Positions 1 through 64,000 of a DNA stretch of 64,000 nt are shown piece by piece. The DNA lies in NCBI RefSeq assembly GCF_005233835.1, contig NZ_SZQA01000010.1:124001-188000 (forward strand), in the 5' to 3' direction. The stretch's first letter is position 1, and every line of letters starts with the position of its first letter. This stretch comes from Herbidospora galbida. GTDB taxonomy: Bacteria > Actinomycetota > Actinomycetes > Streptosporangiales > Streptosporangiaceae. Under the pieces are notes generated by a model, which saw only the letters and a program-made list of their open reading frames with translations, ran no database searches and had not been told where the DNA came from. Made by a program: the position numbers and the translations under genes.

Positions 1-1
1 G

Positions 2-280
2 ATCGCGGTGGCGCAGCAGAAGATCGAGGAGTCGACCCTCACCGCCCTGACCCGGCTGGCCGACTTCCGGCCCTATGCGATCGAGCCGCCGTACACGCTC
101 GAAGTGGAGTGGAACAGCACCGCCATCGCCTCGGCCTGCGCGATCATCCCGGGAACCCGGCGCAAATCGGCAAGGAACACCGAGTTCACAACGCCCGACT
201 ACCGGGAGATCATGGCACTCTTCGGGCTGTACGCCATGATCGCCGGCCAGGTCGCGTGCGGAAGCGGTGTGTATGGGTGA
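2..280 (+). CDS. M55-family D-aminopeptidase (DppA-like), C-terminal part
   Basis: The reading frame is open from the left edge of the window, so this is the last ~92 residues of a longer protein. The tail with YAIEPPYTLEVEW followed by a segment ending in a TTPDYREIMALFG-like motif resembles the C-terminus of M55 zinc D-aminopeptidases, which cleave N-terminal D-amino acids from peptides in the cytoplasm; the catalytic N-terminal zinc residues lie outside the window. Its TGA stop overlaps the GTG start of the next gene in a GTGA arrangement, which indicates translational coupling to the amine oxidase. The family call rests on the C-terminal pattern only, so it is moderately secure. Confidence 0.7.
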   Translation: MAVAQQKIEESTLTALTRLADFRPYAIEPPYTLEVEWNSTAIASACAIIPGTRRKSARNTEFTTPDYREIMALFGLYAMIAGQVACGSGVYG

Positions 281-1773
281 CGGGTGACTTAAGCCGCAGG
301 GCTCTCCTCCACGGACTCGGCGTCGCCGGGGGAGCCGGCGCCATGCTGGCCGCCATGGGCGCCCTCGGCCTCGTCCCGTCCAGCCAGGCCCGCACCTTCA
401 CCGCGCCCCAGCCGGGCGACTTCACCCTGACCGGCCGATCGCCGAAGCGCGTCGTGATCCTCGGCGCCGGGATCGCCGGGCTCGCCGTCGCCTACGAACT
501 GCTCAAGGCCGGGTACGACGTCACGATCCTGGAGGCCGCCAAGAAGGTCGGCGGCCGGAACCTGACGATCCGCGGCGGCGACGAGATCACCGAGATCGGC
601 GGCGTCACCCAGCGGGCCGCCTTCCGCGACGGCACCTATTTCAACGCCGGCCCGGCCCGCATCGCGCAGTGGATGATCACCATGGACTACTGCCGCGAGC
701 TCGGCGTGCCCCTGGAGATCTTCGTCAACTCCAACGCCGACGCCTACGTCCACACCTCCGGGAAGTCGATCAGGCTGCGCACCGCCCGCGCCGACACCCA
801 GGGATACCTGTCGGAACTGCTGGCCAAGGCCACGAACCAGGGCGCCCTCGACGCCGACCTGACCGCGGCCGACAAGACCGACCTGCTCGACCTGTTACGC
901 GAGTTCGGCCAGCTCGGCGAGCAGCTCACCTACGACGGCGGCGAGCGCCGCGCCGACACCGGCCCGATCCCGTCGGTGAGTGAGGTGCTGGGCTACCGGA
1001 TCCCCTACGCGCTCACCTGGGACCTCGCCCACGACCAGGCCATGCCCATGTTCCAGCCGGTCGGCGGCATGGACCGCATCGTCGACGCCCTGGTCGCCAA
1101 CGTCGGCCGCCACCGCATCAGGACCGGCACCCCGGCCACGAAGATCACCGACACCGGCCGCGAGGTCGTCGTCGAGTACCAGAACGGCGCGGCAAGGGCC
1201 GACTACTGCGTCGCCACCCTGCCCCCGCACGTCCTCGCCCGCGTCCCCAGCACGCTGCCGCCCGGGATCGTCTCGCGCCTCGGCCAGGGCTTCGTCCTCG
1301 CCGGCGGCAAACTCGGCCTGGAGTACGGCCGCCGCTGGTGGGAGCTGGACGAGAACATCTACGGCGGCACCAGCGAGACCGACCTCGACATCGGCCGCAT
1401 CTGGTATCCCTCGCACGGCTTCCACGAGCGCCGGGGCCTGCTCGTCGGCTACTACACCGTGGCCGACCCGGCCGCCGTCTACGACGCCCTGTCGCCGGCC
1501 GCCCGCCTCGACCGCGCGCTGCGCGCCGGCGAGCAGGTCCACGGGCCGCGCTACCGCAAGGACCTGCTGTCGGCCGTCTCGATGTCGTGGGCGAAGCGGC
1601 CCCACGTCGAGGGCATGATGAACGTCGGCCTCCAGGGCGTGCCGCAGGCCCACGGGCGCGTCTACCTGGCGGGTGACTGGATGACCGGCCTGGTGGCCTG
1701 GCAGGCTGGGGCCTTCGAGTCCGCACGCAAGGCAGTGCTCTCGATCCATGAGAGGGCGCTGAAGGAGAACTGA
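277..1773 (+). CDS. Flavin monoamine oxidase family protein, Tat-exported
   Basis: FAD-dependent amine oxidase of 498 residues. The N-terminus has a twin-arginine motif (SRRALLHG) and a hydrophobic stretch, so export by the Tat system is likely. The dinucleotide-binding motif VVILGAGIAGLAVAYELLKAG follows near residue 60, then an ExxxxVGGR-type segment (LEAAKKVGGRN); the C-terminus has the usual YLAGDW flavin-contact motif. GTG at 277 is chosen because the frame upstream overlaps the peptidase gene and has shadow-like codon use. Two rare TTA leucine codons occur, at 289-291 and 895-897. The gene sits between the M55 peptidase and a YbaK protein with overlapping ends, so D-amino acid or amine catabolism is a possible context; the substrate is not evident. 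Confidence 0.85.
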   Translation: MTGDLSRRALLHGLGVAGGAGAMLAAMGALGLVPSSQARTFTAPQPGDFTLTGRSPKRVVILGAGIAGLAVAYELLKAGYDVTILEAAKKVGGRNLTIRGGDEITEIGGVTQRAAFRDGTYFNAGPARIAQWMITMDYCRELGVPLEIFVNSNADAYVHTSGKSIRLRTARADTQGYLSELLAKATNQGALDADLTAADKTDLLDLLREFGQLGEQLTYDGGERRADTGPIPSVSEVLGYRIPYALTWDLAHDQAMPMFQPVGGMDRIVDALVANVGRHRIRTGTPATKITDTGREVVVEYQNGAARADYCVATLPPHVLARVPSTLPPGIVSRLGQGFVLAGGKLGLEYGRRWWELDENIYGGTSETDLDIGRIWYPSHGFHERRGLLVGYYTVADPAAVYDALSPAARLDRALRAGEQVHGPRYRKDLLSAVSMSWAKRPHVEGMMNVGLQGVPQAHGRVYLAGDWMTGLVAWQAGAFESARKAVLSIHERALKEN

Positions 1774-2285
1774 TGCTGGATTGGGTCCCCGCCGCCGACC
1801 ACCTCGATCTGCTGGCCGAACCGGTGGCGAAGGCCGTACCGGACCTGAAGATCGACCTGCGGGCGACCGCCATCGACCCCGGCCTGGCCGACACCGCCGC
1901 CTTCTGCGAGACCTACGGCGTCGCCCCGGAGGACTCGGCCAACTGCGTCGTCGTGGCGGCCAAGCGTGGCGGCGAGATCCGCTACGCGGCCGTCATGGTG
2001 CTGGCCACCCACCGGGCCGACATCAACGGGATCGTCCGGCGGCACCTCGACGCCCGCAAGATCTCGTTCGCGCCGATGGACGACGCCGTCTCGCTGACCG
2101 GGATGGAATACGGCGGAATCACGCCGATCGGGCTGCCGGAGGGCTGGCCGGTGCTCGTTGACGAAAACGTGACCCGCCGCGACTTCGTCGTCATCGGCAG
2201 CGGGCTTCGCCGGTCCAAGCTGGCGCTTTCCGGTAGTGATCTCGTCACCGCCACCCGGGGCGAGGTGCTGTTGCTCACTTTGTGA
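1773..2285 (+). CDS. YbaK/ProX-type aminoacyl-tRNA deacylase
   Basis: A 170-residue protein of the YbaK/EbsC/ProRS-associated family, which hydrolyses mischarged tRNAs (for example Ala-tRNA-Pro or Cys-tRNA-Pro) in the cytoplasm. The conserved stretch around the AAKRGGEI and VMVLATHRAD segments, followed by a SLTGMEYGGITPIGLP motif, is typical: the GG.TP.G motif forms the substrate pocket. Its ATG overlaps the TGA of the amine oxidase by one base (TGATG), so it is co-translated with the upstream genes. Which mischarged tRNA it edits cannot be told from sequence. Confidence 0.85.
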   Translation: MLDWVPAADHLDLLAEPVAKAVPDLKIDLRATAIDPGLADTAAFCETYGVAPEDSANCVVVAAKRGGEIRYAAVMVLATHRADINGIVRRHLDARKISFAPMDDAVSLTGMEYGGITPIGLPEGWPVLVDENVTRRDFVVIGSGLRRSKLALSGSDLVTATRGEVLLLTL

Positions 2286-2391
2286 CCGTAGGGTGGGAAA
2301 CCGTTGGACCAATCCTGCCGTTGTACAGGGCAGGAATGTGGCCTGATGGTTCACTCATGGGCGGTGTTTTAGTCGGTATGGTGCTAAAGGC
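2286..2391 (+). promoter_or_regulatory. Kinase-cluster promoter region with small hairpin
   Basis: This gap holds a CCTGCC/GGCAGG inverted repeat around 2312-2332, which may end the upstream operon. A TATGGT -10-like hexamer near 2376 lies 9 nt before the ATG of the first kinase, so the kinase transcript probably begins just upstream of the start codon. No operator was recognised. Confidence 0.3.
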
Positions 2392-4680
2392 ATGAATCAG
2401 GACGACCGACTTGGCCCCTACCGGCTGCTCAGGCGGCTCGGTGAAGGCGGCATGGGCGTGGTCCACCTGGCCCTTGATCCTCACGGCAGGCAGGTGGCCG
2501 TCAAGGTGCTGCGCCCGGAGGTCGCCGGCGACGACACGGCGCGCCGCCGGCTCTCCCGCGAGGTCGAGACGATGCGGCGGGTCCGCAACCCCTACATCGC
2601 CGAGGTCGTCGACGCCGACGTGACGGGCCAGCGGCCCTACATCGTGACGCGCTACGTCCCCGGCAAACCCCTCGACGACCTGATCAAGCACGACGGCCCG
2701 ATGTCGGTCGAAGGTCTGCTCAAGATCGCCTACGGGGTGGCCGACGCGCTGTCGGCCGTCCACGCGGCCGGGGTCATCCACCGCGACCTGAAGCCGGGCA
2801 ACGTGCTCATGCTCGACGGCGACCCGGTGCTGATCGACTTCGGCATCGCCCAGGCGGTCGACGCGACCCGGCTGACCCAGACCGGCATGTTCATCGGCAC
2901 CCCCGGCTACCTGGCCCCCGAGATCATCGAGGGTCACGAGGCCGGCCCCGAGGTCGACGTGCACGCCTGGGCCGGCACCCTGCTCTACGCCGCGACCGGC
3001 CTGCCGCCGTTCGGCAAGGGCACGCTGGAGATGATCTTCTTCAACATCACCTCGGGCAAGGCGAACGTCGACGCCGCCCCGCCGGTGATCCAGGCGGTGC
3101 TGCGCGCGGCGTTCCAGCGCGACCCCTCGCGGCGTCCCCGGGCGGTCGAGCTGCGCGAGCAGGTGGCCCGGCTGATGCCGCAGGCGCGGCGTCCCCGGGT
3201 GCCCGACGAGGTCACCACGGTCCCCAACATCGACGACCAGACCGGCCAGCCGATCGCCGTCTTCGGCGTCGACGGCCCGCCGCCCACGCCGCGGCCCCCG
3301 TCGACCGACCAGGTCAACCAGCCGGTGGCCGGTCCGAAGGCCAATCCGCTGATCACCCCGGTCGTCCGCCGCCAGCCGTCGCAGGAGGAGTATGTCTCCC
3401 TCCTGAACGACACCCCCTACGCGGGCCACCAGCCGCCGGCCGAGCCGATCCCGACGAGCGACGTCCGGCCGACCCAGGGCCACCCGAACCGGCCGAACCA
3501 GGGCTATCCGGGCACCGGCGCCAATCCCGCTCAGGGCGGCCGGCAGGGGCCCGGCTATCCGGGGCAGCAGCACGGCACCGGTCCCTCCGGGTTCACCGGA
3601 CATCCGAACACCGGGCAGAGCCCCGGCCCCGCCGAGCCGACCGCGCCGCGGCAGGCCGTCAACCCCTCCGGCCCCGGGCACGTTCCCGGCCGGGGCGGCG
3701 GCGACCCGTTCCCGACGGTCCGGGTGACCGGCGAAGACCTGCGCCGGGCCGGGCTCTCGGGCGAGGGCGACGTTCCGACCCGGATGCCGGGCCGGCAGAG
3801 CGGCTGGGACGACGGCGACATGCCGACCCGCCGGGCCGGTCAGGGCGGCTGGGAGCAGCCGCGCGACGGCGATCTGCCCACGCGCCGGGTCCGGCCCGAG
3901 GAGCTGCGCCAGTCGCAGAACCCGCAGCAGGCGTTCTTCGAGCAGCCCGCCGAGCTCTACGAGCGGACCCCGCAGGTCCACCAGCCCAAGCCGGCGCCGT
4001 TCCTCGAGACGCTGCGCGTCCCGCCGCCCCCGCCGCTGCACAACCCGGGCGCGCGTCCGGGCGCCATGCTGCAGCGCTCCCGCGCCTACGGCGTGGCGAG
4101 CGTGCTCATGCAGGTCGCGCTGCTGGGCGGCGCGGCGATCGCGCCGACGCTGGCCGCACTGCTGATCATCCCGAGCGTCATCCTCTTCCGGGCCGCCGAC
4201 ATCGCCCAGCCGCAGCTCAACGGCCAGCGGCAGGTGAGCGCGGCGGCGGGCGACGTGTTCCGGGTGCTCAACGAGCCCGCCGCGCTGGCCAAGTCGGCCG
4301 GGGCGACGCTGGGGCTCATCTTCTACGGGCTCATCCTCGGCATTCCCGTCACGTTGCTGCTGACGGTGCTCACGAACATGGACATCCCCGCCACTCTCGG
4401 CTGGGGCGTCGCGGTCGCCCTCTGGACGATCTGCGCCGGCCCCGCCGTCGAGGCCCCCACCCGCCAGGTACGCCGTACGCTGGCATCGCTGTTCCCCACC
4501 AGGGGTATGGCGATCGGGGTCGCGGCCATCGTGGGGGTGGTGGCGGTGGTCCTCGCGGGAGTCGCGCTGTTGTCGCTCAGTTCCGAGATCCACACGGCAG
4601 GTTTGATCTGGGGTTTCGACCTGCCGGAACTGACACAACGGCTGGAACAACTGCGGAAATCAGGACTAGGGGGTTCATAG
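2392..4680 (+). CDS. Serine/threonine protein kinase with C-terminal membrane segments (kinase 1 of 3)
   Basis: Hanks-type kinase of 762 residues. The catalytic domain spans about residues 10-262, with a glycine loop (LGEGGMGVVHLA), the VAVKVL lysine, HRDLKPGN catalytic loop, DFGIAQ and GTPGYLAPE, so it should be active. A long Pro/Gly/Gln-rich linker follows (about 270-555) containing repeated DLPTRR/DVPTRM-like Thr motifs, then about four hydrophobic segments near the C-terminus. The kinase domain is therefore probably cytoplasmic, tethered by a C-terminal bundle rather than the single central helix and sensor of PknB. It abuts the second kinase with no intergenic space. Substrate unknown. 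Confidence 0.9.
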   Translation: MNQDDRLGPYRLLRRLGEGGMGVVHLALDPHGRQVAVKVLRPEVAGDDTARRRLSREVETMRRVRNPYIAEVVDADVTGQRPYIVTRYVPGKPLDDLIKHDGPMSVEGLLKIAYGVADALSAVHAAGVIHRDLKPGNVLMLDGDPVLIDFGIAQAVDATRLTQTGMFIGTPGYLAPEIIEGHEAGPEVDVHAWAGTLLYAATGLPPFGKGTLEMIFFNITSGKANVDAAPPVIQAVLRAAFQRDPSRRPRAVELREQVARLMPQARRPRVPDEVTTVPNIDDQTGQPIAVFGVDGPPPTPRPPSTDQVNQPVAGPKANPLITPVVRRQPSQEEYVSLLNDTPYAGHQPPAEPIPTSDVRPTQGHPNRPNQGYPGTGANPAQGGRQGPGYPGQQHGTGPSGFTGHPNTGQSPGPAEPTAPRQAVNPSGPGHVPGRGGGDPFPTVRVTGEDLRRAGLSGEGDVPTRMPGRQSGWDDGDMPTRRAGQGGWEQPRDGDLPTRRVRPEELRQSQNPQQAFFEQPAELYERTPQVHQPKPAPFLETLRVPPPPPLHNPGARPGAMLQRSRAYGVASVLMQVALLGGAAIAPTLAALLIIPSVILFRAADIAQPQLNGQRQVSAAAGDVFRVLNEPAALAKSAGATLGLIFYGLILGIPVTLLLTVLTNMDIPATLGWGVAVALWTICAGPAVEAPTRQVRRTLASLFPTRGMAIGVAAIVGVVAVVLAGVALLSLSSEIHTAGLIWGFDLPELTQRLEQLRKSGLGGS

Positions 4681-6669
4681 TTGGCCGCAACGGAAGCACC
4701 GGAGAGGATCGGTCCCTACCGATTGCTCCGGCGACTTGGCGAGGGCGGGATGGGCGTCGTCCATCTGGGGCTCGACTCCGACGACCGCCAAGTCGCCGTC
4801 AAGGTCCTGCACCCACACGTCGCATCCGACCTGAAGGCGCGCGACCGTCTCACCCGCGAGGTCGAGACGATGCGCCGGGTGCGCAGCGGCCGCGTCGCCG
4901 CGGTCCTCGACGCCGACCTGACCGGCGCCACGCCCTACATCGTCACCCGCTTCGCGCCGGGCCGCACTCTTGAGCAGCGGGTGCTCGAAGACGGCCCGCT
5001 CAAGGGCGACGAACTGACCAAGCTGGCCCGGGGGCTGTGCGAGGCGCTGGTGGCCATCCACCACGCCGACGTCATCCATCGCGACCTCAAGCCGGCCAAC
5101 GTGATGCTCGTCGACGACGGGTCTGGCACGTTCGAACCGCTGGTCATCGACTTCGGCATCGCCCACCTCGTCAACGCCACCCGGCTGACCCAGACGGGCA
5201 TGTTCGTCGGCACCCCCGGATACCTCGCACCGGAGATCATCCGTGACAGCGAGATCACCCAGGCCGCCGACGTCCACGCGCTGGCCGCGACCGTGTTCTT
5301 CGCCGCGACCGGCAAGCCGCCGTTCGGCTCGGGCACCTTCGAGGCGGTCTGTTACAACATCCTGGAGGGCAAGGCCCAGGTCGACGCGGCGCCCGCGTTC
5401 CTGCGCGGCTGGCTGCGGCTCGCCCTGGCCACCGACTCCACCGCCCGCCCGACGGCCGGGTCGCTGCTGAAACTCTCGCGCGCCCTCGACCCGACGGTGA
5501 CGGTGTTCAAGGAGGGCGGCACCGCCGTCCAGAAGAACCAGGCCGTCGACGGCACCCGCGTCCTGTCCGACGGGACCCGCGTGCTGGCCGACGGCACCAG
5601 GGTCCTCAACGACGGGACCCGGGTGCTCACCGACGGCACCCGCGTGCTGTCCGACGGCACCCGCGTGCTGAGCGACGGCACCCGCGTGCTCGACGACGCC
5701 GTGCCCTCGGCCCGGCGCGACGAGACGTTCTCCGACCTGCTGCCGCCGGTCAACTACGTCGCGCCCGAGCGTGAGCCCCGGCCGCAGAAGGAGTCGCGGC
5801 GCCGTCCGGGCGGCTCGTCGCAGCCGCCGCCCTACGTCCCGGCCAACGTGCCGCCCTATCAGCCGCCGCCGCAGTTCGCGCCGCCGCCCTACGCCGACCA
5901 GCGGGTGGCCGGTTTCCCGTCGCCCCAGCAGCAGCGGTCGGCGCCCCCGGCCCCGCCGCAGGCGCGGCCCTACACCCCGCCGCAGCCGCAGCAGGACCGG
6001 CCGCGCTACAAGACCAGCCACCCCGTGATGGCGGGGCTGATGCTGGCGACGCTGGTCGGCGCGGCGTGCCTGCTGCCGGTGATGGTGAGCCTGTTCGCGG
6101 TCGTGCTGGTGCTGTGCCTGCGGGTCGGCAACTCGCTGATCGGCGACATGAGCGAGCGCCGGTCGGTCCGGGGCACCAGCAACTCCGACCCGATGCGGGC
6201 CGTGCTCGGCACTCCGTGGGCGCTGGTCAAGGCGGTGCTGGCCACCGTGATCCACGTCCCGCTGGGCATCCTGTTCGGCATCTGCGTCTGGGGCGCGTGC
6301 CGCTACCTGGGCGGGCTGACGACCGACGGCGCGGCGGCCTACGCGGCGGCGGCGTTCGTCGGCGGGCTGTTCCTGCTGCCGGGCGGGCGCAAGCCGCGCC
6401 AGGCGGTGCAGCGGGCGCTGGCGGGCGTCATCCGCAGCCCCGGCGCCGGCATGGTGGTCACCCTGGTCTTCGGCACGCTGGCGTTCTTCATCGTGATGAC
6501 CGCGCTGTCGGCCGAAGCCGTCTGGACGCCCTGGCGTCCGCCGTCGGCCGTGATCGACGACCTGGTCGCCAGTCTCGGCAAGGGACAGGACACCGCGGTC
6601 AACCTGATCACCGGCCTGTTCGAAGACCTGATGAGCCAGATCGGATTGGGATTCCTCGTCGGAAAGTGA
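4681..6669 (+). CDS. Serine/threonine protein kinase with DGTRVL heptad repeats (kinase 2 of 3)
   Basis: Hanks-type kinase of 662 residues, paralogous to the gene before it. All catalytic motifs are present: LGEGGMGVVHLG, VAVKVL, HRDLKPAN, DFGIAH, GTPGYLAPE. Residues 290-338 consist of seven tandem heptads of the form DGTRVLx; a Pro/Gln-rich stretch and four or five membrane segments follow. The start is TTG directly after the TAG of kinase 1, with a G-rich sequence (GGGGG) about 8 nt upstream as the likely ribosome site; the kinase fold begins at residue 10, so no later start would keep the glycine loop. Translation is probably coupled to kinase 1. Confidence 0.88.
   Translation: MAATEAPERIGPYRLLRRLGEGGMGVVHLGLDSDDRQVAVKVLHPHVASDLKARDRLTREVETMRRVRSGRVAAVLDADLTGATPYIVTRFAPGRTLEQRVLEDGPLKGDELTKLARGLCEALVAIHHADVIHRDLKPANVMLVDDGSGTFEPLVIDFGIAHLVNATRLTQTGMFVGTPGYLAPEIIRDSEITQAADVHALAATVFFAATGKPPFGSGTFEAVCYNILEGKAQVDAAPAFLRGWLRLALATDSTARPTAGSLLKLSRALDPTVTVFKEGGTAVQKNQAVDGTRVLSDGTRVLADGTRVLNDGTRVLTDGTRVLSDGTRVLSDGTRVLDDAVPSARRDETFSDLLPPVNYVAPEREPRPQKESRRRPGGSSQPPPYVPANVPPYQPPPQFAPPPYADQRVAGFPSPQQQRSAPPAPPQARPYTPPQPQQDRPRYKTSHPVMAGLMLATLVGAACLLPVMVSLFAVVLVLCLRVGNSLIGDMSERRSVRGTSNSDPMRAVLGTPWALVKAVLATVIHVPLGILFGICVWGACRYLGGLTTDGAAAYAAAAFVGGLFLLPGGRKPRQAVQRALAGVIRSPGAGMVVTLVFGTLAFFIVMTALSAEAVWTPWRPPSAVIDDLVASLGKGQDTAVNLITGLFEDLMSQIGLGFLVGK
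5548..5694 (+). repeat. Seven in-frame 21-bp tandem repeats
   Basis: Seven consecutive 21-bp units encode DGTRVL plus one variable residue (S, A, N, T, S, S, D). The protein repeat is exact in six of seven positions while synonymous bases differ between units (GGC/GGG, CGC/AGG/CGG), so the amino-acid pattern appears conserved by selection rather than being a very recent DNA expansion. Confidence 0.95.
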
Positions 6670-6722
6670 GCCAGAGCCCGCGACGGGGCACGATGACACG
6701 TGAATCCTGAAGGGAGCAGCCG

Positions 6723-7955
6723 GTGGAGTCGAGCGTCTCTAACGCCGGGCCCTATCGGCTGCTGTCGCCCCTCGGCAAGGGTGGGTTCGGTGCGGTCCAT
6801 CTGGCGCTCGACGCCGAGGGCCGCACCGTCGCGGTGAAGGTCCTCCACCCGCACATAGCGGCCGACGCCTCCGCCATCACCCGGCTGTCGCGCGAGGTCG
6901 AGACGATGCTGCGGGTGCGCGGGCCGCACATCGCCGAGGTCCTCGACGTGTCGCTCGAGGGTGACCGGCCCTACATCGTCACCCGTTACGTGCCGGGCCG
7001 GGCCCTGTCGACGATCGTCGCCGAGGGCCCGGTCAAAGACGACGCCGACCTGCTGCGGCTGGCGCGGGGCCTGGCCGAGGCGCTGGCGGCGATCCACGAC
7101 GCGGGGGTCGTCCACCGAGACCTGAAGCCGGCCAACGTGATGCTGGCCGACGGCGAGCCCTACCTCATCGACTTCGGCATCGCCTCCGCACTCGACCTGG
7201 TCTCGGTGACCGACACCGGCGCGGTCGTCGGCACCCCCGGCTACCTGGCCCCCGAGGTCCTCGAAGGCCGCGAGGCCGGGCCGCCCGCCGACGTGTTCGC
7301 GTTCGCCACGACGCTCGCCTTCGCCGCCACCGGCCGTCCGATCTACGGCCAGGGGCCCGCCCCGGCGGTCGCCTACCGGATCGTCCACCACGAGCCCGAC
7401 CTGACCGGGGTGCCCTCGTGGCTGGTCCCTATCCTGCGCGACGCTCTGGCCACCGACCCGGCGGCCCGTCCGACGGCCGGTCAGCTGCTTGCCCGCCTGG
7501 GCGCCCAGCGCCCGGTCGCCCCGGCCACCCCGGTCACTCCGGCGCCGGCCGGCGCCCACCGCGAGGAGGAGACCGTCGAGCTGAAGGCGGCGACCGTGCC
7601 GCCGCCCGACACCCGCTCGCCGGCCGAGATCGCCTTCGCCCGCCGCCGCGACGTGGTGCGCCGCCGCTGGGTGGTCGGCACCTGCGCGGTCGTCGGCCTG
7701 CTCGCCGCGACCGGCCGCGAGCACCTGCCCGAGGCCTCTCTCCTCCTGCTCGTCGTGTACGGTCTGGCGCTCCTCATCGACGCCATGTTCGGCCTGGCCG
7801 CCAAGGAGAGAGGGCGCGTCGTCCTCGACCTGTCGGCCATCGCGGGCTCGATCGTGCTCTGGTGGGCGCTGAGCACCTTCTTCAGCACGTTTATCCTGCT
7901 GCTGGCCGTCGGCGCGGTGCTCTTCGCGCTGGGCGTGCTCGTCCTCGCGAGCTGA
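6723..7955 (+). CDS. Serine/threonine protein kinase, membrane-anchored (kinase 3 of 3)
   Basis: Third paralogous Hanks-type kinase, 410 residues, with the shortest linker. Catalytic motifs are LGKGGFGAVHLA, VAVKVL, HRDLKPAN, DFGIAS and GTPGYLAPE. After about residue 300 the protein has four closely spaced hydrophobic helices and no extracellular sensor. The GTG start is preceded by GAAGGGAGC about 8 nt upstream. It is separated from kinase 2 by 53 bp and probably belongs to the same transcription unit. The three genes look like successive duplications with divergent linkers. Confidence 0.88.
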   Translation: MESSVSNAGPYRLLSPLGKGGFGAVHLALDAEGRTVAVKVLHPHIAADASAITRLSREVETMLRVRGPHIAEVLDVSLEGDRPYIVTRYVPGRALSTIVAEGPVKDDADLLRLARGLAEALAAIHDAGVVHRDLKPANVMLADGEPYLIDFGIASALDLVSVTDTGAVVGTPGYLAPEVLEGREAGPPADVFAFATTLAFAATGRPIYGQGPAPAVAYRIVHHEPDLTGVPSWLVPILRDALATDPAARPTAGQLLARLGAQRPVAPATPVTPAPAGAHREEETVELKAATVPPPDTRSPAEIAFARRRDVVRRRWVVGTCAVVGLLAATGREHLPEASLLLLVVYGLALLIDAMFGLAAKERGRVVLDLSAIAGSIVLWWALSTFFSTFILLLAVGAVLFALGVLVLAS

Positions 7956-8033
7956 CCCCCGCCGTACCTGTCCAGAACATAGTTCGGTATGGTGAGGGCA
8001 AGTGCCCCGTACGCGGGGTTTGTGAGTAAGCTA

Positions 8034-8045
8034 CCCGTGGGTAAC
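8034..8045. promoter_or_regulatory. Inverted repeat TACCCGTGGGTA upstream of etfB
   Basis: TACCC-GT-GGGTA lies 61-72 bp upstream of the etfB start. Such short inverted repeats are typical of TetR-family operators in actinobacterial lipid-oxidation genes, but no regulator gene is adjacent, so assignment to a family is inference. Confidence 0.35.
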
Positions 8046-8105
8046 AAATAGCCAGTCGTCCGCTGCGGCGTCAGCCGTCTGAGTACGGGAGGTCGGCCAC
8101 CGGCC

Positions 8106-8888
8106 ATGAACATCGTCGTCTGCGTGAAGCAGGTTCCCGACACCGCGACCGAGCGCAAGCTGCGGTCCGATGACAGCACGATCGACCGCAGCGCCAATGG
8201 GGTCATCAACGAGCTCTGCGAATACGCGGTCGAAGACGCTCTCAAGCTGAAAGAGGCCCACGGCGGCGAGGTGACGGTCCTCACCATGGGGCCCGACCAG
8301 GCCACCGACGCCATCCGCAAGGCCCTCGCGATGGGCGCCGACAAGGCCGTCCACCTGTCCGACGAGGCGCTGCACGGCTCCGACGCCCTCTCGACCTCCT
8401 ACGCGCTGTCCCAGGCGCTCAAGAAGATCGGGTTCGACGTCGTCATCCTCGGCTCCGAGTCGACCGACGCCCGCACCGGCATGCTCGCCGCGATGCTCGC
8501 CGAGCGCCTCGGCGTGCCGCAGCTGACCCTCGCCAGCAAGATCGAGGTCGACGGCTCGGCCATCAGCATCCACCGGCAGACCGACTACGGCTACGACAAG
8601 GTCGAGGCCACGCTGCCCGCCGTCGTGTCGGTCGTCGAGAAGCCCGACCCCTTCAAGCCGCGTTACCCGTCCTTCAAGGGCATCATGGCGGCCAAGAAGA
8701 AGCCCATCGAGAAGATCGGCGTCGCCGACGCCGAGATCGACCCCGCCCAGATCGGCCTCGCCGCCGCCTGGAGCGTGGTCTCCGACTTCACCGCCGCGCC
8801 CCCGCGCGGCAAGGGCGTCGTGGTCAACGACGAGGGCGACGGCGGCACCAAGGCGGCCGAGTTCCTCGTGTCGAAGAAGTTCATCTAG
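8106..8888 (+). CDS. etfB: Electron transfer flavoprotein subunit beta
   Basis: A 260-residue EtfB/FixA protein. The N-terminus (MNIVVCVKQVPDTATERKL) and the VEDALKLKE and GSESTDARTG segments are family hallmarks. With EtfA it carries electrons from acyl-CoA and other flavin dehydrogenases to ETF:quinone oxidoreductase. etfA begins 12 bp downstream and the two clearly form an operon. The EtfB signature region VE(K)PDPFKPRYPSFKGIMAAKK is intact. No dehydrogenase or quinone oxidoreductase gene lies nearby. Confidence 0.95.
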   Translation: MNIVVCVKQVPDTATERKLRSDDSTIDRSANGVINELCEYAVEDALKLKEAHGGEVTVLTMGPDQATDAIRKALAMGADKAVHLSDEALHGSDALSTSYALSQALKKIGFDVVILGSESTDARTGMLAAMLAERLGVPQLTLASKIEVDGSAISIHRQTDYGYDKVEATLPAVVSVVEKPDPFKPRYPSFKGIMAAKKKPIEKIGVADAEIDPAQIGLAAAWSVVSDFTAAPPRGKGVVVNDEGDGGTKAAEFLVSKKFI

Positions 8889-8900
8889 GGAGGGTTGGCA

Positions 8901-9848
8901 ATGGCAGAGATCCTGGTGCTCGTCGAACAGGTCGACGGCGAGATCAAGAAGGTCACCCTCGAACTGCTCACCCTGGCCCGCTCGCTCGGCGAGCCGTCGG
9001 CCGTGTGGGCCGGTCCCGGCTACACCGACGTCGCCAAGGCCCGCCTGTCGGAGTACGGCGCGGAGAAGATCTACGTCGCCGACTCGGCCGACATCGCCGA
9101 CTACCTGGTGGCTCCCAAGGCCGAACTGCTCGCCTCGCTGGTCGGCAGCCGGTCGCCGGCGGCGGTCCTGATCGCCTCCACCACCGAGGGCAAAGAGGTG
9201 GCGGGCCGCCTGGCCATCAAGACCGACAGCGGCGTCATCACCGACGCGGTCGGCGTGGCCGAGGGCTTCGTCGCCGAGCAGCCCGTCTTCGGCGGCGGCG
9301 TGATCGTGCACAGCAAGGTCGCCAAGGGCACGCCGATCATCGCCCTGCGTCCCAACTCGACCCAGCCGGTGGCCGCCGCCGGGGCCGGCACCGAGGAGAA
9401 GGTCGACGTCGCGCTCTCCGACGCCGCCCGCGGGGCGCGCGTGGTCGAGCGGGTGAAGGAGAAGTCGAGCTCCCGTCCGGAACTGACCGAGGCCGCGATC
9501 GTGGTCTCCGGCGGTCGTGGCGTCGGCGCCGACTTCTCGATCATCGAGCAGCTGGCCGACTCGCTCGGCGCGGCCGTGGGCGCCTCCCGGGCCGTGACCG
9601 ACTCGGGGTGGTACCCGCACGAGTTCCAGGTCGGGCAGACCGGGAAGACCGTGGCGCCGCAGCTCTACATTGCGGCGGGCATCTCCGGGGCCATCCAGCA
9701 CCGGGCCGGGATGCAGACCGCCAAGACGATCGTGGTGATCAACAAGGACGGGCAGGCGCCCATCTGGGAGATCGCCGACTTCGGCGTGGTGGGCGACCTG
9801 CACAAGGTGCTGCCGCAGCTGATCGACGAGATCACCAAGCGGAAGTAG
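8901..9848 (+). CDS. etfA: Electron transfer flavoprotein subunit alpha
   Basis: A 315-residue EtfA/FixB protein that binds the redox-active FAD. The C-terminal FAD-binding region is visible: VVSGGRGVG, GASRAVTDSGW, QVGQTGKTVAPQLYIA, GISGAIQH and the VVINKD segment. ATG at 8901 is preferred over an upstream in-frame TTG because AGGGAGGG sits 7-10 nt before it and the family begins with MAEILVLVE. It follows etfB and is closed by a strong hairpin terminator. Confidence 0.95.
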   Translation: MAEILVLVEQVDGEIKKVTLELLTLARSLGEPSAVWAGPGYTDVAKARLSEYGAEKIYVADSADIADYLVAPKAELLASLVGSRSPAAVLIASTTEGKEVAGRLAIKTDSGVITDAVGVAEGFVAEQPVFGGGVIVHSKVAKGTPIIALRPNSTQPVAAAGAGTEEKVDVALSDAARGARVVERVKEKSSSRPELTEAAIVVSGGRGVGADFSIIEQLADSLGAAVGASRAVTDSGWYPHEFQVGQTGKTVAPQLYIAAGISGAIQHRAGMQTAKTIVVINKDGQAPIWEIADFGVVGDLHKVLPQLIDEITKRK

Positions 9849-9858
9849 TCCGGCCGCA

Positions 9859-9894
9859 CGAAGGGCGCCGGGGCTTCGGCCTCGGCGCCCTTCG
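9859..9894 (+). terminator. Intrinsic terminator of etfBA
   Basis: CGAAGGGCGCCG and CGGCGCCCTTCG form a perfect 12-bp stem around a 12-nt loop, 10 bp after the etfA stop. No long T run follows, as is common in actinobacteria. Confidence 0.75.
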
Positions 9895-9971
9895 GTCGTC
9901 GCGGCGGGGTGTGGCGCGGCCGGGTGGCGCGGGGTGCGGCGGGAGGGGTCGGCGGCGGGGGGCGCCGGCCC

Positions 9972-9988
9972 GGCGGAGCCGTAACGGA
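9972..9988 (-). repeat. Dispersed repeat, copy 1 (reverse)
   Basis: The reverse strand reads TCCGTTACGGCTCCGCC, identical to cores after gatB and gltX. Like them it lies downstream of a gene terminator in a non-coding gap. Confidence 0.6.
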
Positions 9989-10060
9989 GCGGAGTCTTTC
10001 GGGCTTTCCGCCACGTGAACGGGGGTTTCCGGCGGCTGTCCGGCGGGCAGACCGATTCAG

Positions 10061-10093
10061 GTCGCCCTTACGGCCCGGGCCGTAGTGGGCGAC
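10061..10093. repeat. Long inverted repeat upstream of the cysteine desulfurase
   Basis: GTCGCCC-TT-ACGGCCC is followed immediately by GGGCCGT-AG-T-GGGCGAC, giving two stacked 7-bp stems. It lies about 15 bp upstream of the presumed -35 region of the next gene, so it may be an operator, a boundary hairpin or a late terminator. Confidence 0.5.
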
Positions 10094-10143
10094 CACCAAT
10101 TCCCCGCGGTGGAGTCGGAGTTCACTGCGGATACGCTTGTTTG

Positions 10144-11289
10144 GTGCGAACTGCCTACCTGGATCATGCCGCGACCACGCCGATGGTTCCCGAGGCGGTC
10201 GCCGCGATGGTGGCGGAGCTCTCCCGGGTCGGAAACGCCTCCTCGCTGCATGCCGCGGGGCGCCGCACCCGGCGCATCGTGGAGGAGTCGCGCGAGACCA
10301 TCGCCTGTGCGCTCGGCGCGCGGCCCAGCGAGGTCGTGTTCACCGCCGGGGGCACCGAGGCCGACAATCTGGCGATCAAGGGGCTGTTCTGGGCCCGGCG
10401 GCGTCCTCGGGTGCTGCTCAGTTCGATCGAGCACCACGCCGCGCTCGATCCGGCCCACTGGCTGGCCACCCACCAGTCTGCGCGGGTCGAACTGCTGCCC
10501 GTCGACGCCCAGGGGCGGGTGCGGCCCGAGACGCTGAAGGCGGCGATCGGCGACGACGTCGCGCTGGTCAGCGTGATGTGGGCCAACAACGAGGTCGGGA
10601 CCGTTCAGCCGATCCACGAGCTGGCGGCCATCGCCCACGAGGCCGGGGTGCCCTTCCACACCGACGCCGTGCAGGCGGTCGCCCAGCTCGACGTCGACTT
10701 CGCCGCCTCCGGGGTCGACGCGATGACGATCTCCGGCCACAAGGTGGGCGGGCCGATGGGGGTCGGGGCCCTGCTGCTGGCGCGGGGGGTCGATCCGGTG
10801 CCGGTGCTGCACGGCGGCGGCCAGGAGCGCGACGTGCGGTCGGGGACCCTCGACGCGCCCGCCATCGCCGGGTTCGCCACGGCCGTGAAGCTCGCCGTCG
10901 AGCGCCGGGCCGCGCTGGCCGCCCGGCTGACCGACCTGCGTGACCTGCTGATCGCGAAGGTCCGGGCCGCCGTGCCCGACGTGGTGGTCAACGGCGACCC
11001 CGACCGGCGGCTGCCGGGCAACGCCCACTTCACCTTCCCCGGGTGCGAGGGCGACGCCCTGCTGATGCTGCTCGACGCCAAGGGCGTCGAGTGCTCGACC
11101 GGCTCGGCGTGCTCGGCCGGCGTGGCCCAGCCCTCCCACGTGCTGCTCGCGATGGGCCAGGACGGCGCGCAGGCGCGCGGGTCGCTGCGCTTCTCGCTCG
11201 GGCACACCTCGACGGTGGAAGACGTCGAATGGGTCGGCGAGGTCATCGGCGGCGTCGTGGAACGGGCCCGCCGAGCGGGTCTTTCCTGA
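10144..11289 (+). CDS. Cysteine desulfurase (NifS/IscS family)
   Basis: PLP enzyme of 381 residues that removes sulfur from cysteine as an enzyme-bound persulfide. The PLP lysine is in [10 protein letters not shown] and the mobile catalytic cysteine in [10 protein letters not shown] near residue 320. The N-terminus [10 protein letters not shown] is typical of the family. GTG at 10144 is preferred: TACGCT at 10132-10137 is a good -10 hexamer ending 6 nt before it, so the message is probably leaderless. Located near mnmA, it most likely supplies sulfur for tRNA 2-thiouridine formation and possibly Fe-S clusters. Confidence 0.92.
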
Positions 11290-11344
11290 CGTTCGAAAAA
11301 CCAGGTCTGCTCATGCTTTTCTGGCCAGGTCAACTCATGCTGTG

Positions 11345-11434
11345 CCTGAGCGCGCCGGTGTCTGGACTGAGGAGCGCAGGAGAGCGAAGCGAACCGGAGC
11401 GACGAGGGAAGACACCGGATCAAAAGCGCTCAGG
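11345..11434. repeat. Large imperfect palindrome, REP/MITE-like
   Basis: Nested arms CCTGAGCGC/GCGCTCAGG (9 bp) and CCGGTGTCT/AGACACCGG (9 bp) enclose a purine-rich core with repeated GAGCGNAG-like words. It fills the gap between two convergent genes. Just upstream, CCAGGTCTGCTCATGCT and CCAGGTCAACTCATGCT form an imperfect direct repeat (about 11300-11342). The element may serve as a bidirectional terminator or be a mobile-element relic. Confidence 0.55.
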
Positions 11435-11455
11435 CCTGCGCGTGCGGAGCACGTG

Positions 11456-12463
11456 CTAAGTCAAAAAATGGGCCACGGCTGACCACTCCGGGTCCATCGT
11501 GACGACGATCGCCGGGCGGCCCTCGCGCCAGACCAGGTCGCGGACCGCGCGTTCGGTGGCGCCCGTCGGGTCGGCGTAGACGTGGAAGGTCCGTACGCCC
11601 TCGGAGCTCACGTGGGCGGCCACCACAGCCGGGCCCAGCGCCGCGGTCAGGGTCTGGTGGAAGGCGTTGAGGGCGTCGAGCGAGTCGCCTGCCGGGAGGC
11701 CGTCGCCGTCGGACTTGCGGTAGGGCAGGGTGACGGCGATGTGCTGGTCGTAGAGGGGGTAGTCGACCGGGCGGAGCGGGAACCTGGCGGTCGCGGTGAG
11801 CTTCTTGCCGCGGGCCGTGGTGCCTTCGAGCAGGGCCCACTGTTCGTCTTGGAAGCCCTCGGCGACGTCGGCCACCACGGCCGGAAGGTGGATCGCGGGG
11901 AGGGCGTCGATCGGCTCGATCTGGGCGGCGGTCACGTCGCCGACCCAGCGGGCCACCTCGTCTTCGCCGAGGAGGCGGTCGAGGGCCAGCATGGCGGTCT
12001 CCATGCGGGTGTCGTCGTCGATGTCCTCGAAGATCGGGTGATAGGCGGAGATGTCGACCCTCGGGCTGCCCGGCGGGACCCGCAGGGCCACCACGAAACG
12101 GGCCATGTCGAACTCGTGGGGACCGGCCGGGAACCGGACGTCGGCCGGGATCGAGGCCGCCTGCCGGGACGGATGGAACTCCCACATCGCGTCGGGCTCG
12201 GGGGCCGCCTGCGCCCAGCGGTGGGCCAGGGAGCGCAGCTCCGGGTTGGCGGCCGAGCTGACGACCAGGGAGAAGAGGCTGCCTCGGCCGTTGCCGACCT
12301 CCCAGACCAGGCCCGGGTCGATCGCCGCCACGGCGGGGGCCATCAGTTCAGCCTTGTCGTCGGCGGCCTCCACCCGGGGGCGGGCCTCGGCCCACCACGT
12401 CCAGAACTCGGAGATCGCCACCGCCGGGTCAACCGGCTCGCTCTTGCGCCCGAACAACCGCAT
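11456..12463 (-). CDS. DUF695-like hypothetical protein
   Basis: A 335-residue cytoplasmic protein without signal peptide or membrane segment. The C-terminal segment (RPAIVVTMDPEWSAVAHFL) and the Trp-rich N-terminus (FWTWWAEARPRVEAAD) resemble DUF695 proteins, whose function is unknown. ATG at 12463 (MRLFGRK) is preferred over an upstream TTG. It diverges from mnmA with 59 bp between the starts and converges on the cysteine desulfurase. Function is not inferred. Confidence 0.7.
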   Translation of the reverse strand: MRLFGRKSEPVDPAVAISEFWTWWAEARPRVEAADDKAELMAPAVAAIDPGLVWEVGNGRGSLFSLVVSSAANPELRSLAHRWAQAAPEPDAMWEFHPSRQAASIPADVRFPAGPHEFDMARFVVALRVPPGSPRVDISAYHPIFEDIDDDTRMETAMLALDRLLGEDEVARWVGDVTAAQIEPIDALPAIHLPAVVADVAEGFQDEQWALLEGTTARGKKLTATARFPLRPVDYPLYDQHIAVTLPYRKSDGDGLPAGDSLDALNAFHQTLTAALGPAVVAAHVSSEGVRTFHVYADPTGATERAVRDLVWREGRPAIVVTMDPEWSAVAHFLT

Positions 12464-12522
12464 GGCGTGCAATCCAACCAGCAGGACGGGCAGGACGCCA
12501 ACGCGGGTAGGCTCGAAGGGTT

Positions 12523-13605
12523 ATGGGATTCAAGCCTCTGCGCGTGCTCGCCGCCATGTCCGGCGGCGTCGACTCGGCCGTGGCCGCCGCCCGCATCGCG
12601 GAGGCCGGCCACGATGTGACGGGTGTGCACCTCGCGCTGTCGTCCAACCCGCAGTCCTACCGCACCGGCGCGCGGGGCTGCTGCACCGTCGAAGACTCGC
12701 GCGACGCCCGCCGCGCCGCCGACGTCATCGGCATCCCCTTCTACATCTGGGACATGGCCGAACGCTTCCACCGCGACGTGGTCGAAGACTTCGTGGCCGA
12801 ATACGCCGCCGGGCGGACCCCCAACCCCTGCCTGCGCTGCAACGAGAAGATCAAGTTCGAGGCGGTGCTCGACCGGGCCCTCGCGCTCGGCTTCGACGCC
12901 GTCGCGACCGGCCACCACGCGCGCCTCGAAGACGGGGTGCTGCGGCGCTCGCCCGACGAGGGCAAAGACCAGTCCTATGTGCTCGGCGTGCTGACCCGCG
13001 AGCAGCTCTCGCACGCGATCTTCCCGCTGGGCGACTCGACCAAGGCCCAGGTCCGCGAAGAGGCCGCCCGCCGGGGGCTGACCGTCGCCGACAAGCCCGA
13101 CTCCCACGACATCTGCTTCATCGCCGACGGCGACACCCGGGCGTTCCTGGCCGACCGCCTCGGCGAGGCCGAGGGGCCCATCGTCGACGCGCTGTCGGGC
13201 AAGGTCGTCGGCACCCACGGCGGCGCGTTCGGCTACACGGTCGGGCAGCGCAAGGGCCTCAACATCGACCGGCCCGCCGCCGACGGCCGGCCGCGCTACG
13301 TGCTGTCGATCGAGCCGGTGTCCAACACGGTGACGGTCGGGCCACGGGCGGCGCTCGAGGTGACGTCCATCGTCGCGACCAAGCCGGTGTGGAACGGGCC
13401 CGTCGACACCTCTACGGGCGAGATCGGGTGTTCGGTGCAGTTGCGGGCGCACGGCGAGGTCTATCCGGCGCGGGTGCGCGTGGGCGAGGGCGAGGTCCAC
13501 ATCACGCTCGAGGCGCCCGCCACCGGGGTCGCGCCCGGTCAGGGGGCCGTCCTCTACGACGGCGACACCGTGATCGGCTCGGCGACCATCGCCTCGGCCG
13601 CCTGA
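12523..13605 (+). CDS. mnmA: tRNA-specific 2-thiouridylase
   Basis: MnmA/TrmU, 360 residues, activates U34 of Glu, Gln and Lys tRNAs with ATP and inserts sulfur. The PP-loop motif [10 protein letters not shown] lies at residues 14-23, the first catalytic cysteine in [14 protein letters not shown] and the second in DSHDICFI. The central HHARL and [11 protein letters not shown] segments are typical. The cysteine desulfurase encoded upstream is the probable sulfur donor. TAGGCT at 12507-12512 lies 10 nt before the ATG, so the transcript has almost no leader. Confidence 0.95.
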
Positions 13606-13667
13606 GGCCGTCATCCACCGGCAAAGCTTCAGCGCACTGTCATTCGTGTGAGGCCGATGTGCCTGAA

Positions 13668-14300
13668 TCAGGCGAATTCCATGGACTCGCCCGGCTTGAG
13701 GCGGCGCATGTCGGCCTTCTGCTTCTTCCCCTCGACCGCCATGAAGTTGTCGATCATGCCCTGGCCGATCTCGTTGACCAGCCCGTCGTGGGTCGAGAAG
13801 GCGTGGTCGGGGCGGACGGCCCTGAGGTATTCGATGAAGTCCCACACCCGCAGCCACGGCGCGTTCGACGGGGCCAGCAGGGTCTCGACGGCCACGCCCG
13901 GGTCGGTCAGGGCGTCGCCCGGGTAGAAGACGCGGTCGTCGATCAGGAAGCCGATGTTCTGGATGATCGGGGCGTCGGGGATGGTCGGGGCGTGCCATTC
14001 GCCGATGACGCGTACGGAGAAGCCGGCCACCTCGAAGACGTCGCCCTCGCGGACCGTCTGGATCTTCACCGGGACCTCGCCGAGGGCGTTCGTGACCCCG
14101 TTGCAGGTCCAAACCTCCAGGTCAGGGCTGGCCGACTTGATCAGGTTGGCGTCGAGGTGGTCGACGTGCTCGTGGGTGATCAGGACGGCTTCCGCGCCGT
14201 CGAGCAGGCCGGTCCCGCTGAAGCTGCCCGGGTCGAGGACGAACGCGCGGCCGTCCTTCTCGAAGCGCCAGCAGGCATGGCCGAGTTTGGTGAGCTTCAT
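13668..14300 (-). CDS. MBL-fold metal-dependent hydrolase
   Basis: A 210-residue metallo-beta-lactamase-fold protein of the YtkL/UPF0173-like type. It has the metal motif THEHVDHLD near residue 62, and later H, D and H ligands in GEWHAP, YPGDAL and FSTHDG. Substrate unknown. ATG at 14300 is chosen: the protein starts at MKLTKLGHACWRF, AGGA precedes it, and the minus-strand -10 TAGCTT lies 7 nt upstream, so the message may be leaderless. It diverges from the MetE-like gene with 19 bp between the two start codons. Confidence 0.85.
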   Translation of the reverse strand: MKLTKLGHACWRFEKDGRAFVLDPGSFSGTGLLDGAEAVLITHEHVDHLDANLIKSASPDLEVWTCNGVTNALGEVPVKIQTVREGDVFEVAGFSVRVIGEWHAPTIPDAPIIQNIGFLIDDRVFYPGDALTDPGVAVETLLAPSNAPWLRVWDFIEYLRAVRPDHAFSTHDGLVNEIGQGMIDNFMAVEGKKQKADMRRLKPGESMEFA

Positions 14301-14306
14301 AATTCC

Positions 14307-14313
14307 TAAGCTA
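14307..14313. promoter_or_regulatory. Symmetric -10 element serving two divergent genes
   Basis: The 7-mer TAAGCTA reads TAAGCT on the plus strand and TAGCTT on the minus strand, both fitting TANNNT. On each strand a 7-nt gap separates it from the start codon (GTG 14320 and ATG 14300), so both mRNAs could begin at their start codons. Confidence 0.55.
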
Positions 14314-14319
14314 GTCCTC

Positions 14320-15321
14320 GTGCATTCGTACCCATGGGACCAGGCCACCGCTACCGGGGTCGGTTCCCACCCCGGCGAAGACCATGTCGAGGCGCTCCGG
14401 ACCGTGTTCGGAGAGCTGCCGATGCCCTATCTGCCCGAGTTGCCGGCACGGGGGGTGGGGGCGGACATGATCGGGCGTACCGCCTCGCTGCTCGTCGAAC
14501 TGGCCGTCGAGGTGCAGCCCTCGGGCTGGCGCATGGCCGACCGGCCGGGGCGCGACCACAAGCGGGCGCGTGATCACCTGCTGCGTGACCTCGACGCGCT
14601 GGAGGAGGTCGCGCAGGGGTACACCGGGCCGCTGAAGATCCAGATCTGCGGGCCGTGGACCCTCGTCGGGGCGATCGAGCTGCGCTACGGCGACAAGGTC
14701 CTCGCCGACGCCGGGGCGGTCCGCGACGTCACCGACTCGCTGGCCGAGGGGCTCGCCGCGCACATCGCCGACGTGCGGAAACGCGTTCCGGGGGCCTCGC
14801 TCGTGGTGCAGGTCGACGAGCCGGGGCTGCCGGGGGTGCTGGCCGGGACGGTGCCGACGGCGTCGGGGTTCTCCCGTCTCGCCCCGGTCGAGGGCCCGCT
14901 CGCCGCCGCGCGGCTCGGGCAGGTGCTGTCGGCGGCCGAATTCCCGATCGTCCACTGTTGCGCGCCTTCGGTGCCCTTCGAGGTGCTCCGCACCGCGGGG
15001 GCCAAGGGGATCTCCCTGGACGCTTCCCTCATGCGGCGGCGTGACGAGGACGTCCTCGGCGCGGCCATCGAGGCCGGGATCGCCTTCTTCCTCGGCGTGG
15101 TGCCGGGCACGGACAGCCGGCTGCCCGACGTCGGCGTGGTCGCCAAGCCGGCGCTGGAGCTGTGGCGGCGGCTGGGGTTCCGGCCAGAAGGGCTGGCGCA
15201 CCAGGTCGTGCTGACACCGGCGTGCGGACTCGCCGGCGCCTCGCCCGCCTACGCGAAGGCGGCGCTGGCGAAATGCCGCGAATCGGCCCGGGTGCTGCGG
15301 GAGGACCCAGAGGAGGAGTAA
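14320..15321 (+). CDS. Methionine synthase (MetE C-terminal-like / UROD-MetE family)
   Basis: A 333-residue protein equal to the catalytic half of cobalamin-independent methionine synthase. Zinc ligands are visible in PIVHCCAPS (His and Cys) and TPACGLAG (Cys), and VQVDEPGLPG matches the substrate-binding Asp/Glu region. It lacks the N-terminal folate domain of full-length MetE, so its methyl donor may differ. The frame extends far upstream, but that part lies over the divergent gene; GTG at 14320 is the credible start. The same gene stands between mnmA and ligA in other actinobacteria, from memory. Confidence 0.85.
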   Translation: MHSYPWDQATATGVGSHPGEDHVEALRTVFGELPMPYLPELPARGVGADMIGRTASLLVELAVEVQPSGWRMADRPGRDHKRARDHLLRDLDALEEVAQGYTGPLKIQICGPWTLVGAIELRYGDKVLADAGAVRDVTDSLAEGLAAHIADVRKRVPGASLVVQVDEPGLPGVLAGTVPTASGFSRLAPVEGPLAAARLGQVLSAAEFPIVHCCAPSVPFEVLRTAGAKGISLDASLMRRRDEDVLGAAIEAGIAFFLGVVPGTDSRLPDVGVVAKPALELWRRLGFRPEGLAHQVVLTPACGLAGASPAYAKAALAKCRESARVLREDPEEE

Positions 15322-15373
15322 GAGCCCGCGGAAGTACATCCGATTGCAAGCGTGGCCAGATATCCCTACACCT

Positions 15374-15775
15374 ATGCGGATATTTCTGGTCACGGGCGCA
15401 GTGCTGGCCGGGCTCCTCGTCGCGGCCTCTCCGGCCCTCGCCGACACCTGGCACTGGGGGCCGGTGAAGTCGGCGGACGGCAAGGGCAGGGTCACGAACG
15501 GGAAGATCGTCGGCACGGCCGCCGGGCTCAAGATCACCGGGCGGCTGCACGACGCCACGGCGGGTGGTTCGTGTTCATGGGTGCGGTTCCGGTACCTGAC
15601 CGATCGCGGCAAAACGGTGTACAAGTCGTACAAGACCTGTAAGGCCGGATGGAGCGCGGTCACCCTCAAAACGGACCATGTCCTCAGCGTCGAAGCGCGT
15701 GTCTGCCGGGGCACGGCCACGGCGGTTACCGGGCGTTGCTCCGCTTATGAGGGGGTCTGGGCGCAGGGCGGCTGA
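15374..15775 (+). CDS. Small secreted hypothetical protein
   Basis: A 133-residue protein with a clear Sec signal peptide (MRIFLVTGAVLAGLLVAASP, cleavage after ALA near residue 24). The mature ~110 residues contain four cysteines (SCSW, KTCK, RVCR, GRCS) that could form two disulfides, and an alternating pattern suggesting a beta-sandwich. No family was recognised. It sits between the MetE-like gene and ligA. Confidence 0.75.
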   Translation: MRIFLVTGAVLAGLLVAASPALADTWHWGPVKSADGKGRVTNGKIVGTAAGLKITGRLHDATAGGSCSWVRFRYLTDRGKTVYKSYKTCKAGWSAVTLKTDHVLSVEARVCRGTATAVTGRCSAYEGVWAQGG

Positions 15776-15824
15776 GCACGGGAAAGTCGGTCGGCGGCGA
15801 TAGGTTTTCCCTGAGTCGCGATGA

Positions 15825-18029
<2,205 letters not shown>

Positions 18030-18048
18030 CGCCGCCGCCGAAATGGAA

Positions 18049-18091
18049 GAGGCCACCCGTTCCGGGCTTCTGGGCCGGAACGAGTGGCCTC
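18049..18091. terminator. Bidirectional terminator between ligA and cellulase gene
   Basis: GAGGCCACCCGTTCCGG and CCGGAACGAGTGGCCTC form a 17-bp stem with one mismatch around a 9-nt loop, between two convergent genes. Confidence 0.8.
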
Positions 18092-18145
18092 GGTCTGCGG
18101 GGGGTGCTCGGGTGTGGTTCGGCGCAGCCCGCAGAGTTCAGGGGC

Positions 18146-19579
<1,434 letters not shown>

Positions 19580-19812
19580 TCACCAGTTGGCGGGCACCTG
19601 AAGGCCCATCCCGAATTAGGCGAGGCCCTCAGGGTGAAACACCCAGGCAACACGGTGGAAACGGCTATCTGGGCATCTGAAACTTTCAGTGCGAACGTGC
19701 TAGATCAATCCATCGCACGAAATATCCCGTAACGCAACGTGCCCAAGCGGTTTCGCGAAGTGGCCCGTAGGCCGTACCCTCCCATAGTGACCTCTTGGGG
19801 GGTTTCTCAACG

Positions 19813-21930
19813 ATGACTGCAATTGCGCGCCATCTCATGCCATGTCCTGAGATCGGCGACTCGACCGGATCAACTGGCCGTGCCCCCGCGCCGCCCGACA
19901 CTCGGGACGCCGGGCCGCGGCTCGGCTCGCCCCTGTGGACCTACTTCGCGGCGATCATCACGATCGGGTTCACCGCCCTCGTCGTCGCGACCGTCCGGCT
20001 CGGCGGCCCCGAGCTGGCGCTGCTCGGCGCCGACCCGCTCTTCTGGGTGCTGGTCGTGCTGGTCTTCCTGGGCGAGCTCCGGCCGGTGATGGTGAGTTCG
20101 TCCGCGCTCGTCGGGGGCACCCCCACCTCGACGATGTTCACCTTCGCGGTGCTGATGCACTACGGGCTGTCCGCCGCCGCGATCATGCAGGCCGTCGCGA
20201 TGCTGGTCAGCGGGCTGGTGCACAAACGGGCCTGGCACCGCATCGCGTTCAACATCGCCCAGGTCACCCTCGCGTGCCTGGCCGCCGCCGTCGTGTTCGG
20301 CATGTTCGGCGTCCACTCGCGGCCCATGAACACCTGGACGCCCACCGGCGCCGACATCCCGGCCATCGTGCTCGCGGGGCTGGCCTACTTCCTGGTCAGG
20401 GGCCTGCTGGTGTGCGGCGCGGTGGCGCTGCACGAGCGCAAGACCGTGCTGCGCGTGCTGAAGACCTCGCTCGTGCCGCAGGGCCTCGTCTACGGGGCGC
20501 TGCTCGGCCTCGCGCCGCTGGTCGTCGTGGTGATGGAGCACTCCGCCGGGCTGGTGCCGCTGTTCGTGGCGCCGCTCGCGGCCGTCTACTTCACCGCGAC
20601 GCTGTCGATGCGCCGCGACCACCAGGCGATGCACGACGGCCTGACCGGGCTGCCCAACCGCAAACTGCTCATCCTCCGCACGGAGGAGGCGCTCGCCGAA
20701 GCCCGCCATGACGAGCGGGTGGGGCTGCTGCTGCTCGACCTCGACCGGTTCAAAGAGGTCAACGACACCCTGGGGCACCCGGTCGGCGACCTGCTGCTCA
20801 AGATCGTGGCCCACCGGCTGACCCACTCCGTCCGGCCCGGCGACGTCGTCGCCCGGCTCGGGGGCGACGAGTTCGCGGTGCTGCTGCCGCAGATCCGCGA
20901 CGCCCAGGCCGCCAAGGAAGTGGCCTCCCGCCTGCGGGTCGCGCTGACCGAACCGGTCAGGCTCGAAGGGATGACCTTCGATCTGGACGCGTCCATCGGC
21001 ATCGCCCTCTACCCCGACCACGCGCCCGACTTCGAGCTGCTGCTCCAGCGCTCCGACGTGGCGATGTACATGGCCAAGGAGGCCCGCTCGGGCGTCGAGT
21101 TCTACGTGGCCGAACGCGACCGCAACTCCCCTGAGCGCCTCAGCCTGCTCGGCGACCTCAGAAGGGCCATCGACGGCGCCGAACTCGACCTCCACTACCA
21201 GCCCAAGGTGGCTCTCCAGGACGGCCGCGTCGAGGGCGTCGAGGCGCTGCTGCGCTGGTGGCACCCGGTACGCGGACCCGTCTCGCCCGGCGAGTTCATC
21301 CCGCTGGCCGAGCAGTCCTACCTGATGCGCGAGCTCACCCAGTACGTCATCGCCAAGGCCCTCGACCAGGCCGCCCGCTGGTGGCACTCCGGTCTGGAGA
21401 TCCCGATCTCGGTCAACGTGTCGGCCCGCGACCTGCTCGACTCGGGCCTGCCCGACCAGCTCTCGGCCGGCCTGGCCCGCTACTCGCTGCCCGCCAATGC
21501 CATCCACCTAGAGGTCACCGAGCGCATCCTGATGACCGACCAGGCCTACTCGGCCGACACCATCCGCACGCTGGCCGCCCTGGGCGTCCCCCTCGCGCTC
21601 GACGACTTCGGCACGGGCTACTCGACGCTCGTACGGCTGCAGCGGCTCCAGGTCGACGAGGTCAAGATCGACGCCTCGTTCGTCCGGAAACTGGGGGAGT
21701 CGGCCGATGACGAGCGGATCGTGCGCTCGATCATCGACCTGGTCCGGTCGCTCGGATTGCGCGCCGTCGCCGAAGGGGTGGAATCGGCCGACATCGCTGC
21801 GCAATTGCGGGGCATGGGCTGCCACGCCGGGCAAGGCTGGTGGCTCGCCGAGCCCATGCCGGCCGAGGAGGCCGTCGTGTGGCTGCGGTCGCGGCTGCGG
21901 CTGCCGATGGCCACGTCCAGGGTCGATTGA
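19813..21930 (+). CDS. Membrane GGDEF-EAL protein
   Basis: A 705-residue cyclic-di-GMP enzyme. About six N-terminal hydrophobic segments (residues 40-275) form a membrane sensor-like region. The GGDEF domain follows, with an RPGD inhibitory I-site five residues before RLGGDEFAVLL. The EAL domain has VEALLRWW, NVSARDLL, LEVTERIL, LDDFGTGYS, VKIDASF and AEGVES, i.e. the metal and substrate residues. Both synthesis and hydrolysis of c-di-GMP are therefore possible. ATG at 19813 is chosen because a GGGGGG stretch precedes it by about 12 nt. Confidence 0.92.
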   Translation: MTAIARHLMPCPEIGDSTGSTGRAPAPPDTRDAGPRLGSPLWTYFAAIITIGFTALVVATVRLGGPELALLGADPLFWVLVVLVFLGELRPVMVSSSALVGGTPTSTMFTFAVLMHYGLSAAAIMQAVAMLVSGLVHKRAWHRIAFNIAQVTLACLAAAVVFGMFGVHSRPMNTWTPTGADIPAIVLAGLAYFLVRGLLVCGAVALHERKTVLRVLKTSLVPQGLVYGALLGLAPLVVVVMEHSAGLVPLFVAPLAAVYFTATLSMRRDHQAMHDGLTGLPNRKLLILRTEEALAEARHDERVGLLLLDLDRFKEVNDTLGHPVGDLLLKIVAHRLTHSVRPGDVVARLGGDEFAVLLPQIRDAQAAKEVASRLRVALTEPVRLEGMTFDLDASIGIALYPDHAPDFELLLQRSDVAMYMAKEARSGVEFYVAERDRNSPERLSLLGDLRRAIDGAELDLHYQPKVALQDGRVEGVEALLRWWHPVRGPVSPGEFIPLAEQSYLMRELTQYVIAKALDQAARWWHSGLEIPISVNVSARDLLDSGLPDQLSAGLARYSLPANAIHLEVTERILMTDQAYSADTIRTLAALGVPLALDDFGTGYSTLVRLQRLQVDEVKIDASFVRKLGESADDERIVRSIIDLVRSLGLRAVAEGVESADIAAQLRGMGCHAGQGWWLAEPMPAEEAVVWLRSRLRLPMATSRVD

Positions 21931-22006
21931 CCGCGTCGAGGAGGGGCTGCGGCTCGCCCTAGGATGAGGTGTCCACACTCCACCCAGGAATCGGGTTAAA
22001 CGACTT

Positions 22007-22306
22007 ATGTCTGCCATAACCCGCGAAGAGGTCGCTCACCTCGCCCGGCTGTCCCGGCTGGCGCTGGCCGACGAGGAACTCGACCACTTCGCCGCCCAGC
22101 TCGACCAGATCGTCGGCGCGGTCGCCCGCGTCGCCGAGGTCGCGACCGCCGACATCCCGCCGTCCTCGCACGCGCTGCCGTTGACGAACGTGTTCCGGCC
22201 CGATGTCGTCGCGCCCAGCCTCACCCCCGAGCAGGCCCTCTCCGGCGCGCCCGCCGTCGAGGACGACCGCTTCCGCGTGCCCCGCATCCTCGGGGAGGAG
22301 GCGTGA
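22007..22306 (+). CDS. gatC: Asp/Glu-tRNA amidotransferase subunit C
   Basis: A 99-residue GatC that stabilises the GatA-GatB complex. The N-terminus ([21 protein letters not shown]) and the [20 protein letters not shown] tail are typical. Its stop overlaps the gatA GTG by four bases (GTGA), so the two are translationally coupled. TAGGAT near 21959 is a likely -10. Confidence 0.96.
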
Positions 22307-23796
22307 GCGAGCTGATCAAGAAGACGGCCGCCGAGTTGGGGTCGCTGATCGCCTCCGGTGAGGTCTCGGCCGTCGAGGTGACCCAGGCCCACCTCGACCG
22401 GATCGCCGCGGTCGAAGACCGGGTCCACGCGTTCCTGCACGTGGGCGCCGAGTCGGCGCTCGCGCAGGCCGCCGCCGTCGACGCCCGGCGTGCCGCCGGC
22501 GACGAACTGGGCCCGCTGGCCGGCGTGCCGATCGCGCACAAGGACGTCTTCACGACGACCGACATGCCCACCACGGCCGGCTCGAAGATCCTCGAAGGCT
22601 GGCGCCCGCCCTACGACGCGACGGTGACGCGCCGTCTGCGCGAGGCCGGGCTGGTCATCCTGGGCAAGACCAACCTCGACGAGTTCGCGATGGGCTCCTC
22701 GACCGAGAACTCGGCCTACGGCCCGACCCACAACCCGTGGGACCTGACCCGCATCCCGGGCGGCTCGTCGGGTGGCGCGTCGGCCTCGGTGGCGGCCTAC
22801 GAGGCCCCCCTGTCCACCGGCACCGACACGGGCGGCTCGATCCGCCAGCCCGCCGCCGTGACCGGCATCGTCGGCATGAAGCCGACCTACGGCGGATCCT
22901 CCCGCTACGGCCTGATCGCCTTCGCGTCCTCGCTCGACACGCCGGGCCCGTTCGCCCGCAACGTCATGGACGCCGCTCTTCTCCACGAGGCGTTCTCCGG
23001 CCACGACCCGATGGACTCGACCTCGATCGACCAGCCCGTGCCCTCCGTGGTCGAGGCCGCCCGGCAGGCCGACGTCGCCGGGCTGACCGTCGGCGTGGTC
23101 AAGGAGTTCGGCGGCGACGGCTACCAGCCGGGCGTCCTGGCCCGGTTCCAGGAGGCCGTCGAGCTGCTCGAATCGCTCGGGGCCAAGGTCGTCGAGGTGT
23201 CCTGCCCCTCGTTCACCTACGCGCTGCCGGCCTACTACCTGATCGCGCCGTCGGAGTGCTCGTCGAACCTGGCCCGGTTCGACGCCATGCGCTACGGCCT
23301 GCGCGTCGGCGACGACGGCACCCGCTCGGCCGAAGAGGTCATGGCCCTGACCCGGGCGGCCGGCTTCGGCCCCGAGGTCAAGCGCCGCATCATGCTCGGC
23401 ACCTACGCGCTCTCCTCCGGCTACTACGACGCCTACTACGGCTCGGCCCAGAAGGTGCGCACGCTGATCTCGCGCGACTTCGACGCCGCCTTCCAGCACG
23501 TCGACGTCCTGATCTCGCCGACGACGCCGACCACGGCGTTCCCGATCGGCGAGCGGGCCGACGACCCGATGGCCATGTACCTGGCCGACCTGTGCACCAT
23601 CCCGTCGAACCTGGCCGGAAACGCGGCCCTGTCGGTGCCGTGCGGTCTCGCCGACGAAGACGGGCTTCCCGTCGGTCTGCAGATCATGGCCCCGGTGCTC
23701 GGCGACGACCGGTGCTACCGGGTGGGCGCCGCCGTGGAGCGGGCCTTCGAGTCCCGGTGGGGCGGGCCGCTGCTGTCCAAGGCTCCGGCTCTGTAG
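22303..23796 (+). CDS. gatA: Asp/Glu-tRNA amidotransferase subunit A
   Basis: GatA, 497 residues, amidase-signature family. It releases ammonia from glutamine for GatB. The Ser-cisSer-Lys triad is visible: Lys in IAHKDVFTT, the cis-Ser in GGSSGGASA and the nucleophilic Ser in [11 protein letters not shown]. The start is GTG, overlapping gatC. With tRNA-Gln at 59.5 kb and gltX at 55 kb the window contains all parts of the indirect Gln-tRNA route. Confidence 0.97.
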
Positions 23797-23804
23797 AAAC
23801 AGGA

Positions 23805-23843
23805 GGAAGAGCGGCATGATCACGCGTATCGTGCCGCTCTTCC
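23805..23843 (+). terminator. Perfect hairpin between gatA and gatB
   Basis: GGAAGAGCGGCA and TGCCGCTCTTCC form a perfect 12-bp stem, extendable by T-G and GAT/ATC pairs to about 16 bp. It begins 8 nt after the gatA stop. It could end or attenuate gatCA transcription; it also covers the AGGAGGA ribosome site and ATG of a 28-codon frame. Which role applies is open. Confidence 0.55.
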
Positions 23844-23902
23844 GGTCCTCATCGGCCGACATGATCAAAGCTCTGGAAGGACTGGGTTATCAGCATGGCT
23901 GA
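23816..23902 (+). CDS. Possible 28-codon leader frame overlapping gatB start
   Basis: ATG at 23816 is preceded 8 nt upstream by a strong AGGAGGA. The frame encodes [13 protein letters not shown]... ending in LGYQHG and its TGA overlaps the gatB ATG by 8 nt, an arrangement suited to translational coupling. gatB itself has only a weak GAAGGA about 14 nt upstream. Because the same DNA forms a terminator-like hairpin, the frame may be fortuitous. Confidence 0.35.
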
Positions 23903-25403
23903 CACGCCGACACTCATGCCCTACGACGAGGCGTTGGAGAGGTTCGAGCCGGTGCTCGGCCTGGAGACCCACGTCGAACTCGGCACCAACTCGAAGATGT
24001 TCTGCGGCTGCCCGACCACCTTCGGCGCCCCGCCGAACACCCACGTCTGCCCGACCTGCCTGGCCTTCCCCGGCGCGCTCCCGGTCGCGAACGCGGTGGC
24101 GATCGAGTCGACGATCCGCATCGGTCTGGCCCTCAACTGCTCGATCGCCGAGTGGTGCAGGTTCGCCCGGAAGAACTACTTCTATCCGGACATGCCGAAG
24201 AACTACCAGATCAGCCAGTACGACGAGCCGCTCTGCTTCGACGGCTACCTCGACATCACCGTCGAGGGCAAGACGGTCCGGATCGAGATCGAGCGCGTCC
24301 ACCTCGAAGAGGACACCGGCAAGTCGACCCACGTCGGTGGGGCGACCGGCCGCATCCAGGGCGCCGACCACTCGATCGTCGACTACAACCGGGCGGGCAT
24401 CCCCCTGGTCGAGATCGTCACCAAGCCCATCGAGGGCACCGACCGGCTCGCGCCCGAGGTCGCCCGCGCCTACGCCACCGAGCTGCGCGAGGTCATGCGC
24501 TCCCTGGGCGTTTCCGACGTCCGCATGGACCAGGGCTCGATGCGCTGTGACGTCAACGTCTCGCTGATGCCGCGCGGCTCGACCGAGTGGGGCACCCGCA
24601 CCGAGACCAAGAACGTCAACTCCTTCCGCAGCGTCGAGCGGTCGGTCCGCGGTGAGATCGAGCGGCAGGCCGCGATCCTGGCCGAGGGCGGCCGGATCAT
24701 CCAGGAGACCCGCCACTTCCACGAAGACACCGGGCTGACCACGTCGGGCCGGTCGAAGGAAGAGGCCCAGGACTACCGCTACTTCCCCGAGCCCGACCTG
24801 GTCCCGATCGCGCCCGACCCGGCGTGGGTCGCCCAGCTCAAGGCCGAGCTGCCCGAGCTGCCCTCGGTGCGCCGCGCCCGGCTGCAGGCCGAGTGGGGGG
24901 TCAGCGACCTCGACATGGCCGCCATGCACAACGCCGACGCGTTCGGCCTGGTCGAGGCGACCGTCGAGGCGGGCGCCCCGGCGGCCGACGCGCGCAAGTG
25001 GTGGATGGGCGAGCTGGCCCGCCGCGCCAACGAGAACGGCGTCGCGCTGGCCGAGCTGCCGATCACCCCGGCGCAGATCGCGAGGGTGACCGAGCTGGTG
25101 AAGTCGGGCGCTCTCAACGACAAGCTGGCCCGCCAGGTCCTCGAAGGCGTGCTCGCCGGGGAGGGCTCGCCCGACGAGGTCGTCGAGGCCCGCGGCCTGA
25201 AGATCGTCAACGACGAGGGCGAGCTGTCGGCCATCATCGACCAGGTCATCGCCGACAACGCCGACGCCGCCGACAAGATCCGAGGCGGCAAGATCGCCGC
25301 CGTCGGCGCTCTCGTGGGCGGGGTCATGAAGGCCAGCCGGGGCAAGGCCGACGCCGGCCGCGCCCGCGCCCTCATCCTGGAGAAGCTCGGCGTCACCGAA
25401 TAG
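23895..25403 (+). CDS. gatB: Asp/Glu-tRNA amidotransferase subunit B
   Basis: GatB, 502 residues, binds misacylated Glu-tRNA-Gln or Asp-tRNA-Asn, phosphorylates the acyl group and transfers ammonia from GatA. The catalytic domain has [29 protein letters not shown] and [15 protein letters not shown], including the Cys zinc ligands; the tail domain includes the YqeY-like region ([15 protein letters not shown]). It lies 98 bp after gatA, with a hairpin and a possible leader frame between. Confidence 0.97.
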
Positions 25404-25409
25404 ACGATC

Positions 25410-25438
25410 ATGCCCGGGTCCGTCCAGGGCCCGGGCAT
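25410..25438 (+). terminator. Terminator of gatB
   Basis: ATGCCCGGG and CCCGGGCAT form a 9-bp stem with an 11-nt loop, 6 bp after the gatB stop. TCTTCATG follows. Confidence 0.75.
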
Positions 25439-25445
25439 CTTCATG

Positions 25446-25490
25446 TTCCGTTACGGCTCCGCCCACCACGGCCCCGCCCGCCGACTCCGC
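25446..25490 (+). repeat. Dispersed repeat, copy 2
   Basis: The core TCCGTTACGGCTCCGCC starts at 25447. The match to the copy at 56601 extends about 45 bp (CACC, GGCCCCGCCCGCCG, CTCCGC) with two differences. It starts 8 bp after the gatB terminator. Confidence 0.65.
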
Positions 25491-25870
25491 CCCCCCGCCG
25501 AGTCCGGCGCCGACCCCCGCTCCCGGCCCGCGCCGCCACGGACAGCGCGACGGCACTCCACCCGCCGTTTGACACGCCCTCGAACCAACACCATGTGACA
25601 TAGCGCCAAAATTCACCGCCACAAATCCCTGATCTGTTTCATCCGCACCGCCCTGTGCGGCGAATGTGTCATGACAGATCCCTGACAGTCGCGCCTGGGC
25701 GGCGCCTGGCTCTGTTATAAGAAGTCCGACGTCTCGCGCCAAAACCACGTTCCACAGTCGCTTGACATGACCCCTGACAGGGCGAACCTCATGTTTTCGC
25801 GACATATCCAGAAGAGGGTGCTTTAGGGTTAACTGAAGGGAGTTTCCCCTGAGCCGGAGGAGAGCAAGGC
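25491..25870 (+). other. Non-coding gap upstream of the VanW gene
   Basis: No credible gene was seen. The stretch is locally AT-richer than its neighbours and contains several promoter-like words: TTGACA at 25763-25768, GTTATAAG near 25716, and repeated CTGACAG words (25681, 25775). A long 5' leader for the VanW gene is possible; no riboswitch was recognised. Confidence 0.4.
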
Positions 25871-27826
25871 GTGCGGAACGCCGAAGCGTCCATCGACCCG
25901 CCGACGGATCCGTTCGGGACGGACTCCGAGGCGGTCTCCGCACGTAAACACCCGGTTCGCGCGGGCGGTTCGCTTCCCCCGGGCGTGACGTCCGACATCT
26001 TCGGCAGCGCCCCCCTCGTCAAGTCGCCGCCCCCGGAGACCTCGTTACCGCCGCCGGCCAAGGTCGAGGTCTGGCCGGTCGCCGCGCCGCGCAAGGTCAC
26101 CATCGCGCCGCTGCCCGTCGAGGTCGAGGATCTGCCCGACGAGGGGCCGGGGTTCCGCTGGGTGCGGCCGGCCCTGTTCGTCGTGGCGGGGCTCTTGGTT
26201 CTGCTGTACGCCGTCCCCGCCTTCGTGATGGCCGGCAACGTCTACCCGGGCACGACCGTGCTCGGCGTCGACGTGGGCGGGATGAACGCCCGGCAGGCCA
26301 CCGACCGGCTGACCACGGGGCTGGTCAGCGCGGCCACCAACGCCATCGTCGTGCGCGACGGGGCCAAGAGCGAGCGGATCAGCCCCGAGCGGAGCGGCCT
26401 GTCGATCGACATCCCGGCCACCGTGCGGGCGTTACCCATGGGGTTCCCGAGCCCGGCCGACATCTGGCGGGCGATGACCGGCGGGCGTGAGGTCACCCCG
26501 GTCGTCCGGGTCGACAGCGCGCGGCTGGGCGAGGTGGTCTCGACGCAGGTCGCCAGGGCCATGGAGCGGCCGATGGTCGAGGGCGACGTCACCTTCGACG
26601 GCCTGCGGCCCGAGCCGGTCTACCCCAAGGAGGGGACCGCGCTCGACGTGCCCCGGGTCGTCGAGGCGGTGCGCGCCGCCTACCTGAACCCCGACATCAT
26701 CGTCGACGTGAAGCCCGTCGAGGCCGGTCCCCGCGCCACCCGCGACGGCGTGAACCGGGCGGTGGCCTGGGCGCGCAGGGCGGTCGCGGCGCCGGTCACG
26801 CTGACGTACGGGGGCGTCTCCCTGGAGCTCGCCCCGGTCGACATCGCGGCGGCGCTGAGCTTCGAACCCGGCGAGACCGGCGGGCTGGAGGCCCGGTTCG
26901 ACGCGGCCGTGGCGACGCGGGGCATGCGGTTCGTGCCCGAGGGCGAGGCGCCCCGCGACGCGACCTTCGTCATCGCCGACGGGCGGCCCAAGCTGGTGCC
27001 GGGCCGGCCCGGCATCGGGATCGACACCTCCAAGCTGGGCGCGCAGATCATCGCCATCCTCAGCCGCCAGAGCGGCCGCGCGGTGACCGTGCCGATGACC
27101 CTGCTCCAGCCCGACATGGACGACAAAGAGGCCGCGGCGATCGGCATCAAAGACGAACTGGTCCGGGTCGACATGAGCTACAGCTGCTGCCAGCCCCGCG
27201 TGACCAACATCAAGGAGACCGCCCGGCGGGTCAACGGCACGATCGTCCGGCCCGGCGAGACGTTCTCCCTGAACCAGGCGACCGGACTCCGCGAGGGCCG
27301 TCCCGGCTACGCCGGCCCCGCCGAGCCGGTCTCGATCCGGGGAGAACAGGGCAGGGACGTCCCGGGGGTGTCGGTCGCCGGGACCGTCCTCTACAACGCC
27401 GCCCTCCGCAGCGGCCTCGAGATCGTCGAGGCGGTGCCGCACGAGTCGTTCCTGCCGCCCTACCCGGCCGGGGTCGAGGTGGCCGTCTCCTATCCGGGGC
27501 CAGACCTGGTCTGGCGCAACGACACCGACTACGGGGTGCTCATCCAGGCCACCGCCACCGACACGGTCATGACGGTGTCGCTGTGGGGGACCAAGACCTA
27601 CGAGGTCACGATCAGTCAGAGCGACCGCACCCGGTTCACCTCGAACCTGCCGGTCCAGGGCCCCGAGGTCGGCTGCGTGCCGTCGGCGGGCGCCGCCGGG
27701 TTCACGATCGTGACCACCCGCGAGCGCGTGCGGCTCGACGGCACCGTCGAGACGCCGGAGAGCTGGAAGACGGTCTACAAGCCGCGCGCCGAGACCGTCT
27801 GTCCAGAGGCGGGTACTCCGGGGTAG
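25871..27826 (+). CDS. VanW family membrane-anchored cell-wall protein
   Basis: A 651-residue protein. A Pro-rich cytoplasmic N-terminus precedes one membrane helix (VRPALFVVAGLLVLLYAVPAFV, about residues 98-118). Outside the membrane come two putative peptidoglycan-binding-4-like repeats (GVDVGGMNARQATDRL; VDIAAALSF) and then the VanW domain (NIKETARRVNGTIVRPGETFSLN, GVSVAGTVLYNAALRSGLEIVE, HESFLPPYPAG). Function is unknown but linked to the envelope. The GTG start has CGGAGGAG about 10 nt upstream. It uses two rare TTA codons (26045-26047, 26432-26434). Confidence 0.88.
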   Translation: MRNAEASIDPPTDPFGTDSEAVSARKHPVRAGGSLPPGVTSDIFGSAPLVKSPPPETSLPPPAKVEVWPVAAPRKVTIAPLPVEVEDLPDEGPGFRWVRPALFVVAGLLVLLYAVPAFVMAGNVYPGTTVLGVDVGGMNARQATDRLTTGLVSAATNAIVVRDGAKSERISPERSGLSIDIPATVRALPMGFPSPADIWRAMTGGREVTPVVRVDSARLGEVVSTQVARAMERPMVEGDVTFDGLRPEPVYPKEGTALDVPRVVEAVRAAYLNPDIIVDVKPVEAGPRATRDGVNRAVAWARRAVAAPVTLTYGGVSLELAPVDIAAALSFEPGETGGLEARFDAAVATRGMRFVPEGEAPRDATFVIADGRPKLVPGRPGIGIDTSKLGAQIIAILSRQSGRAVTVPMTLLQPDMDDKEAAAIGIKDELVRVDMSYSCCQPRVTNIKETARRVNGTIVRPGETFSLNQATGLREGRPGYAGPAEPVSIRGEQGRDVPGVSVAGTVLYNAALRSGLEIVEAVPHESFLPPYPAGVEVAVSYPGPDLVWRNDTDYGVLIQATATDTVMTVSLWGTKTYEVTISQSDRTRFTSNLPVQGPEVGCVPSAGAAGFTIVTTRERVRLDGTVETPESWKTVYKPRAETVCPEAGTPG

Positions 27827-27873
27827 GTTCACCCGCGCGAGCCACGGTCGGCCTTCGGCCGCCCGCGTCTCGC

Positions 27874-28977
27874 TCAGCGTCCGGGGATGACCAGGATGCG
27901 GTCGTCGCCGTTCTTCGGGTCGCCGCGGCCGTCGCGGTTGCTCGTGCCGACCCACAGCGAGCCGTCGGGCGCCGTTGCGACCGACCGCAGGCGGCCGAAT
28001 TCGCCCTCGTAGAGCGCCTCCGGGCGGCCCGCCGCCCCGTCTTGGGTCACCGGGACCTTCCACAGCCGCTCGCCACGTAGCGCCGCCGCCCACACCGCGT
28101 GGTCGGCGTAGGCCAGGCCCGAAGGAGACGCCTCGTCGGTCGACCACGTCACCAGCGGGTTGACGAACCGGTCGTCGGCGGCCACGCCCTCGACCTCGGG
28201 CCAGCCGTAGTTGCCGCCCGCCCTGATCAGGTTGAGCTCGTCGAAGGTGTTCTGGCCGAACTCGGTGGCGTACATGTTGCCGCTCTCGTCCCAGGCCAGG
28301 CCCTGGACGTTGCGGTGGCCCATGCTCCAGACCAGGGTGCCGAACGGGTTCTCGGGGGCCGGTTCGCCGTCGACCGTCATGCGGAGGATCTTCCCGGCGA
28401 GGGAGTCGCGGTCTTGGGACAGGCCCCGGTCGCCGATCTCACCGGTGGAGGCGTACAGGAAGCCGTCGGGGCCGAAGGCCAGCCGTCCGCCGTTGTGGTT
28501 GCCGCCCTTGGGGATGCCGGTCACGATCGGCTCGGGGTCGGACAGGGCGCCGTCGAAGCGGTAGCGGACGATGCGGTTGTCCTCGGCCGAGGTGAAGTAG
28601 ACGAAGATCTGCTTGTCCCGCTCGTACTCGGGGGAGACCGCGATGCCCATGAGGCCGCCCTCTCCCGACGCGGCCACCCCGGCGACGGTGCCGATCTCGG
28701 TCTTGCGGCCCGAGGCGGCCACCTGGACGATCTGGCCCGAGTTCCGCTCGGTCACCAGGGCCTCGCCGCTGGGCAGGAACGCGATCGCCCAGGGCACCTC
28801 CAGGCCCTCGACCAGTGTGCGCGGACCGTCCGCGGGAGCGGAGGTCGCCGTCGCCGTCGCGGCCAGCGGGGTCGGCGTCACGCCCGTGCCCACTCCGGTC
28901 TCCGCAGTGCAGGCCACCGTGCAGCTCACCGTCAGTGCCGCCGCCAGCGTGTGCAGCCCGGTCCGGCCAACGCCCAT
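27874..28977 (-). CDS. PQQ-dependent sugar dehydrogenase-like lipoprotein
   Basis: A 367-residue glucose/sorbosone dehydrogenase-family beta-propeller. It has a signal peptide with cysteines (VSCTVAC) that may be a non-canonical lipobox. Family motifs include VPWAIAFLPSGEALVTER, GLMGIAVSP, GGNHNGGRLAFGPDG, GKILRM and FGRLRSVATAPDGSLW. Some members oxidise aldose sugars with PQQ; most actinobacterial ones are uncharacterised. It converges on the VanW gene and diverges from the 2-hydroxyacid dehydrogenase. GAAGGGTG precedes the ATG. Confidence 0.88.
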   Translation of the reverse strand: MGVGRTGLHTLAAALTVSCTVACTAETGVGTGVTPTPLAATATATSAPADGPRTLVEGLEVPWAIAFLPSGEALVTERNSGQIVQVAASGRKTEIGTVAGVAASGEGGLMGIAVSPEYERDKQIFVYFTSAEDNRIVRYRFDGALSDPEPIVTGIPKGGNHNGGRLAFGPDGFLYASTGEIGDRGLSQDRDSLAGKILRMTVDGEPAPENPFGTLVWSMGHRNVQGLAWDESGNMYATEFGQNTFDELNLIRAGGNYGWPEVEGVAADDRFVNPLVTWSTDEASPSGLAYADHAVWAAALRGERLWKVPVTQDGAAGRPEALYEGEFGRLRSVATAPDGSLWVGTSNRDGRGDPKNGDDRILVIPGR

Positions 28978-29017
28978 CAGTTACACCCTTCTGTACCGGT
29001 CATTAGGGTTATCCCCT

Positions 29018-29929
29018 GTGAAGATCTGGGTGGCCCCGCAGGCCGAGTCCGCCGTCCCGACCGACCTGGCCGACGTCGAATACACGCTCTTCGACGGACG
29101 CGACCATCCCGAGCCGCCCGGGGCCGAGGACGTCGAGGTGTGGGTTCCCCCGCTCATCCCGGTGCCGGACATCCCGGAGTTGCTGTCGCGGATGCCACGT
29201 TTGCGCCTCATCCAGACGGTTACCGCCGGGGTCGAACCCTACCTGCCCCACGTCCCCGATGGTGTGATGCTGTGCAACGCCAGGGGCGTCCACGACGCGG
29301 GAACCGCCGAGTGGGCGGTCGGCGCGATGATCGCCTCGCTGCGCGAGTTCCCCGCCTTCGTACGCGCCCAGGAGCAGGGCCGGTGGGCCTACCGGCACAC
29401 GGGCGTCCTGGCCGACTCCACGGTCCTCATCCTCGGGTACGGCTCCATCGGCGCCGCGCTCGAACGACGGCTGGCCGGGTTCGAGGTCGAGGTGATCAGG
29501 GTGGCCAGGAGCGCCCGCGACGGCGTCCACGCCGAAGCGGAACTGCCCGACCTGCTGCCCCGGGCCGACGTCGTGGTGCTGCTGGTCCCGGCCACGGCCG
29601 CCACCAAGGGCATGGTCGACGCCGCGTTCCTGGCCCTGATGAAAGACGGCGCCCTGCTCGTCAACGCCGCCCGCGGGCCGGTCGTCGACACCGGAGCGCT
29701 GCTGGCCGAGCTCGAATCGGGCCGGCTCCGGGCGGCGCTCGACGTCACCGACCCCGAGCCGCTGCCCGAAGGGCATCCGCTCTGGAAGGCACCCCACCTG
29801 CTCATCACCCCTCACGTCGCGGGCAGCACTCCCGCCTCGACCAGGCGCGCGCTCGTCTACGTCGAGGCACAGCTGCGAAGGCTGCACGACGGCCGTCCGC
29901 TGACCAATATCATCAGCGGGGGCTACTGA
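29018..29929 (+). CDS. D-isomer-specific 2-hydroxyacid dehydrogenase
   Basis: A 303-residue NAD(P)-dependent dehydrogenase. The nucleotide motif is GYGSIG, and the catalytic Arg, Glu and His lie in NAARGPVVDT, DVTDPEPLPEGHPLW and ITPHVAGST. The substrate is not evident; serA is encoded separately. GTG at 29018 is preferred because the upstream frame lies over the divergent gene and TAGGGT at 29004-29009 with TTACAC at 28981-28986 forms a promoter reaching this codon, consistent with a near-leaderless mRNA. Confidence 0.88.
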   Translation: MKIWVAPQAESAVPTDLADVEYTLFDGRDHPEPPGAEDVEVWVPPLIPVPDIPELLSRMPRLRLIQTVTAGVEPYLPHVPDGVMLCNARGVHDAGTAEWAVGAMIASLREFPAFVRAQEQGRWAYRHTGVLADSTVLILGYGSIGAALERRLAGFEVEVIRVARSARDGVHAEAELPDLLPRADVVVLLVPATAATKGMVDAAFLALMKDGALLVNAARGPVVDTGALLAELESGRLRAALDVTDPEPLPEGHPLWKAPHLLITPHVAGSTPASTRRALVYVEAQLRRLHDGRPLTNIISGGY

Positions 29930-30079
29930 ATCTGGTTCCGGACCGTAGCGAGGCCGTGACCTCGGGTCCGTACCGTGAATTCCTGTTTATCAGATCGGTG
30001 ACGACTGGGCCGATGTCTCCATCAGGGGCGGCACCGGCGCGCAAACTGACGATGTGACCGGAAGTAAAGGGCGACGAGC

Positions 30080-32749
30080 GTGAACGGCACGCGTGACCCC
30101 AGGGTCTCGCTCATCGCCGCTGCCGGGCTCGGCGCGGCGGTCATCGCCGCTGCCCTGATAGCGGGGGGATCGGCCTCCGCGGTGACGGCGGTGGCGGGCC
30201 TGGTGACGGGTCTGCTCGCGGCTGTCTCCCTGGTGGTGGCCTCGGGCCGGATCATCTCGGGCGAGCGCGACACCAGCGACAGCGCGAGCGACCGGCGAGA
30301 GGCCGTGGGCTGGCGCTGGCTGGCCGGCGGCGCGCTCACCTGGCTGGCCGGGATCGGGGTGCGGCCGGTGGCCGAGGGCACCGCCTTCGTGCTCACCTTC
30401 GCCGACCTGATGCTGCTGGTCGGGGCGCTGCTGATGACGATCGGCTGCTGGCTGACCTCGCTGCCGCCGCCGCAGAGCCGGGGCCTGTTCCGCCAGATCG
30501 GCGACGGTTACCTGTCGGCCGCCTCCCTGTTCGCGATCACCTGGGCGCTGCTGCTCGCGCCGATGTTCGCCAAGGCCGAGGAGCCGGGCGCCTTCTACAC
30601 GACCCTCGCGCTGCCGCTGCTGTGCCTGCTGGCGACGTGCGCGGCGGCCCCGTTCGTCGCGGTCTCGCGGGCGGCCAACCGGTCGGTCGGGCTGGCCGGG
30701 CTCGGGGTGCTGTTCGCGGTCACGGTGGCCGAACTGGCCACCGCCGTCTCCCGCCTCAACGGCGTCGACCCGGCGGTTCCGGCCGGGCTGGTCGCCCCCC
30801 TGGGATTCGTCGCGCTGGCGATCGCTCCGTGGATCGAGGAGACCGGACGCCGCCGGGTGCCCTCGGATGAGCGCAACGCCGCGACGCCCCCCGTGGTGGT
30901 CACCGTCGCCCCCTACGCGCTCGTGCTCGCGGCCGTGGTCGTGGTGGCCGTGAAGGCCGTCGGCGCCACGGGCGACGTGCTGATGCCGGTCGTCGCCGTG
31001 TCGGCCGTGGCCGTGCTGCTGGCCCGGCTGCTGATCGTGATGCTGTCGGCCGACGGCATGCGGCGGCAGATGGTCGTGAGCGAACGGCAGCTGCGGCAGC
31101 TCGCCGAGAACACCGGCGACGTCGTGCTCATGGTCGACCTCGAGGGGGTCGTACAGGAGATCAGCGAGGGCGTCGAGACCACCTACGGCTACGCGCCCGC
31201 GAGCCTGCTCGGCCAGCCGATCGCCGACTACGTCCACCCCGAGGACGCGCCCGTGATCCAGGCGCTGCTGCGCCAGATCGCCGAAGACGACGGCAACATC
31301 GAGCGCTACGGCACGTGCCGGCTGGCCTGCCGGGTCCGCGCCGCCGACGGCACCTGGCGGCCCACCGAGTCGGTGGCGACCCGCGACGTCCGCCGCGAAG
31401 ACCTGATCCTGGTGACCACCCGCGACGTCTCCGACCAGGTGGCGCTGCGCAACCAGGTCACCCACCTGACCTTCCACGACGGCGTGACCGGGCTGCCCAA
31501 CCGGGCCTACTTCGAGGAGCGCACCCGCGAGGTGCTCGCCCGCTCGGCCGGCACCGCCGTGATCTTCCTCGACCTCGACGGCTTCACCGGCGTCAACGAC
31601 TCCGTCGGCCACGCGAGCGGCGACTACCTGCTCGGCCAGGCCGCCCGGCGGCTGCGCCAGGCCCTGCGGGCCGACGACACGCTCGCTCGCTGGGGCGGCG
31701 ACGAGTTCGCCGTGCTGCTGGAGGCCGGGGCCGACGCGCAGATGGTCGTCGATCTGGCCGAACGGCTGGTCCGGGCGGTCTCGCAGGAGCCCTTCCGGGT
31801 CGCCGACCGCGACATCGCGCTGACCGCGTCGGTCGGGGTGGCCTTCACCGAAGACGACACCTCGGCCGCCGACCTGCTGCGCAACGCCGACGTGGCCATG
31901 GCGCGGGCCAAGGGCCTGGGCGGACGCCGGGTCGAGGTCTTCGCGGCCCACATGCACGCCGAGGCCGTACGCCGCCTCGAAACCGCCGCCGACCTGCAGC
32001 GGGCCCTGCTCGACCAGCAGTTCGCGATCGAATACCAGCCCGTGGTCGACCTGGCCACCTCGCGCGTCACCGCCGTCGAGGCGCTGGTGCGCTGGTGCCG
32101 GGGGAGCGGCGTGTTCACCCCGCCCGAGCAGTTCCTCGGCACGGCCGAGGACACCGGCCTGATCGTGCCGCTGAGCGAGTGGATACTGCGCGAGGCCTGC
32201 CGCGAGGTCGCCGAATGGCGCGCGGCCAACTGGGACATCGGCCTGTCGGTCAACCTCTCGAAGCGCCAGATCATGGCGGCCGGCTTCGTCGAGACGGTCT
32301 CGGAGGCGCTGTCCGACAGCGGCCTGCCCCCGAGCGCCCTCACCCTCGAGGTGATCGAGGAGATGCTCGTCGAAGACGCCGAAGACACCATCGGCAAGCT
32401 GTCCGACCTCCGTGCCCTGGGCGTCCGCCTCGCGATCGACGACTTCGGCACGGGCTACGCGTCCCTGGCGCTGCTCCGGCAGCTCCCGGTCGACATCATC
32501 AAGATCGACCCGTCGTTCGTGAGCGGCCTCGGCCGCGATGAGACGCTCAGCCTGCTGACGCGCACGATCGTGCGGCTGGGGCATGATCTCGGGCTCATAG
32601 TGGTCGCAGAGGGAATCGAACGCCCCGAACAGCTCGATCTGCTGCGTGAGATGGGTTGCAGCCGAGGTCAGGGCTACCTCGTGGGGCGCCCTATGGCCGC
32701 CCAGGGGGTCAGCTCCCTCATCCGGACCAGCCTCACCGCGTCCGCATAG
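30080..32749 (+). CDS. Membrane PAS-GGDEF-EAL protein
   Basis: An 889-residue second-messenger enzyme. The N-terminal third has about ten hydrophobic segments. A PAS domain follows (LRQLAENTGDVVLMVDLEGVVQEIS ... SDQVALRNQV), then GGDEF (RWGGDEFAVLL) with an RADD I-site five residues before it, and EAL (VEALVRWC, NLSKRQIM, LEVIEEML, DDFGTGYASL, IIKIDPSF, AEGIE). Synthesis and hydrolysis residues of c-di-GMP are all present. It is the second such protein in the window but differs in its sensory part. It lies upstream of the ilvB leader. Confidence 0.92.
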   Translation: MNGTRDPRVSLIAAAGLGAAVIAAALIAGGSASAVTAVAGLVTGLLAAVSLVVASGRIISGERDTSDSASDRREAVGWRWLAGGALTWLAGIGVRPVAEGTAFVLTFADLMLLVGALLMTIGCWLTSLPPPQSRGLFRQIGDGYLSAASLFAITWALLLAPMFAKAEEPGAFYTTLALPLLCLLATCAAAPFVAVSRAANRSVGLAGLGVLFAVTVAELATAVSRLNGVDPAVPAGLVAPLGFVALAIAPWIEETGRRRVPSDERNAATPPVVVTVAPYALVLAAVVVVAVKAVGATGDVLMPVVAVSAVAVLLARLLIVMLSADGMRRQMVVSERQLRQLAENTGDVVLMVDLEGVVQEISEGVETTYGYAPASLLGQPIADYVHPEDAPVIQALLRQIAEDDGNIERYGTCRLACRVRAADGTWRPTESVATRDVRREDLILVTTRDVSDQVALRNQVTHLTFHDGVTGLPNRAYFEERTREVLARSAGTAVIFLDLDGFTGVNDSVGHASGDYLLGQAARRLRQALRADDTLARWGGDEFAVLLEAGADAQMVVDLAERLVRAVSQEPFRVADRDIALTASVGVAFTEDDTSAADLLRNADVAMARAKGLGGRRVEVFAAHMHAEAVRRLETAADLQRALLDQQFAIEYQPVVDLATSRVTAVEALVRWCRGSGVFTPPEQFLGTAEDTGLIVPLSEWILREACREVAEWRAANWDIGLSVNLSKRQIMAAGFVETVSEALSDSGLPPSALTLEVIEEMLVEDAEDTIGKLSDLRALGVRLAIDDFGTGYASLALLRQLPVDIIKIDPSFVSGLGRDETLSLLTRTIVRLGHDLGLIVVAEGIERPEQLDLLREMGCSRGQGYLVGRPMAAQGVSSLIRTSLTASA

Positions 32750-32760
32750 CCGGGCACGCC

Positions 32761-32777
32761 ATCTCACACAGTGAGAT
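32761..32777. promoter_or_regulatory. Branched-chain regulon operator, ilvB site
   Basis: ATCTCAC-ACA-GTGAGAT, a perfect 7-3-7 inverted repeat (8-bp arms if flanking C/G are counted). It lies 15 bp upstream of TTGACT (32793-32798), the likely -35. Similar repeats precede a leader gene, the citramalate synthase gene, ndgR and leuC. Confidence 0.75.
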
Positions 32778-32792
32778 GTGCGTATCACTAAT

Positions 32793-32822
32793 TTGACTGG
32801 TGGCCGTCTCATCGGACAAGGT
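32793..32822 (+). promoter_or_regulatory. ilvB leader promoter
   Basis: TTGACT, an 18-bp spacer and CAAGGT end 6 nt before the leader-peptide ATG at 32829, so the leader transcript probably starts at that codon. Confidence 0.5.
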
Positions 32823-32828
32823 GGGTCC

Positions 32829-32876
32829 ATGCATCGCGGTGGGATCCTCCTCGTAGTACTTCGCAGGCGCGCCTGA
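32829..32876 (+). CDS. ilvBNC leader peptide
   Basis: The 15-codon frame encodes [15 protein letters not shown], with six consecutive Ile, Leu and Val codons. This is the hallmark of a ribosome-mediated attenuator controlled by branched-chain aminoacyl-tRNAs. Its stop lies at the 5' arm of a GGCGCGC/GCGCGCC hairpin (32866-32901) and a terminator follows. The peptide itself probably has no function. Confidence 0.88.
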
Positions 32877-32901
32877 CGAAGTCCAGAGTCCTGCGCGCGC
32901 C

Positions 32902-32936
32902 GCCCCAGCTCCGCCTTTGCGGATGGGGCATTTTTT
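32902..32936 (+). terminator. ilvB attenuator terminator
   Basis: GCCCCA-GC-TCCGC, loop, GCGGA-TGGGGC, then ATTTTTT. The true T run, rare in this DNA, supports intrinsic termination. It lies 41 bp upstream of ilvB. Confidence 0.88.
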
Positions 32937-32976
32937 ATGCCGGAACACGCCCAGCTCAGTCACAAGGAACGAGCCG

Positions 32977-34713
32977 ATGACCGAACAGATGACAGGTGCT
33001 CAGGCCCTCGTGCGGGCCCTGGAGCAGGTCGGGGTCGACACCGTGTTCGGGATCCCCGGCGGTGCGATCCTCCCCGCCTACGATCCCCTCTACGACTCCA
33101 AGAAGGTCCGGCACGTGCTCGTGCGTCACGAGCAGGGCGCCGGGCACGCCGCCGAGGGCTACGCCCAGGCCACCGGCCGGGTCGGAGTCTGCATGGCGAC
33201 CTCGGGTCCCGGCGCCACCAACCTGGTGACCCCCATCGCCGACGCCTACATGGACTCGGTGCCGATCGTGGCGATCACCGGCCAGGTCGCGTCGGCCGCC
33301 ATCGGCACCGACGCCTTCCAGGAGGCCGACATCTCCGGCATCACGATGCCGATCACCAAGCACAACTTCCTCGTCACCGACGCGGCCGACATCCCCCGCA
33401 CGATCGTCGAGGCCTTCCACATCGCGGCGAGCGGGCGACCCGGCCCCGTCCTCGTCGACATCTCCAAGGACGCGCTCCAGGCGACGACCACGTTCACCTG
33501 GCCCGTCCAGATGCAGCTTCCGGGCTACCGCCCGGTCACCCGCCCGCATTCCAAGCAGATCAGGGAGGCGGCCCGGCTCATCGCCGAGGCCAAGCGCCCT
33601 GTCCTGTACGTCGGCGGCGGCGTCCACAAGGCGCAGGCGTCGGCTGAGCTGTTCGAACTGGCCGAGCTGACCGGGATCCCGGTCATCACGACCCTGATGG
33701 CCCGGGGCACCTTCCCCGACAGCCACCGGCAGCACCTCGGAATGCCCGGCATGCACGGCACGGTCGCGGCGGTCGGCGCGCTCCAGCGCACTGATCTCAT
33801 CATCGCGCTGGGCGCCCGCTTCGACGACCGCGTCACCGGCCGGCTCGACACCTTCGCCCCGTACGCGAAGGTCGTCCACGCCGACATCGACCCGGCCGAG
33901 ATCTCCAAGAACCGCCACGCCGACGTGCCGATCGTCGGTGACTGTAAAGAGGTCATCGCCGACCTGGTCGCGGCGATCAAGGCCGGTTCCGCGCGCGGCG
34001 ACTACACCGAATGGTGGCGCCACCTCGACGCCTACCGCGAGACCTACGCCCTCGGCTACGAGACCTACGAAGACGGCTCGCTCGCGCCGCAGTACGTCAT
34101 GGAGCGCATCGGCGCCCTGGTCGGTCCCGACGCGATCTACGCCGCGGGCGTCGGCCAGCACCAGATGTGGGCCTCGCAGTTCATCGGCTACGAGAACCCG
34201 GGCTCCTTCATCAACTCCGGCGGCGCGGGCACGATGGGCTTCGCCGTCCCGGCCGCGATGGGCGCCAAGATGGGCCGTCCCGACAAGGACGTGTGGGCCA
34301 TCGACGGCGACGGCTGCTTCCAGATGACCAACCAGGAGCTCGCGACCTGCGCGCTCGAAGGCGTCCCGATCAAGGTCGCGGTCATCAACAACGGCAATCT
34401 CGGCATGGTGCGCCAGTGGCAGACGCTCTTCTATGAGCAGCGCTACAGCAACACCGACCTGCAGTCGGCCCGCCGCATCCCCGACTTCGTCAAGCTGGCC
34501 GAGGCCTACGGCTGCGTCGGCCTGCGCTGCGAGCGGCCGGAAGACGTCGACGACACCATCCGCAAGGCGATGGAGATCACCGACATGCCCGTCGTGATCG
34601 ACTTCGTGGTGCACCAGGACGCCATGGTCTGGCCGATGGTCGCCGCCGGCACCAGCAACGACGACATCAAGTACGCCCGTGACATGGCGCCGAAGTGGGA
34701 GCACGAGGACTGA
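32977..34713 (+). CDS. ilvB: Acetolactate synthase large subunit
   Basis: A 578-residue ThDP enzyme forming acetolactate and acetohydroxybutyrate, the first common step of Val, Leu and Ile synthesis. The catalytic Glu is in [20 protein letters not shown]-binding residues occur in the central domain, and the ThDP motif is GDGCFQM...[14 protein letters not shown] at 32977 ([15 protein letters not shown]) follows AAGGAACGAG; the upstream extension of the frame lies in the attenuator. The stop overlaps ilvN (TGATG). Confidence 0.97.
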
Positions 34714-35237
34714 TGAGCAGGCACACCCTGTCCGTTCTGGTCGAGAACAAGCCCGGCGTCCTCGCCCGGGTCTCGGCCCTGTTCAGCCGCCGCGGATTCA
34801 ACATCGACTCGCTCGCGGTCGGCCCGACCGAACACGCCGACGTCTCCCGCATGACGATCGTCGTCAACGTCGAGGACCTGCCGCTGGAGCAGGTCACCAA
34901 GCAGCTCAACAAGCTGGTGAACGTCCTCAAGATCGTCGAGCTCGACACCGCCCAGTCGGTGCAGCGCGAACTCATGCTGATCAAGGTGCGGGCCGACGCC
35001 GACTCGCGCAGCCACGTCCTGGAACTGGTCAACCTGTTCCGGGCGCGCTGCGTCGACGTCGCCCCCGACGCGGTCACCATCGAGGTCACCGGTACGGTCG
35101 ACAAGCTGGAGGCGTTCGTGCGCGTCCTTGAGCCGTTCGGCATCAAGGAACTCGTGCAGTCGGGCATGGTGGCCATCGGCCGCGGTGCCCGGTCGATCAC
35201 CGACCGCTCGCTCCGGGCCCTGGACCGGACCGCCTGA
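34713..35237 (+). CDS. ilvN: Acetolactate synthase small subunit
   Basis: A 174-residue regulatory subunit with an N-terminal ACT domain (LSVLVENKPGVLARVSALFSRRGFNI) that binds valine for feedback inhibition, and a C-terminal ALS_ss_C domain (RELMLIKVRAD...). ATG at 34713 overlaps the ilvB stop; an earlier in-frame GTG lacks family support. Sometimes named ilvH. Confidence 0.97.
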   Translation: MSRHTLSVLVENKPGVLARVSALFSRRGFNIDSLAVGPTEHADVSRMTIVVNVEDLPLEQVTKQLNKLVNVLKIVELDTAQSVQRELMLIKVRADADSRSHVLELVNLFRARCVDVAPDAVTIEVTGTVDKLEAFVRVLEPFGIKELVQSGMVAIGRGARSITDRSLRALDRTA

Positions 35238-35263
35238 GATAAGAACCCGAAAGGTTATTCGAA

Positions 35264-36262
35264 GTGACTGAGATCTACTACGACAACGACGCCGACCTGT
35301 CGATCATCCAGGGCCGCCACGTCGCCGTCCTGGGCTACGGCAGCCAGGGCCACGCGCACGCCCTGAGCCTGCGCGACTCCGGCGTCGACGTCCGCGTCGG
35401 ACTCCCCGAGGGCTCCAAGAGCCGGGAGAAGGTCGAAGCCGACGGCCTGCGGGTGCTCAACCCGTCCGAGGCGGTCGAAGAGGCCGACCTGACCATGATC
35501 CTCGCGCCCGACCACATCCAGCGGCACCTCTACGCCGAGCACGTGGCCCCGAACCTGGTCGAGGGCGACGCCCTCTTCTTCGGCCACGGCCTCAACATCC
35601 GCTACGGCCTGATCGAGGCCCCCGCGGGCGTCGACGTCGCCATGGTCGCCCCGAAGGGCCCCGGCCACCTGGTCCGCCGCCAGTACGCGGCCGGCCGCGG
35701 CGTGCCGTGTCTCGTGGCCGTCGAGAAGGACGCCACCGGCAACGCCTGGCCGCTCGCGCTGTCCTACGCCAAGGGCATCGGCGGCACCCGCGCGGGCGCG
35801 CTGAAGACCACCTTCACCGAGGAGACCGAGACCGACCTGTTCGGCGAGCAGGCCGTGCTCTGCGGCGGCGTGTCCGAGCTCATCAAGGCGGGCTTCGAGA
35901 CCCTGATCGAGGCCGGCTACCAGCCCGAGGTCGCCTACTTCGAGTGCCTCCACGAGATGAAGCTGATCGTCGACCTCATGTACGAGGGCGGCATCCACAA
36001 GATGTACTGGTCGGTCTCCGACACCGCCGAGTACGGCGGCTACTCGCGCGGCCCGCGCCTCATCAACGACGAGACCAAGAAGGAGATGCGCCGCATCCTC
36101 GACGAGGTTCAGTCGGGTGAGTTCGCGCGTGAGCTCGTGGCCGAGTTCGACGGCGGCCAGAAGCGCTTCCAGCAGTACCGCGACGAACTGGCCGAGCACC
36201 CGATCGAGAAGACCGGCGCCAAGCTCCGCCCGATGATGTCCTGGCTCCAGAACCAGGCGTAG
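35264..36262 (+). CDS. ilvC: Ketol-acid reductoisomerase
   Basis: A 332-residue class I enzyme that isomerises and reduces acetolactate with NADPH. The nucleotide motif is [19 protein letters not shown]; metal-binding Asp and Glu lie in [14 protein letters not shown] and the [16 protein letters not shown] segment. The GTG start is preceded by GAAAGGT about 9 nt upstream. It is 26 bp after ilvN in the ilvBNC operon. Confidence 0.97.
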
Positions 36263-36272
36263 GCACCGATCA

Positions 36273-36317
36273 CGGCCCCGTTCCTCCGAGGAAGCTTCGG
36301 AGGAACGGGGCCGTTTT
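36273..36317 (+). terminator. Terminator of ilvBNC
   Basis: CGGCCCCGTTCCTCCG and CGGAGGAACGGGGCCG form a 16-bp perfect stem followed by TTTT. Confidence 0.9.
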
Positions 36318-36336
36318 GGTGCGTGACCTGCCGATG

Positions 36337-36786
36337 TCAGGGCCACACCCACCCGGCCGGAACCGGCTCCCGCAGCACGCTGACGACCTGCCGCCGGAGC
36401 GTGGCCGGATCAGCCCCGTGGCGGGCGAGAAGATCTGGGGCCTCCTCCGCCAGTGCAAGCAAGAGGTGTTCGGTGCCGATGTACCGGTGGCCGAGGAGGT
36501 GGGCCTGGTGCCGTGCCTGCTCCAGAACCGCGGTGATCCCGTGTGTCGTCGGCGGGTCGTCGGCCTGGGGTGCGTCGGCGAGCTCGCGGGGGCCGGCGCC
36601 GAGCCTGCGCAGGCACAGGACCGCGACCCCGTTTCCGTTCTTCAGCAGGGCGGCCATGACGTGCTCGGGTGCCACCTGAGGAGCGTGCGCGGCGACCGCC
36701 TCCTGATCGGCCAGTACGAGCACTCGTTCGGCATTGGTGGTGAGGAACCGCTCGACCGGCCCTCGCAGCACTCCGCGCCGGAACAC
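36337..36786 (-). CDS. Clp N-terminal (repeat) domain protein
   Basis: A 149-residue protein with two degenerate Clp-N repeats: LADQEAVAAHAPQVAPEHVMAALL and ARHQAHLLGHRYIGTEHLLLALAEE. It has no AAA+ ATPase part, so it resembles stand-alone ClpS-like/ClpC N-domain adaptors of actinobacteria. GTG at 36786 is chosen because AGAGGAG lies 5 nt upstream; a start further up would overlap the preceding terminator. Role is inferred from the fold only. Confidence 0.82.
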   Translation of the reverse strand: MFRRGVLRGPVERFLTTNAERVLVLADQEAVAAHAPQVAPEHVMAALLKNGNGVAVLCLRRLGAGPRELADAPQADDPPTTHGITAVLEQARHQAHLLGHRYIGTEHLLLALAEEAPDLLARHGADPATLRRQVVSVLREPVPAGWVWP

Positions 36787-36815
36787 GGGGACTCCTCTCG
36801 CGACGGTGGAAATCA

Positions 36816-36856
36816 CGAAGGCCCGGCTCCCTTGATCAGGGGGAGCCGGGCCTTCG
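36816..36856 (-). terminator. Terminator after the FHA gene
   Basis: CGAAGGCCCGGCTCCC and GGGAGCCGGGCCTTCG form a perfect 16-bp stem. It lies directly after the FHA stop on the minus strand and just before the Clp-N gene. Confidence 0.85.
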
Positions 36857-36861
36857 TGCGA

Positions 36862-37398
36862 TCAAAGGGGGACGGACACCAGGAAGGCGCAGTCGCCGAA
36901 GCTGATCTCGTCACCGCTGCGGACTCGGGCCGGGCCCACCAGCCGCCACCCGTTCAGGCGGGTGCCGTTCAGTGAGCCCAGGTCGACCAGCAGCCAGTGG
37001 TCTTCTTCTCGTCGCAGTTCCGCGTGGATCCGCGAGACGGTCAGGTCGGCCAGCACCAGGTCGCAGGCCGATCCTCGCCCCACGACGTACCGGATCCGCG
37101 TGTCTGCCGGCAGTGCGAGGCGGGGGAGCTTGGGGCGGCGCCAGGCCGCCCGTAGCCGGGTGCTGAAGTCGGACACCGAGCCGACGAGGTCGGTGGCCCG
37201 CCGCCGGAACCTGCCCCGCTGGGGCAGGTCGGCGACGAGTTGTTCGAGCTCTGCGGCGCTGCGGGCGCGCAGGGCCTGGTCGACCCTGCCGACGAACGTC
37301 TCCATCGAGAGGTGGCCTTCGGCCGCCCGTTCACGTAGCTCGTTGAGCGCACGCTCGCGGTCCTCGTCAGAGGCGCGCACATGTGGCTCGGAGCTCAT
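36862..37398 (-). CDS. DUF1707-FHA domain protein
   Basis: A 178-residue cytoplasmic protein. The N-terminal DUF1707 helical domain (VRASDEDRERALNELRERAAEGHLSMETF) is followed by a basic linker and a C-terminal FHA domain (YVVGRGSACDLVLADLTVSRIHAELR ... LVDLGSLNGTRLNG), with phosphothreonine-binding Arg, Ser and His present. It could read out phosphorylation by Hanks-type kinases, such as those at 2.4-8 kb, but that link is inference. GATACT lies 6 nt before the ATG, consistent with a leaderless transcript. Confidence 0.9.
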   Translation of the reverse strand: MSSEPHVRASDEDRERALNELRERAAEGHLSMETFVGRVDQALRARSAAELEQLVADLPQRGRFRRRATDLVGSVSDFSTRLRAAWRRPKLPRLALPADTRIRYVVGRGSACDLVLADLTVSRIHAELRREEDHWLLVDLGSLNGTRLNGWRLVGPARVRSGDEISFGDCAFLVSVPL

Positions 37399-37449
37399 GT
37401 CTGGAGTATCCGCTTTCCGTCAGGCCGGTGTCCAGATAGCCCCTAAACG

Positions 37450-38334
37450 TCAGGGCTTCGCGAAGTCTTGGGTCCAGTATGGCCCACCCGCGACCACGTG
37501 ACCCACGCCGATGTGCGTGTAGGTGCAATTCATGATGTTCGCCTTGTGGCCGGGGCTGTTCATCCAGCCCTGAACGACCTGGGCGGCCGTCTGGTAGCCC
37601 TTGGCGATGTTCTCGCCGGCGGCGCGGAAGCTGAATCCGGCCTGCTTGAGACGGTCGCCGAAGGAGCGTCCGTCGGCCGAGTCGTGGCTGAAGTAGTTCT
37701 TCGCCGACATGTCCGCCGAGTGGTTGAAGGCGGCGGTGCGGAGCTTGGCGTCGTGCGTCAGGGGGCCGCAGCCGCCCTTGGCGCGCTCGGCGTTGGTCAG
37801 CCGCACGACCTCGTTCTCGACGGCCGTGCCGACGGTTCCGCCGGTGGGCGGGGTCGACGGGGTGGCGCTCGGCGAGGGGCTCGGCGACGCGCTGGGCGAG
37901 GCCGAGGGCGAGGGGGACGGCGCGGGGGTCGGGGTGCACGTGGTGATGTTCACCCGGCGCGAGTTGACGACCTGGCCGAAGCGGCCGGTCACCTGGGTGT
38001 AGTAGACGCCGGGGGCGCAGGTCGCGCGGAGGCGCAGCTTGGCGGTGCGGACGACCTTGGAGCCGCTCTTGAGCGTGGTGTCCGGACCGGCGACCGACTG
38101 CTTGATCCGCACCCGGACCCTGGTCTTGCCGAAGCAGCGGCCGGTGCGGGAGCCGACTGCGGTGAGCTGGCCGAGCTGGTTGACGGCGGGCTTCGAGGCG
38201 ACGATGCGGCAACGCGCGGCCTGTGCCTGCGCGGCCTGGGCCTGCGCGGAGGCCGCCGAGGCAGAGCCGACCGCCGGGAGAGTGGCGGCCAGCAGCACAC
38301 CGGCGCAGAAGAGCGCGCGGAGTGAAGTCTTCAT
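37450..38334 (-). CDS. Secreted CAP (SCP/PR-1) domain protein
   Basis: A 294-residue exported protein. A signal peptide (MKTSLRALFCAGVLLAATLP...) leads to an Ala/Gln segment, a beta-rich cysteine domain (residues 50-140), a Pro-Ser linker and a C-terminal CAP domain (LTNAERAKGGCGPLTHDAKLRTAAFNHSADM, FSHDSADG, AGENIAKGYQTAAQVVQGWMNSPGHKANIMN). Bacterial CAP proteins are extracellular with largely unknown activity. ATG at 38334 follows GGAAGGAA. Confidence 0.9.
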   Translation of the reverse strand: MKTSLRALFCAGVLLAATLPAVGSASAASAQAQAAQAQAARCRIVASKPAVNQLGQLTAVGSRTGRCFGKTRVRVRIKQSVAGPDTTLKSGSKVVRTAKLRLRATCAPGVYYTQVTGRFGQVVNSRRVNITTCTPTPAPSPSPSASPSASPSPSPSATPSTPPTGGTVGTAVENEVVRLTNAERAKGGCGPLTHDAKLRTAAFNHSADMSAKNYFSHDSADGRSFGDRLKQAGFSFRAAGENIAKGYQTAAQVVQGWMNSPGHKANIMNCTYTHIGVGHVVAGGPYWTQDFAKP

Positions 38335-38490
38335 GAACTTCCTTCCAGGGGTGGGGTTCCGAAGCTCTGGAATGGAACCGAAGTATGGCCTGGTCGGAGC
38401 TGTCATGCGAGGAAAACCGTCATATTCGGTGACCTGGTCGAGATCTTCCCGTTACGGAATCCCTGATGGCCACGTTCCAGACGAGGTTCA

Positions 38491-38506
38491 TGTGATTTAC
38501 GTCACA
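38491..38506. promoter_or_regulatory. CRP-type site
   Basis: TGTGA-TTTACG-TCACA is a perfect match to the CRP-family consensus. It overlaps the end of the MFS gene and lies about 160 bp upstream of the CAP-protein start on the same strand, so it may control that gene. Confidence 0.5.
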
Positions 38507-39822
38507 TCGTGTGAAACCTGAGACATCTTGGCACTCGTGAGGTCGTATTTGAAGGTCATCAGGACCCCCAGGAGGATGATGGCCGCGGGCACCACCGTGA
38601 TGCCGATGAGCACCGCGAACTCGGCACTCTGCGGCTGGGTGACCGGGTTGGCGGGGTCCGACTCGCGGAAGCCGCCGATGGCCAGGGTCGCGCCGTAGAT
38701 CGTCGCGCCGAAGGCGGCCACCGCGCTCTCCACCGCCGTCCACAGTCCGGTGAACACCCCGCCGCGCCGCTTGCCGCTCACCATGCCGTCGTACGCGATC
38801 ACGTCCGCCAGCATCGAGAACTGGAGCAGCTGGAGGCCGGCGTACCCGACGCCGACCACGACGATCACCAGGTGGGCGTAGAGCGGTCCGAACAGGGGGG
38901 TGGCGACGGCCGCGACCGCGCCGGTCATGAACAGGACCCCGGAGAGGATCATGGCGCCGCGCTTGTCGAGCTTCTTGGCCAGCCACACCCACAGCGGCAT
39001 CGTCACGAGCATCGGCCCGACCAGCGCCGCGAACAGGGTCGTCGTCGCGCCGGTGCTGCCGACCGTGTACGCCGCGAAGTAGGGTGCGCCGGCGAGCATG
39101 ACGTACGCGCCGAGGGTCTGGGCACTGCTCAGGCCCAGCAGCCACATGAACGGCTTGGAGGTGCGGGCCGCCCTGAGCTGGGCCTTCAGGCTGGCCTCGG
39201 GCTCCGCCTGGCCGGTGTAGGGCGCGTTGGCGGTGCCGAAGAACGAGGCCAGCATCGCCAGCAGCAGGATCACGCCGAAGACCAGGCCCATGAGTCGGTA
39301 GCCCTCGACCGTGTCACCCGCGAGGATCGGCGCCAGGATGCCGCTCATGCCGATGCCGATGGCGATGAAGATCATGCGCCACTGCAGCAGCGACGTGCGC
39401 TCGTGGTAGTCGTGGGTCATCTCGGCGGGCATCGCCTTGTACGGGACCTCGTAGAGGGCGTACCCGCTGGCCGCGACCAGGAAGGCGGCCCCGACGAAGA
39501 GCGCGGCCGGGACCCCGGTGAGCGGCGGGCCGATGAACATCACGACGAAGGCGATCGGCAGGATCGCCGCCCCGCCGAGCAGCCACGGCCGACGGGGGCC
39601 CCACCGCGACACCGTCCGGTCGGACCACTGGCCGACGAGCGTGTTGGCTACCAGGTCCCACGCCTTCGGCAGGAACACCACGACACCGGCCAGCAGCGGA
39701 TCGACGGCCAGCACGTTGGTCATGTAGATGAGCAGCAGGAGGCCGGGGATCGTGGTGAAGTTCGCCGTGCAGAAGGAGCCGACGGCGTAGCCGAGGCGCA
39801 CTCGGGTGGGGACCGTGACCAT
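38497..39822 (-). CDS. MFS/GPH-type sugar symporter
   Basis: A 441-residue membrane transporter with about twelve hydrophobic segments. The N-terminus (LGYAVGSFCTANFTTIPGLLLLIYMTNVL) and the DLVANTLVGQWSDRT and YEVPYKAMPAEMTHDYHERTSL segments place it in the glycoside-pentoside-hexuronide:cation symporter (MelB-like) group. Substrate is not evident and no glycosidase is adjacent. Confidence 0.85.
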   Translation of the reverse strand: MVTVPTRVRLGYAVGSFCTANFTTIPGLLLLIYMTNVLAVDPLLAGVVVFLPKAWDLVANTLVGQWSDRTVSRWGPRRPWLLGGAAILPIAFVVMFIGPPLTGVPAALFVGAAFLVAASGYALYEVPYKAMPAEMTHDYHERTSLLQWRMIFIAIGIGMSGILAPILAGDTVEGYRLMGLVFGVILLLAMLASFFGTANAPYTGQAEPEASLKAQLRAARTSKPFMWLLGLSSAQTLGAYVMLAGAPYFAAYTVGSTGATTTLFAALVGPMLVTMPLWVWLAKKLDKRGAMILSGVLFMTGAVAAVATPLFGPLYAHLVIVVVGVGYAGLQLLQFSMLADVIAYDGMVSGKRRGGVFTGLWTAVESAVAAFGATIYGATLAIGGFRESDPANPVTQPQSAEFAVLIGITVVPAAIILLGVLMTFKYDLTSAKMSQVSHDVT

Positions 39823-39867
39823 GGCCGCAATTCAAGCCCAATCACGGCAAATCGGATAGGGAATCGA

Positions 39868-40764
39868 TCAGTCCGTTACGTCGGCACAGACGACGTGCGC
39901 GCCCAGCTCGATCATGCGCCGCTCGGTGAACGCGTCGGCCACCCTCGCCATCAGCACCGGAGCCTCGCTGGCGGCCAGCTGCGGCAGCCTGGCGCGCACC
40001 CCGCGATGCAGGTCGCGGACGATGTCCTCGGCGTTGGCGGTGTGCACCTTCACATGCAGCATGATCCCCTGCGACCCCGAGACGGTCCGGGCGGCCGAGA
40101 TCCACACGTGGTGGACGACCGGGAGGTCGCGCAGTAACTCGGCGATGGCCACCCGCAGGGCGGGCAGTATCGGGTGGTTCGTGCGCTGGTATCCGGGGTC
40201 GACGACCTGCATCGCGCCCGACAGGTGCTGGCGCGGCTGGGGGATCCACGGAGCCGGCGCGGCGGGGGCGTGCTGCTGCACCGGCGGGACCGGCGCCCCC
40301 AGCGGCACCGGCGCCGCGGTGCGGACCGGCGGCTTGGGGATCCGCTCCATGCTGCCGGTCGCGTAGGCGTTCGGCGTGGCGCCCGACAGGACGGGATGGG
40401 GCCCGCTGCGGGTCTGGCGGAGGTACCGCTGGAGGTCGTCGATCGGCACGGCCGCGGCGGCCGGCCCGGCGGCGTCGATGACGATCTCGCGGACCCCGGT
40501 CACCCGCTGGATGTCCAGGATCGTGTCCGCGTCGCAGACCGACAGCGAGTGGCTGCCCCGATGGCGCGCGTAGGTCGCCGGTCCGGTGTAGCCGAGCAGC
40601 ACCCGTTCGCCACTCTGCGTGGTGCCGAGCACCACGGAACGATCGGGCCGGACGGCGACCAGGATGCCCCAATCCGCCAAAGCGGCGAGAAGTTGGTGCG
40701 GACTGCCGTGCTGGGCGAGCACTTCGCCGAGAGCGGGATTCCCGATGCTCATATGCTGAACCAT
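39868..40764 (-). CDS. SseB-like hypothetical protein
   Basis: A 298-residue cytoplasmic protein. The N-terminal half has an SseB-like pattern (ILVAVRPDRSVVLGTTQSGERVLLGYT and TILDIQRVTGVREIVIDAAGP). A Pro-rich spacer follows and then a second alpha/beta domain (LPALRVAIAELLRDLPVVHHVW). Function unknown. Two ATG codons (40764 and 40752) are possible starts; neither has a clear ribosome site. Confidence 0.6.
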   Translation of the reverse strand: MVQHMSIGNPALGEVLAQHGSPHQLLAALADWGILVAVRPDRSVVLGTTQSGERVLLGYTGPATYARHRGSHSLSVCDADTILDIQRVTGVREIVIDAAGPAAAAVPIDDLQRYLRQTRSGPHPVLSGATPNAYATGSMERIPKPPVRTAAPVPLGAPVPPVQQHAPAAPAPWIPQPRQHLSGAMQVVDPGYQRTNHPILPALRVAIAELLRDLPVVHHVWISAARTVSGSQGIMLHVKVHTANAEDIVRDLHRGVRARLPQLAASEAPVLMARVADAFTERRMIELGAHVVCADVTD

Positions 40765-41069
40765 AGGTACCGAACCACGATTTAGCAGGCTAATCGCCAA
40801 GATTAGGTGCGATCAATACCAAGTTGGCGGCTGTGGGGATTGGCTCGGTCCAAGCCGGGTATCACCCCAAATCTGCTGTTTACGTGAAGGATTCTCACGA
40901 CTCCCCCGAGTAACAGCCGTCTCGTATGGCGGATCCTCCGAAGCCTCTCCGAAGAGCGTGGATAGACTCGTCGGCGACCGATGAAGTGAGACGCGGGAGG
41001 CCGGAGGCCGACCGTGACTCGCGCTCGTGAATCTGCCCTTAGAGTCGTCACGTTCGAAGGAAATCACCA
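40765..41069. other. Non-coding gap upstream of serA
   Basis: No gene was recognised. TAGACT at 40963-40968 is a -10 candidate for serA. A CTCCGAAG repeat (40936, 40948) may form a small hairpin. GTGAGAC near 40985 is only a half-site of the branched-chain operator. Confidence 0.35.
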
Positions 41070-42659
41070 GTGAACAAGCCCGTCGTACTGGTCGCAGAGG
41101 AGCTCTCCCAGGCCGGTCTCGCCGTCCTCGGAGCGGACTTCGAGGTCCGTCAGGTCGACGGAGCCGACAGGTCCGCGTTCCTTCCGGCCCTCTCCGACGT
41201 CGACGCTCTGATCGTGCGCAGCGCCACCCAGGTCGACGCCGAGGCCGTGGCCCACGCGCCCAAGCTGCGCGTGGTGGCCCGCGCGGGCGTCGGCCTCGAC
41301 AACGTCGACGTCGAGGCGGCCACCAAGGCCGGGATCATGGTCGTCAACGCGCCCACCTCGAACATCACCAGCGCCGCGGAGCACACCGTCGCGCTCATCC
41401 TCGCCTCGGCCCGCAACGTCGCCCAGGCCCACACCGCCCTCAAGGGCGGCGAGTGGAAGCGGTCCAAGTACACCGGTGTCGAGCTCGACGAGAAGGTCGT
41501 CGGCATCCTCGGCCTCGGCAAGATCGGTCAGCTCGTCGCGCAGCGCCTCGCGCCGTTCGGGGTGGAACTGATCGCGTACGACCCCTACCTCCCGGCGGCC
41601 CGCGCGGCGGCCATGGGCGTCCAGCTCCTGTCGCTGGAAGAGGTGCTGGCCAAGGCCGACTTCATCACCGTCCACCTGCCGAAGTCCAAGGAGACCATCG
41701 GTCTCATCGGCGAGCGCGAGCTGCACCAGGTGAAGCCCAACGTGCGCCTGATCAACGTCGCGCGCGGCGGCATCATCGACGAGAACGCCCTCTACTCCGC
41801 CATCAAGGAGGGCCGCGTCGCCGGCGCCGGCATCGACGTGTTCCCCAAGGAGCCCGTCACCGACAGCCCGCTGTTCGAGCTCGACCAGGTCGTCGTCACG
41901 CCGCACCTCGGCGCCTCCACCCACGAGGCCCAGGAGAAGGCCGGCACCCAGGTCGCCCGCAGCGTGAAGCTCGCCCTCGGCGGCGAGTTCGTGCCCGACG
42001 CGGTGAACGTCCAGGGCGGCGCGGTGGCCGAAGAGGTCAAGCCGGGCCTGCCGCTGACCGAGCGGCTCGGCCGGGTCTTCACCGCCCTCGCGGGCGAGGT
42101 CGCCACCCGCCTGGTCGTCGAGGTCCGGGGCGAGATCGCCTCGCAGGACGTGCGGGTGCTGGAGCTGGCCGCGCTCAAGGGCGTCTTCACCGACGTGGTC
42201 GAGGGCGGCGTCACCTATGTGAACGCGCCGCTGCTGGCCCACGACCGGGGCACCGTCGTCGAGCTGGTCACCAGCCCCGAAAGCCCCGACTGGCGCAACG
42301 TGATCACCGTTCGCGGCGTGCTGGCCGACGGCCGTACGGTCTCGGTGTCGGGCACGCTGTCCGGCCCGCGTCAGATCACCAAGATCGTCGAGGTCAACGG
42401 CTTCACGATGGAGATCGAGCCGACCGACCACCTGGCGTTCTTCACCTACACCGACCGTCCCGGCATCGTCGGCATCGTCGGCCGCCTGCTCGGTGAGCAG
42501 AGCGTCAACATCGCCTCGATGCAGGTCGCCCGTGGCGCCAAGGGCGGCAAGGCCCTGATCGCGCTGACCCTCGACACGGCGGCCCCGGCCGACGTGGTCG
42601 ACCAGATCGCCGCCGAGATCGGCGCCGACAGCGGCCGGGTCGTCGACCTGGAGGGCTGA
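41070..42659 (+). CDS. serA: D-3-phosphoglycerate dehydrogenase
   Basis: A 529-residue type I SerA, first step of serine synthesis. Motifs: RAGVGLDNVDVEAA, nucleotide-binding GLGKIGQLVAQRL, catalytic Arg in NVARGGIIDE, Glu in FPKEP and His in TPHLGAST. After the dehydrogenase come the intervening (ASB) domain and a C-terminal ACT domain (FTYTDRPGIVGIVGRLLGE) for serine feedback. The GTG start follows GAAGGAAA. It stands between ilvBNC and leuB. Confidence 0.97.
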   Translation: MNKPVVLVAEELSQAGLAVLGADFEVRQVDGADRSAFLPALSDVDALIVRSATQVDAEAVAHAPKLRVVARAGVGLDNVDVEAATKAGIMVVNAPTSNITSAAEHTVALILASARNVAQAHTALKGGEWKRSKYTGVELDEKVVGILGLGKIGQLVAQRLAPFGVELIAYDPYLPAARAAAMGVQLLSLEEVLAKADFITVHLPKSKETIGLIGERELHQVKPNVRLINVARGGIIDENALYSAIKEGRVAGAGIDVFPKEPVTDSPLFELDQVVVTPHLGASTHEAQEKAGTQVARSVKLALGGEFVPDAVNVQGGAVAEEVKPGLPLTERLGRVFTALAGEVATRLVVEVRGEIASQDVRVLELAALKGVFTDVVEGGVTYVNAPLLAHDRGTVVELVTSPESPDWRNVITVRGVLADGRTVSVSGTLSGPRQITKIVEVNGFTMEIEPTDHLAFFTYTDRPGIVGIVGRLLGEQSVNIASMQVARGAKGGKALIALTLDTAAPADVVDQIAAEIGADSGRVVDLEG

Positions 42660-42674
42660 TCCCCGCCACACGGA

Positions 42675-42709
42675 GGCCGTGCCCGTTCGCTGAACGGGTG
42701 CGGCCTTTG
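42675..42709 (+). terminator. Terminator of serA
   Basis: GGCCGTGCCCGTTC, loop GCT, GAACGGGTGCGGCC, then TTTG. Two wobble or mismatched positions interrupt a 14-bp stem. Confidence 0.8.
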
Positions 42710-42711
42710 CC

Positions 42712-42728
42712 GTCTCATGAGATGAGAT
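42712..42728. promoter_or_regulatory. Branched-chain regulon operator, leuB-leader site
   Basis: GTCTCAT-GAG-ATGAGAT, 7-3-7 inverted repeat with one mismatched outer pair. It lies about 50 bp upstream of the predicted leader start. It also shares its 5' part with a wider inverted repeat, GCCGTCTC ... GAGACGGC (42709-42751), which encloses GTAGG-TCGT-CCTAC. Confidence 0.65.
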
Positions 42729-42756
42729 GGTAGGTCGTCCTACGAGACGGCTGGGG

Positions 42757-42762
42757 TACTGT
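42757..42762 (+). promoter_or_regulatory. -10 element of the leuB-upstream leader
   Basis: TACTGT ends 7 nt before the leader ATG, consistent with a leaderless transcript. Confidence 0.5.
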
Positions 42763-42769
42763 GACAGGG

Positions 42770-42811
42770 ATGCGTCGGGTTCTCGTAATTACCTGCCGCG
42801 GCGGGGTCTGA
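42770..42811 (+). CDS. Branched-chain leader peptide upstream of the small-protein gene
   Basis: The 13-codon frame encodes MRRVLVITCRGGV, with consecutive Val, Leu, Val and Ile codons. It resembles the ilvB and citramalate synthase leaders. Its last codons form the 5' arm of a very stable hairpin (42796-42837; CCGCGGCGGGGTC with GACCCGCCGCGG, one bulged G), so ribosome position could decide its folding. Confidence 0.7.
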   Translation: MRRVLVITCRGGV

Positions 42812-42837
42812 TCCAGCAGGCCGGCGACCCGCCGCGG
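42796..42837 (+). promoter_or_regulatory. GC-rich hairpin at the end of the leader frame
   Basis: A 12-bp stem with one bulged G. It has no T run, so it may be a pause or attenuator structure rather than a classical terminator. It lies 50 bp upstream of the small-protein ATG. Confidence 0.6.
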
Positions 42838-42886
42838 AGTCGTGGCGTGCCGACCTCCCTTTCTCCTCCCAGAGCTGGAGACCCTC

Positions 42887-42997
42887 ATGTACGACATGTA
42901 TCCGTGGAACCGTCCCGAAGACACCGACGACGAGGTCGCCGAGGCCCTGCAGACGGCCCTCGACCGGCGCGACAACGGCGGCTCGCCCGAGCGCTGA
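42887..42997 (+). CDS. Unrecognised 36-residue acidic protein
   Basis: ATG preceded by GGAG at a 6-nt spacing. The protein starts MYDMYPWNRPEDTDDEVAEA and ends with a predicted helix containing ALDRRDNGG. Codon third positions are almost all G or C, like real genes here. It is located between serA and leuB, after a leader peptide and operator that tie it to branched-chain control. The aromatic N-terminus and acidic amphipathic helix could bind a protein partner. No family was recognised. Confidence 0.65.
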   Translation: MYDMYPWNRPEDTDDEVAEALQTALDRRDNGGSPER

Positions 42998-43015
42998 CGC
43001 GACATTCCGTATGGT

Positions 43016-43034
43016 GAGATCGTTGTTCGATCTC
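43016..43034. repeat. Inverted repeat in the leuB promoter
   Basis: GAGATCG-TTGTT-CGATCTC, perfect 7-bp arms, over the -35 region of leuB. The left half with its flank (GGTGAGATCG) resembles the right half of the citramalate synthase operator. Confidence 0.5.
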
Positions 43035-43059
43035 CGAGACAGCCCGCTAAGGTACCTCC

Positions 43060-44106
43060 ATGGATTCGAGCAACATCCGCCTGGCAGTGATCCCCGGCGA
43101 CGGGATCGGCACCGAGGTCGTCGCGGAGGGCCTCAAAGTTCTCGACGCGGTCGGCGTCAAGGTGGAGTCCACCCACTACGACCTGGGTGCGGCCCGCTAC
43201 CACGCCACGGGTGAGACCCTGCCCGACTCGGTCCTCGCCGAGCTGCGCGGGTTCGACGCGATCCTGCTCGGCGCGGTCGGCGACCCGAGCGTGCCGCCGG
43301 GGGTGCTGGAGCGCGACCTGCTGCTGCGCCTACGCTTCGAGCTCGACCACTACGTCAACCTGCGCCCGGTGAAGCTCTTCCCGGGCGTGGAGACCCCGCT
43401 CGGCAAGGCCCGCCCCGAAGACGTCGACATGGTCGTCGTCCGCGAGGGCACCGAGGGCCCCTACGCCGGCGCGGGCGGCGTGCTCCGCAAGGGCACCCCC
43501 CACGAGATCGCCACGCAGGACTCGGTCAACACCGCCTACGGCGTCGAGCGCGTCGTCCGCTACGCCTTCGAGAAGGCCGCCGGCCGCGAGCGCCGTCACC
43601 TCACGCTGGTCCACAAGACCAACGTGCTGACCTTCGCCGGCGACCTGTGGTCGCGTACGGTCAAGCGGGTCGCCGAGGAATACCCGCAGGTCACCACCGA
43701 CTACTGCCACGTCGACGCGGCGTCGATGTTCTTCGTCTCGCAGCCGCAGCGGTTCGACGTGATCGTCACCGACAACCTGTTCGGCGACATCATCACCGAC
43801 ATCGGCGCCGCCATCGCCGGTGGCATCGGCCTGTCGGCCAGCGGCAACGTCAACCCCGACCGCACCGCGCCGAGCATGTTCGAGCCGGTCCACGGCTCGG
43901 CCCCCGACATCGCCGGGCAGGGCAAGGCCGACCCGAGCGCGACCATCCTGTCGGTCGCCATGCTGCTCGACCACATCGGCCAGGCCGAGGCCGCCGCCCG
44001 CGTCGAGCAGGCGGTCGCCGACGACCTCGTCGAGCGCGCCGGCGCATGGGCGGCCCGCACCACCCGGGAGATCGGCGACGACATCGCCGCCCGAGTAGCC
44101 GGCTGA
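43060..44106 (+). CDS. leuB: 3-isopropylmalate dehydrogenase
   Basis: A 348-residue NAD-dependent oxidative decarboxylase of leucine synthesis. Motifs: [39 protein letters not shown], the substrate-metal region [21 protein letters not shown] and [21 protein letters not shown]. It is the actinobacterial short form. TAAGGT at 43048-43053 ends 6 nt before the ATG, so its own transcript is probably leaderless; readthrough from the upstream leader is also possible. Confidence 0.97.
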
Positions 44107-44135
44107 TCGCCGGCCACCTTCGTCGTTCGTTCCAC

Positions 44136-44176
44136 AGCGCACAGTGGCCCGGGTTGGGTCACTGTGCGCTTTTTTG
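44136..44176 (+). terminator. Terminator of leuB
   Basis: AGCGCACAGTG and CACTGTGCGCT form a perfect 11-bp stem followed by TTTTTT. Confidence 0.9.
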
Positions 44177-44227
44177 TGCCCCGCGACATGCCCTAGGTTT
44201 TCATCAGTAGCGTAGAGAGGAACCCGC

Positions 44228-45319
44228 ATGACCAGCCAGCTCAGCTTTGAGGTGCGCCCGAACCCCCAGGCGCGCAGCACCGCGGAAAGAGAGCGGGTGC
44301 TGGAGGCGCCCGGCTTCGGGCAGACGTTCACCGACCACATGGTGTCGATCGACTTCACCGAGGGCGAGGGCTGGCACGACGCCCGGCTCGAACCCTACGG
44401 TCCGCTCGTCCTCGACCCCGCCACCTCGGTGTTCCACTACGCCCAGGAGCTGTTCGAGGGCCTCAAGGCCTACCGTCAGGCCAACGGCTCGATCGTCGCG
44501 TTCCGCCCTTACGCGAACGCGGCCCGGTTCAACGCCTCGGCCGCCCGCATGGCGATGCCCGAGCTGCCCGAGGACACGTTCGTCGAGTCGCTCGAACTGC
44601 TCGTGCAGACCGACCGCGAGTGGGTGCCCACGACCGAGGGCCACAGCCTCTACCTGCGCCCCTTCATGATCGCCACGCAGGCCGGGCTGGGCGTCAACTA
44701 CCCCTCGAAGACCTACCGCTACATGGTGATCGCCTCACCGGCGGCCTCCTACTTCGCGGGCGGCGTGAAGCCGGTCTCGGTGTGGCTGTCGACCGAGTAC
44801 ACCCGCGCCGCCCCCGGCGGGACCGGCTTCGCCAAGTGCGGCGGCAACTACGCGGCGGCCTTCGTGGCCCAGCGCCAGGCCGTCGCCGAGGGCTGCGACC
44901 AGGTCGTCTGGCTCGACGCCGTGGAGCACCGCTACGTCGAGGAGATGGGCGGGATGAACCTGTTCTTCGTCTTCGGCGACCGCCTGCTCACCCCGGCGCT
45001 CACCGGCACCCTCCTGCCTGGCATCACCCGCGACTCGATCCTCACCTTCGCCGCCGACCTCGGCCTCACCGCCGAGGAGGGCCGCCTCTCGATCGAGGAG
45101 TGGCAGGCCGGGTGTGAGTCGGGCGAGCTCACCGAGGTCTTCGCCTGCGGCACCGCCGCCGTGGTCACCCCGGTCGGCTCGGTGAAGGGCGCCGACCGCG
45201 CCTGGACCATCGGCGACGGCACCCCCGGCCCGGTCACCCTGAAGATCAGGGAAGAGCTCATGGGCATCCAGTACGGCAGCCGTCCCGACACCCACAACTG
45301 GGTGCACAAGATCGCCTAA
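44228..45319 (+). CDS. ilvE: Branched-chain amino acid aminotransferase
   Basis: A 363-residue class IV PLP aminotransferase for the last step of Val, Leu and Ile synthesis. The PLP lysine is in TGFAKCGGNYAAAF; HYAQELFEGLKAYR, EEMGGMNLFFV and FACGTAAVVTPVG are family motifs. GAGAGGAAC precedes the ATG. Its stop overlaps the convergent methyltransferase stop. Confidence 0.97.
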   Translation: MTSQLSFEVRPNPQARSTAERERVLEAPGFGQTFTDHMVSIDFTEGEGWHDARLEPYGPLVLDPATSVFHYAQELFEGLKAYRQANGSIVAFRPYANAARFNASAARMAMPELPEDTFVESLELLVQTDREWVPTTEGHSLYLRPFMIATQAGLGVNYPSKTYRYMVIASPAASYFAGGVKPVSVWLSTEYTRAAPGGTGFAKCGGNYAAAFVAQRQAVAEGCDQVVWLDAVEHRYVEEMGGMNLFFVFGDRLLTPALTGTLLPGITRDSILTFAADLGLTAEEGRLSIEEWQAGCESGELTEVFACGTAAVVTPVGSVKGADRAWTIGDGTPGPVTLKIREELMGIQYGSRPDTHNWVHKIA

Positions 45320-45966
45320 CGCTTGCGTGCCAGCGTCAGACCGTCGGCCACCGGGAGGAGCACGGAATCGACCCGGGGGTCGGCGGTCACCATGTCGTTG
45401 AACTCGCGCAGCACCGGCACGTTGCCGCCCGCGTCCGGGTCGGTGATCCGGCCGCCCTGGATCGTGTTGTCGCAGACGATCAGGCCGCCCGGACGCATGC
45501 GGGGGAGCAGCGCCTCGTAGTAGGCCGGATAGCCGCCCTTGTCGGCGTCGATGAACGCGAAGTCGATCTCCTCGTCGGCGGGCAGCGCGCCGAGGGTCTC
45601 GACGGCGTCGCCGAGCCGCAGTTCGATGCGGTCGGTGAGCCCGGCGCGCTCCCAGTACTTGCGGGCCATCGACGTCCACTCCTCGCTGACGTCGCAGGCG
45701 ATCAGCCGCCCGCCGGGGGTCAGGCCCCGGGCGATGCAGATCGAGGAGTAGCCGGTGAACGTGCCGACCTCGACCGCGAGCTTCGCGCCCGTGAGCTGCA
45801 CCAGCATGGTCATGAACGTGCCCTGCTCGGGCGCGATCTGCATGCCGGCGTAGTCGGAGTGGAGGGCCGTCGTCTCGACCGCGAGATCACGAAGGACCTG
45901 GTCGGGCTGGGTGGCATGGGCGGAGAGGTAGGCGGGCAGCGCTTCGCCCAAGTAGGAACCCTTCAT
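45316..45966 (-). CDS. Class I SAM O-methyltransferase (CCoAOMT-like)
   Basis: A 216-residue methyltransferase. The SAM motif is LAVEVGTFTGYSSICIA, with the metal-binding region FAFIDADKGGYPAYYEALLPRMRPGGLIVCDNTI. Substrate unknown. ATG at 45966 (MKGSYLGEALP) is preferred: the minus-strand -10 TAAGAT is 7 nt upstream, pointing to a leaderless message. That -10 lies inside the branched-chain operator of the divergent leader, so the two may share control. Confidence 0.88.
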   Translation of the reverse strand: MKGSYLGEALPAYLSAHATQPDQVLRDLAVETTALHSDYAGMQIAPEQGTFMTMLVQLTGAKLAVEVGTFTGYSSICIARGLTPGGRLIACDVSEEWTSMARKYWERAGLTDRIELRLGDAVETLGALPADEEIDFAFIDADKGGYPAYYEALLPRMRPGGLIVCDNTIQGGRITDPDAGGNVPVLREFNDMVTADPRVDSVLLPVADGLTLARKR

Positions 45967-45973
45967 GATCACT

Positions 45974-45990
45974 ATCTTACTTGGTGAGAT
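45974..45990. promoter_or_regulatory. Branched-chain regulon operator, citramalate synthase site
   Basis: ATCTTAC-TTG-GTGAGAT, 7-3-7 inverted repeat with one G-T type mismatch. It lies between the divergent methyltransferase and the citramalate synthase leader, about 43 bp upstream of the predicted leader transcript start (-10 TATGGT at 46013-46018). Confidence 0.72.
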
Positions 45991-46033
45991 CGATGTGCCA
46001 GATCGTGAATCGTATGGTTAACTCGCAAGCACC

Positions 46034-46075
46034 ATGTTCAACGGTCTGCTCATTATTGGCAGGCGCGCCGGCTGA
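46034..46075 (+). CDS. Leader peptide of the citramalate synthase gene
   Basis: The 13-codon frame encodes MFNGLLIIGRRAG with consecutive Leu-Leu-Ile-Ile codons. The end (agg cgc gcc ... tga cg) matches that of the ilvB leader. A GCGCGCCGGCTG/CAGCCAGGCGCGC hairpin (46063-46098) and a terminator follow directly. Leader sequence GGTCTGC at 46043-46049 is complementary to GCAGACC at 46097-46103, which includes the terminator 5' arm, giving a competing fold. Confidence 0.87.
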   Translation: MFNGLLIIGRRAG

Positions 46076-46098
46076 CGGATCATTCCAGCCAGGCGCGC

Positions 46099-46129
46099 AG
46101 ACCTCTCACGCCCGTGAGGGGTCTTTTTG
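46099..46129 (+). terminator. Attenuator terminator before citramalate synthase
   Basis: AGACC-T-CTCACG, loop CC, CGTGAG-G-GGTCT, followed by TTTTTG. The U-G pair is allowed, giving a 12-bp stem. It ends about 31 bp before the gene. Confidence 0.9.
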
Positions 46130-46159
46130 TTTGTCTCGCAATCACCCCAAGGAACCGAG

Positions 46160-47734
46160 ATGGCCGACGACCGCTTCCACGTGTACGACACCACGCTCCG
46201 CGACGGCGCCCAGCAGGAGGGCCTCAACCTCTCCGTTGCCGACAAGATCGCCGTCGCCCGTCACCTGGACGCACTGGGGGTCGGCTTCATCGAGGGCGGT
46301 TGGCCGGGCGCCAACCCCAAGGACACGGAGTTCTTCCGGCGCGCTCAAACAGAGCTCGACCTGAAGCACGCGCAACTCGCGGCGTTCGGCGCGACCCGCC
46401 GGGCCGGAGTGAAGGCCGCCGACGACCCACTGGTGGCCGCCCTGCGCGACTCCGGCGCGCCCGTCGTGACCCTTGTCGCCAAGAGTCACGACCGGCACGT
46501 GGAACTGGCCCTCCGCACGACTCTGGAGGAGAACCTCGCGATGATCCGCGACACGGTCTCCCACCTGCGTGCGGAGGGTCAGCGGGTGTTCCTCGACGCG
46601 GAACACTTCTTCGACGGCTACAAGTCCAACCCGGCCTACGCCCTGGAGGTGCTCCGGACGGCGGCCGAGGCCGGGGCGTCGGTGATCGCCCTGTGTGACA
46701 CCAACGGCGGGATGCTGCCCGACGAGCTGGCGGACGTCGTACACAACGCGGTTGCGACCAGCGCCCGGATCGGCATCCACTGCCACGACGACACCGGCTG
46801 CGCGGTCGCCAACACCCTCGCGGCGGTGAAGGCCGGGGCGACCCACGTGCAGGGCTGCGCCAACGGCTACGGCGAGCGCTCGGGCAACGCGAACCTGTTC
46901 ACCGTGGTCGCCAACCTCCAGCTCAAGCGGGGCTTCGACCTCGTGCCGCCGGAGGCGCTGCGGGACATGACCCGGATCGCCCACGCCATCACCGAGGTCA
47001 CCAACGTGACCCCCAACTCCCACGCCCCCTACGTGGGCGCCTCGGCCTTCGCCCACAAGGCCGGCCTGCACGCCTCGGCGATCAAGGTCGACCCGAACCT
47101 CTACCAGCACATCGACCCGGCCGAGGTCGGCAACGACATGCGCATGCTGGTCTCCGACATGGCCGGCCGCGCCTCGGTCGAGCTGAAGGGCCGCGAGCTC
47201 GGCTACGACCTCACCGGCGAGCAGTCGCGCGAACTGGTCGACCGGGTCAAGGACCTGGAGTCGCGCGGCCACACCTTCGAGGCCGCCGACGCCTCCTTCG
47301 AACTGCTGCTCCGCGACACCCTCCACGGCGAGCGCCGCCGCCACTTCACGGTGGAGTCGTGGCGCGTGATCGTCGAACGCCGCCCGACAGGCGAGGTCGT
47401 CAGCGAGGCGACCGTGAAGGTCCACGCCAAGGGCGAGCGCATCGTCGCGACCGGCGAGGGCAACGGCCCCGTGAACGCCCTCGACCGGGCGGTCCGGCTG
47501 GCGCTGGAGAAGCTCTACCCCGAGCTGGCGACCGTCGAGCTGATCGACTTCAAGGTCCGGATCCTGGAGGGCACCCACGGCACCGACGCGGTCACCCGCG
47601 TCCTGGTGACGTCGAGCGACCCGAAGGGCGACTGGAGCACGGTCGGGGTGGACGAGAACATCATCGAGGCGTCCTGGCACGCCCTGGAGCAGGCCGTGAC
47701 GTTCGGCCTGCTCCGCGCCGGCTACGAAATCTGA
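46160..47734 (+). CDS. cimA: Citramalate synthase
   Basis: A 524-residue LeuA-superfamily protein that condenses pyruvate and acetyl-CoA to (R)-citramalate, a threonine-independent entry to isoleucine. The TIM-barrel start (VYDTTLRDGAQQEGLNLSVADK) with Arg-Asp, HCHDDTGCAVAN and GCANGYGERSGNANL are CimA-type; the C-terminal regulatory domain (RILEGTHGTDAVTRVLVTSSD) binds a feedback effector. The LeuC/LeuD and LeuB enzymes could process the product. ATG at 46160 follows AAGGAACCGAG. Confidence 0.92.
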   Translation: MADDRFHVYDTTLRDGAQQEGLNLSVADKIAVARHLDALGVGFIEGGWPGANPKDTEFFRRAQTELDLKHAQLAAFGATRRAGVKAADDPLVAALRDSGAPVVTLVAKSHDRHVELALRTTLEENLAMIRDTVSHLRAEGQRVFLDAEHFFDGYKSNPAYALEVLRTAAEAGASVIALCDTNGGMLPDELADVVHNAVATSARIGIHCHDDTGCAVANTLAAVKAGATHVQGCANGYGERSGNANLFTVVANLQLKRGFDLVPPEALRDMTRIAHAITEVTNVTPNSHAPYVGASAFAHKAGLHASAIKVDPNLYQHIDPAEVGNDMRMLVSDMAGRASVELKGRELGYDLTGEQSRELVDRVKDLESRGHTFEAADASFELLLRDTLHGERRRHFTVESWRVIVERRPTGEVVSEATVKVHAKGERIVATGEGNGPVNALDRAVRLALEKLYPELATVELIDFKVRILEGTHGTDAVTRVLVTSSDPKGDWSTVGVDENIIEASWHALEQAVTFGLLRAGYEI

Positions 47735-47862
47735 TCGCCGCGCCTCCGGCACGGCTGCTCGGTCGCTAGGAGTCTGGGGCTTCCCTCGGCACAGTGCTCG
47801 GGCCTTCTTAGAGTTACCTTCGATGTATGACCAAGTCATTGCATCCCAGGTCGAAAGGGTTA

Positions 47863-48033
47863 TTAGCCTCTCCGCTTCCCGGTGATGATCTGCCGGGAAG
47901 CAGGAGTATCGCGAAAATCCTGCTGAGCCCGTAGTACTTGGGCCAGGTCCGGATCAATACCAAGACCCCGGGCAAGCGCCTGCCCGCCCATGAGCGTCAC
48001 ACGTGGGTACGCGATGCCGCGTAGCTCCGCCAT
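47863..48033 (-). CDS. Short hypothetical, part of accessory relic
   Basis: A 56-residue frame starting MAELRGIAYPRVTLMGGQAL and ending RQIITGKRRG. An upstream TTG (48066) is an alternative start. No family recognised; it may be the C-terminal remnant of a larger element protein. It is the last frame of a minus-strand series that includes a TraB pseudogene. Confidence 0.35.
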   Translation of the reverse strand: MAELRGIAYPRVTLMGGQALARGLGIDPDLAQVLRAQQDFRDTPASRQIITGKRRG

Positions 48034-48103
48034 GACGGGCAATCCCACGCCGACAACCACCGGCAAGTGCTTGCCCGCACAAGGGATAAGGAGGTGAGCG
48101 CTG

Positions 48104-48217
48104 TTACCGGTAGCCGAGCAAGGCCGCCAGCCGGTCCACTGCGTGATCGCTGAGAGGCCCCGCCGCAGCCACGATCGACCGGGCGTAGGCAGCGATCACG
48201 GGATCGTCTGAGGTCAT
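48104..48217 (-). CDS. Small hypothetical protein coupled to upstream frame
   Basis: A 37-residue frame (MTSDDPVIAAYARSIVAAAG ... LAALLGYR) whose ATG overlaps the stop of the previous frame (ATGA). Its composition, with a short amphipathic C-terminal helix, resembles small proteins encoded in actinobacterial integrative elements. Function unknown. Confidence 0.5.
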   Translation of the reverse strand: MTSDDPVIAAYARSIVAAAGPLSDHAVDRLAALLGYR

Positions 48218-48477
48218 CTCGCCGACGTGCGCCCCCTGCCCACGGCCCGCTGACGCGGCCTCATGCCCTCCAGCAAGATCCGCATCTGTCGGGGTTCTCT
48301 GGTCGGCCTAGCCGCATCCCGCCCACCCTCCGCTGAGTCGTGGCCGGCCGCCGCCGACACCCACTCCTCCAGGCCCGGCAACACAGGCATGTCGGCCCCG
48401 TCGGGACGCTTTGCCGAACGGCGACGCTTACCCGCACCCGACCGCGCCGACGCGCGCCCAACCCTGGCACTCATCAA
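48214..48477 (-). CDS. Hypothetical basic protein in element relic
   Basis: An 87-residue frame with an Arg/Lys-rich N-terminus (RSGAGKRRRSAKRPDG) and an acidic middle. Its start overlaps the stop of the frame before it and its stop overlaps the start of the next (both ATGA), so it belongs to a compact operon. No family recognised. Confidence 0.45.
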   Translation of the reverse strand: MMSARVGRASARSGAGKRRRSAKRPDGADMPVLPGLEEWVSAAAGHDSAEGGRDAARPTREPRQMRILLEGMRPRQRAVGRGRTSAR

Positions 48478-48785
48478 GCACCAGCCCCGGCCAACCCCGG
48501 CGCCGCACCCGCAGCCAGCCCCCGCACCGGTGGCCCGCCCCTATCCGGAACACCCTCCCCAGGCCCCTCCCGCGCCGCCTGACGAGCCGCCACCAGCCGC
48601 AACAGCCGGACCGCGATCGGATGCCGCCCCGGATCAGAAGCGCTCAACCGCTGCCACACATACCGGCCCGGCTCGCTCGCCTCCTGCTCCGGATCCAGAC
48701 CAGCCGCCGCCGGCGCCCACCCCACACCTGCCCAAGGCCCGCCGCGCACGCCGGAAGCAGTCCCCGCACGATGCCTCACAACCAC
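48474..48785 (-). CDS. Hypothetical frame downstream of TraB remnant
   Basis: A 103-residue frame containing EPGRYVWQRLSASDPGRHPIA and a helical tail. It begins within the decayed traB sequence in another frame and its stop overlaps the next frame. It may be the C-terminal part of an element protein fused by deletion to the traB remnant; the N-terminal 30 residues are doubtful. Confidence 0.35.
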   Translation of the reverse strand: MVVRHRAGTASGVRGGPWAGVGWAPAAAGLDPEQEASEPGRYVWQRLSASDPGRHPIAVRLLRLVAARQAAREGPGEGVPDRGGPPVRGLAAGAAPGLAGAGA

Positions 48786-49200
48786 GAGGCCTTGCCCGAA
48801 CCGGTCGCGCCCGCGATCAGCACATGAGTCCCATGGACCTGGAGACGAAACGACGCCCCGTCCTCAGTGAGCCCGATCTCTACCGGCCCGACCCACGCCC
48901 GGACCGGGAGCGGCATTGCCGGAACCACCGACACCAGCGCATCGACGCGCGGGAAGACCAGCGTCACCCAGCCCGGCTGGGGCGAAGTGATCCGCACCCG
49001 GGGAGCCCCAAAGCCGTTCGACAGGTTCGGCGCACGGTCGGTGAACTGCTCCACCACCTGACCGGCCAGCATCCGCACCCACACCACATCGCAGGGGCAT
49101 CACAACGCACCCGCAACCAGATCCGGCAGACACAGCCGACCACCGAAGTTGCCCGCCAGGCCGGCCATGACCATGACCGACTGCCACCTACGCCGGTACA
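48715..49200 (-). pseudogene. TraB/FtsK-SpoIIIE-type DNA translocase, decayed
   Basis: One minus-strand frame reads WQSVMVMAGLAGNFGGR, then a TGA (49100-49102), then VVWVRMLAGQVVEQFTDRAP and on to the Walker A motif HVLIAGATGSGKASWL, then a second TGA (48776-48778) and GIVRGLLPACAAGLGQVWG. This is the pattern of the TraB/TraSA DNA pump of actinobacterial integrative conjugative elements, where Trp normally follows the Walker A segment (GSVLWGIVRGL-like). Two in-frame stops and loss of most of the ATPase domain show it is inactive. Confidence 0.72.
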
Positions 49201-49457
49201 CCCACATCCACCGCCACAAACGGCAAGCCCAGGCTTGCCATGGCGGGCGGCACCGGAGGCATCTCCGGAGCGACCGCAGCCACGATCTTCACCGAGACCG
49301 TCTTGTCCGCCGCGCGGACATCGGGACTCGCGTTGGTCACTGCAACCGACCACACCGGCTCACCGGTCGTCTTGTCACGCTGCTCGACGGGACGGTCTCT
49401 CGTGCTCGCGTCGAAGTCGAGTACCGGGGTGACCTCCCCACTCAGGAAGGCCCCCAT
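49188..49457 (-). CDS. Conserved small protein of integrative elements
   Basis: An 89-residue protein (MGAFLSGEVTPVLDFDASTR ... KTVSVKIVAAVAPEMP) resembling the small proteins encoded just upstream of traB in actinobacterial elements, from the VLDFDxxTR and TGEPVW patterns. It appears intact and slightly overlaps the traB remnant. Function unknown. Confidence 0.6.
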   Translation of the reverse strand: MGAFLSGEVTPVLDFDASTRDRPVEQRDKTTGEPVWSVAVTNASPDVRAADKTVSVKIVAAVAPEMPPVPPAMASLGLPFVAVDVGVPA

Positions 49458-49784
49458 GAGGAAACACGAACTGGTGGTGCACAGGGATCGGTCCCCTGAT
49501 CAAAGCGGCATCAGCCTCCTCGACAGCTGATCCCCGCCCAAGCCGGCACACTTGCACTCCGACAAATGACCTGACTCGGCAGGCTTATAGCCAGTAAACG
49601 ACACGAGAAGGCCAGTAGATCCCGCTATACCGGAAGGCATCGATCAGGCATTACCAAATCAGGAATCCACTTTTATAATCCTGCCCGCGCCGAAACGGTG
49701 CCGCAGGCAAACCGCGCACGGAGGCGACTGAACACTGCATATGACGTTGGCGATCATCTCTCCTCCTCTTCTGTCTCTCGCGGT
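49458..49784. other. AT-richer non-coding gap
   Basis: No credible gene on either strand. Base composition falls well below the surrounding DNA (for example around 49560-49690), which suggests foreign or decayed sequence. Confidence 0.4.
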
Positions 49785-50345
49785 CTACGCCGGGAAGTAG
49801 ATTAGCTCAGAAACTGCGTATTGGAGAACATCTCCATCTCTATCTCTCAGCTTGGCGGCAATATAACCTTCCCTTCCCGGTAGCTCGTCTCCAATGCTCT
49901 TCACAAGTGCGCCGACAAGTTCTATTTTATAATCACCATTCTCGTCGCGCTCTCCCTCTGCAAAGGACCTCTCTCGATCACTTCCTTTATCGTCTTCATT
50001 TGCGATGACGTATACGCTCAGCGAATCCGAACTTTTGAAGCCTGTGACCGTCACGATGATCGGCCCACCCGGGTAGGTGGGATCGGTATAGTTCACTGCC
50101 GGTTCGGCCGAAGCGGGGGTTGCGGGCGCGGAAGATTCGGGATTGGAAGGAGGGCTTGCTTCGGGGGTGTCGGACCCGAGTGCTGGACTGGCAATAGGTG
50201 ATACTTTCGCACTGGTCGACTCGCCAGGTAATCCAAGTGCATTTCTGACTTCCGGAACGACGATAACGGCGGCCAGCGCACTCACCCCGGCTAGTATGAT
50301 TGCGATCAGAACTGGAATCGGCCACTGCTTCGGAGGGCTTTCCAT
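49785..50345 (-). CDS. Membrane-anchored hypothetical protein
   Basis: A 186-residue protein. One N-terminal helix (PIPVLIAIILAGVSALAAVIVV) is followed by a Pro/Ser/Ala-rich stalk and a C-terminal beta-rich domain (GGPIIVTVTGFKSSDSLSVYVIANEDD ... AVSELIYFP), probably outside the cell. AAAGGA lies upstream of the ATG. Codon third positions are much less GC-biased than in the core genes, a sign of transfer. No family recognised. Confidence 0.65.
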   Translation of the reverse strand: MESPPKQWPIPVLIAIILAGVSALAAVIVVPEVRNALGLPGESTSAKVSPIASPALGSDTPEASPPSNPESSAPATPASAEPAVNYTDPTYPGGPIIVTVTGFKSSDSLSVYVIANEDDKGSDRERSFAEGERDENGDYKIELVGALVKSIGDELPGREGYIAAKLRDRDGDVLQYAVSELIYFPA

Positions 50346-50776
50346 CTAACATCCTTTCACGGCATCGTCGATTATCTTCGCTGCCATGCTTGCAGAGTAG
50401 CCGTCACTGTCGATGGCGAGCATCCCTACTCGTTTACAGCCGATGGGCTTTAGTCCCTATCTTCGGGTCATTCTTTCCAAGTATCAGTGGATCGGACGAG
50501 TCGGTTCAAGGTCGACGCGCCATCTGACTGGAAGGGCCGGTGAGCCCTCATGTGCCAGTCTCCAGGTTTCGGCTGGACTGAATTCCAGGCAGCAGGAGTT
50601 CATTATCCGGACTTGGCCAACAAGATCGAATTACCCGAGGGGCAGGATCGACCCCGGTTGACCTTGTTGGCGCGTCTAGTCCCACATGATGCTTGACGTT
50701 TCTGTCCCAGCACATGCTTGACGGGTGGGCTAGAAAACATGACCGGCCTGCATTGCCGAATTGTTCTTATAGATGT
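50346..50776. other. Degenerate region with IS-end-like repeats
   Basis: No convincing gene. GCCAACAAG (about 50616) and CTTGTTGGC (about 50663) form an inverted repeat. Then GTCCCACATGATGCTTGACG and GTCCCAGCACATGCTTGACG (50682-50722) form an imperfect direct repeat that looks like the terminal sequence of IS481-type elements. No transposase remains. Confidence 0.4.
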
Positions 50777-50780
50777 CAAG

Positions 50781-50866
50781 GCGCGGCCTGACGGCCGCGC
50801 GGGCGGCAGAACGCCGCCCTCCGCTCGCCGGGCATGCGGCCTCCGGCCGGGCCCGGCGAGGAGCGG
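50781..50866. repeat. Cluster of three adjacent hairpins
   Basis: GCGCGGCC-TGAC-GGCCGCGC (50781-50800), GGGCGGC-AGAAC-GCCGCCC (50801-50819), then CCG-CTCGCCGGGC with GCCCGGCGAG-GAG-CGG (50821-50866), the last containing an inner GGCC-TCC-GGCC hairpin. The three stems follow with no spacing, in otherwise AT-richer DNA. Confidence 0.7.
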
Positions 50867-51131
50867 CAAGCCGCCCGAAAGCGCGTAATGTCACCCAAAA
50901 CATCAAAGCTCAGACACCGAGGCGGCACTGCCAACAATCATGCGCCAAGCCTCATGTGCCAAGCGCTCCCGAGGGGCAACCCGCTGGCGAAAGCGGCAGC
51001 AGGCACCACCGGCAACCACCACCCCGGTGTCACCGGAGACGCAAGAGTCCCGAACGCGCGGAATCGATCCCCGCCGGTCACATGCCGGTAGCCATCGCCA
51101 ATCTTGATCAGTAGCACTACGGTTCAACATC

Positions 51132-51554
51132 ATGAAACGACGGTGGGGGTGTCTGGCAGCCGCCCTGGTGCCGCTGGTCGGCCTATTCTTCTTGATCATG
51201 ACCCCCGTCTGGCGCGACGACGCACGTCTCGACGCCTTCCACCAAAAGGCGATCAGCTACCCGCGCCCACCGCACACGCGCGAGTTCCACCACAGGGATG
51301 ACGCGACATCCGGCCCCAATCTGACAGGAGGCAGCGGAGACTACTGCGAATACCGGGTGAGGATCACGCTGCTGACCACCCTGCCCCCGCAGAGAATCCG
51401 CGACCACTACAGCAAGGCCAAAATCCCAGGGTTCCAACACGACGTGATGGTCTCCGTCTACTTCAAGGACCCCGAATCCGGCGAGAGCCAGTTCATCGTC
51501 GAGTTCATCGATACCTATCGAAACCCCTGGGACTTGCTCTGCGGCGCCCTCTAA
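51132..51554 (+). CDS. Hypothetical exported or membrane protein
   Basis: A 140-residue protein with an N-terminal hydrophobic helix (WGCLAAALVPLVGLFFLIM) after two Arg/Lys residues, so it is anchored or secreted. The rest is polar, with a segment LLTTLPPQRIRDHYSKAKIPG followed by a beta pair. Two cysteines (DYCEY, LLCGAL). No family recognised. Codon use is less GC-biased than in core genes. Confidence 0.6.
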   Translation: MKRRWGCLAAALVPLVGLFFLIMTPVWRDDARLDAFHQKAISYPRPPHTREFHHRDDATSGPNLTGGSGDYCEYRVRITLLTTLPPQRIRDHYSKAKIPGFQHDVMVSVYFKDPESGESQFIVEFIDTYRNPWDLLCGAL

Positions 51555-52336
51555 CCACCCACGACTTCATTGCAGAGCGTCAGCCGACATCCGAGACAAT
51601 GGACACGATCGACTCGCGACGCCACCCTTCAGTGCGGCCCGTGCCAGTGCCGGCCGAACTCGCTCGACGATCCCCCCTATGGGGTGACCTACGGTCATTC
51701 CGCCGGCCCAGCCACTGCCGCACGGATGAAGACCCGTACCGCCACAGCTCGGAAATACAGCACCTACCCCATGATTCGATCTGCCGAACTATGTGAATAA
51801 AGGTGGGGTGGGGAGCGGACCGGACACGCTACGACCCATCCCGCCCCCCGTACCGCCGAACCGGTCGCATGCGCGGGAGACACACGCGACAGCCCATCTC
51901 TTCGGGTCCGCTGCCGAGTACCCGGGATGAAGGGCCACCGGCCCAGCGCCGTCTCAGCCCACCCTCAGCGCTCTCAATCTGCACCGCCGTGCAACCGAGC
52001 CGGGCTCCGTCAAGGACGGCCCTGTACGTAGGGCAACCAGTCACCGTGGAAGGTCACCGGGCGATGTACACGCAAGGCCATCCTTGACTGACCTCCGCCC
52101 GATAGACCCGGAGGGGGCAGCCAGCGGGAGCAGCGCAGGAGTGGCACACCCGCCGAAGCCACTCCCAGACGCCAGCTGAATCCCCCGCCGGAGCACGGCC
52201 GGCCTCTTCTATTGGACGAGGCGTGAGGTCACGGTTGGGTCACGCTCCAAGCGGCCTAAATGCCCAGGTCAGAAGGGCTTTCACTAGGTCTCTCTAAGAA
52301 GGTGCGTTTGACCAGCCACAGACGCTCCCTCGCAAT
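51555..52336. other. Non-coding or decayed stretch
   Basis: About 780 bp without a credible gene. Open frames exist but are Arg/Pro/Ser-rich and lack codon bias. This is the right-hand part of the accessory island, ending just after the stop of the heparinase-like gene. Confidence 0.4.
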
Positions 52337-54004
52337 CTAAACGAGGTTCTTGCCCGAGATCTTGAAGGAGACGGGACCGTTCGGGGTGTGCGCGATGACC
52401 GTGCTCCCCGAACAGGTCACCTGGCCGTCGGCCGTGCCCGGCACGACCACGGTGAGCAGGCTCTTGGCCGACGGCGAGACGATCACCGGGGCAGCGGTCT
52501 TCTGCATGTAAGTCTGGGAGATCCAGCCCTGGAAGGGCTTCGGCCGGCCCGCCACGATCTTCTGGCCCTTGACCGGCTTGCAGCCCGGCAGCGCGAACTG
52601 CACGACGGAGGCCCGCCAGTCGTTGTCCTTGACCACGACCCGGCCGCCGCTGTTGCCGACGACCGACATGCGCGGGTCGAGGTGCCAGAGGTTGCCCACC
52701 TTCCCGGACGCGACCGTGTCGAGGACCGCCATGACGTCCTTCTTGTCGTGGTTGACCAGCACGGCCCGGGTCCGGCTGACGCCGTACGCCTTGTCGGTCA
52801 GCGTGTACGACTGGCGGTCGCCCGCGAGCGTCTTCTTGGTCAGCGACGACGGGGTGTGCGGCCGCAGCTTGCGGCCCTGCGGGATCGGGACGTTGTGGGC
52901 CTCGGGGCTGAGGGTCCAGTTCCGGTAGGGGCTCGGCTCGTAGGAGTGGAACCCGGCCTCGGTCAGGATCGGCCGGCCCTGGGCGTAGTAGGTGACGCCG
53001 AGGTGGTCTTCGTGGCCGTGGAACTTCATGCCGGGGCCGTACCGGATCGAGTAGTAGGAGGCCTCTTTGGAATCCCAGGCGGACCGCCCGAAGACGTACC
53101 CGGCCTTGTAGATCTGGACCTTCGAGTCGGGCCGGGCGTAGGCGGCCGGCTGCACGTCGGCCGCGCCGTCGCCGATCGGCACCAGGAAGCCGTTGGGCAT
53201 CGTGGCCGCCGAAATGTGCTCGGGCATCCGGTCGAAGCGATCGGCCAGGTCGGCGGGGACCTTCAGGCCGCACTCGCGGATCCGGTCCATGGCGACCTTG
53301 AGCCGGTCGTGGAAGTAGATCGCGTAGCGCGGCGACTGCTCCAGCAGGGCGCCCTGGGAGTCGACGTCCATCTTGGTGGTCGTGGTCATCCGGCTCAGCG
53401 CCTTGGACTTCCAGGCGGCGTTCCCCATGCGGCAGCCGACGCCCAGCAGGGCGATGTCGGCGTCGAGCCCGTGGTTGTGGCCCCACTTGTAGTTCGAGTT
53501 GTCGGTGAGGAACCGCGCGTGGGCGTTCAGGCTGTCGGTCAGCCACTTGGCCGAGACGTGCTTCGACAGGCACACCAGCACCGGCGTCCGCAGCGAGACG
53601 GTGTGCTCGGCCCACGCCAGCTTCGGTGTGCTGCGCCCGTGGCGGGGGTTCTTCTCGATCCAGTCCTTGATCACGGCGGTGCCGCGGGCCAGATAGGAGG
53701 CCTTGCCGGTGGTCTCGTAGTCGGCCACCAGCCGCCCGGCCCAGCGCAACGACTGGAACACCATGACCCACGACCGGTTCTTGTACGGATCGAGCCGCCA
53801 GTTGACCCTGTCACCGATCTTGACGGGGTCGAGATCGAGGAACCCCAGCTCACCGTCCATGACCTCGGGGGAGGTCGGCGTCGAGGGCAGCCACTCCCCC
53901 TGACACTCGGGCGTCTTCGCCACGGCATGGGCGGGCCCGGCCTGAATCAGGCTGCCTAACACGACAAGAACGGCGAACACGCCGAATTGGATACGGCGCG
54001 TCAC
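52337..54004 (-). CDS. Secreted heparinase II/III-like polysaccharide lyase
   Basis: A 555-residue exported protein with a signal peptide (VTRRIQFGVFAVLVVLGSLI, cleaved near AHA). The helical barrel (alginate-lyase/heparinase N-domain; NYKWGHNHGLDADIALLGVGC) is followed by a beta-sheet domain with RSAWDSKEASYYSIRYGPGM and HGHEDHLGVTYYAQGRPILTEAG, matching heparinase II/III proteins, which eliminate uronic acid polysaccharides. The His/Tyr-rich segments carry probable catalytic residues. GTG at 54004 is chosen because GGAAGGAA precedes it. Substrate unknown. Confidence 0.82.
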   Translation of the reverse strand: MTRRIQFGVFAVLVVLGSLIQAGPAHAVAKTPECQGEWLPSTPTSPEVMDGELGFLDLDPVKIGDRVNWRLDPYKNRSWVMVFQSLRWAGRLVADYETTGKASYLARGTAVIKDWIEKNPRHGRSTPKLAWAEHTVSLRTPVLVCLSKHVSAKWLTDSLNAHARFLTDNSNYKWGHNHGLDADIALLGVGCRMGNAAWKSKALSRMTTTTKMDVDSQGALLEQSPRYAIYFHDRLKVAMDRIRECGLKVPADLADRFDRMPEHISAATMPNGFLVPIGDGAADVQPAAYARPDSKVQIYKAGYVFGRSAWDSKEASYYSIRYGPGMKFHGHEDHLGVTYYAQGRPILTEAGFHSYEPSPYRNWTLSPEAHNVPIPQGRKLRPHTPSSLTKKTLAGDRQSYTLTDKAYGVSRTRAVLVNHDKKDVMAVLDTVASGKVGNLWHLDPRMSVVGNSGGRVVVKDNDWRASVVQFALPGCKPVKGQKIVAGRPKPFQGWISQTYMQKTAAPVIVSPSAKSLLTVVVPGTADGQVTCSGSTVIAHTPNGPVSFKISGKNLV

Positions 54005-54113
54005 GCCAGTTCCTTCCATACGGGGGGCGCGGCTCATGCTGGCCGAACGTCGCACGGGCGGTCAAGTCGGTCGGCGGACCCTGAGAAACACCGGGGAACC
54101 CGGAACGTGCCAG

Positions 54114-54392
54114 CTAGGCCGAGGGGCCGGCGCTCTGGACCACGTCGAACGTCCACACCTCGGCCTGCCCCTGCCCGTGCCCCTGGCCCGCCCACTTCTG
54201 GAAGTCCTCTTCGCTGCGCCAGCGCGTGTAGACCAGGTACTTGTCCGTTCCCTCGACCGGGCGCAGCAGTTCGAACCACTCGAAGCCGTCGGCCGACTCC
54301 ACCATTCCGGCCCGCCCGGCGAACCGCTTTTCGAGGTCGTCCCGCATGTCGGCCGGGATGGTCAGGACGTTGATCTTCACTACCGATGCCAT
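54114..54392 (-). CDS. Antibiotic biosynthesis monooxygenase (ABM) family protein
   Basis: A 92-residue ferredoxin-like ABM protein (INVLTIPADMRDDLEKRFAGR ... FEWFELLRPVEGTDKYLVYTRWRSEEDFQKW). The family includes heme-degrading and small cofactor-free oxygenases. TAAGGT on the minus strand ends 6 nt before the ATG, so the mRNA is probably leaderless. It diverges from the FAH gene; the two start codons are 32 bp apart. Confidence 0.82.
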   Translation of the reverse strand: MASVVKINVLTIPADMRDDLEKRFAGRAGMVESADGFEWFELLRPVEGTDKYLVYTRWRSEEDFQKWAGQGHGQGQAEVWTFDVVQSAGPSA

Positions 54393-54424
54393 GGCGCCAC
54401 CTTATGAGGCACTAGCCTGGGACG

Positions 54425-55195
54425 GTGCGTATCGCGAGGTTCTCCACTGGTGGCGGGGTCGCCTTCGGTGTGGTCGAAGAGGGCGAGCAGGTGCTCGCGA
54501 GGATCGACGGTCATCCCTTCGGCGGGGTGTCGCTGACGGGGGAGCGGTTCCCCGTCGCCGAGGTCCGCATGGTGGCGCCCATGCTGCCGTCCAAGGTCGT
54601 GGCGATCGGGCGCAACTACGCCGACCACGCCAAGGAGATGGGCAACGACGTACCGGCCGAGCCGATGATCTTCCTGAAGCCGTCGACGTCGGTGATCGGG
54701 CACAACGAGCCCATCGCCTATCCCGAGAATCTCACCCAGCACGTCGACTACGAGGGCGAGCTCGCCGTCGTCATCGGGCGGCTCTGCCGCGACGTGCCGG
54801 CCGAGCGGGCGAAAGACGTCATCCTCGGCTACACCTGCGCCAACGACGTGACCGCCCGTGACCTGCAGAAGAAAGACGTGCAGTTCACCCGGGCCAAGGG
54901 GTTCGACACGTTCTGCCCGCTCGGGCCGTGGATCGAGACCGACCTCGACGCGTCCGACCTCGCGCTGACCACCACGGTCAACGGCGAGCTGCGGCAGAGC
55001 GGGCGCACCTCGCAGCTGATCTTCGACATCCCGGCGCTCATCGCCCACGTGACCGCCGTCATGACCCTCCTGCCGGGTGACGTCATCCTCACCGGCACTC
55101 CCGCCGGCGTCGGGCCGGTCAAGCCCGGTGACGAGGTCTCCGTGGGCATCGAAGGCATTGGAACTCTCACCAACAGGGTTGTCTCTCGTGACTGA
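54425..55195 (+). CDS. Fumarylacetoacetate hydrolase family protein
   Basis: A 256-residue FAH-fold protein, a metal-dependent C-C hydrolase or isomerase of the YcgM/HpcE type. Metal ligands lie in [12 protein letters not shown] (Glu pair) and [13 protein letters not shown] (Asp); [13 protein letters not shown] is a family motif. Substrate not evident; fumarylpyruvate or oxaloacetate-like compounds are typical. TAGCCT at 54413-54418 ends 6 nt before the GTG (leaderless). It overlaps gltX by 8 bp, so they are co-transcribed. Confidence 0.9.
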
Positions 55196-56555
55196 GGTAC
55201 GTGTTCGCTTCGCGCCGTCCCCCACCGGCATGTTCCACGTGGGCGGCGCCCGGTCGGCCCTGTTCAACTGGGCCGTCGCCGAGCAGACCGGCGGCAGGTT
55301 CGTGCTCCGGATCGAGGACACCGACGCCGCCCGCAACCGCCCCGAATGGACCGAGGGCATCATCTCGGCCCTGTCGTGGATCGGCATCGACAGCTCGTCG
55401 CCGCTGTTCGAGGGCCCCTACTTCCAGTCCTCCTACGCCGACCAGCACCGCGAGACGGCCGCCCGCCTCCACAAGGAGGGCCGCGCCTACCACTGCACGT
55501 GCACCCGCGACGACGTGAAGGCCCGCACGGGTTCGGAGCACAAGGGCTACGACGGCCACTGCCGCGACCGCGGCCTGACCGAGGGCGCGCTGCGCTTCCG
55601 CACCCCCGACACCGGCGTCACCGTGGTCGAAGACCTGGTGAGGGGCACGGTCGAGTTCCCCAACGACGCGATGGAAGACTTCGTGATCTCCCGCGCCGAC
55701 GGCTCGCCGTTGTTCGTGCTGGCCAACGTGGTCGACGACGTCGAGATGCGCATCACCGAGGTCGTCCGCGCCGAGGAACACCTGTCGAACACGCCGAAGC
55801 AGCAGTTGCTGTGGGAGGCCCTCGGCCACACCCCGCCCGTCTGGGCGCACGTCCCGGTGATCGTCAACGAGAAGCGCCAGAAGCTGTCGAAGCGGCGCGA
55901 CAAGGTCGCCCTGGAGTCCTACCGCGACGAGGGTTACCTGGCCGAGGCCATGGTCAACTACCTGATGCTGCTCGGCTGGGGCCCCGGCGACGACCGCGAG
56001 ATCATGCCGTGGTCCGAGATGGCCCCCCTGTTCGACCTCCGCAACGTGAACCTGTCGTCGGCCTTCTTCGACGAGAAGAAACTGCGCGCCTTCAACGGCG
56101 AATACATCCGCAAGCTGACCCTCGACGAGTTCGTCGAGCGCTGCGACCCGTTCCTCGACCCGGCGTGGGACCGCGCGACCTTCCAGAAGGTCGCCGAACT
56201 GGCCCAGACCCGCGTGGCGGTCCTGTCCGAGATCGCACCCAACGTCGACTTCCTGTTCCTCGACGAGCCCGTCCACGACCAGCAGTCGTGGGACAAGGCC
56301 ATGAAGACGAGCGCCCAGGAGATCCTGACCGGCTACGCCGCCCGCCTCGCGACCGCCGACTGGAACCCCGAGGCGCTCAAGACCGCCCTCGAAGAGGTCG
56401 GCGCCGAACACGGCCTCAAGCTCGGCAAGGCCCAGGCCCCGGTCCGCGTGGCGATCACCGGCCGCACGGTCGGCCTCCCGCTGTTCGAGTCCATCGAGGT
56501 CCTCGGCCGCGAGAAGTCGATCGAACGCCTCAACGCGGCGCTGGCCAAGCTCTGA
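55188..56555 (+). CDS. gltX: Glutamyl-tRNA synthetase
   Basis: A 455-residue class I synthetase. HIGH-like motif at [20 protein letters not shown], and KLSKR in [16 protein letters not shown]. With GatCAB present and no GlnRS seen here, it is probably non-discriminating and charges both tRNA-Glu and tRNA-Gln. GTG at 55188 lies inside the end of the FAH gene. tRNA-Gln and two tRNA-Glu genes are 3 kb downstream. Confidence 0.97.
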
Positions 56556-56560
56556 CCCAC

Positions 56561-56602
56561 CGGCCGCCCGCCCGATCAGGGCAGGCGGCCGTTTTCATTT
56601 TT
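56561..56602 (+). terminator. Terminator of gltX
   Basis: CGGCCGCC-C-GCCC, loop GATCA, GGGC-A-GGCGGCCG, followed by TTTTCATTTTT. It begins 5 bp after the stop. Confidence 0.88.
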
Positions 56603-56645
56603 CCGTTACGGCTCCGCCCACCCCGGCCCCGCCCGCCGCCTCCGC
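56601..56645 (+). repeat. Dispersed repeat, copy 3
   Basis: Starts TTCCGTTACGGCTCCGCCCA and continues with a CCCCGCCCGCCG-type segment, nearly the same as the copy after gatB over 45 bp. It starts right at the T run of the gltX terminator. Confidence 0.65.
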
Positions 56646-56776
56646 ACCGCCCCGCGACCGGCGCTCCTCACCTGCTCCCGCCTCCCGCCGCGACGCCGGA
56701 GCAGGCGTCGACCCCAGGGTCCGGGGCCGGAAAGACCAGGGTCCACAGGGCGTCGCGTGGCTCCCACACTGGGCGC

Positions 56777-57355
56777 ATGCGCTTACGTTCGAGGTTGTCC
56801 CGCGCGTTCGTCGCGGTCACGGTCGCCGCCACGGTCGTCCTCGCCCCGGCCGGACCGGCCTCCGCCGGGATCTGGCAGCTCACCGACGGGTTCGAGCCCG
56901 GCACCAATCCAGCGTCCCGGTGGTCGCCCACCGTCGTGGGGACCTGCTGGGGGCCCTACTACACGGGCGGGCTCGGACCCCCGCGCACCGGAACGGGGTT
57001 CGCCCACTGGCGGGTGCTCTACCGGCCCGACTGGTGCGCGATCGGGCGCACCATCCATCTCTCTCCGGTGGTGAGCCGCCCGGGGCCCATCAGGTGCAGC
57101 GCGGGCGTCTGGGCCAGGCTGCGTGGTCAGGGCCCCCACTTGAACGTCGAAGTGATCGACCCCGACACGTGGACGTACATCGCACTGAAGTCGGTGCCGT
57201 ATCCGGGCTGGACGCCCGGATACACCCTCCACACGGTCAGCTGGACCGCGCAGCGCGCCGACGTCGTGCTGCGGTTCGCGATGGGGGCCACGGACAACGG
57301 GCCCTACGAAGCCGAGATCGAACTGGACGACGTCGTGGTGCAGTGCACCTACTGA
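56777..57355 (+). CDS. Secreted hypothetical beta-sandwich protein
   Basis: A 192-residue protein with a signal peptide (MRLRSRLSRAFVAVTVAATV ... cleaved after ASA). The mature part has Trp/Tyr-rich strands (DGFEPGTNPASRWSP, GPYYTGGLGPPRTGTGFAHW) and ends ELDDVVVQCTY, reminiscent of carbohydrate-binding or CUB-like jelly rolls. No family assigned. CACACT ends 6 nt before the ATG, a leaderless arrangement. It converges on the M3 peptidase with 3 bp between stops. Confidence 0.7.
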   Translation: MRLRSRLSRAFVAVTVAATVVLAPAGPASAGIWQLTDGFEPGTNPASRWSPTVVGTCWGPYYTGGLGPPRTGTGFAHWRVLYRPDWCAIGRTIHLSPVVSRPGPIRCSAGVWARLRGQGPHLNVEVIDPDTWTYIALKSVPYPGWTPGYTLHTVSWTAQRADVVLRFAMGATDNGPYEAEIELDDVVVQCTY

Positions 57356-57358
57356 TCG

Positions 57359-59329
57359 TCAGAGGAGCCCGCGCCTCTCCAGCAGCGGCTCGATGCGCGG
57401 GTCGCGGCCCCGGAAGGCGCGGAAGGCGCCCAGCGGGTCGGTGCTGCCGCCCTTCGACAGCAGCCGCGACCGGAAGATGTCGCCGTTCTCCCTGGTCAGG
57501 CCGCCGTTCTCGGTGAACCAGTCGACCGTGTCGGCGTCGAGGACCTCGCTCCAGATGTAGGAGTAGTAGCCCGCCGCGTAGCCGCTGGCCCAGATGTGCG
57601 CGAAGTAGGTGCTGCGGTAGCGCGGCGGGACGGCGGGCAGGTCGACCCCGGCGCTCCGCAGGGCGGCGACCTCGAAGGTCTCGGCGTCGCCGCCCTCGTA
57701 GTCGGTGTGCCAGGCCCAGTCGAGCAGGGTGGCGGCCAGGTATTCGACCGTCGCGAAGCCCTGGTTGAACTTCTGGGCCTCCAGCATCCGGTCGACCAGT
57801 TCCTGGGGCATCGGCTCGCCGGTCTCGTGGTGCCTGGCGTAGTTGGCCAGGATCTCGGGATGGGTCGCCCACATCTCGTTGACCTGGGACGGGTACTCCA
57901 CGAAGTCGCGCGGCACCGACGTGCCGGAGAAGCGGGGGAAGCGCACGTCGGAGAACAGGCCGTGCAGGGCGTGGCCGAACTCGTGGAACATCGTGTTGAC
58001 CTCGTCGAAGGTCATCAGGGTCGGCTCGCCCTTGACGATGTTGAGGTTGTTGACCACCACCGGCCGGTAACCCTTCAGGCCCGACTGGTGGACCAGGCTG
58101 TTCATCCACGCCCCGCCGCGCTTGGACGCCCGCGCGTGGAAGTCGCCCAGGAACAGGCCCAGCGGCGAGCCGTCTTCGTTGGCGACCTCCCAGACCCGCA
58201 CGTCGGGGTGGTAGCCGATGAGGTCGGGGCGCTCGGTGAACGAGAGGCCGTAGAGGCGGTGGGCGGCGTGGAAGACGCCGTCGACCAGGACGCGGTTCAG
58301 CTCGAAGTAGGGGCGCATCGCGGCGCTGTCGATGTCGTAGCGGGCCTGGCGCACCTTCTCGGCGTAGAACGACCAGTCCCAGGCCTCGATCGGGAAGCCG
58401 GCCTGCTCCTCCAGCGCCTGCTGCTCGCGGCGGGCGTTGGCGACGGCGGGGGTGACGAGCTTGTCGAGCATCTCGGTGACCGCGCCGGTGGAGCCGGCGG
58501 TCTGGTCGGCCAGGGCGTATTCGGCGTGGTTGCGGTAGCCGAGCAGGTTGGCCCGTTCGCGGCGGAGCCGGGCGATGCGGGTGATGAGCTCGGCGTTGGC
58601 CGCCCCCCGGCCGGTGGAGGCGCGGTGGACGCGCTCGCGCAGCGACCGGTCGGTCAGCGACGACAGCGCGGGCTGGCCCGTCGGGAGGACCAGCGTGATC
58701 AGGTACTTCCCGTCGAGGTCCCGCGCGCTCGCGGTCTCGCGCAGGCCGGCGATCTCGTCGGCCGACAGGCCGTCGAGGGCCGACTCGTCGTCGACCGCGA
58801 CCGCGCGCGCGTTGGTGTCGTTGAGCAGGTTGAACTGGAAGGTCGCCGCCAGGCTGGACAGTTCCTCGTTGATCGCGCGGAGCCTGGCCTGCTGGTCGTC
58901 GTCGAGCTCGGCGCCGGCGCGTACGAAGTCGGTCAGGTAGCGCTGCAGGAGCCACTGCTCTTCCGGTACGTCGGTCTCCACGGCCTTGAGCCGCGCGTAG
59001 AGCGCCGGATTGAGGGCGACGGAGTCGTTGTGGGCCGCCAGCTTCGGGGTGATCTCCTGCTGGATCTCCTGGATGCGCGGGGTGGTGTCGCTGCTCGCCT
59101 GGTTGAAGAAGACGATGGAGACCCGCTGGAGCATCTCGCCGGCCCGTTCGAGGGCCTCTAGCGTGTTGGCGAAGGTCGCGGGCTCCGGCTGCGTCGCGAT
59201 GGCCTCGACCTCGGCGAGGTGGTCGGCCATGGCCCGTTCGAACGCCGGAACGTAATGTTCCTCCCTGATCTCCGCGAACGGCGGCAGCCGGTAGGGCAGG
59301 GTGCTGGGCGTGAGGAACGGGTTGGTCAT
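57359..59329 (-). CDS. M3 family peptidyl-dipeptidase
   Basis: A 656-residue zinc metallopeptidase like Dcp/oligopeptidase A. The HExxH zinc motif is in TMFHEFGHALHGLFSD, with the third Glu in the following helix (about 25 residues on). It has no signal peptide and is probably cytoplasmic, degrading short peptides. Start ATG (MTNPFLTPSTLPYRLPPF) is typical of the family. Confidence 0.93.
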   Translation of the reverse strand: MTNPFLTPSTLPYRLPPFAEIREEHYVPAFERAMADHLAEVEAIATQPEPATFANTLEALERAGEMLQRVSIVFFNQASSDTTPRIQEIQQEITPKLAAHNDSVALNPALYARLKAVETDVPEEQWLLQRYLTDFVRAGAELDDDQQARLRAINEELSSLAATFQFNLLNDTNARAVAVDDESALDGLSADEIAGLRETASARDLDGKYLITLVLPTGQPALSSLTDRSLRERVHRASTGRGAANAELITRIARLRRERANLLGYRNHAEYALADQTAGSTGAVTEMLDKLVTPAVANARREQQALEEQAGFPIEAWDWSFYAEKVRQARYDIDSAAMRPYFELNRVLVDGVFHAAHRLYGLSFTERPDLIGYHPDVRVWEVANEDGSPLGLFLGDFHARASKRGGAWMNSLVHQSGLKGYRPVVVNNLNIVKGEPTLMTFDEVNTMFHEFGHALHGLFSDVRFPRFSGTSVPRDFVEYPSQVNEMWATHPEILANYARHHETGEPMPQELVDRMLEAQKFNQGFATVEYLAATLLDWAWHTDYEGGDAETFEVAALRSAGVDLPAVPPRYRSTYFAHIWASGYAAGYYSYIWSEVLDADTVDWFTENGGLTRENGDIFRSRLLSKGGSTDPLGAFRAFRGRDPRIEPLLERRGLL

Positions 59330-59477
59330 CGGCCGGACTCCTTCGCGAAACGGGACTTTCAGCTTGTCACACCGGTCATCGGCGAGGCGATCGGCTTTCG
59401 TTTTGGCAGTGGGCCCGGAGCTGGGCTATTCTTTCGGAGTCGCGAGCGATAAGCCCCCCGGGGAACGAGTTCGCTGA

Positions 59478-59549
59478 TGGGGTATGGTGTAATTGGCAAC
59501 ACGACTGATTCTGGTTCAGTTATTCTAGGTTCGAGTCCTGGTACCCCAG
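59478..59549 (+). tRNA. tRNA-Gln (CTG)
   Basis: Acceptor TGGGGTA pairs with TACCCCA; anticodon stem ACTGA/TCAGT encloses TTCTGGT with anticodon CTG at 59511-59513; T loop GGTTCGAGTCC. The 3' CCA is not encoded. Confidence 0.96.
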
Positions 59550-59567
59550 CGCACGTAGTGCAGCCTT

Positions 59568-59640
59568 GCTCCCGTCGTCTAGTGGCCTAGGACGCCGCCC
59601 TCTCAAGGCGGTAACGGCGGTTCGAATCCGCTCGGGAGTA
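59568..59640 (+). tRNA. tRNA-Glu (CTC), first copy
   Basis: Acceptor GCTCCCG/CGGGAGT (G-U closing pair), anticodon stem CCGCC/GGCGG with anticodon CTC at 59602-59604, T arm GGCGG-TTCGAAT-CCGCT. Discriminator A. Confidence 0.96.
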
Positions 59641-59669
59641 CGAGATTTCCCTCTCACCAGCAGTTCTAG

Positions 59670-59742
59670 GGCTCCGTCGTCTAGCGGCCTAGGACGCCGC
59701 CCTCTCAAGGCGGTAGCGGCGGTTCGAATCCGCTCGGGGCTA
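59670..59742 (+). tRNA. tRNA-Glu (CTC), second copy
   Basis: Same body as the first copy with acceptor GGCTCCG/CGGGGCT and a changed D-arm base. Anticodon CTC at 59704-59706. The two acceptor stems differ by compensating changes, so both are likely functional. Confidence 0.95.
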
Positions 59743-59749
59743 CATCGAA

Positions 59750-59780
59750 ACGGGCTTCCTCACGGAAGTCCGTTTTTTTG
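59750..59780 (+). terminator. Terminator of the tRNA cluster
   Basis: ACGG-G-CTTCC, loop TCAC, GGAAG-T-CCGT followed by a seven-T run. Confidence 0.92.
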
Positions 59781-59814
59781 TTGTCCTCAGATTGGATAGT
59801 GCTACTATCGATAC

Positions 59815-60759
59815 ATGAGCTATCCAGTCAGCCTGCTTGCCGACGGACGTGAAGAGGTCATCGCCGGAGCCGTGGTGCCCCACGGTGTGACCCTGATGGG
59901 CTGGGAGCGCAAGGCCCACGGGTGGTGCCGGGGAGACGCCTGCGTCCCGGCGTTCCGCTCCGCCGCGGCCGAGACCGCCGAGGGGGTCGACGTCGTCGCG
60001 TTCGCCGAACTCCTCGGGCGGCCCGTGGTGGCGGGCGAGGGGATCATCGCGGTCGGCGAGCCCGTCGCGGCCGATCTCGGCACCGCGCCCGACTTCACCC
60101 TCGACGGGTTCACCCTGTCGTCGCTGCGGGGCCGGAAGGTGTTTCTGGTCTTCTGGGCGTCGTGGTGCGGGTGCCGCTACGACCTGCCGGCCTGGCTGGC
60201 CCTCGGCGAGGAGCTGCCCGTGGAGATCGTCCCGATCTCCCTCGACCGGGCCCGTGCCGACGCCGCCGCCTGGCACGACGGCCCCGTCGACGTCGAGGGG
60301 GTGGTGGCCGAGCTCTACAACGTCGTCAACGTGCCGACCGTGGTCTGGATCGACGAGGACGGCCGCGTCGCCCGCCCCCAGGACACGATGACCGCGACCG
60401 ACACCTTCCGCTCCATGAACGGCCTGTCGTCGGAGGCCGCCGTCGCGGCGCTGCGCCACTGGGCGCTGACCGGCGAGTCGGGCGCCTCGGGCCGGAGCCT
60501 GCGCCGGGCCACCGACGAGGAGCGCGCCGCCCGCCTGCACGCCCGGATCGCCGCCTGGGCCTTCCGCGAGGGCCGTCCCGACCAGGCCCGCCACCACCTG
60601 GCGGCCGCCGCCGACCTGGCCCCGCACGACGTCGCGATCAGGCGCGGGCTGATGTCGCTCGACGGAATCGACCCGTTCGGCGACGCCTACTTCGACCTCA
60701 AGGTCGAACTGGAGGACGCGGGCATCGCGATCTACCGCCCGTTGCCCGACTGGTCGTGA
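59815..60759 (+). CDS. Thioredoxin-fold (TlpA/ResA-like) protein with C-terminal helical domain
   Basis: A 314-residue cytoplasmic protein, no signal peptide. Residues 1-85 contain two cysteines (WCRGDACVPAF) and a cofactor-like GEGIIAVGEPVAADLG segment. A redoxin domain follows (APDFTLDGFTLSSLRGRKVFLVFWASWCGCRYDLPAW), where the usual CxxC is C-G-C, then a cis-Pro VPTVVW and a TPR-like tail (residues 245-300). Only one spacer residue between the cysteines makes classical disulfide exchange uncertain. A strong leaderless promoter (TACTAT, 6 nt before the ATG; TTGTCC 16 bp further) is visible. Confidence 0.78.
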   Translation: MSYPVSLLADGREEVIAGAVVPHGVTLMGWERKAHGWCRGDACVPAFRSAAAETAEGVDVVAFAELLGRPVVAGEGIIAVGEPVAADLGTAPDFTLDGFTLSSLRGRKVFLVFWASWCGCRYDLPAWLALGEELPVEIVPISLDRARADAAAWHDGPVDVEGVVAELYNVVNVPTVVWIDEDGRVARPQDTMTATDTFRSMNGLSSEAAVAALRHWALTGESGASGRSLRRATDEERAARLHARIAAWAFREGRPDQARHHLAAAADLAPHDVAIRRGLMSLDGIDPFGDAYFDLKVELEDAGIAIYRPLPDWS

Positions 60760-60800
60760 CGATTTGCCACCGGCCAGCCCTGGGTTCCAAAATTAGACTC

Positions 60801-61298
60801 ATGACGACCACGATGCAGAGCCGGACCCACTCCTGGGCGCCCCCGACGATCCCCGCCGACGTCGCCGAGATGTCCGGGCTGGAGTTCCTCCAGGCCATGC
60901 TCGACGGGAAGATCCCGGCGCCGCCCATCGCGGGAACCCTGGGCTTCACCATGCTCAAGGTCGAGAAGGGGCTGGCTCTGTTCGAGGGGGAGACGGGAGA
61001 GCATCAGTACAACCCGATGGGCACCGTCCACGGCGGCTACTTCGCCACCCTGCTCGACTCGGCTCTCGGGTGCGCGATCATGACGGCCCTGCCGGCCGGG
61101 CGGGCGTACACGACGGTGCAGCTCAACATCAACATGATCAGGCCCGCGTTCGCGCACACCGGGCCGCTGCGCTGTGAGGCGAAGACCCTGCACGTCGGCC
61201 GGACCACCGCCACCGCCGAAGGGTCGCTCGTGGGCGTGAACGACGGCAAGCTCTACGCCCACGGCACCACGACCTGCGCGGTCTTTCCGTTGAAGTAG
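60801..61298 (+). CDS. PaaI-family thioesterase
   Basis: A 165-residue hotdog-fold acyl-CoA thioesterase. NPMGTVHGGYFATLLDSALGCAI is the catalytic signature with the HGG motif. Substrate unknown, often aromatic acyl-CoA. The start is uncertain: TAGACT (60794-60799) lies immediately before the first ATG, so initiation at the second ATG (60813) is possible. Confidence 0.86.
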   Translation: MTTTMQSRTHSWAPPTIPADVAEMSGLEFLQAMLDGKIPAPPIAGTLGFTMLKVEKGLALFEGETGEHQYNPMGTVHGGYFATLLDSALGCAIMTALPAGRAYTTVQLNINMIRPAFAHTGPLRCEAKTLHVGRTTATAEGSLVGVNDGKLYAHGTTTCAVFPLK

Positions 61299-61303
61299 AC
61301 GGG

Positions 61304-62995
61304 TCAGTCGCCGGAGCGAGCCTTGAACAGGGCCCGCTTGGCGGCCTTGCCGACGTTGCGGTCGGGGTGGGCCTCGGCGATCGCCTCAAGCAGTTCGTCG
61401 AGGTGGGGGTGGCGGACCTTCCAGATCACCTCGAGCAGGCTGATCAGGTCGGTCGCCGGGCCGATGTCTTCGAGGCTGCTGACGAACTCGGCGCGGCCGA
61501 GGCCCGCCGAGATGGTCCACATGTCGAGGATCAGCCAGTGGGTGTCGGCCTGGGTCGGCTCGGGCGCGTCGTCGACCTCGAGCTGGGTGAGGTGGGTCGC
61601 GGCGTAGGAGCGCAGCGACTCCTCGTTGAGGGCCTTCTTCCAGGCCGGGATCGCCACCTCGCCGAGCTGACCGACCAGGGAGGCGGCCTGGACGCGTACG
61701 AGAGCGTCGGACTCGTCTTCCACGGCGGCGCCGAGCAGTTCCTCGGCGGCCTGGGCGGGCTCGCGCAGGCGCATCCAGGCGGCGAACTCGGCGTCGGCCT
61801 CCTCTTCGGACATGTCGGCGCTGAATGACAGCAGGTCGTGGGCCGTCATGGCGTCGATGGCCGGGCGGGCGTCGATGTCGAGGTCGGCCTCGTCAACGAG
61901 GTGGACGACGCCCTCGGTGCCCAGCGAGGTGAGCTGGACCGTGTCGCCCTCGACCTCGGCCATGCCGTAGCCGGTCAGCCAGTCGAGGACCGGGACCAGC
62001 GGGTCGCCGGCCGCCTCCCAGGCGGCGTCGCCCAGGTCGTCGTAGTCGCGGACCGCCTCGGCCAGCTCCTCGCGCAGGTCGTCGAGCGCCTTCTGGCCGC
62101 CGCTCAGCAGGACGCGGATCAGGGTCTCGCGGGTCAGGCCCGACAGGGCCACGGTCAGATCGTCGTCGTCGAGCTCGGGGTCGCCGTAGTCGATCGAGCC
62201 GAGGCCGAGCATCCAGGCGTCGAGGACGTCTTCGTCGTCGTCGAACGGCCAGGCGGCGGTGTCGGAGTCGATGCTCACGGTGTCTTCACCCGAGGGGGTG
62301 ACGAACTCGAGGTCGATCGCCAGGTTCCACAGGTTCCACAGCTTCTGCGGGCCGGTGAGGCCGAGGGCCGTCACGGCCTCTTCGACCTCGGCGTCGGTCA
62401 GCAGCGTCGACTGGCCGACCTTGCGGTCGGTGCCGATCCAGACCGACAGGTCGCGGGCCGCGGTGATCAGCGGCACCCGGCGGGCGTCGGCGGCCAGCTC
62501 GGCGTCGGGGCGCAGCCGCAGGGTCGGCAGCTCGGCGAGCTCGTCGGCGAACGGCTCGAAGTCGCCGAGGCCCTCGTCCTCCTCGCCGTCCTCCTCGTCG
62601 TCCCACTCGGTCTCGCCGATGGCGTCTTCCATGCGGTCGACGAAGTCGTCTTCGAGCGCGTCGAGCTCGTTGAGCAGCAGTTCGAGGCGGTCGGAGGCGG
62701 CCGTCAGGCGGCCGGTCTCGTGGAGGAAGGTCAGGTAGGACCGCAGCGAGGGCACCATCGCGTCGGCGGCGGCGTCGGGGTCTTCGACCACCTGTGGCAG
62801 ACGGTCGAGCATGAGGGGGCGCAGATCGTCGCGGCGCCAGTGGCCCACGTCGGAACGCTGGCTCAGGCGGTGCCACAGGGCGGCCGAGCCGACCAGGTCG
62901 GGGTCGCTTTCGGGTGCGTTGGCGGGCACCCAGAGAAGGAATTCCTGGAGCAGTGGACGCAGTTCAGCCGCGGCTGCCTCAATGCGATCTGTCAC
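61304..62995 (-). CDS. Large acidic HEAT-like hypothetical protein
   Basis: A 563-residue cytoplasmic protein, strongly acidic (a WDDEEDGEEDEGLGD-like run near residue 130). The C-terminal part contains HEAT-type helices (DALVRVQAASLVGQLGEVAIPAWKKAL ... HLDELLEAIAEAHPDRNVGKAAKRALFKA). The family is known from actinobacteria without function; a scaffold role is plausible. GTG start at 62995. Confidence 0.75.
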   Translation of the reverse strand: MTDRIEAAAAELRPLLQEFLLWVPANAPESDPDLVGSAALWHRLSQRSDVGHWRRDDLRPLMLDRLPQVVEDPDAAADAMVPSLRSYLTFLHETGRLTAASDRLELLLNELDALEDDFVDRMEDAIGETEWDDEEDGEEDEGLGDFEPFADELAELPTLRLRPDAELAADARRVPLITAARDLSVWIGTDRKVGQSTLLTDAEVEEAVTALGLTGPQKLWNLWNLAIDLEFVTPSGEDTVSIDSDTAAWPFDDDEDVLDAWMLGLGSIDYGDPELDDDDLTVALSGLTRETLIRVLLSGGQKALDDLREELAEAVRDYDDLGDAAWEAAGDPLVPVLDWLTGYGMAEVEGDTVQLTSLGTEGVVHLVDEADLDIDARPAIDAMTAHDLLSFSADMSEEEADAEFAAWMRLREPAQAAEELLGAAVEDESDALVRVQAASLVGQLGEVAIPAWKKALNEESLRSYAATHLTQLEVDDAPEPTQADTHWLILDMWTISAGLGRAEFVSSLEDIGPATDLISLLEVIWKVRHPHLDELLEAIAEAHPDRNVGKAAKRALFKARSGD

Positions 62996-63080
62996 CCCGC
63001 CAGCCTAGGGCCAACGGGCGAGGCCATCTAACAGCTTCTCGGGGCGGGTTCACCGCGCGAGCCCTTGTTCCGCGCGCCGT

Positions 63081-63809
63081 TCAGGAGCCGTTCGCACCGG
63101 CCCGGCGCATCGCCTCGGTGATGCGGTCGGCGGCGCTCACGACGGGGGCGGCGTGGAGGCGGCCGGGGGTGCGGGTGAGGCGCTCTATGGGGCCCGAGAC
63201 CGACACGGCGGCGATCACCTTGCCGCCCACGCCCCGGATGGGCGCCGACACCGAGGCGACCCCCTGCTCGCGCTCGCCGACGCTGTGGGCCCAGCCGCGC
63301 CGCCGGACGCTGGCCAGGGTCGCGGCGGTGAACTTGGCGCCGCGCAGGCCGCGGTGGAGCCGGTCGGGCTCCTCCCAGGCCAGCAGGATCTGGGCGGCCG
63401 ACCCTGCGCTCATCGGCAGCGCCGACCCGACGGGAACGGTGTCACGCAGGCCGCTGGCGCGTTCCGCCGCCGCGACGCACACCCGCTCGTCGCCCTGGCG
63501 GCGGTAGAGCTGGGCGCTCTCGCCGGTGAGGTCGCGCAGCTGGGTCAGGACGGGACCCGCGACCGCGAGCAGGCGGTCTTCGCCGGCCGCAGTGGACAAC
63601 TCGGACAAACGGGGGCCCAATATGAATCGGCCCTGTGTGTCGCGGGAGACGATCCGGTGATGCTCCAGGGCCACCGCGAGGCGGTGAGCAGTGGGTCGGG
63701 CCAGCCCGGTGGCCTGGACCAACTGCGCCAGCGACGCCGGTCCGGCCTCCAGGGCGTTGAGCACGAGGACGGCCTTGTCGAGTACGCCGACTCCGCTAGA
63801 GTTGTCCAT
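63081..63809 (-). CDS. ndgR: IclR-family regulator, NdgR/LeuR type
   Basis: A 242-residue IclR protein: N-terminal winged helix (LDKAVLVLNALEAGPASLAQLVQATGLARPTAHRLAVALEHHRI) and C-terminal effector domain (LRDTVPVGSALPMSAGSAAQILLAWEE). Its position divergent from leuC identifies it as the NdgR/LeuR orthologue that controls leucine genes in Streptomyces and relatives. CAGTAT on the minus strand ends 6 nt before the ATG (leaderless), and a regulon operator lies over its -15 to -31 region, suggesting autoregulation. Confidence 0.9.
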   Translation of the reverse strand: MDNSSGVGVLDKAVLVLNALEAGPASLAQLVQATGLARPTAHRLAVALEHHRIVSRDTQGRFILGPRLSELSTAAGEDRLLAVAGPVLTQLRDLTGESAQLYRRQGDERVCVAAAERASGLRDTVPVGSALPMSAGSAAQILLAWEEPDRLHRGLRGAKFTAATLASVRRRGWAHSVGEREQGVASVSAPIRGVGGKVIAAVSVSGPIERLTRTPGRLHAAPVVSAADRITEAMRRAGANGS

Positions 63810-63823
63810 ACCCCGATACTGCC

Positions 63824-63840
63824 GTCTCGCTTATTGAGAT
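63824..63840. promoter_or_regulatory. Branched-chain regulon operator, ndgR site
   Basis: GTCTCGC-TTA-TTGAGAT, 7-3-7 arrangement with imperfect outer pairs. It lies between the ndgR -10 and its upstream region, and forms part of a ~38-bp sequence repeated 70 bp away in front of leuC. Confidence 0.6.
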
Positions 63841-63893
63841 GCAACCGCAGTAGTGGCGGTTAGAAGATACAGTGTCCATATCCCGATATATCA

Positions 63894-63910
63894 GTCTCAT
63901 CATAAGAGAC
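63894..63910. promoter_or_regulatory. Branched-chain regulon operator, leuC site
   Basis: GTCTCAT-CAT-AAGAGAC; outer five bases of each arm pair perfectly. It lies 32-48 bp upstream of the leuC ATG. TGTCCATA and CCCGATA words precede it, exactly as in the ndgR copy. Confidence 0.65.
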
Positions 63911-63941
63911 GGGACGATAACGCGAGGAGGCGTTGGAGACC

Positions 63942-64000
63942 ATGGGACGCACACTGGCCGAGAAAGTCTGGGAGCAGCACGTCGTCAGGCGCGCCGACGG
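63942..64000 (+). CDS. leuC: 3-isopropylmalate dehydratase large subunit, N-terminal fragment
   Basis: The first 19 codons (MGRTLAEKVWEQHVVRRAD) match the start of LeuC, the Fe-S isomerase subunit of leucine synthesis. The gene runs off the right edge. GAGGAGG lies 12 nt upstream of the ATG. Confidence 0.92.
   Translation, partial: MGRTLAEKVWEQHVVRRAD

Follow-up and report, generated by a model that had tools for sequence, protein, structure and literature searches.

Putative NdgR operators and leader peptides ahead of the branched-chain amino acid genes of Herbidospora galbida

Introduction

In actinomycetes, NdgR steers the supply of branched-chain amino acids, together with that of branched membrane fatty acids (PMC10331944). 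In S. coelicolor, NdgR ChIP-seq peaks lie at ilvB, leuB and ndgR-leuC with a 15-bp GTCCAC-like motif (PMC4340878), and NdgR has been called an activator of these genes (PMC10331944). We analysed a window of 64,000 nucleotides from Herbidospora galbida (contig NZ_SZQA01000010.1), in which five similar inverted repeats are flanked by ilvB, ilvN, ilvC, serA, leuB, ilvE, the citramalate synthase gene cimA, leuC and the gene of an IclR-family regulator. Which protein reads these repeats, and what would it do at each promoter?

Results

The window search found RTCTYRYNNNRWGAGAY exactly at 32761-32777, 42712-42728, 45974-45990 and 63894-63910, and with one mismatch at 63824-63840, which bears out the five shared repeats of a preliminary description of this DNA. 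The pattern given there, RTCTYRY-N3-RWGAGAY, was near-correct and slightly off. The candidate 17-bp dyad RTCTCR-N5-YGAGAY fits the relatives better, and operators were scored as matching positions out of 12 in the arms of this refined pattern. The CR-N5-YG core dyad is present at the window sites except those at cimA and on the leuC side, where TA (cimA) or AG (leuC side) replaces CR or YG in one arm. The ilvB locus contains the following elements.

32761..32777, unstranded: candidate NdgR operator of ilvBNC, ATCTCACACAGTGAGAT (score 11 or 12/12 in 29/30 nearest loci)
32782..32787, plus: direct-repeat half-site GTATCA (consensus GTCCCA), 21 bases past the operator start
32793..32822, plus: ilvB promoter, read from the sequence; -35 TTGACT at 32793-32798 and -10-like CAAGGT at 32817-32822
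32829..32876, plus: ilvB leader peptide of 15 residues (leader frame)
32902..32936, plus: ilvB terminator hairpin and T run (sequence and folding)
32977..34713, plus: ilvB, acetolactate synthase large subunit (gene identification)

Leader starts served as the reference point for operator distances, as transcript starts are not mapped in this DNA. The operator centre lies 60 bases ahead of the ilvB leader start in H. galbida and 59-62 bases ahead in 45 of the 57 scored promoters. If this leader is leaderless, as reported for S. lividans (PMC8079986), the centre would sit near -60. One of six variants of the half-site occurred at offset 21 or 22 in 37/57 scored ilvB promoters; when these upstream regions were tiled with 18-nt windows, 51 of 960 contained such a variant. 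This second half-site touches the -35 element, whose TTGAC is conserved among relatives. Leaders with a run of at least four I/L/V were present in 60/70 ilvB upstreams. In folding, the 51-nt hairpin alone gave a z of -1.08 and the entire leader a z of -2.07.

A comparable arrangement was seen at leuB and cimA.

42712..42728, unstranded: candidate NdgR operator of the leuB leader promoter, GTCTCATGAGATGAGAT (pattern match)
42732..42748, unstranded: weaker second copy AGGTCGTCCTACGAGAC, 10/12, 20 bases downstream
42770..42811, plus: leader peptide MRRVLVITCRGGV before leuB, identical in 7/7 genus genomes
43060..44106, plus: leuB, 3-isopropylmalate dehydrogenase (gene identification)
45974..45990, unstranded: candidate NdgR operator of cimA, ATCTTACTTGGTGAGAT (29/30 nearest order loci)
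46034..46075, plus: cimA leader peptide MFNGLLIIGRRAG with adjacent Ile codons (leader frame)
46063..46129, plus: candidate cimA attenuator with helix P1 (46063-46098), terminator (46099-46124) and T run (folding and covariation)
46160..47734, plus: cimA, citramalate synthase (TIGR00977, 649.7 bits against a cut-off of 450 for the frame 46127-47734)

The GTCTCATGAGATGAGAT site was perfect in 7/7 genus genomes sampled, own included. The operator centre lies 50 bases ahead of the leader-peptide start at leuB and 52 bases ahead at cimA, where the half-site was found at offset 21 in 28/43 scored promoters. An Ile-Ile leader was detected in 56/68 cimA upstreams; the filter missed four Streptomyces, and separate inspection revealed such leaders in three of them. 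The whole cimA leader folded with a z of -4.93, and its helices showed changes on both sides of pairs among 51 distinct sequences. The candidate cimA attenuator combines a leader frame containing end-product codons and a terminator behind it; the two helices with support lie side by side and do not exclude each other. A GGUCUGC:GCAGACC antiterminator picked out by eye was dropped because Streptomyces leaders do not have it.

The regulator gene and leuC are divergent, with two sites between them.

63081..63809, minus: ndgR, IclR-family regulator (one E<=1e-40 match per genome in 120/121 order genomes, own included)
63824..63840, unstranded: candidate NdgR autoregulatory operator, within the ndgR promoter spacer
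63873..63910, minus: partial, diverged copy of the operator and start of ndgR (shuffle test), including the operator copy at 63894-63910 on the leuC side (exact pattern match)

The ndgR operator fills the 17-base spacer between a -35-like TTGCAT and a -10-like CAGTAT. At class level, TTG[CAT] directly precedes it in 22/39 genomes and a -10-like hexamer follows it in 27/39. The -10 hexamer regex matched 0/80 Streptomycetaceae; it excludes GAGTAT, which stands at this place in the three sequences inspected. The repressor-like placing first proposed for ndgR is supported by this position between the promoter hexamers, with conserved spacing. Since the operator fills the spacer, autorepression is expected: NdgR bound there would shut off its own gene.

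The activator-like placing held for ilvB, leuB and cimA, by conserved spacing, and failed at leuC. The putative leuC-side operator repeats part of the ndgR promoter region in diverged form, as evidenced by a similarity score that 0/1000 shuffles reached at each of nine chosen loci. It is present in 20/30 nearest genomes, and in one congener (L031) it merges directly into the Shine-Dalgarno sequence.

These placings bear on whether NdgR represses all of these promoters, as LtbR reportedly does in Corynebacterium glutamicum according to Brune (2007). The site between the ndgR hexamers and the half-site touching the ilvB -35 would both suit a repressor. We nevertheless regard general repression as unlikely, given that the strong ilvB site is centred some 60 bases ahead of the leader start at conserved spacing, and given the activation reports in S. 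coelicolor (PMC10331944).

Conservation was determined in an order sample of the 30 nearest loci per gene, own genome included, plus more distant order genomes. Among the nearest loci, the 17-mer was found before ndgR in 30/30, ilvB in 29/30, cimA in 29/30 and leuB in 20/30. The coding control gave 0 matches in 147,058 bases, and the reversed-pattern control 0 loci save 1/30 at leuB. In the distant order genomes, the operator was present at ndgR in 18/18, at ilvB in 17/19 (score 11 or 12/12) and at cimA in 10/19; 8 of the 18 that possess NdgR had no cimA site, and one genome with NdgR (G002) had no ilvB site. The sole order genome without an NdgR match (G108) had no site of at least 10 at ilvB or cimA, which is weak evidence because it is a single genome with diverged genes. 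For ilvD, 0/30 loci had a perfect site and 4/30 scored 11, and its membership of the regulon in this order was not supported.

Outside the order, the candidate 17-mer fades at ilvB, cimA and leuB (score 11 or 12/12 in 5/21, 1/19 and 4/21, respectively). At ndgR the operator lay directly upstream, at a score of at least 10/12, in 39/40 genomes of a class sample spanning 28 families. The regulator ortholog has IclR HTH and C-terminal domains. Its motif R[PA]T[AV][HY]R, which from knowledge of the fold we take to be the NdgR recognition helix, was found in 40/40 class genomes, with RPTAHR in 29/40 and in 80/80 Streptomycetaceae. Phylogenetic footprinting, the class-wide operator at ndgR and the conserved helix support well the initial suggestion that this is the binding motif of NdgR, and the palindromes are very probably its docking sites.

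Could the 17-mer belong to another regulator, with NdgR using only the published 15-bp type GTCCR-N5-YGGAC? The S. coelicolor ChIP motif is indeed 15 bp (PMC4340878), and an exact 15-mer was found in 4/4 Streptomyces leuB upstreams and in the leuB upstream of a genome from another family (G149). G219 has it at cimA, and G160 and G132 have it far ahead of ndgR. In 80/80 named Streptomycetaceae, however, the 17-mer stands directly before ndgR at score 11, whereas the exact 15-mer lies within 300 bases in 2/80. Both forms contain the CR-N5-YG core. In addition, the ChIP motif match at Streptomyces ilvB is the promoter-proximal half-site sequence, ending in the -35 TTGAC, and a 17-mer-like site (10 or 11/12 in 3/4 genomes) lies 21 bases upstream of it. 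A separate owner of the 17-mer is therefore improbable, and we retain NdgR.

Across the 8,312,967 bases of the genome, the first pattern occurred exactly at six places; four are the window sites and the others (C23:4428, C108:6424) fall inside predicted coding frames. With at most one mismatch there were 38 forward matches versus 10 for the reversed pattern. With at most two mismatches to RTCTYRYNNNRWGAGAY, the window held 19 matches versus 15.88 expected, and 24/100 shuffles reached 19; loose matches are uninformative because shuffles give similar counts, near-exact matches carry the signal, and two-mismatch counting was dropped as evidence. That loose matches are no commoner than in shuffles is what speaks for chance palindromes or hairpins of intergenic DNA, a reading with next to no probability given that the arms are preserved although the cores differ (among the 30 nearest loci each, ilvB has 21 different operator sequences and cimA 18), that the distance to promoters is fixed and that coding controls contain none.

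The refined 17-mer by itself is not specific in this genome. It occurred exactly at 17 places, three of them sites described here, and with one mismatch at 351, versus 66 for the reversed pattern. Twelve of the 14 exact matches outside the window were inspected: nine lay within predicted coding frames, and the others were C46, C55 and C41, the last before thrC (threonine synthase). A further exact match outside the window, C68, lies between frames. The conservation test among these matches covered C41 only. In the more distant half of the thrC sample, 7/15 had a site of at least 11 and 0/15 a -10-like hexamer at the same spacing, so we claim a putative thrC operator for the nearest 15 only.

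Discussion

We hold with good confidence that the five repeats are operators of the NdgR encoded at 63081-63809, acting through activation, autorepression and leaders as proposed below. This reading is strong because the operator is conserved at ndgR across the class and at biosynthetic genes in the order. Observed here as its basis are the sites, their conservation and spacing, the leader frames and the covarying cimA helices. An NdgR dimer would bind the 17-bp dyad; ilvB, cimA and leuB have, two turns (20-21 bases) further along, a weaker copy or a half-site that would receive another. This second element, which touches the -35 at ilvB, leads us to propose that NdgR probably activates as a dimer of dimers placed upstream of RNA polymerase. 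Transcripts from ilvB, leuB and cimA would at once enter short leaders that contain Ile, Leu and Val codons and, at ilvB and cimA, are followed by terminators. The preliminary description did not include these leader peptides and terminators; from them we propose that the supply of branched-chain amino acids probably tunes initiation as well as elongation.

On balance we favour a wider view. In the genus and its nearest relatives, NdgR may also govern citramalate synthase and threonine synthase, the two routes that supply 2-oxobutanoate for isoleucine, and each of these genes would have a further control at the RNA level (the Ile leader peptide at cimA, a SAM riboswitch at thrC). The class-wide operator would be the 17-bp RTCTCR-N5-YGAGAY accompanied by a half-site on the promoter side; the 15-bp motif in the literature would in part reflect this half-site, or else a version with each arm shortened by one base.

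Compared with the S. coelicolor regulon (Kim 2015, PMC4340878), the orthologous regulator likewise lies beside leuCD and the targets ilvBNC, leuB-ilvE and ndgR-leuC are shared; the target promoters of the preliminary description, cimA excepted, are published NdgR targets in S. coelicolor. Table 2 of that paper lists ilvD, cys genes and metF, of which ilvD lacked a perfect site in all 30 order loci, and does not list citramalate synthase or threonine synthase. The present analysis adds putative operators at these two genes, the latter in near relatives, and a conserved cimA leader with isoleucine codons and a terminator. No cimA leader was found in the available parts of PMC1262725 and PMC8079986, and the eight leaders listed for S. 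lividans do not include one; the ilvB leader and terminator are of the same kind as in actinobacteria (PMC1262725, PMC8079986).

It also adds the 17-bp operator form and the half-site 21 bases on. The published S. coelicolor motif is a 15-bp GTCCAC...GGAC (PMC4340878), whereas the arms here are RTCT..AGAY in 17 bp, and 0/5 sites fit it. The NdgR/LtbR motif KTYCRSMWYSYGRRM (Suvorova 2021, PMC8222616) has the CR-N5-YG core in common with the sites here, whose arms (RTCT...AGAY) are one base longer per side. For 94 IclR groups, tandem sites have been reported whose centres are separated by 18-22 nt (PMC8222616), and a second site at that distance was found here as half-sites at ilvB and cimA and as a weaker full copy at leuB. 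A clean operator with conserved position would ease NdgR regulon prediction, gives exact bases to mutate, and offers a possible reason for the poor match between the ChIP-derived motif and the relatives' sequences.

Inverted repeats in the window and the genome

The preliminary description had proposed five inverted repeats as probable NdgR operators, and all five were located where it had placed them:

32761, upstream of ilvB
42712, upstream of the leuB leader
45974, upstream of citramalate synthase (cimA)
63824, upstream of ndgR (63081-63809, minus strand), which encodes an IclR-family regulator
63894, on the leuC side

The genes at these sites are ilvB, ilvN, ilvC, serA, leuB, ilvE, citramalate synthase, leuC, and one IclR-family regulator. 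Four of the five repeats matched RTCTYRYNNNRWGAGAY exactly, and the ndgR repeat differed by one mismatch. The whole genome held six exact places of RTCTYRYNNNRWGAGAY, of which four were the window sites and the remaining two fell inside predicted coding frames. At two mismatches, the window was not enriched (19 matches vs. 15.88 expected). The refined dyad, RTCTCR-N5-YGAGAY (the 17-mer, scored by matches among its 12 defined positions), had 17 exact places in the genome. Because only 3 of these were among the five sites, the 17-mer alone is not specific in this genome.

Elsewhere in the window, ARAGORN called a selenocysteine tRNA at 22844-22915, which Rfam did not report at gathering score; the call is possibly a false positive.

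Conservation within and beyond the order

We searched 121 genomes of the Streptosporangiales and used the 30 best-matching loci per gene, our own genome included. A site was called at 11 or 12 of the 12 positions, and the leuB upstream region was searched over 750 bases. Conservation upstream of orthologues, one of the checks that the preliminary description had named, was borne out: the 17-mer preceded ndgR in 30/30 of these loci, cimA in 29/30, ilvB in 29/30, and leuB in 20/30. The coding sequences of the same loci gave 0 matches in 147,058 bases, and reversed sequences gave none save 1/30 at leuB. The operator arms were kept while the cores varied, with 21 distinct sites at ilvB and 18 at cimA (30 loci each). 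Among 19 more distant order genomes picked from the remainder, the 17-mer was found at ilvB in 17 and at cimA in 10, and all 18 genomes with ndgR had its site at a score of at least 10. One order genome without an NdgR match (G108), a single case with diverged genes, had no site at ilvB or cimA. As judged from sequence, the predicted NdgR operator set is real and well conserved.

Outside the order, we sampled 40 genomes of the class from 28 families. A site scoring at least 10 lay just before ndgR in 39 of the 40, with TTG[CAT] directly 5' in 22 and a -10-like hexamer after it in 27. The NdgR helix motif R[PA]T[AV][HY]R was present in 40/40, its form RPTAHR in 29/40 and in 80/80 Streptomycetaceae. 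Each of the 80 named Streptomycetaceae loci returned has GTTTCA-N5-TGAGAC at this place, 31 bases before the ndgR start. Beyond the order, the 17-mer fades upstream of the biosynthetic genes (at least 11/12 in 5/21 at ilvB, 1/19 at cimA, and 4/21 at leuB).

Promoter architecture

Half-sites were searched with six variants allowed within 18 bases; as background, these upstream regions were tiled into 960 windows, of which 51 held such a variant, true half-sites counted in. Promoters with no recognised leader or no site scoring at least 10 were excluded (13/70 for ilvB, 25/68 for cimA). At ilvB, 37/57 scored promoters had a half-site, mostly GTCCCA, at offset 21 or 22 counted from the start of the operator, and the elements ran operator, half-site, TTGAC (the -35). 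The operator centre was 59-62 bases upstream of the leader-peptide start in 45/57. At cimA, the half-site was at offset 21 in 28/43 and the operator centre 52-54 bases upstream of the leader in 29/43. At leuB, a weaker operator copy stood 20 bases further on. At ndgR, the operator occupied the whole 17-base promoter spacer; in the order genomes, a -10-like hexamer was present in 47/48 and TTG[CAT] directly before the operator in 37/48. From position, the layout at the biosynthetic genes is predicted to be that of an activator, and the one at ndgR that of an autorepressor.

Two further features lie near leuB. Weak operator-like repeats immediately 5' of the gene (43004-43045) suggest a second leuB promoter. 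A small frame at 42888-42998, between the leuB leader and leuB, ends in ...ALQTALDRRDNGGSPER and had no match in Pfam or NCBIfam; a small frame with the motif [DE]RRD[NQG][GR] was found upstream of leuB in 34/70 loci.

The leuC-side site

The preliminary description had also assigned an activator-like place to the site at leuC. This was not supported: the 63894 site fits no activator. It was found in 20/30 nearest loci and abuts the Shine-Dalgarno directly in one locus (L031). With its flank, it forms a duplicate (63873-63910) of the operator and start of ndgR that has diverged and is common to nearby genera. In each of nine chosen loci, the score of this copy against the ndgR region was unreached by any of 1000 shuffles. 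The site could serve ndgR as an additional operator, act as a roadblock for leuC, or do both.

The cimA leader

Ahead of citramalate synthase, an Ile leader peptide and a terminator (46034-46129) are conserved with covariation. The leader peptide, with adjacent Ile codons, occurred in 56/68 upstreams. It is followed by two helices, one of which is the terminator, with both-side changes at several pairs among 51 distinct sequences (kinship uncorrected, pairs without shuffle control). We looked for an exclusive antiterminator and found none. The region had no Rfam match at gathering scores, no cimA attenuator came up in our literature search, and the leader is not one of the eight that PMC8079986 lists for S. 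lividans.

A candidate operator at thrC

The threonine synthase gene also has an NdgR-like operator:

Own-genome contig C41:26606-28071 (loci L302, L305), thrC (TIGR00260), preceded by this operator and by a SAM riboswitch

The operator, which is at C41:26606 in our genome, recurred among the 15 nearest genomes: 13 scored 11 or 12/12, all of them followed by TAnnnT at a distance of 28 bases, and one more scored 10 with identical spacing. In the remaining 15 genomes, 7 scored at least 11, none with TAnnnT at the 28-base spacing. The coding control gave 7 matches in 33,600 bases, every one at a single codon position. In our genome, the SAM riboswitch separates the operator from the gene; a SAM riboswitch was also present upstream of thrC in 9/9 relatives examined (from 29 fetched).

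Comparison with published NdgR motifs

PMC4340878 lists 19 NdgR loci from ChIP-seq, whose targets include ilvB, leuB, and ndgR-leuC, and reports a motif of 15 bp. PMC8222616 describes the NdgR/LtbR motif as KTYCRSMWYSYGRRM and reports tandem sites 18-22 nt apart in 94 IclR groups. Our literature search did not find cimA or thrC as NdgR targets; since the supplements of PMC8222616 were outside its reach, the 17-mer, cimA, or thrC may already be in print.

One class genome (G204) was taken as Streptomyces because its NdgR and the Streptomyces smyrnaeus protein share 100% identity across 238 residues. The exact 15-mer GTCCR-N5-YGGAC stood at leuB in all four Streptomyces genomes; therefore, a contracted operator form also exists. 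The ChIP motif match TCCCACCCACTTGAC, assigned to the ilvB peak from the genome order of the PMC4340878 listing, equals the sequence of the promoter-proximal half-site and -35 in the Streptomyces upstreams of our sample, where a 17-mer-like site (scoring 10 or 11/12 in three of the four) stands 21 bases upstream of this half-site. The system is mostly known biology, to which a cleaner operator and some new candidate targets are added.
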